A DNA stretch of 64,000 bases from Maribacter sp. BPC-D8 (GTDB lineage Bacteria; Bacteroidota; Bacteroidia; Flavobacteriales; Flavobacteriaceae). A program made the translations under genes and the position numbers. Where the stretch lies: the NCBI RefSeq assembly GCF_035207705.1, contig NZ_CP128187.1:4464001-4528000 (forward strand). Reading direction: 5' to 3'. This document shows, piece after piece, positions 1 through 64,000 of this stretch; within the stretch, counting starts at the first letter, position 1, and each line of letters starts with the position of its first letter. The notes beneath the pieces are model-generated. The model saw only the letters and a list, made by a program, of their open reading frames with translations. It was not told where the DNA came from and made no database searches.

Positions 1-1
1 A

Positions 2-1264
2 AACTCTACTGAATTTGATGAAAACACAAAAGTTCAACGCGTTGCTGAAATGCAATTTTTGAGAGCTCATTTTTATTTCGAGCTTAAAAAGATTTATAAT
101 CGTATTTCTTATATCGACGAGGACGGAAACTATTTTTCAAATACAATGATTTCTTCCGAAGAGGTATGGGCTAATATAGAGGCAGACTTTAATGCAGCCT
201 TCTCTATTTTACCTGATACACAAGATGACCCAGGTCGCCCTACAAAATGGGCTGCAAAAGCGTATTTATGTAAAACTTTTTTATACCAACAAAAATGGGC
301 TGAAGCTAATTCTGCGGCTGATGAAGTTATTATAGGTGGAGACTATAGTTTGTTACCAAACTTTAGTGAAGTTTTTTTACCGGATAATGACAACGGGTCA
401 GAAATTGTTTTTGCTATTCAATATTCAATTAATGATGGTTCTCCAAGTAATTATAATGGTTCTATCGGTGATCGCTTAATGGCTCCGGGTGGACCAAGAT
501 ATAATCAATATGGTTTTTTACGCCCTTCACAAAATTTGGTAAACTCTTTTAAAACTGATGATAATGGGTTTCCAATGTTAGACAATTTAGATGTTTTAGA
601 AACTGATAATGTTGACCCTAGATTGGATGTGATTGTAGGAAGACCAGGAATTCCATATAAGGATTTGGGAATTAATTATGATGAGACTTGGGCAAGAGAT
701 TTAGCAACTTATGGACCTTTTAGTCCAAAGAAAAGGGTTGTGTCTGCAAATGACCCTAATTATCTAGCCTCGTGGCCTTATGTAACTGCAGCAAATTATC
801 ATATCATTCGCTATGCTGATGTTTTACTTTGGAAAGCCGAAGCTTCCATAGAGCTTGAAAATTTAGAGGATGGTAGAACATATATCAATATGGTTCGTAA
901 TCGTGCAAAAACAGGGTCTTATATTCAAAATTTAGAAGGTACTGCTGATGCTGCTAATTACTTTATTGAAACATATGATACACCGTTTGCCACTAAGGAA
1001 GAAGCTGTAATTGCTTTACGTACCGAAAGACGTTTAGAGATGGCGCAAGAAGGTCATCGTTTCTTCGATTTGGTTCGTTGGGGCATTGCGGCTGATGTAA
1101 TAAATGCTTATTTGGAAAAGGAAAAGATTGAAAGAGGATTTTTGACTGGTGCAACATTTGTTGAGGGTAAACATGAATATATGCCAATACCTCAAAGTCA
1201 AATTGATTCTGGTGGGTCAGATGATAGTGGCAATAGCTTAACCACTCAGAATTCAGGATATTAA
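2..1264 (+). CDS. RagB/SusD-family glycan-binding lipoprotein, C-terminal part
   Basis: The reading frame enters from the left edge, so the start codon and lipoprotein signal lie outside the window; the first Met seen (base 50) is internal. SusD-family hallmarks are RYADVLLWKAEA about 255 residues after that Met, ERRLE and GHRFFDLVRWG about 325-345 residues after it, and an ending of the type YMPIPQSQI...NSGY. SusD proteins sit on the outer surface as the lid of a SusC TonB-dependent transporter and bind oligosaccharide. Its SusC partner should lie just left of the window. A hairpin with a T run follows the stop, so the transcription unit probably ends here. Family assignment is firm; the substrate cannot be told. 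Confidence 0.93.
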   Translation, partial: NSTEFDENTKVQRVAEMQFLRAHFYFELKKIYNRISYIDEDGNYFSNTMISSEEVWANIEADFNAAFSILPDTQDDPGRPTKWAAKAYLCKTFLYQQKWAEANSAADEVIIGGDYSLLPNFSEVFLPDNDNGSEIVFAIQYSINDGSPSNYNGSIGDRLMAPGGPRYNQYGFLRPSQNLVNSFKTDDNGFPMLDNLDVLETDNVDPRLDVIVGRPGIPYKDLGINYDETWARDLATYGPFSPKKRVVSANDPNYLASWPYVTAANYHIIRYADVLLWKAEASIELENLEDGRTYINMVRNRAKTGSYIQNLEGTADAANYFIETYDTPFATKEEAVIALRTERRLEMAQEGHRFFDLVRWGIAADVINAYLEKEKIERGFLTGATFVEGKHEYMPIPQSQIDSGGSDDSGNSLTTQNSGY

Positions 1265-1313
1265 ATGTTTGTTTTCGAAAGATATTGTTAGTTTAAATTA
1301 GGTGCAATAGAAA

Positions 1314-1343
1314 AGAGAGAGAAGTAATTTTCTCTCTTTTTTT
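1314..1343 (+). terminator. Rho-independent terminator after SusD
   Basis: AGAGAGAA (1316-1323) pairs with TTCTCTCT (1330-1337) around a 6-nt loop and is followed by a run of T. It lies about 50 bp after the SusD stop codon. Confidence 0.75.
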
Positions 1344-1401
1344 ATACGCTTATTTAGTTTATAAAATATTTATTTTTTGGTCAGGTTAGATTAATAGTTT
1401 T

Positions 1402-1515
1402 TTAGTCTTTAGACTGAAACCATTCTATAAAGTTCCTAAATTCGAAATTACCATCATCCAGTTAGGTTAACACACCAGCTTCTTTTTTCTTGTACAATAT
1501 CAAGGCTTGTCTTAT
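1402..1515 (-). pseudogene. Fossil of a hipA-like kinase toxin gene (N-terminal end only)
   Basis: Directly downstream of the orphan hipB-like gene, the minus strand reads RQALILYKKKEAGVLT, stop, LDDGNFEF and ends at a second stop at 1404-1402. This matches the usual start of Bacteroidota HipA proteins (Q/K-A-x-x-x-Y-x-x-x-x-A-G-x-L-x-E-x-D-x-G-x-F-x-F). The codon where ATG is expected is ATA at 1515-1513. It overlaps the hipB stop exactly as a GAATGA (ATGA) overlap would if one G had become A. An in-frame TAA lies at 1464-1462 and everything beyond about 40 codons is missing, including the kinase domain. Seen: the peptide match and stops. Inferred: that an intact hipBA operon decayed here. 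Confidence 0.6.
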
Positions 1516-1730
1516 TCTTCAGAAGTTGTTGTTTTTATTTGGAATGTTAATTCCATGCCTAAAGTATTTCCTAATTTATTCAAATTTTTTGCCGTTGGGT
1601 TTCCTTTTCCTTTTTCAAATTGTTTAAGCGTGCGTAATCCAACTCTAGAGAGGTCTGCTAATGTTTCTTGAGTGACATTTAGTATTTCTCTACGTTCTTT
1701 TATATTATTGATTAGCCTGTTGAAGTGCAT
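1512..1730 (-). CDS. HipB-like helix-turn-helix repressor (orphan antitoxin)
   Basis: A protein of about 72 residues with an XRE/HTH_3 fold: NNIKERREILNVTQETLADL, then SRVGLRTLKQFEKGKGNPT, with the conserved glutamine and the recognition helix clear. The ATG at 1730-1728 is preferred; a longer frame would begin with GTG at 1787, inside a palindromic probable operator. In HipBA modules the HipB partner neutralises HipA and represses its own operon. Here only a hipA fossil follows, so this protein is probably a leftover autoregulator. Two related 18-bp inverted repeats lie upstream. It could instead be a free-standing XRE regulator, but the adjacent hipA remnant argues for HipB. Confidence 0.75.
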   Translation of the reverse strand: MHFNRLINNIKERREILNVTQETLADLSRVGLRTLKQFEKGKGNPTAKNLNKLGNTLGMELTFQIKTTTSEE

Positions 1731-1770
1731 TGTGTGGCTCTTTTTTATATAAATTAGAATTACCATAAAA

Positions 1771-1849
1771 AGTGCTTTAAAGCGCACTATTTAGTGTTTT
1801 TAGAGCTTTTATATTTAAAAGATTTATTTAAAGTGCATTATAGTACACT
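1771..1849. promoter_or_regulatory. Two 18-bp inverted-repeat operators upstream of the orphan hipB-like gene
   Basis: Site 1 at 1771-1788 is AGTGC-N8-GCACT. Site 2 at 1832-1849 is AGTGC-N8-ACACT, with the same 5-8-5 spacing and one changed arm base. Their centres are 61 bp apart and both lie just upstream of the gene starting at 1730. Pairs of such dyads are typical of HipB autoregulation; binding itself is inferred. Confidence 0.55.
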
Positions 1850-2033
1850 ATCGTGAAGTAATAAACTTAATGAAATTCTATTTTTAGTTAATCAATTTTG
1901 TGTATGAATTCTTCTCTTAAGAAAAGCCAGGTAACCTAATCCTTTTGGTTTTTTTGAATTTTAAGGTGTTAATTTAGGAGACAATATTATGTTTGGTAGG
2001 AAGTCTACACCATGGAATGTAAAAAAATAAGAT

Positions 2034-2405
2034 ATGAAGACAAATCAGGAAATTTTAGATGAATTTGGAAAAATATTGATATCCGATGTATTTGACAAAG
2101 GGTATGAATTTATTAAAAATGACATTTCCGATCTTGCGGAAACAGAAGGTTATGAGAATCTTTTTGGCAATATGAATAATGATCAAAAAATGGAAATAGA
2201 AAAATATACTAAAGAAATTTTAGAAGGTGTTTTATTTCAATTTCTCAAAATATTTGAAGAAAATAAACAGTTTAAATTATTATATGAAAATGAGAGCCAA
2301 CAAATAGATTTGGTTAAAATTAGTGAGATGTTAAAAGCCGAGCCAATTATAGAAGATGGTTGGATAAATCGATTTAGCGAATTTAAGTTTCTGGATAACA
2401 AATAA
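2034..2405 (+). CDS. Hypothetical protein, 123 aa
   Basis: I do not recognise the family. The protein is acidic, soluble and rich in Glu, Lys and Phe. Long amphipathic helices are likely (for example MEIEKYTKEILEGVLFQFL), and there is no signal peptide or membrane segment. It stands alone between the orphan hipB-like gene and the integrase remnant, on the strand opposite both, in a stretch that looks like decayed mobile DNA. A 13-codon frame (1989-2030) ends just before its start and could be a leader or chance. Small acidic proteins in such places are sometimes immunity or antitoxin proteins, but nothing here shows that. Confidence 0.55.
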   Translation: MKTNQEILDEFGKILISDVFDKGYEFIKNDISDLAETEGYENLFGNMNNDQKMEIEKYTKEILEGVLFQFLKIFEENKQFKLLYENESQQIDLVKISEMLKAEPIIEDGWINRFSEFKFLDNK

Positions 2406-2409
2406 TTAT

Positions 2410-2844
2410 CTAAAAAGGCCTGTTTATAGATGTAATGGATAGAGTCTTACTTATAAATTGAATTTTAATTGACGGTACAATGAAATGATTTTTATAACAA
2501 CCCAATCTGTTTTCCATATCCATTTCACCTTGATAGGGAGAAAGTCCGTCCTTTAGCATTTCGGAAAGAATATCTTTAAGTTTATGAAACTGAAAGAGTC
2601 GGCCCTTCTTGGTCTTGAACTTCTGGTTGATATTCAGGTATAGGGGAGTTTGGCGATGCATTTTAGGGTCGCCGTTAACATCTTTCTACGTTGGATGTTC
2701 GTAAGAATAGTAGATGTACCACCTTTTGGAGAGGTCAAAACTCTCTCCACCATTATAAATTTTAGGATCTGTGTATTTTTTCTTCAAACCTTCGCTGTAT
2801 GCAGTATCGTATGCGGTTTGTAAGATATCAAAAAAATAACCCAT
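2410..2844 (-). pseudogene. Tyrosine recombinase/integrase, broken N-terminal remnant
   Basis: From ATG 2844-2842 one minus-strand frame reads MGYFFDILQTAYDTAY, then LSKRWYIYYSYEHPT, an in-frame TAG at 2688-2686, then KDVNGDPKMHRQTPLYLNIN, FKTKKGRLFQFHKLKDIL and LKDGLSPY. This is the pattern of the arm-binding and core-binding N-terminal region of Bacteroidota phage-type integrases (KRWY-x-Y-Y-S-x-x-HP-x-x-G-K, then F-KTKK-x-R, then G-x-SPY). It stops after about 144 codons, with no catalytic R...H-x-x-R...Y domain. It begins only 40 bp from the 3' end of the tRNA-Met fragment, the usual place for an integrase that uses a tRNA as its attachment site. Internal stop plus truncation make it non-functional. 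Confidence 0.6.
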
Positions 2845-2883
2845 TGATAAAAGATTTATAAATCTGATAATCAATGGGTTATG

Positions 2884-3022
2884 TAGTAGCGGGGACTGGA
2901 CTCGAACCAGCGACCTTCGGGTTATGAGCTCCTCGTTTGGAAAAATTCCAACGGTTTTATAGGGCTCAACCGCTATCAAATTATAAAATCGTATGCAAAA
3001 ACGTATGCAGTTTTAGTTTTCT
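2884..3022 (-). repeat. Repeat A: tRNA-linked attachment-site repeat
   Basis: A 139-bp block matching 49454-49592 with only three substitutions and no indels, in the same orientation. On the minus strand its inner 46 bp (2929-2884) are the 3' half of an initiator-type tRNA-Met: anticodon loop CTCATAA, CCCGA anticodon-stem arm, T-loop TTCGAGT, acceptor arm CCCCGCT. The tRNA 5' half is absent; the preceding bases do not pair to the anticodon stem or form a D arm. The outer part holds tandem CGTATGCA words (2990-3009), plausible recombinase arm sites. This looks like an integrated-element end joined to a tRNA 3' half. The broken integrase starts 40 bp away. Confidence 0.8.
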
Positions 3023-3247
3023 AATTAATGATTTATTTCTGAAAGCAAGATATACAAAAAAAGTATTTTTCTATTTGAGATTTACGGTTTCTAAATTGTC
3101 GCAATATATTTTCAATTTAATAATTAGTAGTTACAATTTGGTATTTGACATAGCTGCTACTAATCAGTTTATCACTTGTAACACCTGTTGTTTTTGATTG
3201 TAGATTTCCTATATTAATTCTGTATTTTAGGACAAAATTTAAGCAAA

Positions 3248-6200
3248 GTGGTATCCGTAAATTTTAGTTCCCTCAGAATTGTGTTGTTTTTAATAATGAC
3301 ATTGATATACTCTTCCGTCTTTGGTCAAAAAGTAAAATTTAAAACCTTGACTACCAATGAAGGTTTATCCAATAACTCGGTAAATGATATTATCAGCAAT
3401 ACAGATGGGGTATTATGGATTGCAACATGGGATGGACTGAATTTATATGATGGACATAATTTTTTAATATTTAAACATATACAATCTGATTCTACTTCTA
3501 TAGCAGGGAACGTGGTCACCAGACTTTTCAAAGATTATACTGGTGCTATGTGGCTTTTGACCAATAATAAATCGGTTAGTAGGTATTTAGGGGATGGAAA
3601 GTTTAAAAGCTATTATTTGAAAGATCAACCTAGAGAGTTTAAGTTGTCTCAAAATGGTGAATTGATTGTAGAGATTAATGATGATGAAGCTTATCATTTC
3701 GAGAATGAACACTTTGTTAAAAAAGTAAATATTGATTCTTACAGAAATAACAAGAGTACACTTAATAACATATTACTTTCTAAATTTCCTAAACTTACTA
3801 TTAATGAGTCAATGAGAGACCATGATGGCAATATTTGGTATGCTACTCAAAATAATGGTTTATTTATTATTCGAAAAAACAGCGAAAATATACATAATGA
3901 AAAGGTAGAACATTATGAATATGACCTTTATTCTAAATACAGTTTTACTAGTAATGAAATAGAAAAGATATACCAAGATGATTTTGGTAATGTATGGTTA
4001 GGACATAAAGATGGTGGATTAAGTATGGCATATCGAGGATCTGAGCATATCGGTGTGATAACTCCTCATCCTATAAAACAGCCTAATTTACCGTATGAAA
4101 CGGTAAGAGCTATTACTAAGGATGTAAATAATAATATTTGGATTGGCTATTACACCCAAGGCGTGTTTAATTATGATTCTGCAACAAAAAGTTATTTGAA
4201 ACATGATCTGTCTATACTATCTGGAAATCAAGATTGGAATAGAATACGAAGCCTATTTACATCTTCAGACGGATCGGTTTGGGCGGGTACATATGCAGGT
4301 GTGGTTCGAATTAAAAATGGTAAAAAAACCTTTTTTAACGCAGCCGATTTTGAGAATTTCCCGAACAATAGAAATTATTCGATGTTTGAAGACCATAAAA
4401 AAAAACTTTGGATAGCCTGCTGGGGTGGTCTCGCCAAATTTGATTTAGAAAAGGGGAAGTTCACAACTTTCAATGGGCAAGGTAAATTAGCCGATTTGAA
4501 TATTAGAAAAGTGTTTATTTATGAAGATGAAGCTATTCTTTCAATAGAAGAAGGTGGCGTAATTATCTTAAATACTATTACAGGTAATATCTCAGGTATT
4601 AATAAAGAAGATGGTATACTTAGTAATAATACGTATAGTGCCTTTAAAGATGGTAAAACAGGATATTATTGGATTGCCAGCTCAGAAGGGATAAGTGTAT
4701 TTGATAAGGAAAAAGGTCTTATAAAAAACATTGAAGAATATAATGGACTCCCAAGTCATTTGGTGTATAGTTTAATATTGAACAGTGATAAGGTTTGGGT
4801 AAGTACTACTAAGGGAATAGCTGCTGTAGATAGGAACAACTATTCAGTTTCAAGCTTAAACTCTGATGAAGGCTGGCAGGCTGCTGAATTTTCAGAAGGC
4901 GGCTATTACCAAGATTTTAACGGATCCCTGTATTTTGGTGGTATCAATGGGTTGAACTATTTCTCTCCGATGACTATTGATTTCGTTAAAGAGCTTCCTA
5001 GACTTATAGTTTCTGTCGATGATAAAAGAAATTTTACAGGGGAAATCACGAAAGACTATTCTGATAATGTATTAAAGTTCGAAGTATCTTCTGTATCCTA
5101 TACTAAGAATACTGATAATAAAATCTTATACAAATTATCTGGTTTCGATTCTAATTGGCATGTACTTGATGAGAGTCCCGTCTATTATTCTAATTTGCCA
5201 TATGGACATTATAATTTAGCAATTAAGAATTCTCTTGATACTAATGACGAATTTGCTAAAACGTTTAACATTATTGTAAATAAGCCATTTTATCTAACTG
5301 GGTGGTTTATTTCTTTGTTTTTGGTTGCCCTATTTACTGGTCTAACTTATTTGTACTTCTTAAGAAACAAAAGTGTTGTTCGAAATCGAAAAATACTCGA
5401 GCAGAGGATTCTTGGAAGAACGAAGATAATTAATGATCAAAAGCAAAATTTAGAAGAAACAAATCAGAAACTTGACAAAAAAAATAAAGAGGTAGGTAGG
5501 CAAAAGGAAGAACTTTTAAACTTGTACCAGCAGCTTAAAAATGAAGATTTTGAAATTGATAAGTTCAAGGCATTCGTTTTATCTGAGTTCAAAGAACCAA
5601 TAATTAAGATTATTACAAGTGCAGATCAATTGGAAAATCAGTCTCTAATAAAGAAAGATATTTCAACACATTCTGGGGAATTGTTAAACTTATTAATGGA
5701 GTGGGATTACTTGGGGCATATTAAAGAAGTTGGAGCCATCAATAAATCTATTATTAATTTAAAATCAACTATAAAACCTCTAATCGAAAACCTGAAAGTG
5801 CAATCATCAAAATCGAAATTGCATTTAGATTATACACTTGACTTATCAGATGCATTGGTTGAGATGGATGTTCTTAGGTTTAAATTACTTTATAAATACT
5901 TATTTAATGTCATCATTAAGTATGCACTTACAAATAGTTCTTTAAAAGTTGTTTTAGAGAATAGTGAAGGAATGTTTTTTATGAACATAAGTTCTGATAG
6001 TAAGATTTTTAAAGATAATTTTTTCAATATTGAACATTATAGCCCATATTTTAGAGCGGTATATACATTGGTTACAGCCATGAACGGGCAATTGAACATA
6101 GATTATGAAAAGGCATTGTCTTTAGAATTAAAATTGCCTGTAAAATTAATTGACACTAAGGGTAATGGGGTAGAGCATGTATCATGGAAACATATTGGTC

Positions 6201-6994
6201 TTGATGAAAAATTGCCTTCAAATAAAAATAATATTCTTGTTTTTTGCGAAAAGAATGATTTTGTACCGGCGAAGCAATTGTTAGAACATCCGAACAATAC
6301 ATTATTATTTGAGAATGCTATAGACGAAGCTTTATCTGCTATTAAACAAGTAAACTTACATGGGCTAGTGGTTTATAATACACCAATTAATGAAAGTCTT
6401 ATTCAGTTGTGCAATGCTATAAAAAATGATGGTTCTCAAACAACACTTCCTTTAATATATATATCTGAAGAAATCGATTATTTTTTACGGGAGCAAACTA
6501 TTGAGTTAGGTGTAGATACTATTATTCAATTACCCGCAAGTAAAGTTTTTATACAGAAAAAGTTCTCAAAGCTGATTACGAGTCGGAGAGAATTTTTAAG
6601 CGACAAATCGAAACAACTACTTTATAATAGTTCTTTTTCTAATGATGATAAACTGCTATCTTCTAATGAGAAATCGATAAAAAAGGCAATAAGTATTATT
6701 CATAAGAATATAAGCGACCATTCCTTTAACGTTGATAAGTTGGCGAAAATGCTTTTTGTTTCTAAAATTAAAGGATATAGAATGTTCAAAGAGGTGTTAG
6801 GGCAGTCTCCTTTAGATGTAATTATTGATTTAAGATTACAAAAAGCGCAATATTTATTAAAAAATAAAGCACTAAACATAACAGAAGTGAGTCGAGAATG
6901 CGGATTTAACGATCCAAAGTACTTTAGTAGGCTATTTAAAAAGAATATTGGCTGCAGTCCAAAGCAATTTAGGGAAAGCCTTGAAGATGCTTGA
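3248..6994 (+). CDS. Hybrid two-component-type PUL regulator with degenerate kinase and receiver
   Basis: A protein of 1248 residues with GTG start and signal peptide ending near SSVFGQ. The periplasmic part has about ten regulator-propeller repeats (DGVLWIATWDGLNLYDG, DGNIWYATQNNGL, KKKLWIACWGGLAKFD and so on). A Y_Y_Y domain follows at about 590-675, a membrane helix at about 680-705, then a coiled coil. The cytoplasmic part has the shape of an HTCS but is degenerate. The kinase H-box reads FVLSEFKEPI, with Ser where the phospho-His should be, and the D-x-G-x-G and G-x-G ATP boxes are missing. The receiver reads LVVYNTPINES, with no acceptor Asp. The C-terminal AraC-type HTH (about 1143-1245; FNVDKLAKMLFVSK, ECGFNDPKYFSRLFKK) is intact. 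It probably senses an oligosaccharide and activates the susCD operon that follows; signalling by phosphate transfer is unlikely. Confidence 0.88.
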   Translation: MVSVNFSSLRIVLFLIMTLIYSSVFGQKVKFKTLTTNEGLSNNSVNDIISNTDGVLWIATWDGLNLYDGHNFLIFKHIQSDSTSIAGNVVTRLFKDYTGAMWLLTNNKSVSRYLGDGKFKSYYLKDQPREFKLSQNGELIVEINDDEAYHFENEHFVKKVNIDSYRNNKSTLNNILLSKFPKLTINESMRDHDGNIWYATQNNGLFIIRKNSENIHNEKVEHYEYDLYSKYSFTSNEIEKIYQDDFGNVWLGHKDGGLSMAYRGSEHIGVITPHPIKQPNLPYETVRAITKDVNNNIWIGYYTQGVFNYDSATKSYLKHDLSILSGNQDWNRIRSLFTSSDGSVWAGTYAGVVRIKNGKKTFFNAADFENFPNNRNYSMFEDHKKKLWIACWGGLAKFDLEKGKFTTFNGQGKLADLNIRKVFIYEDEAILSIEEGGVIILNTITGNISGINKEDGILSNNTYSAFKDGKTGYYWIASSEGISVFDKEKGLIKNIEEYNGLPSHLVYSLILNSDKVWVSTTKGIAAVDRNNYSVSSLNSDEGWQAAEFSEGGYYQDFNGSLYFGGINGLNYFSPMTIDFVKELPRLIVSVDDKRNFTGEITKDYSDNVLKFEVSSVSYTKNTDNKILYKLSGFDSNWHVLDESPVYYSNLPYGHYNLAIKNSLDTNDEFAKTFNIIVNKPFYLTGWFISLFLVALFTGLTYLYFLRNKSVVRNRKILEQRILGRTKIINDQKQNLEETNQKLDKKNKEVGRQKEELLNLYQQLKNEDFEIDKFKAFVLSEFKEPIIKIITSADQLENQSLIKKDISTHSGELLNLLMEWDYLGHIKEVGAINKSIINLKSTIKPLIENLKVQSSKSKLHLDYTLDLSDALVEMDVLRFKLLYKYLFNVIIKYALTNSSLKVVLENSEGMFFMNISSDSKIFKDNFFNIEHYSPYFRAVYTLVTAMNGQLNIDYEKALSLELKLPVKLIDTKGNGVEHVSWKHIGLDEKLPSNKNNILVFCEKNDFVPAKQLLEHPNNTLLFENAIDEALSAIKQVNLHGLVVYNTPINESLIQLCNAIKNDGSQTTLPLIYISEEIDYFLREQTIELGVDTIIQLPASKVFIQKKFSKLITSRREFLSDKSKQLLYNSSFSNDDKLLSSNEKSIKKAISIIHKNISDHSFNVDKLAKMLFVSKIKGYRMFKEVLGQSPLDVIIDLRLQKAQYLLKNKALNITEVSRECGFNDPKYFSRLFKKNIGCSPKQFRESLEDA

Positions 6995-7128
6995 TATTAC
7001 TGGTGTTTCGCTCAAAATGTCTTATTGTTGATTGAATAGTATATCCACTAATTCTGTTCAAATCAGAACCCTAACTGAAAGATTAGTGCACCTTTTTGGT
7101 TTATTTGACCCCTATAAAATTTAGTTGC

Positions 7129-7148
7129 TTGACTATTTTTGGAGTCAA
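7129..7148. promoter_or_regulatory. Inverted repeat upstream of susC, possible regulator site
   Basis: TTGACT-N8-AGTCAA is a perfect 6-bp dyad 20 bp before the SusC start codon, in the 174-bp gap after the regulator gene. It could be a binding site or a leader hairpin. The assignment rests on position and symmetry only. Confidence 0.3.
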
Positions 7149-7168
7149 CCAAATAACCGAAATTTTAA

Positions 7169-10100
7169 ATGAAAAAGTATTACGTATTCTTAGTTTTATG
7201 TGTTTGCGCACTAACAAGTTTATCTGCGCAAACCATTGTACAGGGCACGGTTGTTTCCAAGATAGATGGTATGCCGCTTCCGGCAGCATCTGTAATTCCT
7301 AACGGGGAAACAACGAATGGAGTTGCCACTGATTTTGACGGTGTTTTTAGAATTGAACTTAATGAATCTGAAGGGGTTTTAGTAGTGTCATCAATTGGGT
7401 TTGGCTCTGTTGAAGTGGCATATTCGGGAAATCAAACCCTTCAAATTGAGTTAGATGAAGAAGCTAATAGTCTCGATGAAGTTGTTTTGATTGGATATGG
7501 TACAGCAAGAAAAGGAGATATAACATCTTCTATTTCACAGGTAGATGGAATTGAAACCATTGCCAGCCGACCAGTTTCTTCATTTACAGATTTTTTGCAA
7601 GGAAATGTTGCTGGGGTTACAGTAATGCAACAAGGGGGTGATCCAACCAGTAGTGGTCAAATAGTAATAAGAGGGTATGGTTCAATATCTAATGAATCTC
7701 CGCTAACTGTAGTTGATGGGGTCCCTTATTATGGGCCAGCTATTAATCCACAAGATATTGCGTCGGTATCTGTATTGAAAGATGCTGCCGCTGCAGCAAT
7801 ATATGGTGCTCAAGCAGCTTCTGGTGTAATTGTAATTCAAACAAAGAAAGGTAAAAAGGGAAAACCTAGAATTAGCTTGGATCTTTATGGTGGTATTCAA
7901 AACGCAGAAGGTTTGCCTACACCTTTAAATGCGGAACAACAAGCAAGTGTTTATAATCTTGCGGCCGCCAATGGCGGTACATCTCCACAAGCAGCTCATG
8001 ATGCCGCACAAAACCCATGGGGTCAAACAACCAGAACTAATTGGATGGATGAAATATTTAGATCTGCTGCTTTAGTTAATACAAATATTAATATTAGCGG
8101 AGCTACGGATAATGTTAATTACATGACATCTTTTGGGTATAACAGCAAAGAAGGTGTACTTGTAGGAACAAAATCTGATCGTTATTCTTTTCGTCTTAAA
8201 TCAGACTTAAGTCTTTCGGATAAAGTTACTATTGGCGAAAATGTATACTACTCGATTACAGAAGCAGTAGGTACAAATACAAGTAGTGGTTATTCTGGTA
8301 CCATTATGAATGCGCTTTACTTTCCATCTGCGGCACCAGTTCGCGATGAAAACGGCTTATTTCATGGAGTTGTACCTTTTGATCTTTCGCAATTTGCAGG
8401 TGCATATGGTGATGTTTACAACCCCGTTGCACTTTTATTACGTCCTACGACTACCAGTCCTACTAATTTTATTAATGCTCAAGTTTATTTGGATTATGAA
8501 ATTATTGAAGGTCTAAAATTTAGAACAAGTTTCGCGCATAGTACAAGTCACAATGAATATAAATCATTTGTACCTCGTGTTCCAGAATTAGGTAGAACTA
8601 ATTTAACTAATTCATTGACCCAGAGTAATAGCATAACTAATAGAAGAGTTTGGGATAATCAATTAACATATGCCAAGTCTTTTGGAAATCATAATTTAGA
8701 TGTTACGGCTATTTACTCAAGTCAGTTTACCAATTATGAATCATTGACCCAAAGGGCAGAAATTTTCAGTAGTGAAGAACCTTTTAATCAGTATTTATCA
8801 AATGCAGCTGATCAGAAAGAACCTGTTACCGATGTTTACGAGGATGCTTTAACTTCTGCAATCGGAAGGGTTACGTATAACTATGATAATAAATATTTTG
8901 CCACTGCTAGTGTTCGTAGAGATGAAACTTCTCGATTAGCGTTAGACAATCAATCAGATATTTTCCCGGCAGTTTCAGTGGGTTGGAGAATTTCAGATGA
9001 AAACTTCTTCAAGGTTGATAAAATCAATGATTTAAAATTTAGAGCTTCTTGGGGTCAGATTGGTAATATAAATTCTGTTGGTTATTATTCTTTTGATGTT
9101 CCATTAGGGTCACAAACTTTAATTATTGGTGAAGATGGATTAAGTAATGATAAAGGGGTATACGCTAGCCAACAATCTAATCCTGACTTAATTTGGGAAA
9201 CATCAGAATCTATTGATGTTGGTTTTGATGCTATGGCATTTGACAACAGGCTATCTGTGACTTTCGATTATTTTCAAAAAACGACTTTCGATATGATTTT
9301 AGAAGGTTTAGAGGATAAGCATCAAGGTACAGATGCAGCATTTGTTAACGGTGGAGAGGTAAAGAATGTTGGTGTTGAACTTTCTTTAGCTTATAGTGAC
9401 AAAATTGGAGAATTCAATTATACTGTCAGGGCAAATGCTGCGATGTTAGAAAATACACTTGAAAACCTAGATGGTTATAACAATAGTGGTATTGACTTTG
9501 TATCACACGATGACTACCAGGTAAGAGATGCATTAAGACCTTATCGTTCTACAGTGGGCGAAGCTTTGCGTTCGCATTACTTAGTACCTTATGTAAGTAT
9601 CTTTCAATCGCAGGCAGAAATAAATAATTACACTAAAGATGGTGTACTTATACAGCCTAATGCAGTTCCAGGAGATCTTAAGTTTCAGGATACTGATGAT
9701 GATGGAGATATTGATAATGACGATAGGGTATATCACGGAAGCTATCAACCAGACCTTACCTATAGCTTTAATTTCAGTGCTAATTATAAAGGGTTTGATG
9801 CGAGTCTAATTCTACAAGGTGTAGCTGGTGTTGAAGCATTTAACGGTTACAAGTATGCGGCTTACAATGCATCTTTACAGGGCTATAATTTAGATAGTAG
9901 AGTTTTAGACGCTTGGACAGCTTCAAACACAAATACAGATATTCCAAGAATATCAACGACAGATAATAATAATAACTTTGGTACACAGTCAACTTGGTAC
10001 TTGGAAGATGCTTCTTATTTGAGATTTAAGAATGTAACCTTTGGCTATTCTTTTCCGAATTATGTAATGGATAGTTTACTAAATGGATCTTCTTTGCGTA

Positions 10101-10237
10101 TTTACATATCCGCTGAAAATTTATTTACAATTACAGATTATACAGGTATTGATCCAGAAGTAGGTGGAATAGGTCTAGATGTTGCCCAATATCCTTTATC
10201 AAGAACGATATCTGCAGGACTATCATTAAAACTATAA
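7169..10237 (+). CDS. SusC/RagA-family TonB-dependent outer-membrane transporter
   Basis: A protein of 1022 residues. Signal peptide is about residues 1-20 (cleavage near LSAQ). A carboxypeptidase-regulatory-like domain at about 22-95 (TNGVATDFDGVFRI) leads into SLDEVVLIGYGT at 101-112, a plug domain with VVDGVPYYGP and an alanine-rich DAAAAAIYGAQAASGV segment, and a 22-strand-type barrel to the C-terminal ISAGLSLKL. It imports oligosaccharide across the outer membrane with TonB energy. No STN domain is present, which fits control by the adjacent HTCS-like protein rather than a sigma/anti-sigma pair. It is followed after 20 bp by its SusD partner. Confidence 0.96.
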   Translation: MKKYYVFLVLCVCALTSLSAQTIVQGTVVSKIDGMPLPAASVIPNGETTNGVATDFDGVFRIELNESEGVLVVSSIGFGSVEVAYSGNQTLQIELDEEANSLDEVVLIGYGTARKGDITSSISQVDGIETIASRPVSSFTDFLQGNVAGVTVMQQGGDPTSSGQIVIRGYGSISNESPLTVVDGVPYYGPAINPQDIASVSVLKDAAAAAIYGAQAASGVIVIQTKKGKKGKPRISLDLYGGIQNAEGLPTPLNAEQQASVYNLAAANGGTSPQAAHDAAQNPWGQTTRTNWMDEIFRSAALVNTNINISGATDNVNYMTSFGYNSKEGVLVGTKSDRYSFRLKSDLSLSDKVTIGENVYYSITEAVGTNTSSGYSGTIMNALYFPSAAPVRDENGLFHGVVPFDLSQFAGAYGDVYNPVALLLRPTTTSPTNFINAQVYLDYEIIEGLKFRTSFAHSTSHNEYKSFVPRVPELGRTNLTNSLTQSNSITNRRVWDNQLTYAKSFGNHNLDVTAIYSSQFTNYESLTQRAEIFSSEEPFNQYLSNAADQKEPVTDVYEDALTSAIGRVTYNYDNKYFATASVRRDETSRLALDNQSDIFPAVSVGWRISDENFFKVDKINDLKFRASWGQIGNINSVGYYSFDVPLGSQTLIIGEDGLSNDKGVYASQQSNPDLIWETSESIDVGFDAMAFDNRLSVTFDYFQKTTFDMILEGLEDKHQGTDAAFVNGGEVKNVGVELSLAYSDKIGEFNYTVRANAAMLENTLENLDGYNNSGIDFVSHDDYQVRDALRPYRSTVGEALRSHYLVPYVSIFQSQAEINNYTKDGVLIQPNAVPGDLKFQDTDDDGDIDNDDRVYHGSYQPDLTYSFNFSANYKGFDASLILQGVAGVEAFNGYKYAAYNASLQGYNLDSRVLDAWTASNTNTDIPRISTTDNNNNFGTQSTWYLEDASYLRFKNVTFGYSFPNYVMDSLLNGSSLRIYISAENLFTITDYTGIDPEVGGIGLDVAQYPLSRTISAGLSLKL

Positions 10238-10257
10238 TCAATTCTAAAATATTTATA

Positions 10258-11847
10258 ATGAAAAATAAAATTGCAAAAATAATTATGGTCACCATGGTAG
10301 TGATCTTTTTAGGGCCAGTTTCCTGTTCAGATGATTTCACTAATTTAGAACCATTAGGAAGTAGTTCTTACGAAAACTTCTGGAAAACAGAGCAAGATGC
10401 CATAGAATCAGCGAATAGTATGTATTACTATATGAAAGATGAAGATATGTTTTCTAGAGGCTTTTACTGGTACGTAAATGCTTCAGATGATATGGTTACT
10501 GGACGAATTAAGGCAGATGCGGATAATGCAAAGAATTTTAATTTAACTGGTGATGAAAGTTCTTTAAAATGGATGTATGCGCAGTGCTATAAGGTTATTC
10601 GAAGAGCGAATGATGTTTTGGTGAATGTACCTGGAATGGATATTTCAGAATCTTTAAAAGACAGACTTTTGGGTGAAGCTTATTTCATGAGAGCTTTTCA
10701 CTACCACTATTTAGCATATCACTATGGTGATAATGGAACCAATGGAGGAGTGCCAATCTTAACTGAAGAAAATTATAATGATGAAGCTGGTAGTTATTCT
10801 AGACCAACAAGCGTAGTTGAAAACTATGCACAAATAATTGAAGATCTTAATAGTGCTGCTGAACTTTTACCATTGATTACAGAATTAAATGGTGAAGATT
10901 ATGGTAGAGCACATAAAGATGCCGCATTGGCATATATTGCTAAAACATATATTTATTGGGCACAATACGATGCTTCCAAATATGCAGATGCGGTTATAGC
11001 TGCAGATGCCGTAACCAACTCTGGTTCTGGTAGAGCATTGATTGATACAGATAATCCTGAACTTGATTTTAGAGAACTGCACAGTCACTTGAATAACTGG
11101 ACAAGCGAATATATTTGGTCTGTTGATTCGGGTATTGAGGACGGTAGCAAATTACCAGGTGTTGTATTAGAGAACAAAGGATGGGGGCTATATAATGGTT
11201 GGGGTTATTACCATCCTTCATTAGGTCTTTATGAAGCTTTTGAAGATGGAGATGTTAGACGTGAAGTAACCATGCTAAAATTTGGAGATGAGTTTGAGTT
11301 CTTTGGTGAAACCAGAAGATATGCTTCAGAGAATTCCCAATCAGGATTTCAATGGAACAAATATATGTATGAGTATCAAGGTGAGAATCCTATAGGGGTA
11401 ACCGTAAATGCGAATGGTAATAATCCAACGACATTATATAATGTACCTATTCTTAGATATGCCGAAATACTTTTGATAAAATCAGAAGCTTTGATTATGC
11501 AAGGTCAAAATGGAGATGCGCCACTAAATGCTGTTCGTGATAGGGCTGGCTTATTACCTATATCTGGGGCGACCATGGATGATTTAAAACAAGAGAGAAG
11601 AGTTGAACTAGCCGGTGAATTTGCCAATAGGCATTTTGACCTTGTGCGATGGGGAGATGCCGATGCTATTTACTCAGAACCTATTTATGGAAGAATACAC
11701 GCTGATAAAGCTGATCCAGATTCCCCTTTTACCGTTGAAGAAATATGGCCTGCGAGGCCACAATTCAACCCTACTACAATGCATGTTTGGCCTATTCCAA
11801 ATGAATCTATAGAATCTTCTGGAATTCTGCAAAACACAGGATGGTAG
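10258..11847 (+). CDS. RagB/SusD-family glycan-binding lipoprotein
   Basis: A protein of 529 residues with a lipoprotein signal ending GPVSC-S, so the lipidated Cys is near residue 23. SusD TPR-like features include AYFMRAFHYHYLAYHYGD, RYAEILLIKSEALI, QERRVELAGEF...HFDLVRWGD and the C-terminal VWPIPNESI...LQNTGW. It is the surface-exposed partner of the SusC encoded 20 bp upstream and binds the substrate before import. The gene is probably cotranscribed with susC, and a hairpin terminator lies in the 91-bp gap before the phosphatase gene. Confidence 0.95.
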   Translation: MKNKIAKIIMVTMVVIFLGPVSCSDDFTNLEPLGSSSYENFWKTEQDAIESANSMYYYMKDEDMFSRGFYWYVNASDDMVTGRIKADADNAKNFNLTGDESSLKWMYAQCYKVIRRANDVLVNVPGMDISESLKDRLLGEAYFMRAFHYHYLAYHYGDNGTNGGVPILTEENYNDEAGSYSRPTSVVENYAQIIEDLNSAAELLPLITELNGEDYGRAHKDAALAYIAKTYIYWAQYDASKYADAVIAADAVTNSGSGRALIDTDNPELDFRELHSHLNNWTSEYIWSVDSGIEDGSKLPGVVLENKGWGLYNGWGYYHPSLGLYEAFEDGDVRREVTMLKFGDEFEFFGETRRYASENSQSGFQWNKYMYEYQGENPIGVTVNANGNNPTTLYNVPILRYAEILLIKSEALIMQGQNGDAPLNAVRDRAGLLPISGATMDDLKQERRVELAGEFANRHFDLVRWGDADAIYSEPIYGRIHADKADPDSPFTVEEIWPARPQFNPTTMHVWPIPNESIESSGILQNTGW

Positions 11848-11886
11848 TAGTATTTAAATTATTAGTTTGAGTTAGTTTTCATTCAC

Positions 11887-11927
11887 AGAAAAGGTGTGAC
11901 ACCGTAATGGTTTAGCACCTTTTTTTT
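11887..11927 (+). terminator. Probable terminator or attenuator after SusD
   Basis: AAAAGGTG (11889-11896) can pair with CACCTTTT (11916-11923), followed by more T residues. It lies between the SusD and phosphatase genes, so it may lower rather than stop downstream expression. Confidence 0.6.
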
Positions 11928-11938
11928 AATATCCGAAA

Positions 11939-13741
11939 ATGATTAGAAGTTTTTTCTTTATTATATGCCCTTTATTAATAGCTACACAATTTGTGCAAGC
12001 TCAGCAAGGGAACCATTATAAAATACATTCACATAATGATTATCTACAAACTGTACCATTCTGGAGTGCATATGCCAATGAATTGGAATCGATTGAAGTT
12101 GATGTTTTTTGCAAAAACAAAACTTTGTATGCCACACATAGTGAGTCAGATATTATAATAGAACGCACTTTTCAGGCTTTATATCTTCAACCTATTCAGA
12201 AAATAATTGAGCTTGAATTAGGGAATCAACAAGAAATACAATTGCTTATTGACATTAAATCGGAGCCTTATAAAACATTGGATAAACTTATTTCTATTTT
12301 AGAAAAATATCCAGATGTCATTCACAATGAAAAGATTTCAATAGTAATTTCAGGAAATAGACCAGAAGAAAAAGATTATGCCAACTATGCCGATTATATA
12401 ACATTCGATCATCAGACCTTAGAAATTTCGGATAATGAAAAGGCTTGGGAAAAAATAGCATTGGTGAGCTTGAATTTCAATGATTTTTCAGAATGGAATG
12501 GAAAGGGAAGGTTAACCGCCGGTGATTATAAAAAAGTAAAAACGGTAATCGACAGTGTGCATTCCTTAGGGAAATCTTTTAGGTTTTGGGGAGCCCCAGA
12601 TAGCAAAACTGCTTGGAAAGTATTTAAGGAATTAAATATGGATTTCATTAATACAGATAAAACGTATGCATCGGCTGCTTATCTTAAAGATTTAGAAAAC
12701 CGTATGTATACTAACGAAATCTTCTCTGAAGTATATATACCAACTTTTTCTAGTGATAAAAAGAATATGCCTATTAAGAATGTTATTTTACTCATAGGCG
12801 ACGGTAATGGCTTGTCCCAGATTTCCTCATCACTTCTCGCTAACGGCGGAGACTTGACCTTGGCGCAAATGAAGAGTATTGGTTTTATAACCACCCAGTC
12901 AGCCGATGATTTTACAACAGATTCGGCAGCTGCTGGCACAGCGCTTGCTACAGGAGAACGAACATATAATCGTGCTATAGGTGTAGATACATTACAACAA
13001 CCATTAGTAAACTATTCAGAGTTGCTATCAGAGTACAATTATGTTTCCGGATGCATTACTTCAGATAGAATGACAGGAGCAACCCCAGGTTCGTTTTATG
13101 CTCATCAAAAAGATAGATCTGATGTAAGAGAAATAGCAGGAGATCTATCGAAAAGCAAGCTTTCTTTGTTTGTTGGTGGCGGATCAGAAGATTTTCAAGG
13201 TAAAGAAAGGGTTGTTGGTTATGATATGTTGGATAAGGTGGATGCTATAGGTTCTAGTAAAAGTGATAAAGTAGGTTTTTTTATATCTGAAAAGGAAGTG
13301 CCTAGTGTTTTAAACGGTAGAGGTAGCGTATTGGCTGAAGCTACTAAAAATGGTATACAGTTCTTGAGTTCTAAGAACAAGCCATTTTTCTTAATGGTCG
13401 AGGGTGCTCAAATTGATAACTACGGACATACCAATAATGTTTCGGGAATAGTTTCAGAAGGAATAGATTTCGATAGAGCAATAACCGAGGCAGTTAAATA
13501 TGCTGATAAAATGGGAAATACATTGGTTATTGTTACCGCAGATCATGAAACATCAGGTTTCAGTATTCCACAGGGGAATTTAGAAAAAGGAATAATAGAA
13601 GGCGATTTTACTACCCATGATCATACCGCGACTATGGTCCCTATATTTGCCTATGGTCCTCATTCACAAGAATTTCAGGGTGTGTATAAGAATAGTGATT
13701 TGTTTGGTAAAATATTGAAAGTACTTGATTTGAAGGAGTAA
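11939..13741 (+). CDS. GDPD/PI-PLC-like domain fused to alkaline phosphatase
   Basis: A protein of 600 residues with a signal peptide ending FVQAQ. Residues about 25-255 resemble the phosphodiesterase TIM-barrel superfamily (GDPD/PI-PLC): HSHNDY near the start, then ESIEVDVF, then ATHSE, giving the expected H...E-x-D...H set. Residues about 280-600 are a PhoA-type alkaline phosphatase. LLIGDGNG supplies a metal Asp, TTDSAAAGTALATG holds the serine nucleophile, and VEGAQIDNYGHTNN, TADHETSGF and HDHTATMVPI supply the remaining metal ligands. The two activities would cut a phosphodiester and then remove the exposed monoester phosphate, outside the cytoplasm. Lying after SusCD and before another phosphoesterase, it suggests a phosphate-bearing glycan or glycerophosphodiester substrate. 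Domain calls are firm; substrate is inference. Confidence 0.88.
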   Translation: MIRSFFFIICPLLIATQFVQAQQGNHYKIHSHNDYLQTVPFWSAYANELESIEVDVFCKNKTLYATHSESDIIIERTFQALYLQPIQKIIELELGNQQEIQLLIDIKSEPYKTLDKLISILEKYPDVIHNEKISIVISGNRPEEKDYANYADYITFDHQTLEISDNEKAWEKIALVSLNFNDFSEWNGKGRLTAGDYKKVKTVIDSVHSLGKSFRFWGAPDSKTAWKVFKELNMDFINTDKTYASAAYLKDLENRMYTNEIFSEVYIPTFSSDKKNMPIKNVILLIGDGNGLSQISSSLLANGGDLTLAQMKSIGFITTQSADDFTTDSAAAGTALATGERTYNRAIGVDTLQQPLVNYSELLSEYNYVSGCITSDRMTGATPGSFYAHQKDRSDVREIAGDLSKSKLSLFVGGGSEDFQGKERVVGYDMLDKVDAIGSSKSDKVGFFISEKEVPSVLNGRGSVLAEATKNGIQFLSSKNKPFFLMVEGAQIDNYGHTNNVSGIVSEGIDFDRAITEAVKYADKMGNTLVIVTADHETSGFSIPQGNLEKGIIEGDFTTHDHTATMVPIFAYGPHSQEFQGVYKNSDLFGKILKVLDLKE

Positions 13742-13911
13742 TAGTAAGTTATATAACCTACAATAAGTTTATGGTTGCCCACGGCAAAGACAGTGTGTTT
13801 TTTTAGACAGGATGATAAATGTAATTAGGGGCATCTACTCTTAAAAATGGAAGTTTTTATATTGACGACTTGTGGAAATTTAGAAAATATCAAAGTTGCT
13901 CGATTCTGAAA

Positions 13912-15426
13912 ATGAATAAAATGAATAATATGAAATATTTTGTATTGCTATTTGTATTGTTGTTTATTTCGAAAGCCAATGCACAACATAGTTTTGAGGG
14001 TGTTGTTTTTGTTGATGGCAATAAGAATGGTCTATTAGATGGTGAAGAAAAAAAACTACCAAATGTTTTAGTGAGTAATGGAAGAGATGTAGTCTCCACA
14101 AATGAAAAAGGAGAATATAAAATTTCTACGATTAAGGACAATCTTGTTTTTGTTGTAAAACCAACGGGGTATATTTCTAAATTGGATTCTACAAACAAGG
14201 TGCAATTTTATGTGAAAGCATTATCAGGTAAAAGACGTCAAAAGCATAATTTTCCTTTATACGAAAATGTTGAAAATGATGATTTTAACGTGGCATTGCT
14301 TGGTGATGTACAAGTAGATGTAATGGACGATATTTATCATGTTGGTAAATTGGTAACCGAAGAATTGGTCGTCACTAAACCCGATTTTATTGTTCCTCTA
14401 GGAGATCTTTCTTTTGATAATCTTGAAATTTTTGAACCCTTGTCCGAAACTCTTGGTTTAGTTGGGTCGCCTATTTTTTATGTGATTGGGAATCACGATT
14501 TAGATTTTAAGGAAGAAACTTTGGAACGTCGTGATGAAAGTTATGAGAAAATCTTTGGACCTTCTTACTATGCATTTGAGTATGGAAATGAACTTTTTCT
14601 TGTGTTGAATAATATTTACCCAAAAGAGAATAGGGATTATGAAGGTAGGATAGATGAAAACCAACTGACATTCATTAAAAATGTAATACAACATAAAAAT
14701 AAGGCACATCAAGCTATAAAAATCTTTATGCATATCCCTTTAGAAGAGGTTGTAAATAGTGATGAATTAGTCCATAGTTTAAAATCTTTTCAAGATGTAT
14801 TTATAGCATCTGGACACACTCATACCCAGTATCATATGTATCACGAGAGGAAAGATCTTCCGCCAATTCACGAATTAATTAGTGGTGCGGTATGTGGATC
14901 CTGGTGGCAAGGACCACATGATATAAGAGGAATTCCTTTTGCTATGATGGACGACGGCACACCCAAAGGATATTGGAATATGCAGGTGAATGGAAATGAA
15001 CACAATCTTAGTTACAAGGTGTCTGGTGCCAATGATAATAAACAAATGAATATATGGGTGCCCGAAACAAATGAGTGGGACACGGCTTTGAATGTGCTTA
15101 ATCATTCTTACGTATATGCTAATGTTTTTGCTGCCGATGATGACACGGAGGTGATGATAAGTTTTAAAGAAAATGAATGGCTGCCTATGCAAAAGTATGA
15201 AGGGGTATCTCCAGAATTGGTTAGTTTTTATATCCTTCAGGAATTAGGAAGATATGAAGGGCAAAAATTGTCTAAAAACCCTAAGCCTAATGTCATAAGT
15301 AAACACTTGTGGCGCATTGAAATTCCAAATCATTTAGATAAAAGAGCTTATTTGATTAATGTCCATGCAAAAAATGAAAAATTACAATTGAATGTTAAAG
15401 GAAATAGAGTGCTATGGAATCGTTAA
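13912..15426 (+). CDS. Secreted calcineurin-type metallophosphoesterase
   Basis: ATG 13912 is chosen because the longer frame needs TTG at 13870; ATG 13930 is also possible. The signal peptide ends SKANAQ. The N-terminal part has a carboxypeptidase-like/SdrD-B fold with a calcium-loop-like D-GNKNGLLDGEE. The catalytic part (about 125-330) shows the metallophosphoesterase motifs ALLGDVQVD, VPLGDLSFD, VIGNHDLD, FMHIPL and SGHTHTQYH, covering both metal sites. The last 150 residues match the beta-rich tail common to this Bacteroidota group (MetallophosN/catalytic/MetallophosC architecture). It probably removes phosphate from the same material as the neighbouring alkaline phosphatase fusion. Confidence 0.85.
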   Translation: MNKMNNMKYFVLLFVLLFISKANAQHSFEGVVFVDGNKNGLLDGEEKKLPNVLVSNGRDVVSTNEKGEYKISTIKDNLVFVVKPTGYISKLDSTNKVQFYVKALSGKRRQKHNFPLYENVENDDFNVALLGDVQVDVMDDIYHVGKLVTEELVVTKPDFIVPLGDLSFDNLEIFEPLSETLGLVGSPIFYVIGNHDLDFKEETLERRDESYEKIFGPSYYAFEYGNELFLVLNNIYPKENRDYEGRIDENQLTFIKNVIQHKNKAHQAIKIFMHIPLEEVVNSDELVHSLKSFQDVFIASGHTHTQYHMYHERKDLPPIHELISGAVCGSWWQGPHDIRGIPFAMMDDGTPKGYWNMQVNGNEHNLSYKVSGANDNKQMNIWVPETNEWDTALNVLNHSYVYANVFAADDDTEVMISFKENEWLPMQKYEGVSPELVSFYILQELGRYEGQKLSKNPKPNVISKHLWRIEIPNHLDKRAYLINVHAKNEKLQLNVKGNRVLWNR

Positions 15427-15576
15427 TATTCTTTGCGAAATGAAATAAAGGCATATTAGCAATATAATATATAGATATTTTAATACAGATAAATCGAATG
15501 TGATTTCATAATAAAAGATAGTTATATTCCATAAATCAGATATGAATAAACTTCTGAGTGTTCAGCGGCTTTTACT

Positions 15577-15635
15577 TAGCAGCGGGACTGGACTCGAATT
15601 TAGTTTTCTGCTTAATGATGTATTTCTGAAAGCAA
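15577..15635 (-). repeat. Repeat C: degraded internal copy of the tRNA-linked repeat
   Basis: Bases 15577-15598 match the tRNA-Met 3' end of repeats A and B (gggactggactcgaa; one G lost, one T to C). They run straight into about 36 bp that match the outer flank of repeat A (tttagttttct...tttctgaaagcaa, about four mismatches). The middle part, about 100 bp in repeat A, is deleted. Orientation is the same as in A and B. It sits exactly between two functional modules, in the 243-bp gap after the phosphoesterase gene. Confidence 0.7.
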
Positions 15636-15669
15636 TTTAGGATATCATCATTCAATTTCACTATTATTT

Positions 15670-17286
15670 TTAAACTTTAGTGAAATATGGTAAGCGGCTT
15701 AAAGGAACTTCAATCTCAATTATTCGTCCTCCTCTAGAGGTTTTATTTTTCTCATCTCTCCACTTCCCTTTTGGTAAAATTACTTTTCGTTTTCGTTCCC
15801 CTTTTTTAACGACTGGGGCAACTAATATATCGTTTCCGAGCATGAATTGATCTTTAATCATTTCAAAACCACTATCGGGGTACGCCAAACTCATAGGTTT
15901 AACTATTGGTTCACCTGTTTTAGAAGCTTCTTTTGCTAAATCTAAAAATAGATTTCCCATTTTGGTGTGTAATAATGCAGCCTCAAGACATAGTTGGTTA
16001 TTCTCTTCAGAAAGTACCCGCCAAGGTGCTACAGAGAATTGCATCATAGGCATAAGGGCATGAACTTGGGCTGAACGTACTACCAACTCCTCATCAATTG
16101 TTGTTGAGTTTTCAAAAGATTGGTGTTCTCCACCACCAATCATATCGGGGCAAGTATATGCGTAACCCATAATGCTCTGAGACATCAAATCTGGGACTAA
16201 TTTTTCTAAATCATCCCAAGTGTGGAGTTTGTCTCGTAACCTTTGCGCTAAAGGTAAACCTGCCATTTTCCATGATGCCCTATATTCATTTAGTGGAAAT
16301 TTTAGTCCTAATTTGGCAAAATAGGTAGTGTGGTCATTAGGATTGGTATTAGGAGCGTAAGAAACTATATCATTGGTGTAAAACCCGGCATCACCCGCAT
16401 CAAATTTAAATCCATCTACCCCATATTCATCCATTAAATAACTTAATTTTTCTTCAAACCAATCTTGAGTATTTGGGTTACTTAAATCTAAACAGGCACT
16501 TGCACCGTTCCACCATCTAAATATTGCAGCTTTATTTTTTGTGTTTGCCCACAGTACATCTTGTGTTTTATCGGCATCTAATAATAACATTTTTTCCTTT
16601 TCCAAATGTCTAAATACTTCGGTATCTGCACTTACAAAAGGGCACACCCATAACATAACTTTAAAGCCCATTTCATGAAGTTTTTCAATCATTTTTTTAG
16701 GGTCTTTGAATCTGCGAGGAGAAAACTCCCAAGTACCATAATTTTCCTGCCAGTTGTCGTCTATCATTAAAACCCCTGGTGGGTAGCCTTTATCAATAAT
16801 AGATTGTGCGTATTTTAAAATATCGACTTCGTTTTGGTTATAGATTAATTCTATCCAAGTATTATATTGGGGCTTTGTAAATAATAAGGCTTCTGGAATT
16901 TTTCCATTAGGTGGAAAAAAATTAGTTACGGCATAATTATATGAATCTCGTAAATTTTTACCTGCAGTTCCAAATTTAATTTCACCTTCTCTTGTAGAAA
17001 CGGTAATATGTCCATTTTCAAAAGAATATTTTATTGGCGATTCACTCCAGACATACCTACCTTTATTAGATAGAAGTAAAGGTTGTGCTTGATTTCCCTT
17101 ATTATCACCCCAAAGGTCATGACTTTCGGTTGTATTTGCATCATAAGGTGTATTGTGACCAATAGCACTTAGTCCGCCCCACCAATATTCATCTTCTAGT
17201 ATTGTTATATCTATTTTTTCTTCATTTTGAGAGTAAGCATTAAAGACAGTTATTAAGATTAGTGAAATTAAAATCGCTCTTCTCAT
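15670..17286 (-). CDS. Glycoside hydrolase family 31 enzyme
   Basis: A protein of 538 residues with a signal peptide ending NAYSQ. GH31 features are YPPGVLMIDDNWQENYGTW, GFKVMLWVCPFVSADT, the nucleophile segment YGVDGFKFDAGDAG (Asp in KFD) and CPDMIGGG, which may carry the acid/base region. The short N-terminal beta domain and the KFDAGD form resemble the compact GH31 branch containing alpha-galactosidase-type members (MYORG-like) rather than large alpha-glucosidases; the exact specificity cannot be read. It is the only gene of this block on the minus strand, yet its upstream region carries a copy of the promoter element found before fecR, so it is probably part of the sigma-factor regulon. 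Confidence 0.87.
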   Translation of the reverse strand: MRRAILISLILITVFNAYSQNEEKIDITILEDEYWWGGLSAIGHNTPYDANTTESHDLWGDNKGNQAQPLLLSNKGRYVWSESPIKYSFENGHITVSTREGEIKFGTAGKNLRDSYNYAVTNFFPPNGKIPEALLFTKPQYNTWIELIYNQNEVDILKYAQSIIDKGYPPGVLMIDDNWQENYGTWEFSPRRFKDPKKMIEKLHEMGFKVMLWVCPFVSADTEVFRHLEKEKMLLLDADKTQDVLWANTKNKAAIFRWWNGASACLDLSNPNTQDWFEEKLSYLMDEYGVDGFKFDAGDAGFYTNDIVSYAPNTNPNDHTTYFAKLGLKFPLNEYRASWKMAGLPLAQRLRDKLHTWDDLEKLVPDLMSQSIMGYAYTCPDMIGGGEHQSFENSTTIDEELVVRSAQVHALMPMMQFSVAPWRVLSEENNQLCLEAALLHTKMGNLFLDLAKEASKTGEPIVKPMSLAYPDSGFEMIKDQFMLGNDILVAPVVKKGERKRKVILPKGKWRDEKNKTSRGGRIIEIEVPLSRLPYFTKV

Positions 17287-17867
17287 ATTTTTGAATTGGT
17301 TTTATGTAAAAATGGCTTCTGGTTATAATTTTGTTAGTAAAATTTAGTATTGAAACATCTATAGATTTATGGGGATTGTTTTTACTTGGTATACATATAT
17401 GAACCAAATGAGCCAACTAACTCACATCAAAAAATCGAGTTTAACATTTTGTTAATATTTATGAATTGGAAATGATACTATGATTTCTAAACAATTTGCT
17501 ATGCTAGATTTTAAATTGATATTAAGTTATTGTCAATTTTACTATACTCATAATTGTATATAAATAGCTTAATTATATCACTTATTTGTAAGCTATTTCT
17601 AGCTATTTACTTTTTATTTCATATAAATGAATGTTTTGCAATTACCTGTAATACATTTATTTAAAGAAGTATTGTTTTGGTTTATTTGCTGGTGGTAATA
17701 ATGCTTGAATACTATTTAATGATGAATTTTAATTTACCTAATCCATTAAATATTTTGGCTCCTTACTGCTTTTTATTTACCTAAACCAAATATTGAGAAG
17801 GACTATGTAATGTATTTTTTTATACATTTATAATCAATCAAGGTTCATAATTGAATAGTCGATTACA
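17287..17867. other. Divergent intergenic region between GH31 and the sigma factor gene
   Basis: 581 bp, strongly AT-rich, with no credible gene on either strand. It holds promoter element F (17398-17461) serving the minus-strand GH31 gene and must also carry the promoter of the sigma-factor gene at 17868. Nothing else is evident. Confidence 0.6.
17398..17461 (-). promoter_or_regulatory. Promoter-like element F, copy of the fecR upstream element
   Basis: These 64 bp, read on the minus strand toward the GH31 gene, match 18507-18570 read on the plus strand toward fecR at about 56 of 64 positions. The strictly shared cores are ATGTTAAACTC, ATTTTTT, ATGTGAGTTAG, TGGCT and GGTTCATAT. Each copy points into its own downstream gene, so this is a shared promoter/operator rather than a random inverted repeat. 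The end nearest the gene is 112 bp from the GH31 start. Recognition by the encoded FecI-type sigma factor is inferred. Confidence 0.65.
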
Positions 17868-18449
17868 ATGCCGAAAGAAAAAGCTTACACGAACGAATTG
17901 CTTCTTTCTCAGTATAGAAACGGAAACCGAAAGGCGTTTCAAAAACTGTTTGAGCTGTATTGGGAATCTATGTTTCTGAAAGCTAAAAGTATACTTTCTA
18001 ATGAAGATGTTGCTAAAGATATTGTTCAAGATATTTGGGTAGAATTATGGAAAAGGAGAGAAGGTAGAGAAATTAAGAATTTTGAAGCTTATATATTTAG
18101 AGCAGTTAGTTATGGTTGTTTTAAATATTTAAGGGATAATAAATTCAATACAGTGCAACTTAATGTAATTGATTCATTAAGATGTTGTAAACCGGAAATC
18201 GAAAATCAATACGATTTAGAAGAAACTAAAATTGTCATAACTAATTCTTTAAAAGAATTATCTCCACGATGTCAAGAAGTTTATCAACTAAGTAGAGTTG
18301 AAAACAATACTAATGAAGAAATCGCTTCACAATTAGGTATATCTAAGCGGTCTGTTGAAAATCAGGTGTCTTTAGCACTTAAATTAATTAGACGAAACTT
18401 AGGATTACTGCATAAATTACCAATAATAATCTTTTTCTTTTTTAATTAA
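17868..18449 (+). CDS. ECF sigma factor, FecI-like
   Basis: A protein of 193 residues. Sigma region 2 is at about 20-85 (AFQKLFELYWESMFLKA, DIVQDIWVELWKRR). Region 4 is at about 125-182 (ELSPRCQEVYQLSRVEN, EEIASQLGISKRSVENQ). Bacteroidota sigma-70 family ECF factors of this type are held by a FecR-type membrane anti-sigma factor and released when the partner SusC transporter meets its substrate. The fecR gene follows after 139 bp with its own promoter-like element. The hydrophobic C-terminal tail (LPIIIFFFFN) is slightly unusual. It probably directs transcription of fecR, susCD and the GH31 gene. Confidence 0.93.
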   Translation: MPKEKAYTNELLLSQYRNGNRKAFQKLFELYWESMFLKAKSILSNEDVAKDIVQDIWVELWKRREGREIKNFEAYIFRAVSYGCFKYLRDNKFNTVQLNVIDSLRCCKPEIENQYDLEETKIVITNSLKELSPRCQEVYQLSRVENNTNEEIASQLGISKRSVENQVSLALKLIRRNLGLLHKLPIIIFFFFN

Positions 18450-18506
18450 TATTATCACTATAATAATAGTTCTGTTATTCTTTACGGTGTAGCTCATCCA
18501 GTCAAA

Positions 18507-18570
18507 ATATGTTAATAAAATGTTAAACTCAATTTTTTAATGTGAGTTAGATGGCTTATTCGGTTCATAT
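18507..18570 (+). promoter_or_regulatory. Promoter-like element R upstream of fecR
   Basis: 64 bp in the sigma-fecR gap, ending 18 bp before the fecR start codon, about 87% identical to element F in front of GH31 on the opposite strand. The preserved cores are spaced identically. It is probably the target of the adjacent ECF sigma factor or a linked activator, giving positive feedback on fecR-susCD. Confidence 0.65.
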
Positions 18571-18588
18571 AATTATAGAGATATAAAT

Positions 18589-19707
18589 ATGCGTGAACAC
18601 GAATTTCGTGAATTATTAAAAAAGTACTTGGATGGTTCAATTTCTGAGGAAGAGAACAACCTTCTTAATACATTTAATGAAGAGGTTTCTTCAGTAAATA
18701 AGAATGTACAATTTAAGAATGAATCTGATAAAAAGGATTTCAAAGATTCTTTGTGGAGTGAGATAAGTACTCAAACTAATTTGAAAAAGGGTAAAACCAA
18801 TACATGGAAATTATTAGCGGCTACTGCTGCTATCTTTATTGGGGTATTAGGTTATAATTTTATTAATACGAATTCTTCTACTTCATATAACATTCCAGAA
18901 AATGCGATTACTCTAGAACTTGAAGATGGAAGTTTAAAGGTGATAGAGGAAAACGGAACGGTTAAAGTTACCGATAAGACAGGTGCTGTATTAGGTCAGC
19001 AAAATGGAAATCAATTAGTTTATTCAGAAGATAGTAGTGTTGAAGAACTTGTGTTCAATACATTGAATGTGCCTTTTGGAAGAAAATTTGAATTAAAACT
19101 TTCAGATGGTACAATCGCAACTCTTAATGCTGGTTCATCTTTAAAATATCCGGTCAAATTTTTAAAGGGTCAAGATAGAAACGTATTTATTTCAGGTGAA
19201 GCCTACTTGAACGTAGCAAAAGATTCTGCACATCCATTTATAGTCAATGCAGGGGAATTAAATGTTCGAGTATTAGGAACGCAATTTAATATTTCGACAT
19301 ACCCTGAAGATGAAACAACAGAAGTTGTGCTTATTGAAGGCTCAGTAAGTATGTCAAGTAATATAAGTAGGAACGGTGCTAAAGATGAGATTTTATTAGA
19401 ACCAGGTTATAAAGGTAGTTTTGGTAAGATAAATGGAGAGCTCGATAAAAATCAAGTCAATACTGAAATATATACTTCTTGGATGTTTGGGGAGCTTATT
19501 TTTCGAGATATGACTTTTGATAACATTGTCAAGAAGCTTGAAAGACATTATAATGTTTCTATTGTTAACAATAATAGCGTTATATCTGCTAAGAAGTTCA
19601 ATGCTAATTTCGGGAATCAACCAATTGAAAAAGTACTTGAAGAACTAAAATTCAACTATGGTCTAGAGTATAAGATTATGGATGATGGTAAAGTAGTAAT
19701 CGAATAA
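18589..19707 (+). CDS. FecR-family anti-sigma factor/signal transducer
   Basis: A protein of 372 residues. The N-terminal cytoplasmic anti-sigma part is about residues 1-72. One membrane helix lies at about 74-92 (LLAATAAIFIGVLGYNFI). The periplasmic FecR domain is at about 155-265 (FGRKFELKLSDGTIATLNAG, VRVLGTQFNIS). The C-terminal DUF4974 domain is at about 300-372 (FRDMTFDNIVKKLERHYN). It holds the sigma factor and receives the signal from the STN domain of the SusC encoded next. Topology and gene order are those of standard trans-envelope regulation in Bacteroidota. Confidence 0.94.
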   Translation: MREHEFRELLKKYLDGSISEEENNLLNTFNEEVSSVNKNVQFKNESDKKDFKDSLWSEISTQTNLKKGKTNTWKLLAATAAIFIGVLGYNFINTNSSTSYNIPENAITLELEDGSLKVIEENGTVKVTDKTGAVLGQQNGNQLVYSEDSSVEELVFNTLNVPFGRKFELKLSDGTIATLNAGSSLKYPVKFLKGQDRNVFISGEAYLNVAKDSAHPFIVNAGELNVRVLGTQFNISTYPEDETTEVVLIEGSVSMSSNISRNGAKDEILLEPGYKGSFGKINGELDKNQVNTEIYTSWMFGELIFRDMTFDNIVKKLERHYNVSIVNNNSVISAKKFNANFGNQPIEKVLEELKFNYGLEYKIMDDGKVVIE

Positions 19708-19824
19708 TAAAAAGAAATTATAAATAATTAAAAACAGATGCTAGTGAACTAAACAGTACAGTCTAAAAAAGAATACCAAGAAAATAATTACTGACTGCAT
19801 CTTGTCATTAAAGACAAAAAAAAC

Positions 19825-19848
19825 CGGAAAATGCTCGAACATTTCCCG
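19825..19848. other. Stem-loop between fecR and susC
   Basis: CGGAAAATG pairs with CATTTCCCG (one weak position) around the loop CTCGAA. It follows a run of eight A and lies in the 194-bp fecR-susC gap. On the plus strand it is not followed by a T run, so it may be an mRNA processing or attenuation element rather than a full terminator. Confidence 0.4.
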
Positions 19849-19901
19849 ATTTAGTAGTAGTGATTATAATAATAATAACCACATTTTAACACCTTAAAAG
19901 T

Positions 19902-22900
19902 ATGAAAAAACTTCTTAACTACTCAAGAAGGCGATATCCTTTATCTTCTTATAATTTAAAAATGAAATTAAGTACGCTGCTTATATTGGTTACTTTTTTT
20001 GGTCTACATGCCAATGATAGCTATTCACAACGCACGAAAATAACTTTAGAATTTAATAACGTTTCTATAGGTAATCTCTTAGATGAGATTGAAAGTACTA
20101 CTGAATTTCAGTTTGTATATAAAATAGAGGATGTAGATTTAAATAGAACTGTATCTATTAAAGTTAAAAATGAAGGTATAGATACTATCTTAAATAAGAT
20201 TTTCAAAAATAGCAAGTCTACTTTTAATGTAAATGACAGGCGCGTTTATTTGGTAAGAAAAATACCATCGGCATCTGCGAAAGATTCAAAAGTAAGCACG
20301 GTTAGTACTATTCAACAGACTTTAATAGAAGGTGTAGTATTAGATTCTAAGAATCAGCCATTACCAGGTGCAAGTATTGTTGAAAAAGGAACTACCAACG
20401 GAACGCAAACAGATTTTGACGGTAAATTTTCCTTAGATATTCAAGATGACAATGGTGTTTTAGTAATTTCTTATTTAGGGTTTTCTACACGTGAGGTATC
20501 CATAGATGGGCAAACTAATATTTCTGTTAAACTAGAGGAAGATGCTGCAGGTTTAGATGAAGTTGTTGTTGTAGGGTATGGAAGTGTAAAGAAAAGTGAT
20601 TTGACCGGTTCTGTATCATCAGTTAGTTCTGAAGATTTAGTTGCTTTTCCTGTAGTAGATGCTACCCAGGCATTACAGGGTAGAGCAGCGGGTGTTACTG
20701 TACAATCTACAAATGGTGCTCCTGGATCAGATTACAGTATCCAAATTCGTGGTAATACTTCTATTAATGCGGGTAATGATCCATTAATTGTAGTTGACGG
20801 ATTTATAGGTGGTATAATGCCTCCATCTGAAGATATTAAGTCTATGGAGATTCTTAAAGATGCTTCATCAACAGCTATTTATGGAGCTAGAGGAGCAAAT
20901 GGAGTTGTTATTGTAACTACTAAAAGAGGAACGGAAGGGAAACCGCAATTTAGTTTTTCATCTTCTTACTCTTCTCAGACAGAAATCAATAATTTAGATT
21001 TACTAAACGCTGATCAGTTTACCAGCTATATTCAAGAACTATATCCAGATTTTGTTCCTGAATTAACTGGAGCTGGAACAGACTGGCAAGATGAAATTTA
21101 TAGACCAGGTGATGTTCAAAATTACCAATTATCAGTTTCTGGTGGTACAGATAAATTAAGCTATTATTTATCAGGTGCAATTTTTGACCAACAAGGCGTT
21201 ATTAAAGATTCTGATTATAAGAGATACTCTATAACATCTAATTTAGATTTAAAAGTTTCTGAGTCAGTAAATATAGGGTCAAGTCTTTTCGCACGTAGAA
21301 CCAATAGAAACGGAGTTAGAACTCAAGAAGGTGGTGATGCATCTCAAACAGGAGTTGTTTCGGGAGCTTATAAATTCTCTCCTACTCAAGGTCTAGTTGA
21401 TGAAAATGGCGTTTATTCGTTGAGTGTGGTTGGTTATCCTATTGATAACCCATATGCTATGGCTACCGAGTACCAGAATGAAGTTATTAGCGATTTGTTT
21501 CAAGGTAATGTATATGCTGAAATTGGTATTGCTGATGGCTTAAAATTTAAGTCAACATTAGGTGTCAAAGCGAATGGATCAAGAACAGGTCAGTATTACC
21601 CAACAACTTTAGAGCGTGGTAATGGCACTGGTGGTGAAGCAACCTTTATTAATTATAGAAACACAAGTTTAATCAATGAGAATTATTTAAACTATTCTAA
21701 GGTGTTTGCTGATATCCACGATATCTCATTAATGGCAGGTTATTCTTATCAAAAAGATAGAACCGAAATTTCATCTACTATAACTTCAGGTTTTATTTCT
21801 GATTCTTTTTCATTTTGGAATTTAGGTGCAGGTACAAATGCGGCATCTGTTGATTCAGAATTGACAAAATCTACTTTTGAAGCATTCTTCGGTAGATTGA
21901 ACTATACCTTGAACGATAAGTATTTATTTACGTTCACTGGTCGTTACGAAGGAGCTTCTGTATTCGCAGAAAATAAAAAATACGGATTTTTTCCTTCTGC
22001 TGCCTTTGGTTGGAAAATTTCTGATGAAGAATTTCTAGTCGATTCTAATACTATTAGTTTACTAAAACTTCGTACAAGTTATGGTCAAGTTGGTAACCAA
22101 GCTATCAGTCCTTATCAGTCTTTAGCCTCATTTACAGATGTTTTTACAACAGTACAAGGTAATGCGGTAACAGCCTTAAGACCTTCAACAATTTCTAATA
22201 ACGACCTAACATGGGAAACTACAACTCAAACAAATATTGGTTTGGACTTTGGTGTTTTAGGAAATAGATTTGGTTTTACTGCCGATTACTACATAATGGA
22301 GACAAACGACCTTTTATTTAATGTTCCTACTCCAAATTATACTGGTTTTGAAACACAGCTACAAAATATTGGTACGGTACAAAATAAAGGATTTGAATTT
22401 GCAGTAAATGCAGCTATTTTTCAAGGCGATTTTAAATGGAAAACATTTGCCAATATTTCATTTAATGATAATGAGATTATTAAACTAGTTGATAACGATA
22501 CTGAAGGAAATGATATTTACTATTCTTCGGCACCTTTGTCTGGAGCGGGAAATACACAGATATTAAGAGAAGGTCTGTCAGTAGGTCAATTTTGGGGTTA
22601 TGTTTACGATGGTGTTGTTCAAGCAGACGATATTATACTTGAAGGAGGAGAAGAAGTTGGCGGTGAAAAGTTTAAAGATCTTAATGGAGATGGAGCATTG
22701 ACTGATGATGATCGTAGTGTTATTGGAAATCCTCACCCAGATTTTACTTGGGGTTGGAACAATGATTTTAGCTATAAAAATCTAAGTCTTAACATTTTTG
22801 TTCAAGGATCAGAAGGCGGTGAAATGATGAATTACACCCTAATGGAATTAGGAGCTTTAAATGGCAGAACCAATGTAACTACCGAAGCACTTAATAGATG

Positions 22901-23225
22901 GACACCAACTAATACTGATACAGATATACCACAGGCTCGAATTAGTAGAAGTTATGTTACATCTGACAGATGGATAGATGATAGTAGCTATATCAGAGTA
23001 AAAAACATTTCTTTAGGTTATAATTTTCCTGAATCATTATTGTCAAAAATTAAATTATCATCAGCTAGGCTATATATAAGTGGTCAAAACTTAATCACAT
23101 TTACAGATTATAAAGGCGTTGATCCAGAAGTATCTTATAGTAATTCAAGTAGTAATCTTGGACTGGATTATGGTAGTTACCCTAATGTAAAATCTTACAC
23201 TTTAGGACTAAGCATCGGGTTTTAG
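19902..23225 (+). CDS. SusC/RagA-family transporter with STN signalling domain
   Basis: A protein of 1107 residues. A basic lead segment precedes a signal sequence (MKLSTLLILVTFFGLHANDS), so ATG 19902 or 19962 are both possible. An STN (secretin/TonB short N-terminal) domain covers about 45-118 (KITLEFNNVSIGNLLDEIE, VYLVRKIP). A carboxypeptidase-regulatory-like domain covers about 140-213. The plug starts at GLDEVVVVGYGSVKKSDLTG and contains VVDGFIGGI and SSTAIYGARGANGVV, followed by the barrel. The STN domain contacts FecR in the periplasm, so this transporter both imports substrate and triggers the sigma factor encoded two genes upstream. SusD follows after 27 bp. Confidence 0.96.
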   Translation: MKKLLNYSRRRYPLSSYNLKMKLSTLLILVTFFGLHANDSYSQRTKITLEFNNVSIGNLLDEIESTTEFQFVYKIEDVDLNRTVSIKVKNEGIDTILNKIFKNSKSTFNVNDRRVYLVRKIPSASAKDSKVSTVSTIQQTLIEGVVLDSKNQPLPGASIVEKGTTNGTQTDFDGKFSLDIQDDNGVLVISYLGFSTREVSIDGQTNISVKLEEDAAGLDEVVVVGYGSVKKSDLTGSVSSVSSEDLVAFPVVDATQALQGRAAGVTVQSTNGAPGSDYSIQIRGNTSINAGNDPLIVVDGFIGGIMPPSEDIKSMEILKDASSTAIYGARGANGVVIVTTKRGTEGKPQFSFSSSYSSQTEINNLDLLNADQFTSYIQELYPDFVPELTGAGTDWQDEIYRPGDVQNYQLSVSGGTDKLSYYLSGAIFDQQGVIKDSDYKRYSITSNLDLKVSESVNIGSSLFARRTNRNGVRTQEGGDASQTGVVSGAYKFSPTQGLVDENGVYSLSVVGYPIDNPYAMATEYQNEVISDLFQGNVYAEIGIADGLKFKSTLGVKANGSRTGQYYPTTLERGNGTGGEATFINYRNTSLINENYLNYSKVFADIHDISLMAGYSYQKDRTEISSTITSGFISDSFSFWNLGAGTNAASVDSELTKSTFEAFFGRLNYTLNDKYLFTFTGRYEGASVFAENKKYGFFPSAAFGWKISDEEFLVDSNTISLLKLRTSYGQVGNQAISPYQSLASFTDVFTTVQGNAVTALRPSTISNNDLTWETTTQTNIGLDFGVLGNRFGFTADYYIMETNDLLFNVPTPNYTGFETQLQNIGTVQNKGFEFAVNAAIFQGDFKWKTFANISFNDNEIIKLVDNDTEGNDIYYSSAPLSGAGNTQILREGLSVGQFWGYVYDGVVQADDIILEGGEEVGGEKFKDLNGDGALTDDDRSVIGNPHPDFTWGWNNDFSYKNLSLNIFVQGSEGGEMMNYTLMELGALNGRTNVTTEALNRWTPTNTDTDIPQARISRSYVTSDRWIDDSSYIRVKNISLGYNFPESLLSKIKLSSARLYISGQNLITFTDYKGVDPEVSYSNSSSNLGLDYGSYPNVKSYTLGLSIGF

Positions 23226-23252
23226 TAATCAACAATAAATAAAAATATAATT

Positions 23253-24800
23253 ATGAAGAATATAATAAAATTTTCTGCACTAGCTATTTTGACATTTGTT
23301 GGCTGTGCAGAATTAGATGAAGAACCAGTTGGTACATTAACTCCCATCGGTTTTTTTAATACAATAGATGATGTTAATGCAATGACAGATGGCACGTATG
23401 GTTTAATGGCATCTTCAAATTATTATGGAAGTGGACTTACCACGCCATTACAATTATCAAGCGATATGGTTGATAACGGACTTGAATTTAGTGATTATAC
23501 TGAGTTTAGTCCTTTCTTAGTGACCCCTACAAATTCTTTTGTAAGTGGTGTTTGGGCTACATCGTACCAAACTATAGCAACAGCTAATACTGCTATTCAA
23601 GGAGTAGAGCTCTTAGGCGATGATGTAGATGAGAGTGATAAGAATTTGGCAGAAGGTGAAGCAAGGTTTGTAAGGGCTTTTATGTATTATCATTTAGTAA
23701 GGCTTTATGGTAATATACCCTATATTGATAGTCCAGATATAGAAGATCCATTAAGCATTGAGCAGTCTACTACAGAAGAAGTATATGTGAAAATTATAGA
23801 AGATTTGACATTTGCTTTTAATAATTTAGAAATGGAACCACGAGGTAGTGTAAGGTCAAGACCTTCAAAGGGAACAGCAGCTTCTTATTTAGCTTCTGTA
23901 TATATGACTATAGAAGATTGGCAAAATTCGTATGATAAAGCAAAATGGGTGGTTGATAATGCAGGGACATTAAATTACGCATTGGCAGATGATTTTCAAG
24001 ATGTGTTTAGAGAAAGTGAACAATGGGGTTCTCAAGAGTATATCTTTTCTATAGATTTTACGGGCAATCAAACTGGTGAAAATCCAAATCCAATTACTTA
24101 TGAAAATGATAATAAAATTGGACCGTTTAACGGTGTTGAAGGTGGTGCAAAACCTATTAGAGGCTGGAGTATGCTAGTCCCTCATATTAATGTTTACAGT
24201 AGTTGGGATGCCAACGATTATAGACTAAAAGTGAGTATGGCCGATTCATTGATATTGGCTGATGATACAGATATTGTTAGGCCATTTTCTGAATTCGAGG
24301 TTGCTAGACCTCATATCGCAAAGTTTAATAGATTTCCGGGAGAAGGAAGAACAACTGCTGGTTGGAGATCTGATTTTGATCACGCAGCTTTTAGGTATGC
24401 CGAAGTTTTACTTATTGCAGCAGAATCTGCCAATGAATTAGGGCTTGCTTCCGAAGCTATAGGTTATGTAAATCAAATTAGAGGTCGTGCGAGAAATGCA
24501 GGAACTATTGATTTTTATGGTAGTGGTTATGACAGTTACGCTCCGTCCATTTATCCTGAAGATGTTATGGCAACTGGGACTGATAATTTACGAACTATAA
24601 TTTTGGAGGAAAGACGTATCGAATTAGCGTTTGAATTTAAAAGATGGTATGATATTGTACGTAGGGATTTAGGAAGTGAAGTTTTTGGCCCATCAGGATT
24701 AGAGCCTCAATCAAATTTTAGTGAGTTTAGATATTTGTGGCCAATACCACAGGGAGAAATAGACAAGAATCAGAATTTCGTTCAGAATCCAGGTTACTAA
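23253..24800 (+). CDS. RagB/SusD-family glycan-binding lipoprotein
   Basis: A protein of 515 residues with lipoprotein signal ILTFVGC-A (lipidated Cys near residue 18). SusD features are ARFVRAFMYYHLVRLYG, RYAEVLLIAAESANELG, EERRIELAFEFKRWYDIVRRD and the ending YLWPIPQGEIDKN...NPGY. It partners the STN-containing SusC just upstream. A hairpin lies after the stop codon, after which a long catabolic gene series begins. Confidence 0.95.
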   Translation: MKNIIKFSALAILTFVGCAELDEEPVGTLTPIGFFNTIDDVNAMTDGTYGLMASSNYYGSGLTTPLQLSSDMVDNGLEFSDYTEFSPFLVTPTNSFVSGVWATSYQTIATANTAIQGVELLGDDVDESDKNLAEGEARFVRAFMYYHLVRLYGNIPYIDSPDIEDPLSIEQSTTEEVYVKIIEDLTFAFNNLEMEPRGSVRSRPSKGTAASYLASVYMTIEDWQNSYDKAKWVVDNAGTLNYALADDFQDVFRESEQWGSQEYIFSIDFTGNQTGENPNPITYENDNKIGPFNGVEGGAKPIRGWSMLVPHINVYSSWDANDYRLKVSMADSLILADDTDIVRPFSEFEVARPHIAKFNRFPGEGRTTAGWRSDFDHAAFRYAEVLLIAAESANELGLASEAIGYVNQIRGRARNAGTIDFYGSGYDSYAPSIYPEDVMATGTDNLRTIILEERRIELAFEFKRWYDIVRRDLGSEVFGPSGLEPQSNFSEFRYLWPIPQGEIDKNQNFVQNPGY

Positions 24801-24826
24801 GAGTTTGTTAGTTTAGTTGTATATAG

Positions 24827-24855
24827 GGCATTCATTCTTAGGAAGAATGCCTTTA
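24827..24855 (+). terminator. Probable terminator after SusD
   Basis: GGCATTC (24827-24833) pairs with GAATGCC (24845-24851), followed by a short T stretch. It lies between SusD and the amidohydrolase gene, so the catabolic genes may have a separate promoter or be reached by read-through. Confidence 0.55.
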
Positions 24856-24915
24856 TACCAATGAACATAAATAAATTTTAGAGTTACTGGTTTTGTATCA
24901 TTAAACAAAACTAAA

Positions 24916-26229
24916 ATGAAGAAGTATAGCTTATTATATCTATCAATTGTAATAATCTTTTTTTCTTGTAAAGAGAATTTGCAAGAACAAGGTTCTGAAA
25001 AAGAAATAAAATTTTTTCCGGTAGAGGTAAATCATGAGGAGATTCCTTTAGGCGATAGTATATATGCAATCGTTGGAGTATCACTTTTTGATGGATTAAG
25101 CGAATCTACTATTGAAAATTCTACTGTTATTGTTCGAAATGGTTTAATTGATGAGGTAGGTCCAAAAGAAGAAATAGAAATACCAGAGAGTGCTACGGTA
25201 ATTGAAGGTGATAGTCTTACTCTTATGCCAGGTTTGGTCGATGCCCATTTTCATTATGACCATGTTAAACATTTCCCTACAAAATTTGTTCGTAATGGAG
25301 TAACCTCTGTTAGAGATCCAGGGCAATGGATAGAAGCTTTTGATTTTGAACGTGAAACTGGTGATCCACTTCCTAGATTATTTTTAACAGGTCCACATAT
25401 AGATATGCCGCCACCATCATGGCCTAAAGATTCTTATATGGTTAGGGATAAAGCCGAAGTAAAAGAGGCTATGGATTATCTCTTTAGTCAGAATGTATCA
25501 GCTATTAAAATTTATCAAAATTTACCTCTTGGTTTAATTAAAGAAGTGACCGATATAGCTCACAGTAAAGGGTTGCCGGTTACTGCCCATTTAGAAATTA
25601 CAGATGTAAGACAAGCAGTTTTGGCTGGTTTAGATGGAGTTGAACATATAACATCATTAGGAACCGCATTGGTTTCTAAAAGAAAAGCTGAAGCGTTTCG
25701 TCAAAAAATGATGGCAAATAATAAGTCACGAATTTCTGGACGATTAGAAATGTGGAAAGACATTGATGTAAATGGTAAAAAAGCAGATTCTTTGATTAAA
25801 TTTTTTGAAGAACATCAAACTTTTTTAACACCAACATTAGGTCCATATGAGTATATCATTGAAGGCGATAAAACAGATAGTACAGCATTAATTGCTTTTC
25901 AGCATATGAGTGAATTTATTGGTAGATGTGCAAAAGCTAATGTGAGAATTGCAGTTGGTTCTCACGGGCCATGGGTGCCTTATGCTAAAATGGGCTGGTC
26001 ATATCAACATGAAATGGATTTACTTTCTAAAACAGGTATGGGTAATGGTGCAATTATGAAGGCATCTACTTTAGAGAATGCTAAGTTTTTAAAAATAGAC
26101 CATCGCCTTGGTAGTATTGAAAAAGGCAAACAAGCAGATTTACTTTTAATTAGTGGTAATCCCACTGAAAACATACAAGATATGTATAACATTAAAAGGG
26201 TAATGTTAAATGGCATCTGGCTTGAGTAG
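24916..26229 (+). CDS. Amidohydrolase-superfamily lipoprotein
   Basis: A protein of 437 residues with lipoprotein signal IIFFSC-K. A metal-dependent amidohydrolase of the imidazolonepropionase/prolidase-like group: H-x-H in DAHFHYDH (about residues 111-113), Lys in AIKIYQ, His in VTAHLE and in GVEHIT. The last metal position usually reads G-T-D; here it is VGSHGPW with His (about residue 350). This form also occurs in the TolB-associated amidohydrolases, so it may be a real subfamily feature rather than a defect. It probably hydrolyses a cyclic amide, N-acyl or ester-like bond in the periplasm. It opens the run of catabolic genes behind SusCD; substrate unknown. Confidence 0.85.
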   Translation: MKKYSLLYLSIVIIFFSCKENLQEQGSEKEIKFFPVEVNHEEIPLGDSIYAIVGVSLFDGLSESTIENSTVIVRNGLIDEVGPKEEIEIPESATVIEGDSLTLMPGLVDAHFHYDHVKHFPTKFVRNGVTSVRDPGQWIEAFDFERETGDPLPRLFLTGPHIDMPPPSWPKDSYMVRDKAEVKEAMDYLFSQNVSAIKIYQNLPLGLIKEVTDIAHSKGLPVTAHLEITDVRQAVLAGLDGVEHITSLGTALVSKRKAEAFRQKMMANNKSRISGRLEMWKDIDVNGKKADSLIKFFEEHQTFLTPTLGPYEYIIEGDKTDSTALIAFQHMSEFIGRCAKANVRIAVGSHGPWVPYAKMGWSYQHEMDLLSKTGMGNGAIMKASTLENAKFLKIDHRLGSIEKGKQADLLLISGNPTENIQDMYNIKRVMLNGIWLE

Positions 26230-26230
26230 T

Positions 26231-26262
26231 ACCAATCTATTGTCTGTATAGTCAAGATTGGT
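26231..26262 (+). terminator. Possible stem-loop terminator
   Basis: ACCAATCT pairs with AGATTGGT (8 bp, 16-nt loop), followed by TTATTG. It starts 2 bp after the amidohydrolase stop codon, in a 246-bp gap that otherwise shows no feature. Confidence 0.35.
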
Positions 26263-26475
26263 TTATTGTAATTGTTTTTATCCATAAAGAGCACATACTA
26301 TTTATGTAGACAGCTAAATCTTCTAAGATTTTAGTAGTGACTATTTAGTGACTGGTCGCAATTGATTTTTTTATTTTAAAATTCTTGTTATCCCTTTGTG
26401 TATAGGGTTTGGTGGGATATTAACAGAAGAGATTAATGAAATTTAGTTAGGCTTTAAATAATAAGACACAAAGAA

Positions 26476-27735
26476 ATGAAATCGAGAATTATTTTTTTAA
26501 GTACCTGTGGTTACATTTTAATTGGAGCTCTACTATTAATATTTTTTTCTTGTAAAGATGAAGGTGTTATAGGCACTTTGACCATTACCGAGCCAATAGG
26601 TGTAGCTCGTGGTTTAGAATATATAGAGGTAAAGATACCTGTAGATACACATCAACTTAAGAATAAAGCTATTTACTTAATAGACAAGAATGATGGTAGT
26701 ACAGTAAAAGGTCAGATTTTAAATGAGTCAGAAGTATTGCTAGACTCAAATCATGTTAGATGTTTATTTCCTATTAAAATTCAATCAAATGAAATAAATA
26801 GGTATCAGGTGGTTATTGAAAAAGATGAAGAAATTTCTACCGATTTAAAAACAGAAGGGGAATGGTTGAACCTTTTTGTTGAAAATGAATTTTACAGGGC
26901 AGACTTAACATCAAAAAGATCTTCAAAAAATATACCCTTAGCCCCAGGGCAAATTACTTCTATTTCTTTAAAAGAATTTGACGGAATAAAATTAGAACGA
27001 CCAGATATTAAAATGCATTGGTCTCCTAGTTTTCAAAAGAAAAATCAAGACTATAAAACAATGGCACATTTACATGAATTTGATTCAATTCATATAGATA
27101 AAGGACCTTATGTTATTTCGATATATCGTTCAGGAAAAGTCAAAGGTTATGAAGAAATTCAACTTAAGGGAGAATATAAGTTTTATGCAGGTCAACCATT
27201 CTTTCGTTTTTCTTCAGAAATGACAATGATTGATAGTTTAACAGTAACCATGTTGAGAAATGACGAAATGACAATGAACAAGTTCTTTACACATGCATTT
27301 ACCCCGCTTAAGGATGGAAAAGTAAAGACGGTCATATTGTATGATAAACCTCCGTTAATTTCTCATTATACGGTTAAAGAACTTCGTAAGCATCCAATTG
27401 ATGCAAATGCGAATTGGTTTGGTTTTTATAATGACAGTACTAATTATGGGTTTGGAAGCCTTCGAATTCGATTTGATTATAAAAATTTAGATGGTGCTAT
27501 GTCACCAATGACCGATGCTCAAACTAAAATATCATACTCTTATAATGAGGGGCGATACTGGGACAGGAGGTTTGTAGATAGTGGCGAATTAAAAGTACCA
27601 AAAGGTAGTAGATACTTTGAAGACAATGTGTATTCAGTTTTTAAAGTTGATAGAGAGAACCCATCCAAAGAAATACAGAAGCTTTACAAACAATTATCTA
27701 ACCCTGTATATGTACAATACCAACCATCTAAATGA
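26476..27735 (+). CDS. Uncharacterised lipoprotein, 419 aa
   Basis: Lipoprotein signal ends LIFFSC-K. I do not recognise the family with confidence. The sequence looks beta-rich and resembles the all-beta sugar-binding or lyase-accessory folds that Bacteroidota place next to polysaccharide enzymes. Aromatic clusters such as KMHWSPSFQ, ANWFGFYNDSTNYGFGSLR and YNEGRYWDRRF could form a ligand cleft. Its stop overlaps the start of the Nramp-fold permease by 4 bp (ATGA), so the two are translationally coupled and probably work on the same compound. It may be a periplasmic enzyme or binding protein for the solute the permease carries. Confidence 0.7.
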   Translation: MKSRIIFLSTCGYILIGALLLIFFSCKDEGVIGTLTITEPIGVARGLEYIEVKIPVDTHQLKNKAIYLIDKNDGSTVKGQILNESEVLLDSNHVRCLFPIKIQSNEINRYQVVIEKDEEISTDLKTEGEWLNLFVENEFYRADLTSKRSSKNIPLAPGQITSISLKEFDGIKLERPDIKMHWSPSFQKKNQDYKTMAHLHEFDSIHIDKGPYVISIYRSGKVKGYEEIQLKGEYKFYAGQPFFRFSSEMTMIDSLTVTMLRNDEMTMNKFFTHAFTPLKDGKVKTVILYDKPPLISHYTVKELRKHPIDANANWFGFYNDSTNYGFGSLRIRFDYKNLDGAMSPMTDAQTKISYSYNEGRYWDRRFVDSGELKVPKGSRYFEDNVYSVFKVDRENPSKEIQKLYKQLSNPVYVQYQPSK

Positions 27736-28952
27736 AATCTAAAATACAAAATTTCTTCAAAGCCTTAGGTCCTGGGTTTATTATAGCAGCAGTAGTTCTG
27801 GGTCCTGGTAGTATTACGGTTTCTTCTCAAATTGGGGCTACGCATGGTTATTCGTTATTATGGGTAATAGCGTTAGGAGCAATTTCTATGAGTGTTTATA
27901 CTACAATGAGTGTACGTTATGGTGTTTTACATGAGAAATCTCTGTTGACTACGATTGCTGAAAAATATGGAAAATGGTTCTCAGTAGCCATTGGGGTATG
28001 TTCATTTTTAGCAGCAATGAGTTTTCAGTTTGGTAATAATCTAGGGGTCGGTATGGGTATGAAGACGCTAACCGGAATTAATGAAACTATTTGGCCCTTA
28101 ATATTTACGCCTTTGGCAATTGTGCTAGTATTTTTTACAAAAAACTTATATAAAGCACTTGAGCAAATAATGATGTTTATGGTGGTCATTTTAATTTTAG
28201 CGTTCATCATCAACCTTATTTTCATAAAACCAGATTTAGAAGCTGCCGCTATGGGCTTTATACCAAGAGCAGTTTCTAGTAATGATTTTAATGAAATAGC
28301 GGCTCTGGTGGGGACAACTTTTGTATTACATAATGCCTTTTTTCAAGCATACCTTGTACAAGGTAAAGGTTGGAAGTTAGCAGATATGCATAAAAGTATA
28401 AGAGATACTAAAATTGGGGTGTTTCTACTTGCTTTAATATCGACACTTGTAGTGGTTACAGCAGCTGCAACATTAAAACCTAAGGGAATATCAGTGAACT
28501 CTGCAGCAGATATGGCTATTCAATTAGAAATGTTACTAGGCAGTTTTGCTAAATATATATTTGGTTTTGGTTTTATGGCTGCAGCATTTTCTTCGCTTGT
28601 GGTCAATTCGGTTACTGGTGGTGGGTTATTGGCAGATAGCATGGGCTTAGGTAGTTCAATGAACGAAAAGATGCCTAAAGTATTTACGGCTATAATATTA
28701 TTGGCAGGTATGATCATTGCCGTCTTTTTTAGTGGTAATGTAATATATGCATTAATAATGGCTCAAGCGTCTTCTATACTTGGGGTGCCACTTATTGCTA
28801 TAGGTCTGTTTTTGGTTCTTAATAGCAAGTCTATAATGGGCAAGTATAAGAACAGTATGCTACAAAACATTATGGCGGTTATTGGTTTTATTCTAATTAG
28901 TGCTCTTGTCTATTTTATGTACGGAAAACTTATTGGGTATTTAACAATGTAA
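27732..28952 (+). CDS. Nramp-fold permease lacking the canonical metal-binding motif
   Basis: A protein of 406 residues with about 11 membrane helices. The fold is Nramp-like: GPGFIIAAVVLGPGSITVSS aligns with the first helix, and VGTTFVLHNAFFQAYLVQG with the sixth. In metal-transporting Nramps these read DPGN and MPH; here they are GPGS and VLH, so the Asp, Asn and Met that bind manganese or iron are gone. Manganese import is therefore doubtful. Within a catabolic operon, and coupled by a 4-bp overlap to a periplasmic lipoprotein, it more likely carries an organic solute across the inner membrane, as other LeuT-fold carriers do. The transported compound is inference. Confidence 0.85.
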   Translation: MKSKIQNFFKALGPGFIIAAVVLGPGSITVSSQIGATHGYSLLWVIALGAISMSVYTTMSVRYGVLHEKSLLTTIAEKYGKWFSVAIGVCSFLAAMSFQFGNNLGVGMGMKTLTGINETIWPLIFTPLAIVLVFFTKNLYKALEQIMMFMVVILILAFIINLIFIKPDLEAAAMGFIPRAVSSNDFNEIAALVGTTFVLHNAFFQAYLVQGKGWKLADMHKSIRDTKIGVFLLALISTLVVVTAAATLKPKGISVNSAADMAIQLEMLLGSFAKYIFGFGFMAAAFSSLVVNSVTGGGLLADSMGLGSSMNEKMPKVFTAIILLAGMIIAVFFSGNVIYALIMAQASSILGVPLIAIGLFLVLNSKSIMGKYKNSMLQNIMAVIGFILISALVYFMYGKLIGYLTM

Positions 28953-28994
28953 TGGGCTGTAAAATTTAAATGAAATAATTAATAATAAAGAACG

Positions 28995-30035
28995 ATGAAA
29001 AAGACATATCCAGAGGTTTTTAAGAATGAAGAAGAATTGGAAGAAGCCATATCTAGACCAACGCTATCTGTAGTAAATATGATGAAAGAACTTAAAGGAG
29101 ATATTATCTTCTTAGGTGTTTCTGGAAAAATGGGTATTTCTATGGCTCATATGGCTAAAAGAGCCTGTGACTTGGCAGGTGTTACGAAGAGGATAATTGG
29201 CGTTTCTCGTTTTAGTCAAGCAACGAATAAAGATTATTTAGAATCTCTTGGTATTGAAACAATCGCTGGTAACCTTGTTAATCAAGATTTTATAAAAAGC
29301 CTACCAGATGTTGAAAATGTAATTTACTTGGCAGGTACAAAATTTGGTACACAGGGTAACGAACCTTACACGTGGGTTATGAATTCTTTTATTCCAGGGT
29401 TAGTGGTTGAGCAGTATAAGAAATCGCGTATCGTAGCACTTTCTACAGGCTGTGTTTATCCTTTGGTAGATGTTAATTCTGGAGGTTCTTTAGAATCAGA
29501 TCAAGCACTACCGGTTGGTGAATATGCACAATCATGTTTAGGTAGAGAGCGCTTGTTTCAATACGGAAGTATGGAAAACAAGACTCCAATTTCATTAATC
29601 AGGCTTAATTATGCTGTTGAAATGAGGTATGGGGTTTTAGTAGATATAGCCTTGAAAGTTAAGAATAATAAACCTGTAGATGTTACTATGGGGTATGCCA
29701 ATGTGATCTGGCAAGGCGATGCTAATGCTTTTGTATTACGGTCATTGTTAATGTGTGAGAGTCCTGCTAAAATACTGAATATTACAGGGCTGGAAACAAT
29801 ATCGGTAAAAGATGTAGCTACTAAATTTGGACAGCTTATGGATAAAGAAGTGGTTGTTACAGGAGAGGAAGATGATGTAGCACTTCTTTCAAATTCGTCA
29901 TTAATTGCAAAAGAAATGGGTGGTCCAGAAGTTTCTATCGATGAGGTTATTCAATGGACAGCTGATTGGGTAAATACAGAAAAGTCAGTTCATGGAAAGC
30001 CCACACATTTTGAAGTCAAAGACGGAAAGTATTAA
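28995..30035 (+). CDS. Extended SDR/NAD-dependent epimerase-like protein, catalytic Lys replaced
   Basis: A protein of 346 residues. A Rossmann nucleotide motif GVSGKMG lies near residue 42, then YLAGTKFG and LSTGCVYP. The SDR active-site Tyr is in GEYAQSCLGRE, where the usual Y-x-x-x-K reads Y-A-Q-S-C. The Lys that normally lowers the Tyr pKa is thus a Cys (codon TGT). RLNYAVEMRYG and the C-terminal part match the extended SDR fold. It has no signal peptide, so it is cytoplasmic. It probably acts with the aldolase encoded next; the reaction (epimerisation, dehydration or a non-redox role) is not evident. Confidence 0.85.
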   Translation: MKKTYPEVFKNEEELEEAISRPTLSVVNMMKELKGDIIFLGVSGKMGISMAHMAKRACDLAGVTKRIIGVSRFSQATNKDYLESLGIETIAGNLVNQDFIKSLPDVENVIYLAGTKFGTQGNEPYTWVMNSFIPGLVVEQYKKSRIVALSTGCVYPLVDVNSGGSLESDQALPVGEYAQSCLGRERLFQYGSMENKTPISLIRLNYAVEMRYGVLVDIALKVKNNKPVDVTMGYANVIWQGDANAFVLRSLLMCESPAKILNITGLETISVKDVATKFGQLMDKEVVVTGEEDDVALLSNSSLIAKEMGGPEVSIDEVIQWTADWVNTEKSVHGKPTHFEVKDGKY

Positions 30036-30160
30036 AACGTCTCAAGGACTTTTTAATAGAGTCTATCAGAGTAAGTAGTTATAGAACAGATTTCAAAAAA
30101 AGCATACAGATTGCTAATACCGCTGAGTCAAAAAACGGTAAAAAATTTTAAAGAGTACAT

Positions 30161-31228
30161 ATGAGCATAAATAAATTATCTCCAAAAGCGAAAGAATTAC
30201 TTCATGAGGGTACCGTAATTCCAGCACATCCTTTGGCATTAAATCAAGATAGAAAGTTAGACGAAAAAAGGCAAAGAGCTTTATCAAGATACTATTTAGA
30301 TGCAGGCGTTGGAGGTTTGGCAGTAGGCGTTCATACGACCCAATTTGAAATAAGAAAACCAGATGTAAATCTTTTTAAACCAGTATTAGAATTGGCTAAA
30401 GAAGAAATGGATAGCTATACATCGAAAACAAATAGAACCATTCTTCGTATTGCTGGCGTAATGGGTGATACCAATCAAGCGATACAAGAAGCTCAGCTAG
30501 CGTCAGATTTAGGGTATCAAGCTGTTTTGTTAAGTCTTGCTTCATTACCACATGCATCTAATAAAGATTTATTGAATCACTGTAGAGAGGTATCTAAAGT
30601 GATACCCATAATAGGTTTTTATATGCAAACTGCTGTGGGTGGGCGTTATTTAGATTTTGATTTTTGGCTAGAGTTTGCACAAATTGAAAACGTCGTTGCA
30701 ATTAAGATGGCTCCTTTTAATAGATATCAAACTTTTGATGTAGTTCGTGCTGTTGTGGAGTCTGGTCGGGCAGATCAAATAGCATTATATACGGGTAATG
30801 ATGATAATATTTTGGTTGATCTAATGACTGAATTTGAAGTACAATCAAATGGTGTAGTCATAAAGAAAAGAATTGTAGGTGGCTTATTAGGGCATTGGTC
30901 AGTTTGGGCAAAAGAGGCTGTAATTCTTTTAGAAAATATCAAGAAAGGAACTTATTCTACAGACTCGATTAAAATGTTAAGCATGGCAGCTAAAATTACA
31001 GATAGTAATGCTGCGTTTTTTGATGCTGCAAATAATTTCAAAGGCTGTATTGTGGGTTTGCATGAAGTATTAAGAAGACAAGGGCTTTTAGAAGGTACCT
31101 GGACCTTGAATGAAAATGATTATTTAGACCCCTTACAAAAAGCAGAAATAGATAGAATTTATAAGGCTTACCCTGAACTTAATGATGATGATTTTATAGC
31201 AGAGAATCTAGAGGGTTGGCTTAAATAA
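30161..31228 (+). CDS. DapA/NanA-family class I aldolase or dehydratase
   Basis: A protein of 355 residues, longer than DapA (about 290). A TIM barrel of the dihydrodipicolinate synthase/N-acetylneuraminate lyase superfamily. The Schiff-base Lys is in NVVAIKMAP, and the active-site Tyr probably in PIIGFYMQTAVGG. The N-terminal AHPLALNQDRKLDE loop matches the substrate-loop position. It is cytoplasmic. Family members cleave or dehydrate 2-keto acids made from sugar acids; here it sits beside an SDR, a PQQ-type sugar dehydrogenase and several C-N hydrolases, consistent with sugar-acid or amino-sugar-acid breakdown. A lysine-biosynthesis role is unlikely in this context. Confidence 0.87.
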   Translation: MSINKLSPKAKELLHEGTVIPAHPLALNQDRKLDEKRQRALSRYYLDAGVGGLAVGVHTTQFEIRKPDVNLFKPVLELAKEEMDSYTSKTNRTILRIAGVMGDTNQAIQEAQLASDLGYQAVLLSLASLPHASNKDLLNHCREVSKVIPIIGFYMQTAVGGRYLDFDFWLEFAQIENVVAIKMAPFNRYQTFDVVRAVVESGRADQIALYTGNDDNILVDLMTEFEVQSNGVVIKKRIVGGLLGHWSVWAKEAVILLENIKKGTYSTDSIKMLSMAAKITDSNAAFFDAANNFKGCIVGLHEVLRRQGLLEGTWTLNENDYLDPLQKAEIDRIYKAYPELNDDDFIAENLEGWLK

Positions 31229-31237
31229 AAAGTAGAT

Positions 31238-32101
31238 ATGGAAATTGTACCAAAAAATATTTTAGTCAGACAAATGGTTGCCAAAGATATACCAGGAGCA
31301 ATGAAATTGGTTCTTGCAGAAAATTGGAATCAAACCCAGGTAGATTGGCAAATGTTTTTAGAACTGAATTCTAATTTATGTCTTGTAGCAACATACAATA
31401 ATGCAATAATTGGTACGGTAACAGCCATAAATTATAAAAATGATGTTGCGTGGATAGGGATGATGCTAGTATCTAAAGCCTTTCGAGGATTGGGAGTTAG
31501 TAAGAATCTATTGAATACGATTATTGAAAAATTAGAAGGTTGTAAATCGATAAAATTAGATGCGACTGCGGCAGGTATTCCAGTGTATAAAAAATTAGGA
31601 TTTCAAGAAGAATTGGAAATTGACCGAATGATAATTACCGATTTTGGTACAACTATAAATAATAGGAGTAGAGATACTGTTAGGGCTATATCAGAAAATG
31701 ATATGGAAGAGTTGTCTAAACTTGATTTAAATTTTTTTGGAGCCAACAGAATTGAGTTATTCAATTTTTTAAAGAAAAAAAATAAAGCATGGTGTCTTAT
31801 TAGAAATGAGTGTATCGTAGGGTATGTTTTCTTAAGACCCGGCAGCAATTATTTTCAACTAGGTCCACTTATGGCAGAAACCGTAGATGATGCTTTAAAC
31901 CTCATTGAGATTATTCTTGAACATAACATCGGTCAATCTATAGTAATCGATGTTTTGCATGATCAGTTCAAGTTCAAAGAGCGATTAGCTGGTTTAGGGT
32001 TCTCTTTTCAAAGGTCATTTGTAAGAATGTATTTGAAAGATAATTCTTTTGCAGGTTTGGTAAATAAGCAATTTTTAATTGCGGGCCCAGAGGTGGGGTA
32101 G
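31238..32101 (+). CDS. Two-domain GNAT-family N-acetyltransferase
   Basis: A protein of 287 residues, starting 10 bp after the aldolase gene. The N-terminal GNAT domain (about 8-135) has MMLVSKAFRGLGVSKNLL, the acetyl-CoA pyrophosphate-binding R/Q-x-x-G-x-G/A type loop, and IPVYKKLGFQE. The C-terminal domain (about 145-287) resembles the second domain of YitH-type proteins, ending FVRMYLKDN and IAGPEVG. It may acetylate an amine released by the pathway enzymes or detoxify an intermediate. The substrate is unknown. Confidence 0.85.
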   Translation: MEIVPKNILVRQMVAKDIPGAMKLVLAENWNQTQVDWQMFLELNSNLCLVATYNNAIIGTVTAINYKNDVAWIGMMLVSKAFRGLGVSKNLLNTIIEKLEGCKSIKLDATAAGIPVYKKLGFQEELEIDRMIITDFGTTINNRSRDTVRAISENDMEELSKLDLNFFGANRIELFNFLKKKNKAWCLIRNECIVGYVFLRPGSNYFQLGPLMAETVDDALNLIEIILEHNIGQSIVIDVLHDQFKFKERLAGLGFSFQRSFVRMYLKDNSFAGLVNKQFLIAGPEVG

Positions 32102-32156
32102 GTAGTTGGTCATTTTGTAGAGACTATCATAGTCACTTAATATTAAAAAGAAAAGA

Positions 32157-33773
32157 ATGAATTTAAAACGAAATATAATTGTAAGAGCTTTAAATACTTG
32201 TGTTTTGTTGGTGATAGTATTGAATTTTTCCTGTGCCGATACTAATAAAAAATCAAGTGAAAACACATCTTATCAAAAGTATTTATTTAAAAAAACTTTA
32301 GAGACTTCTGAATTGGCCGTTTCTGTTGTCGCTTCAAATTTGGAGTATCCTTGGGATCTTTGCTGGGGTGGGGAGGATAGTAATATTTTGTGGTTTACAG
32401 AAATAAAAGGGACAGTTAACCAATTGAATACGGAAACTGGAGAAATAAAAACGCTATTACAGGTAGATGATGTTTTAGTTAAGAAATCTTATGGTCTTTT
32501 AGGTTTTGCTGTACATCCAAATATGGACCTTCATCCTTATGTTTTCTTGCATTATACCTATTCTAAAAATGATGAGATATGGTCTAAATTGGTTAGATAT
32601 ACTTATAAAGATGGAAAGTTAGAAACCCCTATAATATTGTTGGAAGATATACCTGGAAGAAGCTATCATAACGGAAGTAGAATTGTGATTTCTCCAGATG
32701 ATAAAGTTTTCTTGTGCCTTGGTGATGCCGGAAAGAAAAGACTAGCTCAGAATACGAATGTGATATCAGGCAAAATATTGAGATTAAATCTTGATGGTTC
32801 CATACCTGCCGATAATCCTATAAAAGATAGTCCTGTTTATTCTAGAGGTCACAGAAATGTGCAAGGCTTGGTGATGGCCAATAATATATTATATAGTTCA
32901 GAGCATGGCGAAGCTAATGATGATGAATTGAATATTATAAAAGCAAATGGCAATTACGGTTGGCCAGATGTTACAGGCTACTGTAATGAACCTTATGAAA
33001 TTGCATACTGTAAAGATTCTACAATAGTAGAGCCTATAAAAGAATGGACACCAACCATTGCACCTTCAGGTATCGCTTATTTTGGTTCAAGCACAATTCC
33101 TGAGTGGACTAACAGTATTCTGGTGGGTTCTCTAAAAGGTACAAGCTTAAGAGTTTTAAATCTTTCTTCGGACGGAACAAAAGTAGAAGGGGAGAGCGTA
33201 GCTTTCAATAGACAGTTTGGTAGAATTAGAGATGTTATAGTAGCGCCTAATGGCGATATATATTTATGTACTAGTAATAAAGACTGGCACCCAAAAGCCA
33301 ATCCTGAATTTTATAGTGATGCAAAATTACCAATGATAAATGATGATCGTATAATTAGAATTCGACAGGCAAGTGACGATTTAAGGAGCAGTTTGGTAGA
33401 GATGACAGAGAAACAGACGCCTGTTGATAATGATGCTATGGCCAATGGTATTGCAGGTGCGGGTATGGCTGTTTATCAAAAATATTGTGCCTCTTGTCAT
33501 AAAGCCGATGGTTCTGGCAGCGATGGTTTTTTTCCTCCATTATCGAAAACAGAAGGTGTTGGCGATAAAGAGAGATTCATGAAAAGTGTAATTGAGGGGA
33601 TGTCTGGTAAGTTGGTAGTTCAAGGAAAAACATATAACCAAGATATGCCCAGTTTTAAATTCCTTACAGATAAAGAGTTGGCAGATGTGCTTAGTTATGT
33701 AAGGGCGTCATTTGGTAACGGTCACCCAAGTATTACTGAAGATGAAGTTGTAAAGTATAAAGCAGCACTTTAA
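32157..33773 (+). CDS. PQQ-dependent sugar dehydrogenase fused to cytochrome c
   Basis: A protein of 538 residues with lipoprotein signal VLNFSC-A. Residues about 50-400 form a six-bladed propeller of the soluble aldose/sorbosone dehydrogenase family: NLEYPWDLCW, LLGFAVHPN, the catalytic-His segment SYHNGSRIVISPD, FLCLGDAGKK and SEHGEANDDELN. A class I cytochrome c domain follows at about 435-530, with heme site CASCH near residues 444-448 and the likely axial Met in QDMPSF. The enzyme would oxidise a sugar in the periplasm and pass electrons to its own heme. The fusion suits conversion of an imported sugar to a lactone or acid ahead of the DapA-type aldolase. Confidence 0.9.
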   Translation: MNLKRNIIVRALNTCVLLVIVLNFSCADTNKKSSENTSYQKYLFKKTLETSELAVSVVASNLEYPWDLCWGGEDSNILWFTEIKGTVNQLNTETGEIKTLLQVDDVLVKKSYGLLGFAVHPNMDLHPYVFLHYTYSKNDEIWSKLVRYTYKDGKLETPIILLEDIPGRSYHNGSRIVISPDDKVFLCLGDAGKKRLAQNTNVISGKILRLNLDGSIPADNPIKDSPVYSRGHRNVQGLVMANNILYSSEHGEANDDELNIIKANGNYGWPDVTGYCNEPYEIAYCKDSTIVEPIKEWTPTIAPSGIAYFGSSTIPEWTNSILVGSLKGTSLRVLNLSSDGTKVEGESVAFNRQFGRIRDVIVAPNGDIYLCTSNKDWHPKANPEFYSDAKLPMINDDRIIRIRQASDDLRSSLVEMTEKQTPVDNDAMANGIAGAGMAVYQKYCASCHKADGSGSDGFFPPLSKTEGVGDKERFMKSVIEGMSGKLVVQGKTYNQDMPSFKFLTDKELADVLSYVRASFGNGHPSITEDEVVKYKAAL

Positions 33774-33830
33774 AATTAGCAAATACCAGGCTATTTAGAA
33801 ATATAATATTTAATAGAAAAAACATAAATC

Positions 33831-35243
33831 ATGAGTTCGAATAGAAGAAATTTTATAAAAAAAACATCGATTGCAGGTATGGGTTTGGCATCTGCCTCGG
33901 TATGGTCAAATTCAATTCTTGGTAGCAGTATTAATAGTATACCGGCATCAAAACCAGGAGCCATTTATATGGGCGGTTTTTCAGCACCAAAATTAGATAC
34001 AGTTAGATGTGCGTTTATAGGTGTAGGTGATCGAGGAGCGGGACACGTTGAGCAAATTTCCGCTATTGAAGGAACAGAGGTTGTTGCAATCAGCGACTTA
34101 TATGAAGATTTAGCAGAAAGATCTGCGAAGGCTTGTATAGAGAACGGTGCAGGAACCCGACATAAGGATATTACTTTATATACCGATGGTGAAAACGATT
34201 GGAAAAAAATGCTAAAAAAAGAAAAGCCAGATGCTGTTTTTGTTTGTACTCCATGGTCTTTACATGCACCGATGGCGATTGAAGCTATGAAAAGCGGAGC
34301 ACACGTTTTTGTGGAAGTTCCCCTTGCTTTGACTATAGAAGAAATGTGGGAGATAGTTGATACTTCTGAGAAAACCCAGAAGCATTGTATGATGATGGAA
34401 AATGTCAATTATAATAGAGAAGAATTACTCTATTTGAATATGTGTAGAAAGGGTGTTATTGGCGAATTACTTCATGGGGAGGCTGCCTATATACATGAAT
34501 TAAGATTTCAGATGAACGATGTAGAACGTGGCACTGGTTCTTGGCGAACATATGAATATGCAAATCGCGATGGTAACCTTTATCCAACACATGGTTTAGG
34601 TCCGGTTGCTCAATACATGAATTTGGCAAGGGGAGAAGATAACTTCAAATTTATAAACTCATTTTCTTCTCCAGGAAAAGGAAGGAATTTGTATGCTGCT
34701 AAAAACTTTCCGCCTGACCATAAGTGGAACCAATTAGATTTTAAGGGTGGTGATATAAATACATCTATCGTTAAAACGCATTTAGGTAGAACAATTATGG
34801 TTCAGTGGGACGAAACTAGCCCTAGACCTTATACTAGACATAACCTGATTCAAGGAACAAAAGGTACTTTGACTGGTTTTCCAACTCGTGTTGCACTAGA
34901 AGGTGGCGTTGAGGGAGGTCCTGAAAATCACCATGAATATGCAGAAGGAGAGCAATTACAAAAGATATTTGAAAAGTATGAGCATCCATTGTACCTACGT
35001 TTAGGAGATTTAGCTAAGAAAATGGGAGGACATGGCGGCATGGACTTTATAATGAGATACCGCATTATTGAGTGTTTAAGAAATGGAGAGCCTTTAGATC
35101 AAAACGTATATGAAGGTTGTTATTGGAGTTCAGTTGGCGCATTAAGTGAAGCTTCTGTTGCACAAAATGGTGCCCCACAAGAGTTTCCTGATTTTACAAG
35201 AGGAAATTGGAAAACAACCAAGCCATTAGACATCATCAGTTAG
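33831..35243 (+). CDS. GH109-like Gfo/Idh/MocA-fold protein, Tat-exported
   Basis: A protein of 470 residues with an N-terminal Tat-type signal (NRRNFIKKTSIAGMGLASA). The Rossmann part includes CAFIGVGDRGAGHVEQI and DAVFVCTPWSLH. The characteristic GH109 segments are present: NVNYNREELLYLNMCRKGVI, GELLHGEAAYIHELR, LYPTHGLGP, GGHGGMDF and NGAPQEFPDFTRGNWK, closely like Elizabethkingia alpha-N-acetylgalactosaminidase as remembered. GH109 enzymes use tightly bound NAD and a redox-assisted mechanism. This suggests removal of an alpha-linked HexNAc or related sugar. Confidence in the family is good; activity on GalNAc is inferred, since many relatives are untested. Confidence 0.87.
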   Translation: MSSNRRNFIKKTSIAGMGLASASVWSNSILGSSINSIPASKPGAIYMGGFSAPKLDTVRCAFIGVGDRGAGHVEQISAIEGTEVVAISDLYEDLAERSAKACIENGAGTRHKDITLYTDGENDWKKMLKKEKPDAVFVCTPWSLHAPMAIEAMKSGAHVFVEVPLALTIEEMWEIVDTSEKTQKHCMMMENVNYNREELLYLNMCRKGVIGELLHGEAAYIHELRFQMNDVERGTGSWRTYEYANRDGNLYPTHGLGPVAQYMNLARGEDNFKFINSFSSPGKGRNLYAAKNFPPDHKWNQLDFKGGDINTSIVKTHLGRTIMVQWDETSPRPYTRHNLIQGTKGTLTGFPTRVALEGGVEGGPENHHEYAEGEQLQKIFEKYEHPLYLRLGDLAKKMGGHGGMDFIMRYRIIECLRNGEPLDQNVYEGCYWSSVGALSEASVAQNGAPQEFPDFTRGNWKTTKPLDIIS

Positions 35244-35288
35244 GTCTAATGATTTAATCAATATTAATAATTTAAAAGATTTCAAATT

Positions 35289-36416
35289 ATGATTAACGTA
35301 TTGGATCTTACAAAAAGACTCATTGCTATGGATACGGTTAACCCGCCGGGTAACGAGTATTATGCGGCTAAATATGTGGGTGGATTATTGGAGGAAAATG
35401 GGTTTGATGTCGAATACGTGCCTTTTGAAGGTAAACGAATACATGTTATTGCAGGAAAAGGATTTTCTGAAACTGATTTACCAATAGTTTTTACTGGGCA
35501 TTTTGATACTGTTCCTTTAGGTGCTGAAAAATGGTCAGTAGATCCGTTTGGTGGAGAAGAGAAAAATGGAAAATTATATGGTAGAGGATCAAGTGATATG
35601 AAGAGTGGAGTTGCGGCTATGGTTATAGCTGCAATAAACGCTTTTTCATTAGGGTCTCCTGAAGGTGGCGTGAGGTTGGTATTAACAGCAGGTGAAGAAT
35701 TAGGGTGTCAAGGCGCTAAAGATTTAATAAAAACATATCCAAGACTTGGTAAGGCAAGTGGTATTGTTGTTGGCGAACCAACTGCTAATATTCCTGCAAT
35801 TGGTCATAAAGGCGGACTTTATCTTAATCTTTCATTTTCTGGGGTTACAGCTCATTCTTCTATGCCACATTTAGGCGAAAATGCAATTTATAAAGCAGCT
35901 AAGGCTATTTCAAAGATTGAGAAATTTGATTTTGACGTTGAAGAAGATGATTTACTTGGTTTGCCGACCGTGAATGTAGGGAAGGTTTTTGGTGGACAAA
36001 ACATTAATTCGGTACCAGATTATGCTGAGTTCACGATAGATGCTAGAACTACAACTAAGGTAGCTCATGATAAGCTTTTAGCTAAAATTCAAAATGAACT
36101 GGGAGAGGAAGTGTCGATTGAAACCTTAACAGATCTAATTGCAGTTTCTACTGAAGAAAAAGACCCTTTTGTTCAAAGGGTGTACAATGCTTGTGGTATT
36201 TCAGAGAATACTCCCGGTTATCCTAAAGCATTGCCATATCTCACCGACGGTTCAGTGCTACAAGGTGCGTATGGAGGTATTCCAACGGTTATTTTAGGTC
36301 CGGGTCAGCCAGAAATGGCTCATCAAACAGATGAATTTTGTTATGTAGATAAGATAGAAAAAGTGGTAGAGATCTATACCAATATACTTTTAAAGAAAAA
36401 CGCTATTACTGAATAA
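35289..36416 (+). CDS. M20-family metallo-deacylase/peptidase (ArgE/DapE type)
   Basis: A protein of 375 residues without signal peptide, so cytoplasmic. Di-zinc site residues are visible: GHFDTVP (His), GSSDMKSG (bridging Asp), TAGEELG (catalytic Glu and ligand), VGEPT (Glu) and AHQTDE (His). The dimerisation domain (about 180-290) has VTAHSSMPHLGENA. ArgE/DapE-type enzymes remove acyl groups from N-acylated amino acids or amino acid-like compounds. In this cluster it probably deacylates a pathway intermediate; true ArgE or DapE function is less likely given the neighbours. Confidence 0.88.
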   Translation: MINVLDLTKRLIAMDTVNPPGNEYYAAKYVGGLLEENGFDVEYVPFEGKRIHVIAGKGFSETDLPIVFTGHFDTVPLGAEKWSVDPFGGEEKNGKLYGRGSSDMKSGVAAMVIAAINAFSLGSPEGGVRLVLTAGEELGCQGAKDLIKTYPRLGKASGIVVGEPTANIPAIGHKGGLYLNLSFSGVTAHSSMPHLGENAIYKAAKAISKIEKFDFDVEEDDLLGLPTVNVGKVFGGQNINSVPDYAEFTIDARTTTKVAHDKLLAKIQNELGEEVSIETLTDLIAVSTEEKDPFVQRVYNACGISENTPGYPKALPYLTDGSVLQGAYGGIPTVILGPGQPEMAHQTDEFCYVDKIEKVVEIYTNILLKKNAITE

Positions 36417-36486
36417 ACATATTTTTCTTTTGATGATATCATCAAAGAGCGATGTCTTGTTTAATTAAGCATTATTTAAAAAATAA

Positions 36487-38157
36487 ATGAAAAATTCCTA
36501 TTTACTGTTTCTGTTTTTTGCGCTAATAAGCAGCATGCATTCGTATGCACAGATAATTTATGTTGATACATTATTACCAACTGACTGTAATGGTAATTAT
36601 TCTATTTCTAATCGTGCCTGTAATGGTACAGATGGTGATGCTTATAAAACATTGAAATCGGCTGTGAATGCTGCCATGGCAGGTACTCAGGTGTTAATTA
36701 GGGAGGGTGTATTTAAAGAACAGCTTAGTCCTCAATCCTCTGGGGAGAAAAACAATTATATTGTATTTAAAAATTATGGAAACGAAATAGTTGAGTTTAC
36801 TGGGGCTAAGTTAGCTCCCGCTATTTCGATTGACCAAAAGGAATATATTACTATAGACGGATTAAAATTTAAAGATTGCCCTCAATTTATGTCCATAAAA
36901 GCGGCTTCACATATTAATATTGAAAACTGTGAATTTGAAAACAGTACAATGTGGGAATCTTGTCAGCTAAAAGATATGGGCGATTACTTTCTTTTTAGAA
37001 ATAATATCTTAAAAAATGGTACTGATCTACTTTCTATACAAGGGGGTAGTTTTCATTTAATTGAAGGTAATACTTTTGATACGGCATCACATACATGTTT
37101 AGTTTTTATGGGGGTGCATGATTCTGCAATTCGAAATAACTCATTAATTAATCCTAATCAAAAGTTACTTGAAATATTTGCTACTCGTGATAGAGAGTGG
37201 TCTGCCCCATATCGTAAAAGCGAACATATTCTTATTGAAAATAATCTGTTCGGACCTAATTCACATAGAGAAGGGCATTACAATGGTAAAGAGCCACCAG
37301 CAAGTTGGGGTGTACAATTTGCAGGGGTAAAGTGTATTATGAGAAATAATATTTTCGCAGGTTGTGAAGGTGGTATGGATATTTGTGGATATGGTAAAGT
37401 TGGCGGTGGCGATGATTCTCCAGAAGCTGCTTTCAATTACAGCAATCGTTTTTACAATAATACCGTCTATTCCAATGGTGGAAAAGGTCGCTATGGCAGT
37501 GGACCAGGAGTTAAGGTGTCACACAACTTACACACTGAATTTTACGATAATATCTTCATGAACAATATATTCTATGCAAATAGAATATTTAAAGATGCAC
37601 ATACAAAAAGAGATGTGCCAAGTGTTCAAGTTGCTTTTAGTTCCTCTAGCAATCCAAGCGAAACCCGTTTTTATAATAATAATATAACAGCTCAGAGTAA
37701 TAAAGATGAAGAGGTGTTTTTTATAGGAAAGGAAGATAAAGGGTTTACTTTAAATGCATTTGAACAAACATATCCAGATTATATTCAAAATAATATTCAA
37801 GGAAATCCGCTATTTAAAGTTGAAAATCCCAACCTAAAACATATTGAGAAAGACGATTATAGATTATCAGAAGATAGTACTTGTATAGATGCAGGTGCAT
37901 TTTTGACCTATGCAATAGGTGCTGGTGATTCAAGCATTGTTTTGAAAGTAAAGGATCCTTATTTCTTTACTGACGGCTTTAGTATTGTTGAGGGCGATAT
38001 CATTCGTGTCGGGGATAATGAAGTTCAGATAAAAAGTATTGATTATGATACGGGTTATATGACTTTAATGAAAGCGATACAATGGAAAGATAGAGCCCCG
38101 GTAAGTTTATTATATAAAGGTAATGCACCTGATATAGGAGCAATAGAAAGTTATTAA
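36487..38157 (+). CDS. Secreted right-handed parallel beta-helix protein
   Basis: A protein of 556 residues with signal peptide ending SMHSYAQ. The IYVDTLLPTD start, repeated N-N-I/T-F rungs (NIENCEFENS, FRNNILKNG, IRNNSLINP, IENNLFGP, MRNNIFAGC, FYNNTVYSN) and the closing PDIGAIESY are typical of pectate-lyase-like or chondroitinase-B-like beta-helix proteins. It probably acts on or binds a polysaccharide outside the cytoplasm. I cannot place it in a specific polysaccharide lyase family; the Lys/Arg pair of PL6 was not identified with confidence. Confidence 0.83.
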   Translation: MKNSYLLFLFFALISSMHSYAQIIYVDTLLPTDCNGNYSISNRACNGTDGDAYKTLKSAVNAAMAGTQVLIREGVFKEQLSPQSSGEKNNYIVFKNYGNEIVEFTGAKLAPAISIDQKEYITIDGLKFKDCPQFMSIKAASHINIENCEFENSTMWESCQLKDMGDYFLFRNNILKNGTDLLSIQGGSFHLIEGNTFDTASHTCLVFMGVHDSAIRNNSLINPNQKLLEIFATRDREWSAPYRKSEHILIENNLFGPNSHREGHYNGKEPPASWGVQFAGVKCIMRNNIFAGCEGGMDICGYGKVGGGDDSPEAAFNYSNRFYNNTVYSNGGKGRYGSGPGVKVSHNLHTEFYDNIFMNNIFYANRIFKDAHTKRDVPSVQVAFSSSSNPSETRFYNNNITAQSNKDEEVFFIGKEDKGFTLNAFEQTYPDYIQNNIQGNPLFKVENPNLKHIEKDDYRLSEDSTCIDAGAFLTYAIGAGDSSIVLKVKDPYFFTDGFSIVEGDIIRVGDNEVQIKSIDYDTGYMTLMKAIQWKDRAPVSLLYKGNAPDIGAIESY

Positions 38158-38197
38158 TTCGGTAAACATGATTTCTTAACATCTTCAAATAAAGCAT

Positions 38198-39226
38198 ATG
38201 GAACGACGAAATTTTATAAGAAACTCAGCACTTGGTTTAGGTGCAGGCATTACACTTGCTCCTTCGGCAGCAATAGCTTCTAATAGTAAAGAAAATTTGT
38301 TGCCTGTAAAGTTGCCAAGAGAAGTGTGGATAGCTACCCTTACTTTAACAAAGATTGATGCAGTTAATCATGATGATATGGTTGACGAGGTACTAGGTCA
38401 TATGGCAGATATTGTCAATTATAATCCAGATATAATATGTCTTCCTGAAGTTTTTCCATTTTTCCATATTTCAGAAAAGAAATTAATAGCTGAAGTTGCA
38501 GAAGAACCGTTGGGGAAAATAACTAGTAAGTTTTCTGAATTTGCCAAGAAGCATAATACGTATATAATTTGCCCACTTTATACTACTGAGAATGGTAAGT
38601 ATTATAATGCTGCTGTTGTTATTGATAGAAATGGAGAAATAGTAGGAGAATACCGAAAAACACATACTACCGAGGGAGAGATGGGTAAAGGAATTACACC
38701 AGGGCCAATTGACCCACCAGTATTTAAAACTGATTTCGGAACAATTGGTGTGCAAATTTGTTTTGACCTTGAATGGAATGATGGATGGGAGAAATTAAAG
38801 GAAAAAGGAGCTGAGATTGTATTTTTCTGCTCCGCATATTCTGGTGGAAAAGCAATTAATACAAGAGCTTGGCAAAACAAATATTGTGTTGTGTCTAGTA
38901 CAATTAATGGTACGGCTAAAATATGTGATGTAACTGGTGATGAAGTTGCAAAAACAGGATTCTGGGACAAGTATTGGGCAATTGCACCATTAAATCTAGA
39001 TAAAGCATTTTTACACACATGGCCATATACGCGAAAGTTCAAAGCTATTCATGCTAAATATGGTAGAAAAGTAAAGATTACTAATTACGATGAAGAAGAA
39101 TGGTCAATAATTGAAAGCCTATCTCCTGATATTATGGTTGCAGATATACTAGAAGAATTTGAGCTTAAAACGTATAAGCAACACATTAAAAGTGCTACAG
39201 ATATGCAAAAGAAATTAAGAGCTTAA
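38198..39226 (+). CDS. Nitrilase-superfamily carbon-nitrogen hydrolase, Tat-exported
   Basis: A protein of 342 residues beginning MERRNFIRNSALGLGAG, a Tat-like signal. The catalytic triad of the nitrilase superfamily is clear: Glu in CLPEVFPF (about residue 84), Lys in EYRKTHTTEGE (about 154) and Cys in GVQICFDLEW (about 187). Members cut amides, carbamoyl or nitrile groups. Export is less common for this family and fits an action on imported material in the periplasm. It is the third C-N-cutting enzyme in the cluster. Confidence 0.88.
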   Translation: MERRNFIRNSALGLGAGITLAPSAAIASNSKENLLPVKLPREVWIATLTLTKIDAVNHDDMVDEVLGHMADIVNYNPDIICLPEVFPFFHISEKKLIAEVAEEPLGKITSKFSEFAKKHNTYIICPLYTTENGKYYNAAVVIDRNGEIVGEYRKTHTTEGEMGKGITPGPIDPPVFKTDFGTIGVQICFDLEWNDGWEKLKEKGAEIVFFCSAYSGGKAINTRAWQNKYCVVSSTINGTAKICDVTGDEVAKTGFWDKYWAIAPLNLDKAFLHTWPYTRKFKAIHAKYGRKVKITNYDEEEWSIIESLSPDIMVADILEEFELKTYKQHIKSATDMQKKLRA

Positions 39227-39268
39227 TAGTTTTATAAGACACAAGTAATTTAAAATATTTCATAAACA

Positions 39269-40111
39269 ATGATTTTAAAACCAGCAACGCATAGAGCACT
39301 ACTTATAATCACGTTTCTTTTTATATCTGTTCAAGTTTTTTCTCATGGAGATTTAACTAAACGAATAAATCAGAAAACAAAAGAGATCGCAGAAAGTCCT
39401 AATGACTTTAAGTTATACTACGAAAGAGGTTTTTTATATCAACAACACGTTGAATTGAATAAGGCAATGGAAGATTATCTTAAATCTACATCTTTAGGCA
39501 ATACAGATAAAGTCTTAATGTATAGAATAGCTGAGGTTAATTATTTATCCGAAGACTATAAGAATGCCTTATCGAATATAACAAAGTACTTAGAAGTAGA
39601 TAGTGTAGATGTAAAAGCTAAAAAGCTTGAAGCTCAAATATTATTCAAGTTAGTAGCGTATAAAGAATCTATAGCCGCTTACCATTTTGTTATGAATACT
39701 ATGGTTGATATTCGACCAGAAGACATCTTGGAATATACTAGTATTATACTGGCAGATAATAATAAGAATTTCTCAAAGGCAATTGATATTATAGATTTCG
39801 GATTAGCAAAAGTTGGTGCAAATACATTATCCCTTCAGCTTAAAAAATTAGAATACTTAAAAGATTCAAATCAAGTAGAAAAAACAATAGAACAATACAA
39901 TTATTTTATTCTTGAGTATCAGAGAAAAGAGTTTTGGTATTATAAAAAAGCAGCGTATTTAGCTTCAATTAATAAACAAGAAGATGCGAACATAGCTTTA
40001 AAATTAGCTATTGTTACTATTGAGCAATTGGAAACGAAATTTAAAAACATGGATTCAATTTTAGAATTAAAACAACACATAAAAAGCTTAGAAAGCACTA
40101 TTAATAATTAG
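39269..40111 (+). CDS. Exported tetratricopeptide-repeat protein
   Basis: A protein of 280 residues with signal peptide (LLIITFLFISVQVFSHG). Three or more TPR-like helical repeats cover about 45-130 (FKLYYERGFLYQQHVELNKA, VLMYRIAEVNYLSEDYKNAL). No enzymatic motif is seen. It is followed after 5 bp by a secreted phosphatase gene and then a MauG-like peroxidase gene, so it probably scaffolds or assists those. A detailed role cannot be given. Confidence 0.75.
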   Translation: MILKPATHRALLIITFLFISVQVFSHGDLTKRINQKTKEIAESPNDFKLYYERGFLYQQHVELNKAMEDYLKSTSLGNTDKVLMYRIAEVNYLSEDYKNALSNITKYLEVDSVDVKAKKLEAQILFKLVAYKESIAAYHFVMNTMVDIRPEDILEYTSIILADNNKNFSKAIDIIDFGLAKVGANTLSLQLKKLEYLKDSNQVEKTIEQYNYFILEYQRKEFWYYKKAAYLASINKQEDANIALKLAIVTIEQLETKFKNMDSILELKQHIKSLESTINN

Positions 40112-40116
40112 AAATT

Positions 40117-41763
40117 ATGATGAAGAAAATCACCCAAATAGTAATGATGCTTTTTACTGTGTATTCATTTTCGCAAACGGAAATAGTCGAGACTGCAATT
40201 GTTGATTCTATAAATAGCACATCATCTATAGTTGTGGAAAGGGGACCGTATTTACAAAGCGGAACACCTACGAGTGTAATTGTAAAATGGAGAACAAATA
40301 TTGCAACAGAGTCTGTAGTTAATTACGGTACAGAATTAATTACATTGTCGATGACTGAAAACGATACTGCTTTAAATACTGATCATCAAGTGACTTTATC
40401 TGGTTTGGCTTCGAACACGAAGTACTATTTTAATATTGGTAATAAAGGAGGAGTTTTATCTCAAGATCTTACAGGAGATATGTATGTGATAACGGCACCA
40501 GTTAATGGTACAAAACAATTTGTACGTGCATGGATCTTAGGTGATCCCGGTACAGCAAATAATAGTCAAAGAGAAGTGCGAGATGCCTATTATGATTATG
40601 TAGCCAATGCTCCAATAAACACAGGTAAAACTGATATGATGTTGTTTTTGGGTGATAACGCTTATAACACGGGTAAAGATGCAGAATATCAAAATGCCTT
40701 TTTTGATGTTTATGGTGATATGTTCAAAAAGTCTGTAGCATGGTCATGCTTAGGAAACCATGACGGTCAATCAGCAGATTCAGCTACACAATCCGGTCCT
40801 TATTATGATATTTTCACTTTTCCAACAGAAGGGGAAGCTGGGGGTACAGCCTCAGGTACAGAAGCGTATTATTCTTTTGACTATGCCAACATTCATTTCA
40901 TCATATTAGATTCTCACCATTCTAGTCGTGAAGTTGGTGGTGCTATGTACAATTGGGCACTAACAGATATTCAAAACACTAAGCATGATTGGATTGTAAC
41001 GTTATTTCATCATCCAGCATATTCTAAGGGGTCTCATGATTCTGATGAGGATCATAGACCTATAGAAATGAGAGAAAATTTTATGCCAATGTTAGAGGCT
41101 AATGGGGTTGATTTAGTTTTAAATGGTCATAGTCATTCTTACGAGCGCTCTTATTTTTTAAACGGACACCAAGGTTTTGCAAATACTTTTAATTCTGATG
41201 AAATTTCTAAAGGTGGGCATACCGTTGGTTCAACAGGTCATGGAGATGGAAAAGCGGACAGCAATGGGGCATATGAAAAAAGTAAAGATGCGACGGAAGG
41301 TGCTGTTTATATAACTACGGGTTCTGCAGGTCAAATATCAGGTGGAGACTTAAATCACCAAGCCATGTATATATCCTTAAATCAACTAGGATCTTGTGTT
41401 ATGGAAGTAGAAGATGATGGTAAAGGTGGGCAAAATTTGATTGTAAAGTTTATTAGAGAAAATAATGAGATCGATGATTATTTTACGATAAACAAAACAG
41501 GAATTGCAACACCAAATTTTAATGAAAATCAATCAGATCAAGAAAGTAACATACTTACGTATATAGCAGATAGTAAGTTAATTACTATTACTGTAAATAA
41601 GAAAGAACGTTTAAAGAAGGTGAAATTCTATAATAGCATTGGCGAATTGGTTAGCAAAAGTAGAAGAGACACCATTAATGTAAGTGAAATGGCAAAAGGC
41701 TTATATGTTGTTGAGGTTATTACTAATAAAAAGACATATACAGAATCTGTTACTATTAAGTAA
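40117..41763 (+). CDS. Purple acid phosphatase-like metallophosphoesterase with T9SS sorting domain
   Basis: A protein of 548 residues with signal peptide ending VYSFSQ. A fibronectin-type N-terminal domain covers about 40-125 (YLQSGTPTSVIVKW, LSGLASNTKYYFNI). The metallophosphoesterase core covers about 140-430, with ILGDPGTAN, FLGDNAYN, CLGNHDGQS, TLFHHPAYSKG and LNGHSHSYERS. The C-terminal 75 residues form a type A T9SS sorting domain (KVKFYNSIGELVSKS, MAKGLYVVEVITNK). It should be secreted or surface-anchored through the type IX system. It releases phosphate from esters or diesters and is the third phosphate-cutting protein in the window. Confidence 0.9.
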   Translation: MMKKITQIVMMLFTVYSFSQTEIVETAIVDSINSTSSIVVERGPYLQSGTPTSVIVKWRTNIATESVVNYGTELITLSMTENDTALNTDHQVTLSGLASNTKYYFNIGNKGGVLSQDLTGDMYVITAPVNGTKQFVRAWILGDPGTANNSQREVRDAYYDYVANAPINTGKTDMMLFLGDNAYNTGKDAEYQNAFFDVYGDMFKKSVAWSCLGNHDGQSADSATQSGPYYDIFTFPTEGEAGGTASGTEAYYSFDYANIHFIILDSHHSSREVGGAMYNWALTDIQNTKHDWIVTLFHHPAYSKGSHDSDEDHRPIEMRENFMPMLEANGVDLVLNGHSHSYERSYFLNGHQGFANTFNSDEISKGGHTVGSTGHGDGKADSNGAYEKSKDATEGAVYITTGSAGQISGGDLNHQAMYISLNQLGSCVMEVEDDGKGGQNLIVKFIRENNEIDDYFTINKTGIATPNFNENQSDQESNILTYIADSKLITITVNKKERLKKVKFYNSIGELVSKSRRDTINVSEMAKGLYVVEVITNKKTYTESVTIK

Positions 41764-41810
41764 TCTTCTAATTATGCTATTGTAGAGCGAATTAATATCT
41801 CTAGTCGAAA

Positions 41811-43697
41811 ATGAAAAAGGGATGTATTTTATTAGGGTCAGTATTTATCTGCTTTTTTATCTGGTCAGGTAAAAAGGTAGAGTATACTATATCTAATACT
41901 ATTCCAGAAAAAGTGGAGAAAGTATATGCAACCAATTTTCAAAGTTTTAAAAACGAAGTAGAAGTATTAGCAAGCCTAGCCGATAATTCAATATTTGGAG
42001 ATGAGTTACAATTGCAAAGGCAAGTTGAAAAAACGAGACTAGCTTATAAAAAAATTGAATTTATTTTTGATTATTACCAATCGGCATATAACGGAGCTTA
42101 TATTAATGGAGCACCTTTACCTAAAATAAGTGAATATTTTGAAGGAGGAAATATTATTGAACCTTCAGGTTTGCAGGCTTTAGATGAAGCTGTCTTTGAA
42201 GAAGCCTCTAAAGAGCAATTACAACGCATAAAAGTATTGGCAGCAGGGTTAAGAACACATGTAGATTATGTTTCAAAAATACATTTCCCCCTTCAATTAA
42301 AGTCCAGCCAAATTATTGAAAGTATCAGATCAGGATTGGTACGAATTTTCACTTTAGGTATCACAGGTTTTGATACACCAGGATCTGTAAGTGGAATACA
42401 AGAAAGTTATGTAAGTCTTCGGAGTATGAAAAATGCATTCATGTATTTTGAAGCAGATATCAATCCTAAGGCCAAGAGTAAATTCATTACTATCAAAAAA
42501 CTCTTTGAGAAAGGAGAAAGTTTATTAAGCTCTGATACAAGTTTTAATGATTTTGATAGAATGGTATTTTTAAAAGAAGTAATAAATCCTTTGTATGCTG
42601 GGTTATTAGAGTTTCAGAATTTAAATGGTATTAAACTAGAACCTTATAGAAAGCATGCGCAAGACTATCAATCAAAAAACATTTTCGATGTCAATTTTTT
42701 GAGCACTAACTTTTATTCAGAATTAGTATATCTACCATTAGACAACCCTAAGACGATTGAATTAGGAAAGTTGTTGTTTGAAGATGCGCAGTTATCCAAG
42801 AATAATACAATGTCTTGTTTAAGCTGCCATAATCCAAATCTGGGTTTTACTGATGGGCTACCTAAAAGTGTATCAAATAAAGAAGGTTTTTTTACGGCAA
42901 GAAATTCGCCAACTGTAATAAATGCAGGATACGCTACACGATATTTTTGGGATATGCGTGAGTTTAACTTAGAAAAGCAAGTAACGCACGTTATTGATGA
43001 TAATTTAGAGTTTAATACCAATTTTGATACAATAATTAGGAAGTTGAATAAAAATTCTAATTATCAAAAACTGTTTAAAGCAGCTTACGGCGGCATTGTA
43101 AAAAATGATATTAATGAGCGTTCAATAAGCAATGCTATTGCGGCTTATGTTAATTCTTTAAAATCATTTAATAGCAAGTTCGATAAATATGTGCGAAATG
43201 AAATCGATGATTATGATTACCCAGAGAGTGCTAAAAGAGGTTTTAATTTATTCATGGGCAAAGGGGCTTGTGGTAGTTGTCATTTTGCACCAATTTTTAA
43301 TGGTAGTGTACCTCCATTTTACGTAGAATCCGAATCGGAAGTTTTAGGAATCATAAAAGGTTTCGATTCTATAAATCCAAAATTAGATGAAGATTTAGGT
43401 AGAATGAATAATGGCTTAAAAGGAGATAATTATCCTTTTTTTAAAAATTCTTTTAAAACTGTTTCTATAAGGAACGTAGAATTAACAGCGCCTTATATGC
43501 ATAATGGTTTATTTCTTTCATTGGAAGATGTTTTAGAATTTTATAACCTTGGTGGAGGTGCCGGAATGGGATTACCAGTTGAAAACCAAACATTATCTGA
43601 TGCCCCTCTAAACCTGTCAAAGCAAGAAATTAAAGATATTATTGCCTTTATGGAGTCACTAACAGATATTACTGAGTTTGAGACTGACACTAATTAG
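41811..43697 (+). CDS. Di-heme cytochrome c peroxidase/MauG-like protein with N-terminal helical domain
   Basis: A protein of 628 residues with an N-terminal export signal. Residues about 40-290 form a helical, imelysin-like domain (IIEPSGLQALDEAVFEEA). Residues about 320-625 are a MauG/CcpA-type di-heme domain with heme sites CLSCH (about 342) and CGSCH (about 487), GRMN, and TAPYMHNG near the C terminus. Such proteins reduce peroxide or carry out oxidations in the periplasm. It may serve as electron partner to the PQQ dehydrogenase-cytochrome in the same cluster (inference). Confidence 0.88.
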   Translation: MKKGCILLGSVFICFFIWSGKKVEYTISNTIPEKVEKVYATNFQSFKNEVEVLASLADNSIFGDELQLQRQVEKTRLAYKKIEFIFDYYQSAYNGAYINGAPLPKISEYFEGGNIIEPSGLQALDEAVFEEASKEQLQRIKVLAAGLRTHVDYVSKIHFPLQLKSSQIIESIRSGLVRIFTLGITGFDTPGSVSGIQESYVSLRSMKNAFMYFEADINPKAKSKFITIKKLFEKGESLLSSDTSFNDFDRMVFLKEVINPLYAGLLEFQNLNGIKLEPYRKHAQDYQSKNIFDVNFLSTNFYSELVYLPLDNPKTIELGKLLFEDAQLSKNNTMSCLSCHNPNLGFTDGLPKSVSNKEGFFTARNSPTVINAGYATRYFWDMREFNLEKQVTHVIDDNLEFNTNFDTIIRKLNKNSNYQKLFKAAYGGIVKNDINERSISNAIAAYVNSLKSFNSKFDKYVRNEIDDYDYPESAKRGFNLFMGKGACGSCHFAPIFNGSVPPFYVESESEVLGIIKGFDSINPKLDEDLGRMNNGLKGDNYPFFKNSFKTVSIRNVELTAPYMHNGLFLSLEDVLEFYNLGGGAGMGLPVENQTLSDAPLNLSKQEIKDIIAFMESLTDITEFETDTN

Positions 43698-43832
43698 ATG
43701 AATCATCTAACTATTGCTAGTAATAGAATATGAATTTAGAACACCTATTTCAAATTATAATACCATAAAAACAGGAGTCTTTACCTACTGAAAATTAATT
43801 GATTAAATAGTCTAAAAAATTAAAGTGAAACT

Positions 43833-45593
43833 ATGAGAAAAGCTAACCTATTATTGATTTTTCTATTCGTTGTGAATATTTCTTTATCTCAAGATGAAAG
43901 TAAAATACAATGGTGGAACCCTGTAAATAGTGAGGTTCCTGTAATTGAAGGTAAAAGTTGGTCAAATGAAGGGAAATCTATTTACCATAGATTTCCAAAG
44001 AAAGCAGAAGTTACTGTAAGAGAAGATGTTTGGAACTTATCAAAACAGTCAGCGGGGTTATCTATACGGTTTTGGTCAAATGCAGACAGTATTAAGATTA
44101 AGTATAAGCTAAAAGGATCTATTTCAATGAATCATATGCCGGCAACCGGCGTAAGCGGATTAGACATGTACAGTAAAACATATGATGGTGAATGGCTTCG
44201 TTGTACAGGTTCATATACCATTAATGCAGAAAGCGATTACTCATTTAAAATCGATGAAAAATCTGATTCTTATAAAAAGTACGGAAGAGAATACCAGCTG
44301 TTTTTACCATTATATAACGAAATAGAAACGTTAGAGATTGGTGTGGTAGAAACATCTTTTTTTAATGCGCTACCCATACGAAATGAGAAACCTATAGTAG
44401 CTTATGGCACTTCTATTTGTCAAGGGGCATGCGCTTCTCGACCAGGAATGGCTTGGACTAGTATTTTAGAGCGAAAACTGGAAAGACCGGTTATTAACCT
44501 TGGTTTTTCTGGAAACGGAATGTTAGAGCCCGAAGTAATCGATTTAATGACAGAGGTTGATGCAAAATTGTACATCTTAGATTGCTTGCCGAATTTACAT
44601 CCAGATGAAGATGATATTTATTCGCTAACTATTGCTGCGGTTAAAAAACTAAAAACGAAAAGACCATTGGTGCCTATAATCCTTACATCTCATATAGGTT
44701 TTGCAGATGAATTAACTAATGAAAAACGGACTGGTTTAATTTTAAAGCTTAATAATGAATTCGAAAAAGCTTTTAATGACTTAAAATCAGACGGGTTCGA
44801 AAACATTTTTCTATTGCAAAAACATGATTTGAACTTTGATTTTGATATGTACGTTGATCATATACACCCTAATGATTATGGTATGATGCAATATGCAGAT
44901 ACCTATGAAAATAAAATAAGAGAAATACTAGATGAGCCAGTAGGGGAATTGAGTACTACAATAGCTAAAACACAAAGTAGAGATATTTCAGTCTATAAAT
45001 GGGAAGAAAGGCATCAAGAGGTTCTTAAACTAAACAAAACGGATAAAACGAAAATATGCTTGATTGGCGATTCTATTATTAATTTTTGGGGAGGGGAACC
45101 AGAATCATCGATAGCAAGAGGACAAGGTTCTTGGAGTAGTTTGTTAGAACCTTTGGGCGTACGCAATTTCGGATTTGGTTGGGATAGAATAGAGAATGTA
45201 CTCTGGAGAATATATCACGACGAGCTTGATGAATTTGATGCAGAACAAATTGTTTTAATGATTGGCACAAATAATTTAGATATTAATAGTGATATCGAGA
45301 TTACTAACGGATTGAAAGCTTTGATAGAAGCTATTAAAATACGTCAACCACAAAGTGCTATTCAGTTGATAGGCATATTGCCAAGAACTGGTAAAGAAAA
45401 ACGAATTGAAAGTATAAATCTTAAATTGGCAGATTTAGCAAAATCAGAATCAATTGATTTTAATATTATTGGGAATCCATTGCTAGGTAAAGATGGAAAA
45501 ATAAACGAGTCGTTGTTTACAGATGGGTTACACCCCAATAGTGAAGGTTATATCATTTTAGGAAAGTCTCTTCATCAATTAATAGAGGATTAA
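43833..45593 (+). CDS. Secreted esterase with two SGNH/GDSL hydrolase domains
   Basis: A protein of 586 residues with signal peptide ending NISLSQ. A beta domain (about 25-165; LSIRFWSNADSIKIKY, VSGLDMYSK) precedes the first SGNH domain (about 185-370: VAYGTSICQGACASRPG, GFSGNGML, DHIHPNDYGMMQYA). A second complete SGNH domain follows (about 405-586: CLIGDSIINFWGG, GFGWDRIENV, MIGTNN, DGLHPNSEGYIILG). Each carries its own Ser and D-x-x-H, so both may be active. It would remove acyl groups (for example acetyl) from a glycan. The double arrangement is notable; no ancillary T9SS tail is seen. Confidence 0.87.
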   Translation: MRKANLLLIFLFVVNISLSQDESKIQWWNPVNSEVPVIEGKSWSNEGKSIYHRFPKKAEVTVREDVWNLSKQSAGLSIRFWSNADSIKIKYKLKGSISMNHMPATGVSGLDMYSKTYDGEWLRCTGSYTINAESDYSFKIDEKSDSYKKYGREYQLFLPLYNEIETLEIGVVETSFFNALPIRNEKPIVAYGTSICQGACASRPGMAWTSILERKLERPVINLGFSGNGMLEPEVIDLMTEVDAKLYILDCLPNLHPDEDDIYSLTIAAVKKLKTKRPLVPIILTSHIGFADELTNEKRTGLILKLNNEFEKAFNDLKSDGFENIFLLQKHDLNFDFDMYVDHIHPNDYGMMQYADTYENKIREILDEPVGELSTTIAKTQSRDISVYKWEERHQEVLKLNKTDKTKICLIGDSIINFWGGEPESSIARGQGSWSSLLEPLGVRNFGFGWDRIENVLWRIYHDELDEFDAEQIVLMIGTNNLDINSDIEITNGLKALIEAIKIRQPQSAIQLIGILPRTGKEKRIESINLKLADLAKSESIDFNIIGNPLLGKDGKINESLFTDGLHPNSEGYIILGKSLHQLIED

Positions 45594-45795
45594 TAATAAC
45601 TAGTAAAATAAGATAATAAGTCGAAGGCTAACTATTGCAATATTTGAATCTAAAAACTAATATAGATTCTTAAAATGCTTTGTGTTTCTACAAAACTACA
45701 TTAATTTTCTTCGCAACGGTAATAGGTTTAAAATACCATTCTGACCTTTAAGATAATTATTGTTCAAAAAACTAAGTCAATCAAAATTTATAGAT

Positions 45796-46863
45796 ATGTT
45801 GTTAGAAAAATTAAAATTTGCATTCAGTAAATTTCAACACGATAGTGAATTTAAATCATACCAAGAATTGGCTTCAGGTCACATTAATTCTACTTATTTA
45901 ATTAAGACAGAATCTAAGACAAACTTTGTTTTACAATGTATCAATGATAATGTTTTTAATGATGTGCAGGGGTTAATTTCAAATAAATTTAATATCAGCA
46001 CTCACTTAAAAGAAAAACTGAAAGACTTATCGAAAGATGAATTGTATAGTAGTGTTTTAACTTTCATTGAAACTAAAGAAGGTAAGCCTTACTATATAGC
46101 GAAGGACGGGAGTTATTGGAATTTAATGAATTATATAGATGACAGTATTACTTTCGAAACTGTAGGCGATAAAGAAGTAGCATATGAAGCAGGTAAATTA
46201 TTTGGAGATTTTTTGAACTTGACTAATGATTATGATGCTACTGAATTAATCGAGGTTATACCAAAATTTCATGACATGCTTTTTAGATTTTCACAATTTC
46301 AAAAAGCAATAAAGGCATCCTCTAAAGAACGACTTGCAAAATCACAAGAATGTATAGATTTCGCATTTGAGTTAAAGGAAGAGATGCATATTATTCAAAA
46401 TCTTAAAGAATCTGGTAAAATAAACGTGCGAGTCACACATAACGACACTAAAATATCTAACGCATTATTTTCCAAAAACAATAAAGGACTTTGCGTTATA
46501 GATACTGATACAGTAATGCCTGGAATTGTACATTATGATTTTGGCGACGCCATTAGAACTATATGTAATACGGCTGCCGAGGATGAGACCAACTTAGATT
46601 TAGTTGAATTTAATATGGAGTATTATAAAGCTTATGAAAAAGGGTTTTTAGAGAAAATTAGGACTACGTTAACTGCATTAGAATTGCAATATTTGCCATT
46701 AGGAGCCAAAACTATGATGTTTATAATGGGACTTAGGTTTTTAACAGACTACCTAAATAACGATGTATATTATAAAATAAAGTATGCTGAACATAATTTA
46801 GATAGGGCAAAGAATCAGTTCAAACTAGTTCAAAGTTTTAGTAAAAAAATGAACCAATTATAA
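45796..46863 (+). CDS. NahK-like N-acetylhexosamine kinase (APH-fold phosphotransferase)
   Basis: ATG 45796 is preferred over a TTG start at 45760. About 355 residues. An aminoglycoside-phosphotransferase fold with YQELASGHINSTYLI (nucleotide loop), RVTHNDTKISNALF (catalytic Asp segment) and VIDTDTVMPG...YDFGDAIRT (metal-binding Asp). The HNDTK-x-SN...DTVMPG arrangement is that of bifidobacterial N-acetylhexosamine 1-kinase. It probably phosphorylates C1 of a HexNAc released by the GH109-like enzyme. No matching pyrophosphorylase or epimerase is seen in the window, so the downstream steps would be elsewhere. Confidence 0.83.
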   Translation: MLLEKLKFAFSKFQHDSEFKSYQELASGHINSTYLIKTESKTNFVLQCINDNVFNDVQGLISNKFNISTHLKEKLKDLSKDELYSSVLTFIETKEGKPYYIAKDGSYWNLMNYIDDSITFETVGDKEVAYEAGKLFGDFLNLTNDYDATELIEVIPKFHDMLFRFSQFQKAIKASSKERLAKSQECIDFAFELKEEMHIIQNLKESGKINVRVTHNDTKISNALFSKNNKGLCVIDTDTVMPGIVHYDFGDAIRTICNTAAEDETNLDLVEFNMEYYKAYEKGFLEKIRTTLTALELQYLPLGAKTMMFIMGLRFLTDYLNNDVYYKIKYAEHNLDRAKNQFKLVQSFSKKMNQL

Positions 46864-46957
46864 TTAAAAATTGAGTTTATTTACACCAGATTTCTTGCTC
46901 TTAGATTATAATATCTGATATACTTTATTTTTATACAAACATTAAAGAATTATTACC

Positions 46958-47176
46958 ATGAGTTACATAGATAAATTTGGAGCAGAAGATATAGATTACC
47001 TCTTGCACCATGATGAGGGATTAAAATGTTGGCAAACAGATTATAGATTGTTAAGAGAACGCGATGAGGAATATGATACGCTAATGTGGTTGGGTGGTAT
47101 GATTGATTTTAAGAATTTATGTGAATTAGATAAGCCTAAACAATTACCGAGACAGCGCCCATTGTTTCCTCAATAA
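46958..47176 (+). CDS. Hypothetical protein, 72 aa
   Basis: A small acidic protein (FGAEDIDYLLHHDEGL, EEYDTLMWLGGMIDF) with no signal, membrane segment or family I can name. It follows the kinase gene after about 95 bp on the same strand and precedes the convergent hipBA operon. It may close the catabolic cluster or be independent. Confidence 0.55.
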   Translation: MSYIDKFGAEDIDYLLHHDEGLKCWQTDYRLLRERDEEYDTLMWLGGMIDFKNLCELDKPKQLPRQRPLFPQ

Positions 47177-47220
47177 TCAAGACAAAATTACTCACAGGCT
47201 TGTTATTTAAAAATAATAGT

Positions 47221-48492
47221 TTAACTCGTTCTAAAAGCAATTACTTTCAATTCTTGCTCAACTCTAGAGATACCATATTTTGTTGCTATACTTCTCCAAC
47301 TAGCAACGGCAATCAATACCTCCTTTTTAATAGCATAAGCTTTATCTTTTGATAATCTAAAATATTCAGAGACTTCAATTGCTAATTCCAAATCTAATGA
47401 ATTATCCTCATCAGAGATATTAAGTTTTAAACCGGTACCAGTTTCTACAGGGTTAATATCGTATGCTGGTGATAATGCCCATCCATTATCGGTTAGTAAG
47501 AAACCATGATTTCTTAGGTGGTCATCTGTATTTGTTACACATATACTAAATACAATTCTGCGCCACAGCTGTTCTAGGTCCTCGTCCACATTTGCACCAT
47601 GGTTTTGTATAAAATCAACAAGTTCTAAGTAACTGGCGCCATCCGAATGGTCTTGACCATCCATATAGCCGAGCATAGTCATTGCCGATGCGAAATGTAT
47701 TCTCTCTCCTTTAATGCCACGGTCAAATCTTTTGGTTAAAAAAGTATAGTAATTTGAAGAGAATTTTTGCGCTTTAGATTCAGCCATATGAATTCCTGCT
47801 AAAATGGCTAATTCATGTACTACGATTTCCCACCCGCCAATGTCACCTTGGTCATTTCTACTCGGAAACTTCGCTATCCAAAGTGCACCATCATTATCTA
47901 CAATACTAGCTTTGGGTCTTGCTCCCCCTAATGATGCTCCGGGTGCAATTAGCATACTCAACCATTTTAAATAGTCTGGGTCATCAATAACATCGTCATC
48001 TTCTAATCGTAAACTAATTTGCTCAAGTTCTCTAAGAGATGCCCATGGCGGACTTGCCATTTTTTTATTATCGTTTAAAAATGGACCGTCTTCTTCTGCT
48101 TTAAATCTCAACGCTCCCATTCTATGTCCGTCAAAAACACCAAGAAGGTAATCGGTTTCGAATAATTTATTTTCTTCTCTATTATCCGTTCTCGCGAGAG
48201 CAGCTTCTCTTCTGCGCATTAGAATTCGTCCCCAACGGTCAGGTGAAGAATCTAGAAATATTCCAAAATTATCTTCATCGTCATTAAGATATTGTAATCC
48301 CGAATATAACTGTAAGTTGGGATCTAATAATTGTGCATGTTCACTCTGCAACCATTCAGCGGTATATTCAAAAGAAAATAGCTCCTTGCCTTTTAAGCGG
48401 TCAGAATTTAGAGTTCCCATAAGTAAAGGGTTTTTCATGCCCGACCAATGTGCGTAAACGGCTATAGCTTTCTTATTATTTTGTTTAGCCAT
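47221..48492 (-). CDS. hipA: HipA-family serine/threonine kinase toxin
   Basis: A protein of 423 residues. The N-terminal subdomain leads into the P-loop-like segment LIAPGASLGGARPKA, whose Ser is the autophosphorylation site in E. coli HipA. The catalytic-loop segment is TNTDDHLRNHGF and the metal-binding segment SPAYDINPV; both Asp residues are present, so the kinase looks intact. HipA kinases phosphorylate tRNA synthetases or other targets and slow growth when free of HipB. Its start overlaps the end of hipB by 8 bp, the normal operon arrangement. It lies near the right edge of the repeat-bounded block. Confidence 0.9.
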   Translation of the reverse strand: MAKQNNKKAIAVYAHWSGMKNPLLMGTLNSDRLKGKELFSFEYTAEWLQSEHAQLLDPNLQLYSGLQYLNDDEDNFGIFLDSSPDRWGRILMRRREAALARTDNREENKLFETDYLLGVFDGHRMGALRFKAEEDGPFLNDNKKMASPPWASLRELEQISLRLEDDDVIDDPDYLKWLSMLIAPGASLGGARPKASIVDNDGALWIAKFPSRNDQGDIGGWEIVVHELAILAGIHMAESKAQKFSSNYYTFLTKRFDRGIKGERIHFASAMTMLGYMDGQDHSDGASYLELVDFIQNHGANVDEDLEQLWRRIVFSICVTNTDDHLRNHGFLLTDNGWALSPAYDINPVETGTGLKLNISDEDNSLDLELAIEVSEYFRLSKDKAYAIKKEVLIAVASWRSIATKYGISRVEQELKVIAFRTS

Positions 48493-48811
48493 TTTTATCT
48501 TTTCGTTTAGGAGCCCTTTCGTTGGTACTTATATTTGCATCTTGTAATTTTCTTCCTAAAACGTCATCCTTAGCAAGTGAGAGAAAATCTTTTTCTAATC
48601 CCAAAACTAGAAGAACTAATAAATAGGAGCCAATACTTACAGTCGGTGCGCCCTTTTCAATAGAGGATAAAGTTGGTCTACTAATATTTGCTCTTTCGGC
48701 TACTTGCTCAGAACTAAATTTTCTTCTCAAGCGTGCGAGCTTTATATTCTCGCCCATTTCTTCAAGAATCTTTTTAGTTTTAGGTAGAATTATCATTTTC
48801 TTTTTAGGCAT
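48485..48811 (-). CDS. hipB: HipB-like antitoxin/repressor
   Basis: A protein of 108 residues with an XRE-type HTH: MGENIKLARLRRKFSSEQVA, RANISRPTLSSIEKG. A basic C-terminal tail (NERAPKRKDKNG) could reach HipA. It is the first gene of the hipBA operon. A perfect 20-bp inverted repeat touches its start codon and is the likely self-repression site. It is only distantly similar to the orphan HipB-like protein encoded at 1512-1730. Confidence 0.9.
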   Translation of the reverse strand: MPKKKMIILPKTKKILEEMGENIKLARLRRKFSSEQVAERANISRPTLSSIEKGAPTVSIGSYLLVLLVLGLEKDFLSLAKDDVLGRKLQDANISTNERAPKRKDKNG

Positions 48812-48866
48812 AACACTAAATATATTTTACAAATATACATATTTATGTAAAATATATTTAGTGTTA
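48811..48866. promoter_or_regulatory. Perfect 20-bp inverted repeat at the hipBA promoter
   Basis: The arm at 48811-48830 is the exact reverse complement of 48847-48866, separated by 16 bp. The left arm includes the first base of the hipB start codon. It is a probable HipB operator covering the promoter. The loop also contains TTTTAC/GTAAAA-type symmetry, so looping or two HipB dimers are possible. Confidence 0.65.
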
Positions 48867-49453
48867 TAAAGTAATTCTTGTAAGTTGTACTTCAAATAAA
48901 GTATTAGTGATTGATTGCATAACTATTTAGTTCGTAATACTTCAAATAAATAACCCACTGTAGTCAGTGGTGTTTTACTTAATAAAAATAACACTTCTTG
49001 ATTTATACAGTAATTAGACATAGAATCACTTAGATTTTGTGAGTTTAGCTTATCCAATTATTGCTCAATTCGTTCCAGGCGCTGATTTATGATTTCGAAA
49101 GGATTTTCCGTAGTTTAATAGATTTTAAATTTTATAAATTGATAAGATTTACATTATGAAATATAACTTAAACGCGTATTTCGCTATGCAATAATGGTTT
49201 TTGTTATATTCTGATTATCAATAAATTATATTTAAAAAAAATAATTTTAAGTTTACGGTAGATTTATTAGAAATGAATTTTTAGAGATTAAAATATAGTG
49301 TCCCTATTGATTCCACTTTTTCCGTAAAAATCCTCACTAAAGAACAGAGAGCTTTAATTGAAACAGAGAGCATTCATTTGCAGCCAAAACATTCTAAGTC
49401 TTTCAAAAATTTAGAGCATAAAAAAAGCCTCTGAAAATTCAGAGGCTTTGCCT
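48867..49453. other. Intergenic region between hipBA and repeat B
   Basis: 587 bp. Apart from the terminator-like hairpin at its right end I see no gene. A minus-strand tandem of GCTCTCTGTT (two copies about 19 bp apart, around 49340-49370) and a 40-odd-codon open stretch near 49300-49430 without start are the only structure, and may be decayed coding DNA. Confidence 0.45.
49421..49447 (-). terminator. Rho-independent terminator downstream of the tRNA-Met 3' half
   Basis: AGCCTCTGAA and TTCAGAGGCT (49426-49435, 49438-49447) form a 10-bp stem followed, on the minus strand, by seven T. It sits 6 bp beyond the tRNA-like 3' end of repeat B, where the natural terminator of a tRNA gene would be. 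Confidence 0.75.
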
Positions 49454-49592
49454 TAGTAGCGGGGACTGGACTCGAACCAGCGACCTTCGGGTTATGAGCT
49501 CATCGTTTGGAAAAATTCCAACGGTTTTATTGGGCTCAACCGCTATCAAATTATTAAATCGTATGCAAAAACGTATGCAGTTTTAGTTTTCT
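49454..49592 (-). repeat. Repeat B: tRNA-linked attachment-site repeat
   Basis: 139 bp differing from repeat A (2884-3022) at three positions only, same orientation, 46.57 kb away. The minus strand carries the 46-bp 3' half of an initiator-type tRNA-Met (49499-49454), and the 5' half is again missing. Here the tRNA end is followed by a strong terminator, unlike repeat A where an integrase start follows. Together with repeats A and C it marks joints of inserted DNA. Confidence 0.8.
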
Positions 49593-49830
49593 GATTATTA
49601 ATTAATATAAACAAAAATGTTGAAATTCTGCTTTATTAATGATTTATATAAATAGAAAGCACTCAAAATTAATAATAAATCAATTAAACATATGATATAG
49701 CAATAAATTATCTTAAATATATAATTTTGATAAAAATTAAGTGAATTTATTGTTATATATTTAATTTCAGAACTCCGATTTCTTCTGAGTTGTAATTTTT
49801 TTGACCTCTCAAATAATAGAACCAGGCATT

Positions 49831-50727
49831 ATGAAACTAACCTATAAACAAACCGATAGAAAGCCTGAAAATTCATTTTTAGCACGGCAAGACACGATAC
49901 CTTGTATTGAGCAAGATTGGCATTTTCATCCAGAGATAGAACTTATCTATTTTTTGAAAAGTACTGGTACGCGTTATGTTGGTAATTCTATTGGTAATTT
50001 TGAGGAAGGAGAACTTTATTTAATAGGTAGTAATGTGCCACATTTGTTCAGAAACCATCGTGAGTATTATGATGGTTTAGACGAAAATAATTTAGCAGAT
50101 TTAATTGTAGTAAAATTTGAACGAGATTTTTTAGGAGAGACTTTTAAAGAATTGCCCGAAGCAAAAAGAATACAAACACTTTTTGACAATGCAAATAGAG
50201 GTTTAATATTTTCTAAAGCAGCAACCTATTTAGTGCATACTCATATGATGGGTCTTGTTAGGGGTCAGGGTCTTTCTCGAATCGTTGGTCTATTGAAAAT
50301 ATTAGATATTTTATCGGTAAGTGAGAATTTTAGTTTTCTATGTTCCAATGGTTTTGACAATTCATACAAGAAAAGTGAGAAAGAGCGAATGGCTAAAATA
50401 ATCTCATACCTCAATGAGAATTTTGAAAATAAGATTGAATTGGAGACCGTTGCATCTATTGCTCATATGGCACCAAACGCCTTCTGTAGATATTTTAAGA
50501 AACGAACACAAAAGTCTTTTGTACAGTTTTTAAATGAAATTAGAATTGGGCACGCTTGCAAATTATTAATAGAAGGTAAACTACAGATTACTACAATTTG
50601 CTATCAATCAGGTTTCAATACCGTTACAAATTTCAATCGTCAATTCAAGGCATTAATGAATATGACTCCAACTGAATATATGGAGCCTTATATTTCAAAT
50701 CAGCAGGTAGAGCTCGAAGATGCCTAA
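49831..50727 (+). CDS. AraC-family transcriptional regulator
   Basis: ATG 49831 is preferred to a TTG at 49801. About 298 residues. An N-terminal cupin sensor has WHFHPEIELIYFLKS, YLIGSNVPHLF and FERDF. Two C-terminal HTHs are at about 195-290 (NKIELETVASIAHMAPNAFC, ITTICYQSGFNTVTNFNRQF, MTPTEYM). It is transcribed in the same direction as the anhydrogalactose genes and probably activates them in response to a sugar or sugar acid. A regulator of this type lies beside carrageenan utilisation genes in Zobellia (from memory). Confidence 0.9.
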   Translation: MKLTYKQTDRKPENSFLARQDTIPCIEQDWHFHPEIELIYFLKSTGTRYVGNSIGNFEEGELYLIGSNVPHLFRNHREYYDGLDENNLADLIVVKFERDFLGETFKELPEAKRIQTLFDNANRGLIFSKAATYLVHTHMMGLVRGQGLSRIVGLLKILDILSVSENFSFLCSNGFDNSYKKSEKERMAKIISYLNENFENKIELETVASIAHMAPNAFCRYFKKRTQKSFVQFLNEIRIGHACKLLIEGKLQITTICYQSGFNTVTNFNRQFKALMNMTPTEYMEPYISNQQVELEDA

Positions 50728-50923
50728 CTGGTTATGGTATTAGATATTTTGATGTTTTGGTGCTATGAAATTTGCAATCCGAATTTAGTTACATAGATGT
50801 TAATATAGTGTTTGTGATGGGTAATCATGAAACTATAGTTAAACTTCGATTCAGTTAAGTTTGTACTGAGAATGGGATTGATTGCATGGTAATTAAATCA
50901 ACTTCTCTATTGAATTAAAGATT

Positions 50924-52234
50924 ATGACCGCTCTTTTTATTTTAATTTCCTGTATAATATTACTAATTGTAGGTGTAACTGTATTTAAGGTACATCCTAT
51001 ACCTGCGCTATTAATTGCGGGTTTAATTTTAGGTTTGGCAACTGGTAATTCGGTCGAAATAGTAACCGAAAGTCTTTTAAGTGGTTTTGGTAATACCTTA
51101 AAATGGATCGGCTTGGTGATACTATTTGGTACTTTGCTAGGTGAAATATTAGCAGAGACCGGTGGTGCAGATGTAATTGCCGAAAGCATCATAAAGATTT
51201 TTGGAATACATCGTTTGCCTTTAGGTATGGCGGTTATTGGTTTTTTGGTAGGTATTCCGGTTTTTATGGATGTTGCCTATTTAACTTTATTGCCAACCAT
51301 GGTGGCGCTTTCAAAGAGGTCTGGTCAATCTATTTTAGTCTTAGGTCTATCACTTGCAATGAGTTTAACGGTAGCACACGCACTTATTCCTCCAACTCCT
51401 GGTCCTTTAGCGGTAGCTGCACTTTTAGAAATCAATATTGGTGATATGATACCATTTAATGTTATGGTAGCATTGGTTGCGGTTATTGGAGGATTAATAT
51501 GGATTAAGCTAAATGCAAAGAGATTAAATATGCCTAGTTCAAACTCACTTGAACAAGATGCCGAAATTATAGATAAGAAAGAATTAGGTGGGTATAAGCG
51601 AATATTACCCTTTGCATCATTGCTTGTTCCTTTAGTTTTAATGTCGGTGGGGAATATGTTTCCCGCAAACAATCCGTTTATAGATTTTATTAAGAATCCG
51701 GTTTGGGCATTAATGATTGGTGTTTGCTTTGCGCTTCCATTAATCGGTAAAGTAAATTTCTCATCACGCTTAAATTCATATTTTCAGTCTGCAGGAGCCA
51801 AATGTGCTATAGTAATACTTATAACGGGTACGGGTGGTGCCTTTGGTCAAGTAATTAAAGATACCGAGATTGTCAATTCTTTATTCTCAGAAGTAGATAC
51901 CGGCAGTCTTTCCGTATTAGGTATTATTATTCCTTTTTTGCTTAGTTTCTTATTCACAACAGTTACGGGTTCTATAACCGTCTCTTTAATAACTACAGCT
52001 TCTATAGCTGCACCTTTGGTAACTGGTGGAGTTTTGAATCCTGAATTAACGGCTGCTGCTATTGGAGCCGGATCTTTAGGTATCATACATGTAAACAGTA
52101 GTTTTTTCTGGCTTTTTAAAGAGGTTCATGATATTTCGGTAACCAGATTATTAAGGTCATTCAGTGCGCTATCTGGCGTTGTTGCTATTAGTGGAGGTAT
52201 TATGGTTTTGGTGTTGTTTTGGGTTTTCAACTAA
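50924..52234 (+). CDS. GntP-family gluconate/sugar-acid permease
   Basis: A protein of 436 residues with about 12 membrane helices. GntP family signatures are KVHPIPALLIAGLILGLATG near the start, FGTLLGEILAETGGADVIA, VAHALIPPTPGPLAVA and the C-terminal GSLGIIHVNSSFFWLFKE. It imports gluconate-like acids by proton symport. In this cluster it may carry 3,6-anhydrogalactonate, galactonate or a keto-deoxy acid. It lies 196 bp after the AraC gene. Confidence 0.9.
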   Translation: MTALFILISCIILLIVGVTVFKVHPIPALLIAGLILGLATGNSVEIVTESLLSGFGNTLKWIGLVILFGTLLGEILAETGGADVIAESIIKIFGIHRLPLGMAVIGFLVGIPVFMDVAYLTLLPTMVALSKRSGQSILVLGLSLAMSLTVAHALIPPTPGPLAVAALLEINIGDMIPFNVMVALVAVIGGLIWIKLNAKRLNMPSSNSLEQDAEIIDKKELGGYKRILPFASLLVPLVLMSVGNMFPANNPFIDFIKNPVWALMIGVCFALPLIGKVNFSSRLNSYFQSAGAKCAIVILITGTGGAFGQVIKDTEIVNSLFSEVDTGSLSVLGIIIPFLLSFLFTTVTGSITVSLITTASIAAPLVTGGVLNPELTAAAIGAGSLGIIHVNSSFFWLFKEVHDISVTRLLRSFSALSGVVAISGGIMVLVLFWVFN

Positions 52235-52662
52235 GAATAACATAAGTAAACACCTCAATATCTTTGAATTACATTTAAAAACTAGGGGTATTTGTTGAAA
52301 TTAACAGTTTACTCCTGTAAAATTCATCAAATTGATAATATTGTGCAGTCCTAGGTTAATAATTGCATAGTGGATCTTCTTAATAACCACGTACTTTGAA
52401 TTGTTAGTTTAAATAAGATAATTATAGTTGTTGAGTTAGTTGTTGAAAATGAGCACGGTGATATTTTAAATGTATTGCCGTGTTTTATTTTAAAGTCCTA
52501 ACTATTTAATAGCATCAGTTTTTTGTTCTTAAATGGTGTTGAATCAACTTTAAATCTTTCTGATAAATGAAATTAAAACGAGGGTAATATTGTGTTTGTA
52601 TATGGTGAATTCAAATAGTGCATATACATCGAATAGCTCTTTTTTTTGTATAAAATTAAATT
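52235..52662. other. Gap between GntP and RhaT-like genes
   Basis: 428 bp with no gene. One stem-loop pairs CACGG (52454-52458) with CCGTG (52478-52482), followed by TTTTATTTT, a possible terminator of the GntP transcript. The remainder should hold the promoter of the RhaT-to-VOC operon. Confidence 0.45.
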
Positions 52663-53670
52663 ATGAATATTGAATTTCTTCCTTTAATATTAGTGCTTTT
52701 AGCAAGTTTCTTTCAAGGAACATTTGGTTTGGGCATGAAATATATGGCTCCTTTAAAATGGGAAGCATGGTGGTTGCTCCATGCCTTTGTTGCAATGATT
52801 TTAGTTCCTTTCGTTTGGGCGATTTTGGTTATTCCTGATCTGTTCCAAGTGATTGCTTCAATAGATAGTAGTGCTTTAGTGCTACCCTCTTTATATGGCG
52901 CTTTATGGGGTGTTGGAGGTATCCTTTTTGGGGTTAGTGTAGAAAAGACAGGTATTTCTATTACCTATGGGGTAGTAATGGGTTTGGCAGCTTCGGTCGG
53001 GTCAATAATTCCTTTGTTTCAAATTAAAGGGGCTTTTTCACAACCTTCTTTTCCTATAATAATGATTGGTGTAGTGCTTTTAATAGTAGGAGTTGCAATT
53101 ACAGCTGTAGCAGGTGTACGTAGAGATAAGTTGAAAACTGATGAATCATCTACTAACACAGCTATTAAAACCGGAGTGTTAATAGCTATAATATCTGGTG
53201 TTCTTTCTGCTTTTTTAAATGTAGGATTTTCAAATGCAGCATCAATCGCACAAGTAGCTGTTGATGATTTTGGTGTCGGTACTCAAAATGCAAGTTTAGC
53301 ATCGTGGGTAGTAGTGCTTATTGGTGCATTCCTTGTAAATGGTGGTTATGCTGTATTCCGATTGACAAAAAATAATTCATGGAGTTCTTATAAAGTTGCT
53401 AATAGTGGAAAAGCTTATATGTGGGCAATTGTGTCTGGTGTATTTTGGTTTTCGGCACTTGGCGTTTATGGGCAAGGCGCAGCTTTAATGGGTGAAATGG
53501 GCCCTGTAATAGGTTGGCCAATTCTACTAGGTTTGGCATTGATCATCAGTAATATTTGGGCATATAGAGCAGGAGAGTGGCAAAATGCAAAAGCACCATT
53601 TAAGTTATTAATGATAGGTCTTGCTGTGCTCATATTGGCCATATGCATATTAGGGTATGCAAACTATTGA
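52663..53670 (+). CDS. RhaT-like sugar-proton symporter
   Basis: A protein of 335 residues with about ten membrane helices in the drug/metabolite-transporter fold. L-rhamnose/proton symporter features are GTFGLGMKYMAPLKWEAWW near the start, ALWGVGGILFGVSVEKTG, FLNVGFSNAA and the C-terminal GPVIGWPILLGLALIISNIW. It is placed directly before anhydrogalactose catabolic genes, so it probably carries 3,6-anhydrogalactose rather than rhamnose. No rhamnose isomerase or kinase genes are nearby. Confidence 0.87.
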   Translation: MNIEFLPLILVLLASFFQGTFGLGMKYMAPLKWEAWWLLHAFVAMILVPFVWAILVIPDLFQVIASIDSSALVLPSLYGALWGVGGILFGVSVEKTGISITYGVVMGLAASVGSIIPLFQIKGAFSQPSFPIIMIGVVLLIVGVAITAVAGVRRDKLKTDESSTNTAIKTGVLIAIISGVLSAFLNVGFSNAASIAQVAVDDFGVGTQNASLASWVVVLIGAFLVNGGYAVFRLTKNNSWSSYKVANSGKAYMWAIVSGVFWFSALGVYGQGAALMGEMGPVIGWPILLGLALIISNIWAYRAGEWQNAKAPFKLLMIGLAVLILAICILGYANY

Positions 53671-53726
53671 TCAACTACCGTAAGGGTATAAATTAAATTG
53701 ATTTTAAGAAGTAAATAATACATAAA

Positions 53727-54872
53727 ATGAAGATAGCGAAAATCGAACCTTATATTATAGTACATAAGCTAGACACTCCTTTCTATTTTTCTCAATGGCA
53801 ATATGATACGCGTAGAATTTGTATCGTAAAAGTTACTTTAGAAGATGGTACTTATGGTTGGGGAGAAGGTTATGGGCCGGCAGGTGTTATAAAGGCAGGT
53901 ATTGAATTTTTTACACCTTTTCTTCTAGGTAAAGATGCTTTAGGGCATGAAATATTATGGCAAGAAATGTATCGTCGTTCATTAGACTATGCTCGTAGCG
54001 GTAGCTTGCAAGCCGCCATTAGTGCAATAGATGTTGCGCTATGGGATATTAAGGGAAAATTGTTAAATCAGCCTGTTTCTGTATTATTGGGAGGGGTTAA
54101 AAACCCTGTAATTCAACCTTATGCTACCGGATTATATTTTACTAGAGTAGAAAATCTTGAAGAAACATTGGTTGAAGAAGCGCTTTTATATAAAAGTCAA
54201 GGTTTTAAGGCGGTAAAGATGAAAGTTGGTCTTGGAGTTGAAGAAGACATTCAATATATTTCTGCAATAAGAAAAGCTATTGGACCAGATATCAGACTAA
54301 TGATCGATTCTAACCATGCCTATAATTACCGCGAATCTTTAAAGCTTGCTAAACAGGCTGAAAAGTTTGATATTTCATGGTTTGAAGAGCCTGTTTCTCC
54401 AGAAGATTATGAAGGCTATAGAAGGTTGAGAGAGAATACGACAATACCTATAGCTGGTGGTGAATGTGAATATCTAAAATTCGGTTTTAAACGTTTGTTA
54501 GAGAATGAGTGCGTAGACATTGCCCAGCCAGATATTTGTGCTACCGGCGGATTAACGGAAGCTAAGCGCATTGCAACTTTGGCACAAGCATATAGTAAAG
54601 ATGTTGTACCACATACTTGGGGTACTTGGATCGCCATTAGTGCTGCTGTACATTTTGTTGGTAATTTAGATATGAACCCTGGTAGAATGTACTGCGAATT
54701 ACCAACTATGGAATTAGATCGTACCGAAAATGCACTTAGAGATTTAGTTACAAAAAGTGATGTCAAAGTGGTAAATGGCTTAATAAATGTACCAAATTCG
54801 CCAGGGTTAGGGGTGGATGTTGACGTTGACGCTTTAGAAAAATTTAAGGAGAAAGAAACAAATACAAATTAA
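53727..54872 (+). CDS. Mandelate racemase/enolase-superfamily enzyme (probable anhydrogalactonate cycloisomerase)
   Basis: A protein of 381 residues. Enolase-superfamily residues are KAVKMKVG (K-x-K base), LMIDSNHAYN (metal Asp), WFEEPVSPED (Glu), IAGGECE (Glu) and VVPHTWGT (second base His). It is cytoplasmic. Its stop overlaps the next start by one base. In agar and carrageenan degraders an enzyme of this superfamily converts 3,6-anhydrogalactonate to 2-keto-3-deoxygalactonate. The aldehyde dehydrogenase, KDGal kinase and aldolase encoded next make that role likely. A galactonate dehydratase is the main alternative. Confidence 0.87.
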   Translation: MKIAKIEPYIIVHKLDTPFYFSQWQYDTRRICIVKVTLEDGTYGWGEGYGPAGVIKAGIEFFTPFLLGKDALGHEILWQEMYRRSLDYARSGSLQAAISAIDVALWDIKGKLLNQPVSVLLGGVKNPVIQPYATGLYFTRVENLEETLVEEALLYKSQGFKAVKMKVGLGVEEDIQYISAIRKAIGPDIRLMIDSNHAYNYRESLKLAKQAEKFDISWFEEPVSPEDYEGYRRLRENTTIPIAGGECEYLKFGFKRLLENECVDIAQPDICATGGLTEAKRIATLAQAYSKDVVPHTWGTWIAISAAVHFVGNLDMNPGRMYCELPTMELDRTENALRDLVTKSDVKVVNGLINVPNSPGLGVDVDVDALEKFKEKETNTN

Positions 54873-56320
54873 TGAAAGCATTGAAATTCGGTCATAAAAA
54901 ATTATATATAGATGGGCAATTAACTGAAGCTTCCAACGGAAAGACTTTTGAAGTTATATGTCCTGCAGATGAGAAGCCTACAGCTACCATAGCATGGGCA
55001 AGTATTGAAGATACGAATAGAGCATTAGAGTCTGCACAAAAAGGTTTCGAGACATGGTCAGTAATGCCTTTAGCGACCAGGTTGCAGTGGATTGATAAAT
55101 TAAGAAATAAAATAATAGAGAATAGCGATTTGCTACGTGAAAGTATCATGTACGAAATGGGAAAGACTTGGCAAGGTTCAGAAGAAGACCTTACCAGTAT
55201 CACTAACTCATTAAAATACTATTCTGACGAAATTCAATTAAGAAAAGATATACCTATTGAAGATAAAGATGGTAGTCACGAGCATCATATGGTGTCTCAA
55301 CCGTTAGGTGTAGCCGTTGCTTTTTTGGCATATAACTTTCCATTATTAAATTTAGGTTTTAAACTTGGTCCTGCACTTGCATCAGGGTCTAGTATCATAT
55401 TAAAACCATCAGAATTTTCGCCGTTATCGGCTTATATTATCGGAGAGCTTTGTGCTGAAATAAATTTTCCAAGAGGTGTTGTTAATGTAATTTGTGGTGA
55501 TTTAAAAGATGTCGGTATTCCATTATGTGAGAGTAAAATACCAAGGCTAATTACCATGATCGGCTCTACCGAAACGGCGCAGAAGCTTATAGTTCAAAGT
55601 GCACGAACATCTATCAAAAGATATAGTATGGAGTGTGGCGGTAATGCCCCTTTTATTGTAATGGATGATGCTAATTTAGAGTTGGCCATAAATCTTGGGG
55701 CTGCATTAAAAATCGGAAACACAGGTCAAATTTGTGTAGCGCCTAATCGTTTCTTTGTTCACGAATCGCTTATCGATAAGTTTACGGAAGGCTTGGTTAC
55801 AAAATTCAGTAATGCTAAAATCGGATTCGGACGTGAAAACGGTCCTGATATGGGTCCGTTGGCAAATGAAGGGTCGGTTAAAAAAGTACATGGAATAGTA
55901 AAAGAAGCAATTAAGCAAGGTGGTGAACTTTTATATGGCGGAAATCCTATTGAAGGGAAAGGCTATTATTTTGAGCCAACGGCTATCCGCATGAAAGATA
56001 ATAATGCAGAAATACTTCAGCATGAAATTTTTGGTCCTGTGGCAATAATTGTTCCCTTTAAAACGAAAGAAGAGGTTATTAAATTGGCGAATAATACAGA
56101 TGCCGGTTTAGCTTCTTATGTTTTTGCTGAAAATAAAGACACCTTAAATTATTTTGCTGAAAAATTAGAATTCGGAGAGATACAGTTAAACGGTGTTAAG
56201 TATGATATATATCTACCTCATGGCGGGGTAAAGAATAGTGGTATAGGTGTAGATTGCTCTACATATGCCTTAGATGATTATTTGGTTAAAAAAAGAGTTT
56301 CACTGGCCTTGAACAAATGA
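54872..56320 (+). CDS. NAD(P)-dependent aldehyde dehydrogenase (probable 3,6-anhydrogalactose dehydrogenase)
   Basis: A protein of 482 residues. Catalytic Cys is in NTGQICVAPNRF and general-base Glu in SMECGGNAPF; the cofactor region is FNF-like AYNFPLLNLGFK...GSTE. It is close in form to succinate-semialdehyde dehydrogenases. It overlaps the genes on both sides (1 bp and 4 bp), so it belongs to one operon. It probably oxidises the aldehyde of 3,6-anhydrogalactose to the acid, the first cytoplasmic step of that pathway. D- or L-form cannot be told. Confidence 0.88.
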   Translation: MKALKFGHKKLYIDGQLTEASNGKTFEVICPADEKPTATIAWASIEDTNRALESAQKGFETWSVMPLATRLQWIDKLRNKIIENSDLLRESIMYEMGKTWQGSEEDLTSITNSLKYYSDEIQLRKDIPIEDKDGSHEHHMVSQPLGVAVAFLAYNFPLLNLGFKLGPALASGSSIILKPSEFSPLSAYIIGELCAEINFPRGVVNVICGDLKDVGIPLCESKIPRLITMIGSTETAQKLIVQSARTSIKRYSMECGGNAPFIVMDDANLELAINLGAALKIGNTGQICVAPNRFFVHESLIDKFTEGLVTKFSNAKIGFGRENGPDMGPLANEGSVKKVHGIVKEAIKQGGELLYGGNPIEGKGYYFEPTAIRMKDNNAEILQHEIFGPVAIIVPFKTKEEVIKLANNTDAGLASYVFAENKDTLNYFAEKLEFGEIQLNGVKYDIYLPHGGVKNSGIGVDCSTYALDDYLVKKRVSLALNK

Positions 56321-57267
56321 AAATACCAGATTATTTTATTAGTTGCGATTGGGGTACCTCTAACTTTAGGCTTAGGTTGGTAGAAACCGAAACGTTAAAT
56401 GTTCTGGTTGAACATAAAACAGATCAAGGTGTAAAAGTTATCTATCAAAAATTCTTACAACAAAATGAGATAGATCAAACGCAATTTTTCAAGAATTATC
56501 TCGAGAGTCAGATTAATAATCTTGATGAACACCATAAGGCAGGGTTGGTCATAGCCGCTGGTATGGCTTCTTCAAATATTGGAATGCAGAATTTGCCTTA
56601 TGGTCAAATACCATTTAACACCCAAGGCGATGGTCTTCTTTGGCAAGTAATATCTTTCAAAGAAAATTTAGATATTTTATTAATTTCTGGAGTCAAAACA
56701 GAAACCGGTATGATGCGTGGTGAGGAAATACAGGCATTTGGCCTAGCTAAATACTTAGAGTCTTATCAATCTGGTATTCTCATATTACCAGGCACGCACA
56801 GTAAACATATCAATTATAAAAAAGGGGAGTTCAGTACCTTAAAAAGTTTCATGACAGGTGAGGTTTTTGAGCTGTTGTCTTGTACTAGTATTTTATCGAA
56901 TAGTGTAGAAAAATGTCATTGGATCAATAAAAGACATGAGGCATTTAAACAGGGTCTAGAAATTGGTTTTAGAGGTGAGTTGAGTTCAAATATTTTTTCT
57001 ATTAGGGCTAAGCATATTCTTAACGATGCCAACAAAAAAGATAACTACTATTTATTGAGCGGTATGCTGATAGGAGATGAACTTTCTTATTTAAAAGGTA
57101 CCGAGCAGACGATTTTTCTTGCGGCAACAGAACCTTTTTATAGTATGTATAAATTAGCTTTAGAAACCATTCTAAATGATACACAAGTAATATGTTTTGG
57201 TGATAAAGTTTTGGAAAAAGCCCTGTTGATGGGACAAAAAAAAATAATACAAATTCATGCAAAATAA
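56317..57267 (+). CDS. dgoK: 2-dehydro-3-deoxygalactonokinase
   Basis: A protein of 316 residues. FISCDWGTSNFRLRLVE is the phosphate-binding start of the DgoK family. AAGMASSNIGMQNLPYGQIP, GMMRGEEIQAFG and ILPGTHSKHINY are further family segments. It phosphorylates 2-keto-3-deoxygalactonate at C6. It overlaps the dehydrogenase gene by 4 bp and the aldolase gene by 11 bp. Confidence 0.9.
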   Translation: MKIPDYFISCDWGTSNFRLRLVETETLNVLVEHKTDQGVKVIYQKFLQQNEIDQTQFFKNYLESQINNLDEHHKAGLVIAAGMASSNIGMQNLPYGQIPFNTQGDGLLWQVISFKENLDILLISGVKTETGMMRGEEIQAFGLAKYLESYQSGILILPGTHSKHINYKKGEFSTLKSFMTGEVFELLSCTSILSNSVEKCHWINKRHEAFKQGLEIGFRGELSSNIFSIRAKHILNDANKKDNYYLLSGMLIGDELSYLKGTEQTIFLAATEPFYSMYKLALETILNDTQVICFGDKVLEKALLMGQKKIIQIHAK

Positions 57268-57907
57268 AACAGCTTTTTCTTGGGAGAGATATAATAGTAC
57301 TCCGATTGTGGGTATAGTTAGAGGTTTGGGTATAGATACGGTAAGACAGATTGTTGACGCCTATATCAGTGCACATTATTACACTATAGAAATTACAATG
57401 AATACGCCTAACGTTGCTGAAATAATATCAGAGTTACGTTTAAATTACCCCGATTTAAATGTAGGTGCGGGTACGGTGTGTAGTATGGCAGACTTAGATA
57501 CTGCAATTGCAGCAGGAGCAAAGTTTATCGTAACACCAATTATAGATGAAGCGGTTATAAAGAAATGCGTTGAAATGCAGATTCCAATTTTTCCTGGGGC
57601 ATATACTCCAAGTGAAATTTATAGGGCTTGGTCTTTGGGGGCATCTGCGGTAAAAGTATTTCCTGCAACCCAATTGGGTCCACAATATATAAAAGATGTA
57701 TTGGCGCCCTTAAATCAAATTAAGTTGATGCCAACAGGTGGGGTATCTAAAGATAATATCAAGTCTTTTTTTGAAGCTGGCGTAGTAGGTGCTGGTATGG
57801 GTAGTTCATTATTTGATAAACAAATGATTAAAGCAAATGATTTTGAAGCTTTACAGAATCATTTTACAGCAATACGAAACGAAATAAACCTTTTTGTAAA
57901 AAATTAG
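57257..57907 (+). CDS. dgoA: KDPGal/KDPG aldolase
   Basis: A protein of 216 residues with a class I aldolase barrel. Schiff-base Lys is in GASAVKVFPATQLG and catalytic Glu in YTIEITMN; NVGAGTVCS, FIVTPIID and LMPTGGVS follow family order. It splits 2-keto-3-deoxy-6-phosphogalactonate into pyruvate and glyceraldehyde 3-phosphate. Being next to a DgoK-type kinase, the galacto epimer is the likely substrate. ATG 57257 overlaps the kinase gene. Confidence 0.9.
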   Translation: MQNKTAFSWERYNSTPIVGIVRGLGIDTVRQIVDAYISAHYYTIEITMNTPNVAEIISELRLNYPDLNVGAGTVCSMADLDTAIAAGAKFIVTPIIDEAVIKKCVEMQIPIFPGAYTPSEIYRAWSLGASAVKVFPATQLGPQYIKDVLAPLNQIKLMPTGGVSKDNIKSFFEAGVVGAGMGSSLFDKQMIKANDFEALQNHFTAIRNEINLFVKN

Positions 57908-57911
57908 TATT

Positions 57912-58232
57912 ATGAAATATCAGTTCAGTCATATAGGGATACCAACATTAGAAGAAAAAGACTGGGACGGCTATTATGAGCCTGGTAAAATTCATTATAC
58001 AGATTTTAATAATGATGAGTACGCTGTTGAGTGGGTAAAGTTCGATGCTGACAGCCCAATGCCAGAAATGATGCGTACCATACCTCATGTAGCTTATCTA
58101 GTCGATAATATAGAAGAGGCCTTATTAGGTAGAGATATTTTGGTGGAAACTTTTTCTCCCGGTGATGGTGTTCGGGTTGCCTTCATTAAGCACAACGGCT
58201 CTCCTGTTGAATTTATGGAGATTTCAGAGTAA
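57912..58232 (+). CDS. Small VOC-family (glyoxalase-fold) protein
   Basis: A protein of 106 residues starting 4 bp after the aldolase stop, so it is part of the operon. The pattern FSHIGIPTLEEK ... PHVAYLVDNIEEAL ... RVAFIKHNGSPVEFMEI is that of a single vicinal-oxygen-chelate unit pair with His and Glu metal ligands. VOC proteins catalyse isomerisation, epimerisation or lactone opening at a metal. A role at the anhydrogalactose or its lactone stage is possible but not shown. Confidence 0.75.
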   Translation: MKYQFSHIGIPTLEEKDWDGYYEPGKIHYTDFNNDEYAVEWVKFDADSPMPEMMRTIPHVAYLVDNIEEALLGRDILVETFSPGDGVRVAFIKHNGSPVEFMEISE

Positions 58233-58613
58233 CTCAGTTCTACTTTCTACACTATTTATACATTTTAAAATTTCCATTATATCGGTATCGTTATGCGTTA
58301 CCGATAAATTACCTATTCCTTATATTCTCAATTTTATTATTCTTCACTAATACCATTCGTTTTAAGTATTTCCTTAAAAAGAATGTATAATAATGGTATA
58401 TCCATAAAATTTAACCCTAAAATACGGCAAGAAAGCAAAAAGGTTAGAATAATGCTAGTACTAGGTAATTTTTTGGAGTTAAAACAGGACTACTTCCGCT
58501 TCTTTTGTAAAAGAATTGTTAAAAGAGAGTTAAGGGCATTCTATATGTAGCTCAAATTCAAACATGTAAACACAATGAAATACTTAAATTAAACTTAAAC
58601 AACAGAAAGCTTT
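58233..58613. other. Gap between the VOC gene and susC with strong stem-loops
   Basis: 381 bp without a gene. ATCGGTA/TACCGAT arms lie at 58281-58287 and 58299-58305. A longer hairpin pairs 58354-58366 with 58373-58385 (12 of 13 bp, 6-nt loop), and outer bases ATACCATT/AATGGTAT extend the symmetry. There is no T run after it, so it could be an mRNA leader element, a processing site or a protein-binding dyad for the susC promoter. Confidence 0.5.
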
Positions 58614-61600
58614 ATGAGAAAACTAAAAAAAGCAATCGCTAAGAAAAACGATCCGACGGGGGGTGGTTTTTATTTTAAAGAATTTCATAGGATCGGACTT
58701 TGTGCTTTTCTATGCATATTTATGAGCAATACAAGTGTATTCGCTCAAGATGTGGTGATCTCGGGTACTATATCAGATGCTCAAGGTCCATTGCCAGGAG
58801 CAAGTGTTGTAGTAAAAGGTACTACAACTGGTGCTCAAACAGATTTTGATGGAAACTACTCCTTAACCGTAAACAATGGTGAGGTATTGGTTTTTTCCTA
58901 TATCGGTTATGCAACACAAGAAGTTTCTATTGACGGACAGTCTCTAATTAATGTGACTCTGGAAGAAGATGCCTCTAAATTAGACGAGGTAGTCGTTTTA
59001 GGGTATACGACCAAGAAAAAAGGGGAAGTTACTGGTTCTGTAAGTACCATTAGCAGTGAGGCTATAGCACAGTCTTCAAGTAAAGATATTGCCAAGTCAT
59101 TGGCGGGTAGGGCTTCTGGTTTAATTATTAGTGACCGTGGAGGTGTACCTGGTGCTGGCAATGGTGCTGGTGGAAATACTGATGATGATGCCACTACAAT
59201 ATTGATTAGGGGAAAGTCAACCCTTGGAAATAACAGTCCGTTAATTCTTATAGATGGTGTTCCTTCAGGTTCATTCTCACAATTGGCTCCACAAGATATT
59301 GCATCGATTACCGTTCTTAAAGATGGTTCAGCTGCGATTTATGGATCGAGAGCAGCGAATGGGGTTATTTTGGTAACTACTAAAAGAGGTAAGAGCGGAA
59401 AGCCAAAAATTAATTTCTCTAACTCTTACAACATCTCATCTTTTACCAAAAGACCAGAATTGATGAATGTCAATCAGTTTGCTACATATGAGAATGAAAT
59501 AAATTCAAGGGTTAATGGCGCAGATGCTGACCCACTGTTCAGTCCAGAGCAAATTGCGGGTTTTCCAGATACCAACTGGGCTGATGAAGTTTTGGCAAAA
59601 AGCGCACCAGAATCTAGAACTTCCCTTTCTGTATCAGGGGGTACCGATAAAGCGAAATATTTTGTTAGTGGAGATTTTATTGACCAAAAGGGTTTATACA
59701 GTTCAGGTGCTTTAGGTTTCAAGCAATATCAACTTCGTTCTAACATCGATGTCAATTTAACAGAGAGCTTTAAATTAGGAGTGGATTTGTCGACGCGTTT
59801 CGGCAAAAGAACGGCTCCAGGTGTAAATGCCAATAATATTTACAAATTAATTTATGGCTTGCCACCAAATGAAATAGCTAGATTTCCAAATGGATTGCCA
59901 GCACGTGGTGGCGATGAAGGTAACCCTATTTTGACCTCTAGTAATGACTCTGGTTTTGAAGATAACTTTACAAACACGACAACAGGTCGTTTTACGGTAG
60001 ATTGGAACTTAGATAAGGTTTTAAAAGGCCTAAGCATCAAAGGATTTACAGGATTCAGAAAAATAGAGAACAATACAAAATCTTGGTATACACCATGGAC
60101 ATTTTTTGCACAATTGGATGATGGAACTTTTGAACCAAGAATTGGATCTAACCAGCAAGGTACAGAACGTATATTGACTGAAAGTTTCAGCAAATTTGAT
60201 GAGCAAATTTATAATGCACGTTTACACTACGATAACACTTTTGGCAACCACTCGATAAGCACCTTCGTGGGTATGGAAAGGTTGACTAATGATTCAAATA
60301 ATTTCTTTGCAACAAAAGTTGGTGGATTTCCTGATGCTAGTAGAGGAGAATTATTTCAAGGTAATAATGATGACAGACAGTCGTCTGGAGGAACTAGCTC
60401 TGAATTTAAAAGACAAGATTTCTTTGGATCTTTATCGTATGATTTTAAGAAAAAATATTTTATTGACTTTACGATGCGTTATGATGGATCCAGTAGATTT
60501 GGTGAAGGTAACCGTTATGGAACATTTCCAAGTGTTGCTGGCTCGTGGGCAATAGACAAAGAGAGTTTTTTAGAAAATGTATCTTGGATCGACGGTTTAA
60601 AACTTAGGGCTTCTTGGTCAGAAATGGGTAACGATCGTATTGGTGCTAACCAATTCCTATCCTTATTTGATCTTGGAACAAACACAGGAAACGCAAACAA
60701 CCCATTGGGTACAAGATTTCCAAATTACTATGTTTTAGGAGCAGGAGGTGAAAGTTTTTACAACACCTATAATCTTGCTAGGCTAGCAAATACCGATGTA
60801 ACTTGGGAAACGGCTAAGCTTTGGAACGTTGGTTTAAACTTTACGTTTTTTGACAACAAATTATCAGGTGATGTCAACTACTACGAACAAGATAGGTCAG
60901 ATATTTTAGTGAACAGATCAGGGGCAATTCCTGGATTTATAGGATTGCAAAACAGTCAAATTCCTGCTGAAAATATCGGTGAGACTAGAAGTTGGGGTTA
61001 TGAATTTGAATTGGCATGGAATGACCAGGTAAACGATAATTTCTCTTATAATTTAGGAATGAACTTTACCAAAGCTCGTAACGAAGTAATTTCATTACCA
61101 GAAGGTGATAATATATTAGACTCTCAAAAGCAAAGTGGTAAACCCATAGATTCATATTTAGTTTATCCAACTGATGGAATTTTTAGAGATCAAGCCCAAG
61201 TAGATGCTACTGAAATAAAAAGAGACGGTACTGTTGAAGGCGAACCTATTTATCTTGATATAAATGATGATGGTGTAGCCGACGCGAATGATTTCATTAG
61301 AACATCAACATCTAACATACCACAAATTCAATACGGTATCTTTGGAGGCATCAATTATAAAGCCTTTGGTTTAAATTTCTTGTTGCAAGGTCAAGCCGAT
61401 GCAGAGACTTTGGTATTCTTTGACCAATCAGGATCTAAACCAGAATTTGTATTCAATGAAAGATGGACGCCAGAGAATAGAAACTCTATCTACCCAAGAG
61501 CCTTTGCACAGGGTGACCCTATAAGCGGAGGGCAAGTCGATGGTATCGAAGGCTTTGCCGATATCTACTATTTTGACGCCTCTTTTGTACGTCTTAAAGA

Positions 61601-61805
61601 AGTTGAATTGTCATATACTCTTAAAAGTGAGGTTATCAAATTTGCTGATGTTCGCTTATTTGCAAGAGGGTATAACCTAGCCACTTTCTTTTCAGATATT
61701 TGGGATTTGGGTCTTGACCCAGAAGCTACGGGTTATAACAATTTTAGAGGAGCACGTTATACTCCGTTAAAGACATATTCTGTAGGTGTTAATTTTAGTT
61801 TTTAA
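58614..61805 (+). CDS. SusC/RagA-family TonB-dependent transporter
   Basis: A protein of 1063 residues. A basic N-terminal extension precedes the signal (LCAFLCIFMSNTSVFAQ). A carboxypeptidase-regulatory-like domain lies at about 48-120 (GTTTGAQTDFDGNYSLTV), then KLDEVVVLGYTTKKKGEVTG, a plug with LIDGVPSGSF and GSAAIYGSRAANGVI, and the barrel to SVGVNFSF. There is no STN domain. It lies behind the anhydrogalactose operon and before SusD and a sulfatase, suggesting uptake of sulfated algal galactan oligosaccharides. Confidence 0.95.
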   Translation: MRKLKKAIAKKNDPTGGGFYFKEFHRIGLCAFLCIFMSNTSVFAQDVVISGTISDAQGPLPGASVVVKGTTTGAQTDFDGNYSLTVNNGEVLVFSYIGYATQEVSIDGQSLINVTLEEDASKLDEVVVLGYTTKKKGEVTGSVSTISSEAIAQSSSKDIAKSLAGRASGLIISDRGGVPGAGNGAGGNTDDDATTILIRGKSTLGNNSPLILIDGVPSGSFSQLAPQDIASITVLKDGSAAIYGSRAANGVILVTTKRGKSGKPKINFSNSYNISSFTKRPELMNVNQFATYENEINSRVNGADADPLFSPEQIAGFPDTNWADEVLAKSAPESRTSLSVSGGTDKAKYFVSGDFIDQKGLYSSGALGFKQYQLRSNIDVNLTESFKLGVDLSTRFGKRTAPGVNANNIYKLIYGLPPNEIARFPNGLPARGGDEGNPILTSSNDSGFEDNFTNTTTGRFTVDWNLDKVLKGLSIKGFTGFRKIENNTKSWYTPWTFFAQLDDGTFEPRIGSNQQGTERILTESFSKFDEQIYNARLHYDNTFGNHSISTFVGMERLTNDSNNFFATKVGGFPDASRGELFQGNNDDRQSSGGTSSEFKRQDFFGSLSYDFKKKYFIDFTMRYDGSSRFGEGNRYGTFPSVAGSWAIDKESFLENVSWIDGLKLRASWSEMGNDRIGANQFLSLFDLGTNTGNANNPLGTRFPNYYVLGAGGESFYNTYNLARLANTDVTWETAKLWNVGLNFTFFDNKLSGDVNYYEQDRSDILVNRSGAIPGFIGLQNSQIPAENIGETRSWGYEFELAWNDQVNDNFSYNLGMNFTKARNEVISLPEGDNILDSQKQSGKPIDSYLVYPTDGIFRDQAQVDATEIKRDGTVEGEPIYLDINDDGVADANDFIRTSTSNIPQIQYGIFGGINYKAFGLNFLLQGQADAETLVFFDQSGSKPEFVFNERWTPENRNSIYPRAFAQGDPISGGQVDGIEGFADIYYFDASFVRLKEVELSYTLKSEVIKFADVRLFARGYNLATFFSDIWDLGLDPEATGYNNFRGARYTPLKTYSVGVNFSF

Positions 61806-61815
61806 AAAAAAAATC

Positions 61816-63567
61816 ATGAAAAATTATAAATCAATAAAAAGGTATAGTACTATAGTACTAACAATCATGCTCTTTACACTGGGGGCTTGTGAAGATAGTT
61901 TAGAAATAGACGTAAGAGACTCATTTGCCAGTGATTTGGTGTTAAGCACACCCGAGCAAGTAGAATTGTTACTATTCACCTCGTATAACAGTACGGAATC
62001 ATTTGGGGCTGGAAGTCAATTTTGGGCCCGATATATGAATGTGGAGATAGCTTCTCTTGAAGCTAGAATGAATTTTAACGCGACTACACAAGCTCTAGAT
62101 CGTTTTAACGTAGTTAGAGGTTGGACTTCTGCTAATGTAGGCCAGTTAGGTCAAAAGTGGCAAGACCTTTGGACCTATGTAAGACAAGCTAATGTGTTTT
62201 TAGAATTAGTAGAAGGTAGTGAAGCTCAAATAAATAATCCTGATGAAATAGAAGCCTTAAAAGCAGAGATGCGCTTTATAAGGGTTAATCAGTACTCAAA
62301 ATTATTAAAGTTTTTTGGGGGAGTACCTTTATTAACATCGGCGGCAACGTTAGATGATGACTTTAATATCTCACGTAATAGTTATCAAGAGGTTGTAGAA
62401 TTTATAGTAAGTGAAATAGATGAAATTGCACCACTTCTACCTCTGACTAGAGAAAGTGGAGAATTTGGTAGAGCTACAAGATTGGCTGCGTTGGCCCTTA
62501 AATCTAGAACCTTGTTATATGCTGCTAGTGATTTGCATGATGCTTCTATGGCTCCGCAATCATCTAATTTAGAATTATATACTTATAACAAACCGAGCAA
62601 ATGGCAAGATGCAGCTGATGCTGCCGCAGCCGTTATTGATTTGGTGGGAGATCGAGATTTGATAAGCACTTCAAATGCAAAAGCTTACCAAGAACTATTT
62701 TTATCAGCAAATCAAGATATCTTGTTCGCAAGACCTTTTGGTGGAAGTGTTTTTGGCTTCGGTTCTGATGTTACGACTCAACCTGACAATGCCCAATCAC
62801 CTAGAGGTTTTGATGGATGGGGTCTTTCTACACCACTGCACAACTACACCTTAGTTTATAATATGGACGATGGTAACACTACCGATAGTCCTTCTTATGA
62901 TACTTCAAACCCGTATGAAAACCGTGAAATGCGTTTTTATGCCAACATCAATTATCAAGGGGCTATTTTTAGAGGAAGACCTATTGATTACGCTATTTCT
63001 GTAGACAACACCGTTGTCCCTGATGGTTTGGACTCTTTTTCACAAGACCAACAAACTTTAGGAAACTTTAGACATGGATCTACAACTGGGTATGCAATGC
63101 GTAAATTCCAAAATGAGGCATTAGGCACAGATGTAAAACAAGCCAGCCCAGGAAGACCATATATCATTTATCGACTTGCAGAAATTTATTTGAATTATGC
63201 AGAGGCTTCATTTAGAGCAGGTGATGAAGAAACGGCAAGAAGATATGTAAGTAGAGTTTCAGAAAGAGCTTTACAACCAGCCATTACAGCTAGTGGTCCA
63301 GAACTTTTAGAGGCTATAAAAAGAGAAAGACGAGTAGAACTTGCCTTTGAAGGGCACAACTTCTTTGATGAAAGACGTTGGTTAAATGAAGATAATCTTG
63401 GTTTTGACGTAAAAGGTATGCGTTGGACAAAAGATCTTGCTGAAAATGTTTCTTTTGAAGAACTTACAATTGAAACAAGACCATTTGATCAAAAACAGTA
63501 CTACTTACCAATACCTCAATCAGAAATAAATAGAACTGAGGCACTTATTCAAAACGTAGGGTACTAA
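61816..63567 (+). CDS. RagB/SusD-family glycan-binding lipoprotein
   Basis: ATG 61816 is preferred because it gives a clean lipoprotein signal (LFTLGAC-E); an upstream Met at 61786 lies inside susC. About 583 residues. SusD features are RFIRVNQYSKLLKFFGGVP, RLAEIYLNYAEASFRAG, KRERRVELAFEGHNFFDERRW and the end YYLPIPQSEINR...QNVGY. It partners the SusC just upstream. A strong terminator follows. Confidence 0.94.
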   Translation: MKNYKSIKRYSTIVLTIMLFTLGACEDSLEIDVRDSFASDLVLSTPEQVELLLFTSYNSTESFGAGSQFWARYMNVEIASLEARMNFNATTQALDRFNVVRGWTSANVGQLGQKWQDLWTYVRQANVFLELVEGSEAQINNPDEIEALKAEMRFIRVNQYSKLLKFFGGVPLLTSAATLDDDFNISRNSYQEVVEFIVSEIDEIAPLLPLTRESGEFGRATRLAALALKSRTLLYAASDLHDASMAPQSSNLELYTYNKPSKWQDAADAAAAVIDLVGDRDLISTSNAKAYQELFLSANQDILFARPFGGSVFGFGSDVTTQPDNAQSPRGFDGWGLSTPLHNYTLVYNMDDGNTTDSPSYDTSNPYENREMRFYANINYQGAIFRGRPIDYAISVDNTVVPDGLDSFSQDQQTLGNFRHGSTTGYAMRKFQNEALGTDVKQASPGRPYIIYRLAEIYLNYAEASFRAGDEETARRYVSRVSERALQPAITASGPELLEAIKRERRVELAFEGHNFFDERRWLNEDNLGFDVKGMRWTKDLAENVSFEELTIETRPFDQKQYYLPIPQSEINRTEALIQNVGY

Positions 63568-63600
63568 TTAGTTGTTACTTATTTATTTGAATACGGTAAA

Positions 63601-63627
63601 AAGCCGGAGCATGTCTCCGGCTTTCCT
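63601..63627 (+). terminator. Rho-independent terminator after SusD
   Basis: AAGCCGGAG (63601-63609) pairs perfectly with CTCCGGCTT (63615-63623) around loop CATGT, followed by a short T/C stretch. It separates susCD from the sulfatase gene. Confidence 0.75.
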
Positions 63628-63663
63628 TGACTAAAGTATTTTGGACACTAAAAAAGAATTGTA

Positions 63664-64000
63664 ATGAAAAAAATAATATTTGCAACAGTTTGTCTTATGA
63701 CTTTGTGTTGTTCGGCACAAGAAAAACCCAATATCGTGCTCTTGTTTTCTGATGATGCAGGTTATGCCGATTTTGGTTTTCATGGTAGCAAAATAATGAA
63801 GACACCTAATCTAGATAAACTAGCAAGCCAAGGGGTGCGCTTTACCCAAGCGTATGTTTCTGATCCTACATGTGGTCCTTCAAGGGCAGGGTTGATTACA
63901 GGTAAATATCAACAACGATTTGGTTTTGAAGAGAATAATGTACCTGGTTATATGAGTGCTGTATCTGCAGCTGATGACCGAGAAATGGGTGTGCCTGTAG
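63664..64000 (+). CDS. Type I (formylglycine) sulfatase, N-terminal part
   Basis: Only the first 112 codons are in the window; the frame runs off the right edge. A signal sequence or lipoprotein signal ([14 protein letters not shown]) precedes [17 protein letters not shown], which has the paired metal-binding Asp residues. The modification site is CGPSR (C-x-P-S-R; Cys at about residue 70), where Cys becomes formylglycine. It should remove sulfate ester from a polysaccharide. Next to SusCD and anhydrogalactose genes, a carrageenan or porphyran/agar substrate is likely; the S1 subfamily cannot be set from this part. Confidence 0.92.

Follow-up and report, generated by a model that had tools for sequence, protein, structure and literature searches.

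Polysaccharide loci of gut Bacteroides may be ICE-borne and are moved by integrative elements. For marine Bacteroidota, the gain and loss of such loci is, to our knowledge, known mostly from gene trees. Tandem islands at a single RNA gene have been described in Dehalococcoides, where, in the available part of the account, the ssrA islands employ a serine recombinase and a six-gene module, target ssrA and carry a 20-bp repeat (McMurdie 2011; PMC3146451). The locus described here belongs to Maribacter sp. BPC-D8 (G000; other G numbers denote compared genomes). Here, gene blocks for the use of algal sugars appear to stand in a row as separate insertions at a single start-tRNA gene, with half-copies of that gene left as scars. 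An intact enzyme with the potential to move them lies at one end, and relatives have the same machinery with other cargo. The window, that is the whole stretch of DNA that was analysed, is 64,000 nucleotides long; positions above 64,000 lie to its right.

Half-copies of an initiator tRNA gene

Repeats A (2884-3022) and B (49454-49592) are 139 bp long and 98% alike, with exactly the three mismatches reported in the first-pass annotation; the agreement is 95% when they are treated as a 153-nt family. Their first 46 bases correspond, on the minus strand, to the 3' half of tRNA-Met, starting at the anticodon loop and running through to the 3' end (core A, 2884-2929; core B, 49454-49499, which is the left attachment site of island E1). 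Each core is followed by a distal arm (2930-3036 and 49500-49606) in which CGTATGC occurs twice, at 2990 and 3002 in A and at 49560 and 49572 in B. All four CGTATKC pairs in 164 kb fall at the A arm, the B arm and the 5' end of the integrase, the motif having been picked post hoc from those sites.

The match between A and B is beyond chance (E 1e-65). As a whole-genome query, the 153-bp sequence hits A and B and has one further match, limited to bases 1-46, at 84407-84452. This last copy, to which core A is 100% identical, lies inside an intact tRNA-Met(CAT) gene (84409-84482, minus strand) 20 kb to the right of the window, and this initiator gene holds the only full genomic copy of the core beyond A and B. 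Full-length copies of the repeat are restricted to this locus and are not scattered across the genome. ARAGORN finds no tRNA in the window, in agreement with the earlier statement that A, B and C lack a tRNA 5' half.

Repeat C (15577-15635, minus strand) had been read as a deleted copy situated between a phosphatase and a GH31 locus, and this description is accurate. What survives is 22 bases from the tRNA end plus 37 from the outer flank, the latter 92% identical to the A flank; ~105 intervening bases are lost. The repeat separates a metallophosphoesterase gene ending at 15426 from a GH31 gene (15670-17286, minus strand), at the junction of segments 2a and 2b. C is below the threshold of the genome-wide search, but G020 supports it: more of the repeat survives at the corresponding site there, with an integrase remnant kept on its left; for this reason, C is taken as a true junction. 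Decay has gone further in C than in A.

The half-tRNA ends, together with integrase remnants beside A and, in G020, beside C, bear out the proposal that the repeats are element-end junctions. We consider it very probable that they are attachment-site scars in a tandem genomic-island array, assembled by tyrosine integrases acting within the anticodon loop of the initiator tRNA-Met gene. On integration, the tRNA 3' half would be displaced and the element's own copy substituted, so that the tRNA gene would remain whole because the element supplies its replacement. The far end of each element would be marked by a half-copy plus distal arm, as proposed for A, B and C. The similarity of A to B (98%), and the possibility of homologous recombination between them, could be taken to mean that the repeats reflect plain segmental duplication or homologous recombination with no integrase involved. 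This is scarcely credible given that the core starts at the anticodon loop and stops where the tRNA does, that arms differ behind the same core in relatives and that integrases are found at the joints; the empty site of G006 and the tandem of G004, described below, already largely refute it.

Organization of the array

Bounded by a topoisomerase gene and tRNA-Met, the array covers ~128 kb and contains five polysaccharide-utilisation segments with one SusC/SusD pair each. Five of the 14 SusD genes of the genome are located within these 128 kb (binomial P 2e-5). The G+C content of the segments is unremarkable (31.2-36.6% vs 34.9-35.5%). The window opens in the end of segment III with a SusD gene (1-1264, plus strand, start at about -391), its sigma factor, FecR and SusC genes lying left of the window. 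A 123-aa ORF at 2034-2405 has a weak virion-family match (E 4e-4). At the right end of segment III is a G034-type N-terminal remnant of a tyrosine integrase, containing a stop codon (2488-2820, minus strand; tblastn E 1e-12, 31.5% to the intact integrase), and a frame at 2686-2979, overlapping both the remnant and core A, is 89% like the matching frame at the tRNA of G034. Comparison with G006 reveals that inserted DNA continues 46 kb to the left of A. With this and the remnant, A loses the status of outer edge that it had been given. At the joints of segment I, the repair block and segment III no core was detected, so that these joints rest on comparison only; judged from sequence, the three units are probably islands as well.

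Pfam assignments place a hybrid two-component regulator, SusC/SusD, an alkaline phosphatase and a calcineurin-like phosphoesterase in segment 2a (3037-15576). In segment 2b (15636-45593), they include GH31, an ECF sigma/FecR pair, SusC/SusD, an amidohydrolase, Nramp, a GH109-like protein, a sugar dehydrogenase and an esterase, among others. The stretch that follows (45594-49453) encodes an APH-fold kinase and a HipA/HTH (HipBA-like) gene pair and ends in a terminator-like hairpin; no integrase remnant was found left of B. The cargo of island E1 (49691-64000, plus strand) comprises an AraC regulator, gluconate permease, RhaT, an enolase-like protein, aldehyde dehydrogenase, KDG kinase, KDPG aldolase and SusC/SusD, and continues beyond the window to ~81655 with sulfatases, GH127 and GH16. 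It is succeeded on the minus strand by OrfZ (81840-82262), OrfX (82303-83049) and an intact tyrosine recombinase of 439 aa (83036-84355), 54 bp from the intact tRNA-Met. A full integrase and an intact tRNA had been anticipated to the right of the window.

The arrangement of sites has consequences for excision. A and B are sites of the same kind, each a core plus distal arm, and the 46,570-bp A x B exchange therefore needs homologous recombination. In place of the ~46.6-kb excision first suggested, the usual integrase reaction would likely pair the tRNA-side site with B (34,953 bp) or with A (81,523 bp). Island E1 is probably still able to excise as a 35-kb circle, or as 81.5 kb via A.

Comparison with relatives

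In 11 genomes with both genes on one contig, the distance between topoisomerase and tRNA ranges from 45 bp to 128 kb. The lower value is that of G006, which provides the predicted empty site: its topoisomerase gene is 45 bp from the tRNA-side match and there is no half copy, so this uninserted relative lacks the repeats. The topoisomerase gene is not a constant neighbour: a full-length match exists in just 18 of 36 genomes, seven of which have it on a contig other than that of the tRNA, and in G015 it is missing from a tRNA contig that continues for hundreds of kb. Of the 36 genus genomes, G000 included, 22 have one or more extra tRNA half copies, three of these cases being weak (G003, G007 and G015). 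Two half copies each adjoin an integrase, besides the tRNA-side one, in G368 and G289, as does one of two in G075, and similar arrays are seen in other genera.

Single occupants of the tRNA site are an ICE in G030 and a module island in G032. In G004, a G032-type island and the ICE of G011 stand in tandem with a 47-bp core between them; the ORFs that its island shares with G032 are 91-100% alike in protein (most 97-100%). The ICEs of G004 and G011 are 99-100% alike, and related ICEs occur in G030 and G035. These observations lend some plausibility, somewhat short of an even chance, to the idea that ICEs landing at the same tRNA cis-mobilise islands by accretion, taking neighbours with them when excision uses an outer core. 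The G004 ICE adjoins its module island with a core between, and the scanned G000 ORFs show no transfer family, as this idea would have it; against it, the G000 array is without an ICE today. The relaxase family PF03432 has no match in G000, G032 or six other genomes, which is a weak guide, as the same family also misses the G004 ICE with its transfer genes. We infer that cell-to-cell transfer of the islands requires a helper.

Segments 2a and 2b differ in their similarity to G020. Nucleotide identity is 95.4% for 2a (over 3180-15445) and 89-90% for 2b over 15599-43669, decreasing to 75.6% over 43833-45566, and blastn gives no match to G020 from 45566 to 49405. Mean per-kb identities are 95.5 for 2a (12 windows), 88.9 for 2b (30) and 82.3 for the flanks (24), with differences between 2a and 2b (P 1.3e-4) and between 2b and the flanks (P 7e-7). 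The spread within segments (86.9-98.9 in 2a, 75.6-97.0 in 2b) means that selection may contribute. In G020, 2a begins 119 bp past the topoisomerase gene, with no recognisable A.

The segments 2a and 2b co-occur, identically ordered and with C at their junction, in G000 and G020, and a single DNA query taken from each segment had no further match at >80% identity in 36 genomes. Furthermore, the A arm is the same as that of B, such that the whole stretch between A and the tRNA could be mobile as a single piece. It might be supposed from this that the A-B block is a single compound island that arrived in one step, with C merely a fossil within it. We regard this as unlikely, since identity to G020 differs between the two sides of C and C retains, in that genome, an integrase remnant on its left.

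Successive insertion at one tRNA-Met, as originally envisaged, stands insofar as there is a single initiator tRNA and the cargo comes in separate units. There is no simple left-to-right age series, because the tRNA-adjacent cargo is at flank-like identity in relatives and C is more decayed than A. E1 cargo occurs in G025, G011 and G010 at such identity and in a different order, an arrangement not expected if islands were simply newest at the tRNA; by sequence comparison, the segment closest to the tRNA is not the youngest. Resident islands have probably been re-ordered and re-packaged with other integrases. The earlier interpretation is thus partly supported: it holds in outline and extends beyond the window.

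The Int-OrfX-OrfZ module

The conserved Int-OrfX-OrfZ module, a family defined in this analysis, is new here. The literature covered (titles and abstract starts, with subscription journals and preprints outside its scope) yielded no description of this tRNA-Met array or of the module. OrfX is present in 38 of 397 Flavobacteriaceae genomes, and the module was detected in this family, other groups being sampled weakly. Among the best 30 family-search matches, the integrase is directly 5' of OrfX in all 30, and OrfZ is matched at E 1e-3 in 22 (on the opposite strand in L147). The tRNA-Met 3' half beside the integrase is complete (43 nt) in 25 of these loci, 15 nearest the initiator and 10 the elongator; it is cut by the locus edge in two and lacking in three that end at or inside the integrase. 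All 27 examined loci with sequence at this position therefore have the half, two of them partly. In the module, the integrase start codon abuts a covarying terminator.

It is an evenly balanced proposition that these elements constitute an undescribed integrative-element family of the Flavobacteriaceae. Its members would recognise the anticodon loop of initiator or elongator tRNA-Met and carry swappable catabolic cargo without conjugation genes. Integrase expression would be tied to the tRNA: with the start codon directly on the T-tract of an element-supplied terminator, the integrase would be reached only via read-through or in the circular form. If this is true, one integrase could gain or lose polysaccharide loci singly (35 kb) or as a block (81.5 kb).

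Integration at a tRNA by a tyrosine recombinase would also suit a phage origin, the integrase is 35% like that of a Leeuwenhoekiella phage, the islands (13.6-38.6 kb) could fit a capsid, and there is the weak virion-family match near A. Even so, an origin of the islands as decaying prophages, or as phage satellites that rely on helper phages for packaging, is improbable: OrfX has no match in 50,697 phage records (E 0.01) and no confirmed relative in viral contigs, and the scanned cargo is metabolic.

Comparison with known systems

These findings suggest a physical route for locus turnover, in which loci stack, vanish and are re-packaged at one tRNA. The empty site, single occupants and tandems are all available among relatives, which makes the question testable. 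The module provides a marker for locating such islands, and the terminator-start-codon fusion a concrete regulatory hypothesis.

Like a tRNA-targeted genomic island, the locus has a direct repeat of the tRNA 3' end on its far side and an intact tRNA on its near side, an adjacent integrase and an empty site in a relative. In common with CIME or accretion arrays, it holds module-less segments, 2a and 2b, between A, C and B, with C decayed in G000 and cis-mobilisation putative. It does not qualify as an ICE: no transfer family was recognised in the 40 scanned of 50 window ORFs of at least 100 aa (the other 10 overlap these on the opposite strand), nor in 10 of 16 ORFs of L005.

As far as the available parts of the sources go, the Dehalococcoides ssrA islands also lie in tandem at one RNA gene with 3'-end direct repeats within 100 kb, combine a conserved one-end integration module with variable catabolic cargo and include module-less islands, there thought to be moved by accretion; here, however, there is a tyrosine recombinase, a three-gene module, tRNA-Met and a 46-48-bp repeat (PMC3146451). 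The ICE/IME/CIME accretion arrays, as described in part, share tandem elements with a common attachment core, decayed beside functional, and differ from the present array in its polysaccharide cargo and in that no transfer gene was recognised in the scanned G000 ORFs (PMC5704250). Tycheposons, as described in part, similarly bring large cargo to tRNA genes, including tRNA-Met, by tyrosine recombinase in aquatic bacteria, whereas an Int-OrfX-OrfZ module in Flavobacteriaceae is found here (PMC10872708).

A last difference concerns the ICE-borne loci of gut Bacteroides mentioned at the outset: in Maribacter, a single tRNA has several such loci stacked at it, and no conjugation genes were recognised.

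Repeats and the intact tRNA gene

The genome of Maribacter sp. BPC-D8 (G000) is a single contig of 4,783,464 bp. Comparison bore out the first-pass annotation of repeats A (2884-3022) and B (49454-49592), both of which are 139 bp long, with three differences; the core, which takes up their first 46 bp, corresponds to the 3' half of tRNA-Met on the minus strand, and the remainder is a common non-tRNA arm. Repeat C (15577-15635) is, as claimed, a deleted copy that keeps both ends and has lost ~105 bp in between, and the view that no repeat holds a whole tRNA agrees with the lack of any ARAGORN tRNA call in the window. A genome search with the 153-bp repeat matched solely A, B, and, with its first 46 bp, window coordinate 84407 (coordinates above 64,000 or below zero lie outside the window). 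An intact tRNA-Met gene, anticipated to the right of the window, contains this last match (84409-84482, minus strand) and is an initiator, judged by the three G-C pairs of its anticodon stem and its unpaired first base.

The full integrase expected on the same side is a 439-aa tyrosine recombinase (83036-84355, minus strand) starting 54 bp from the tRNA and followed directly by OrfX (248 aa) and then OrfZ (140 aa), the three forming a module. Pfam gave weak integrase-domain matches, one over and one under the cut-off, and PHROG 1 (integrase) covers the C-terminal 302 aa (1e-29); judged by eye, the usual tyrosine-recombinase catalytic residues appear to be present. A structural search with the predicted OrfX model (pTM 0.66) gave no informative match.

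The module across the family

A protein search with OrfX returned 36 relatives, its own protein counted, and a six-frame search found it in 38 of 397 family genomes, some weakly (E up to 9e-4); the locus counts rest on the best 30 six-frame matches. All 30 have an integrase immediately 5' of OrfX. ARAGORN calls a tRNA in 17, each time tRNA-Met, and a full 43-nt tRNA-Met 3' half adjoins the integrase in 25, being closest to the initiator in 15 and to the elongator in 10; in the other five, the half copy is cut by the locus edge (two) or the locus stops at or inside the integrase (three). The same integrase family is seen at elongator rather than initiator tRNA-Met in Maribacter orientalis, M. 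sedimenticola, and a Winogradskyella MAG (L096, L098, and L100), the MAG copy being a remnant.

In 27 of these 30 loci, those with sequence there, the module leader (window coordinate about 84356-84400 in G000) could be aligned, and in all 27 a terminator hairpin ends in a T-tract that runs straight into the integrase ATG, which lies 53-55 bp from tRNA-Met where ARAGORN calls one. The hairpin has 10 pairs, formed in 98% of cells, with three pairs changed on both sides. Shuffled alignments never reached its paired fraction or covariation score (0 of 500) and rarely its count of pairs (8 of 500) or of types (7 of 500), and slid versions pair 61.6% at most. Because the aligned sequences are related to one another and also served to derive the structure, these figures support rather than prove selection for the hairpin. 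Most simply, the hairpin would be the new terminator of the tRNA; that it is fused to the start codon suggests that it may also control the integrase. By eye, the more distant integrase of G033 has the same hairpin-ATG arrangement, and integrase frames of the G034 type run just after a different hairpin.

Extent of the array

A topoisomerase gene marks the left end of the array. Of the 36 genus genomes (own included), 18 match it over its full length, and 11 of these carry it on the tRNA contig, at distances obtained by subtracting match coordinates: 45 bp in G006, 251 bp in G005, 38.7 kb in G032, 48.7 in G031, 49 in G030, 61 in G035, 69 in G012, 76 in G034, 94 in G004, 107 in G011, and 128 in G000. 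G006 is a clean empty site of the kind sought by synteny, and G005 keeps a short scar holding, by eye, an integrase start. In the other seven genomes, the gene lies on a contig other than the tRNA's; in G015 it is not the tRNA's neighbor, because the tRNA contig extends for hundreds of kb without it.

From left to right, the 128 kb of G000 comprise segment I (sulfatase genes and SusC/SusD), a repair-gene block (L004, -12336 to -6059; GIY-YIG nuclease, UvrD helicase, and UmuC-like), segment III, A, segment 2a, C, segment 2b, a HipBA-like stretch, B, the E1 cargo, the module, and the tRNA. This stretch accounts for five of the genome's 14 SusD genes, one per segment. The repair block is also present at the corresponding site of G004, G035, G011, and G010, with decayed cores to its left in G035 and, by eye, G004.

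Left of A, at 2488-2820, is a remnant of a second, divergent integrase, and an overlapping frame that takes in core A is 89% like the one that adjoins the tRNA in G034 today; segment III therefore seems to be a further island, ending at A and placed by another integrase type. A 123-aa ORF at 2034-2405 weakly matches a virion structural family (E 4e-4).

An 81-nt inverted repeat (17390-17470/18497-18577; 83% complementary, intergenic) flanks an ECF sigma-factor gene, is also seen in the comparison with G020, and may represent sigma-factor targets or a segment that can invert. The HipA/HTH pair (47221-48811), on the right edge of 2b, has no counterpart in G020 and could stabilize the array.

Stacking in relatives and the question of age

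Successive insertion at one tRNA-Met gene, as first proposed, gains from the occupants found in G004, G030, and G020; the insertions do not form a simple left-to-right age series. G032 has one module island, with Pfam names (30 ORFs scanned; 25 of 68 families among the matches listed) that suggest beta-ketoadipate and vanillate catabolism. G004 has the repair block, a G032-type island, and an integrative conjugative element (ICE) one after another, a 47-bp core separating the island from the ICE; a 922-aa ORF in G004 and several ORFs in G032 lack a partner in the other island. In G030, a core copy lies right behind the topoisomerase gene, followed by a relative of the ICE as far as the tRNA. 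In G020, the 2a-2b block adjoins the topoisomerase gene, and junction C is better kept, an integrase remnant still lying to its left. Identity between G000 and G020 is 95.4% left of C, 89-90% right of it, and 75.6% in the final 1.7 kb of 2b; the per-kb means are 95.5 for 2a (12 windows), 88.9 for 2b (30), and 82.3 for the flanks (24).

Eight further regions were examined, including those of G368, G289, G075, G096, and G105 and two short named loci. G368 and G289 each have three successive integrases, all adjoining a tRNA or half copy; the middle one gives no OrfX or OrfZ match in either and is split into two frames in G289. G075 has two integrases beside tRNA or half copies, plus a third half copy that no integrase adjoins, G096 has a single island closed by a half copy, and G155 has a module at a half copy and, beyond it, the end of another integrase-like frame. 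No half copy was found in the stretches covered of G105 and the two short loci.

The E1 cargo is found in G025 (91.5% over 25.5 kb, with two more pieces at 84 and 91%) and in G011 and G010 (81-85%, the portion at ~69.3-72.9 kb lacking a match), at identities close to those of the respective flanks. In G025 it comes straight after the topoisomerase gene, and in both G011 and G010 it stands to the left of the repair block. Integrase pieces of G025 lie at its tRNA end, which is on a different contig, and where the cargo contig ends; they are 44-70% like the G000 integrase, and the same cargo therefore seems to be tied to different integrases. On the sequences compared, array order in G000 is not a guide to island age: either newer islands entered at the left site of E1, or E1 was excised and re-entered.

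Transfer functions and candidate excision partners

The relaxase family PF03432 had no match in G000, G032, G368, G096, G155, G075, G289, or G105, an absence that says little because this weak guide also gives nothing at the G004 ICE; G004, G012, and G020 have matches, none within the array stretches examined. The ICE of G004 (L062-L064; nine proteins scanned) encodes Transposon_TraM, a coupling protein, RND efflux, and a multicopper oxidase. It is of the Bacteroidetes type and lies at the same tRNA with its integrase at the far end; the G011 copy is 99-100% alike, and relatives that match with gaps are present in G030 and G035.

Within 164 kb, the motif CGTATKC, chosen after sight of these sites, forms four pairs whose members are 12 bp apart: one in the A arm, one in the B arm, and two in the opening codons of the integrase. 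They look like arm-type integrase sites flanking the core on both sides, and either B or A could therefore plausibly serve as the left partner of the tRNA-side site.
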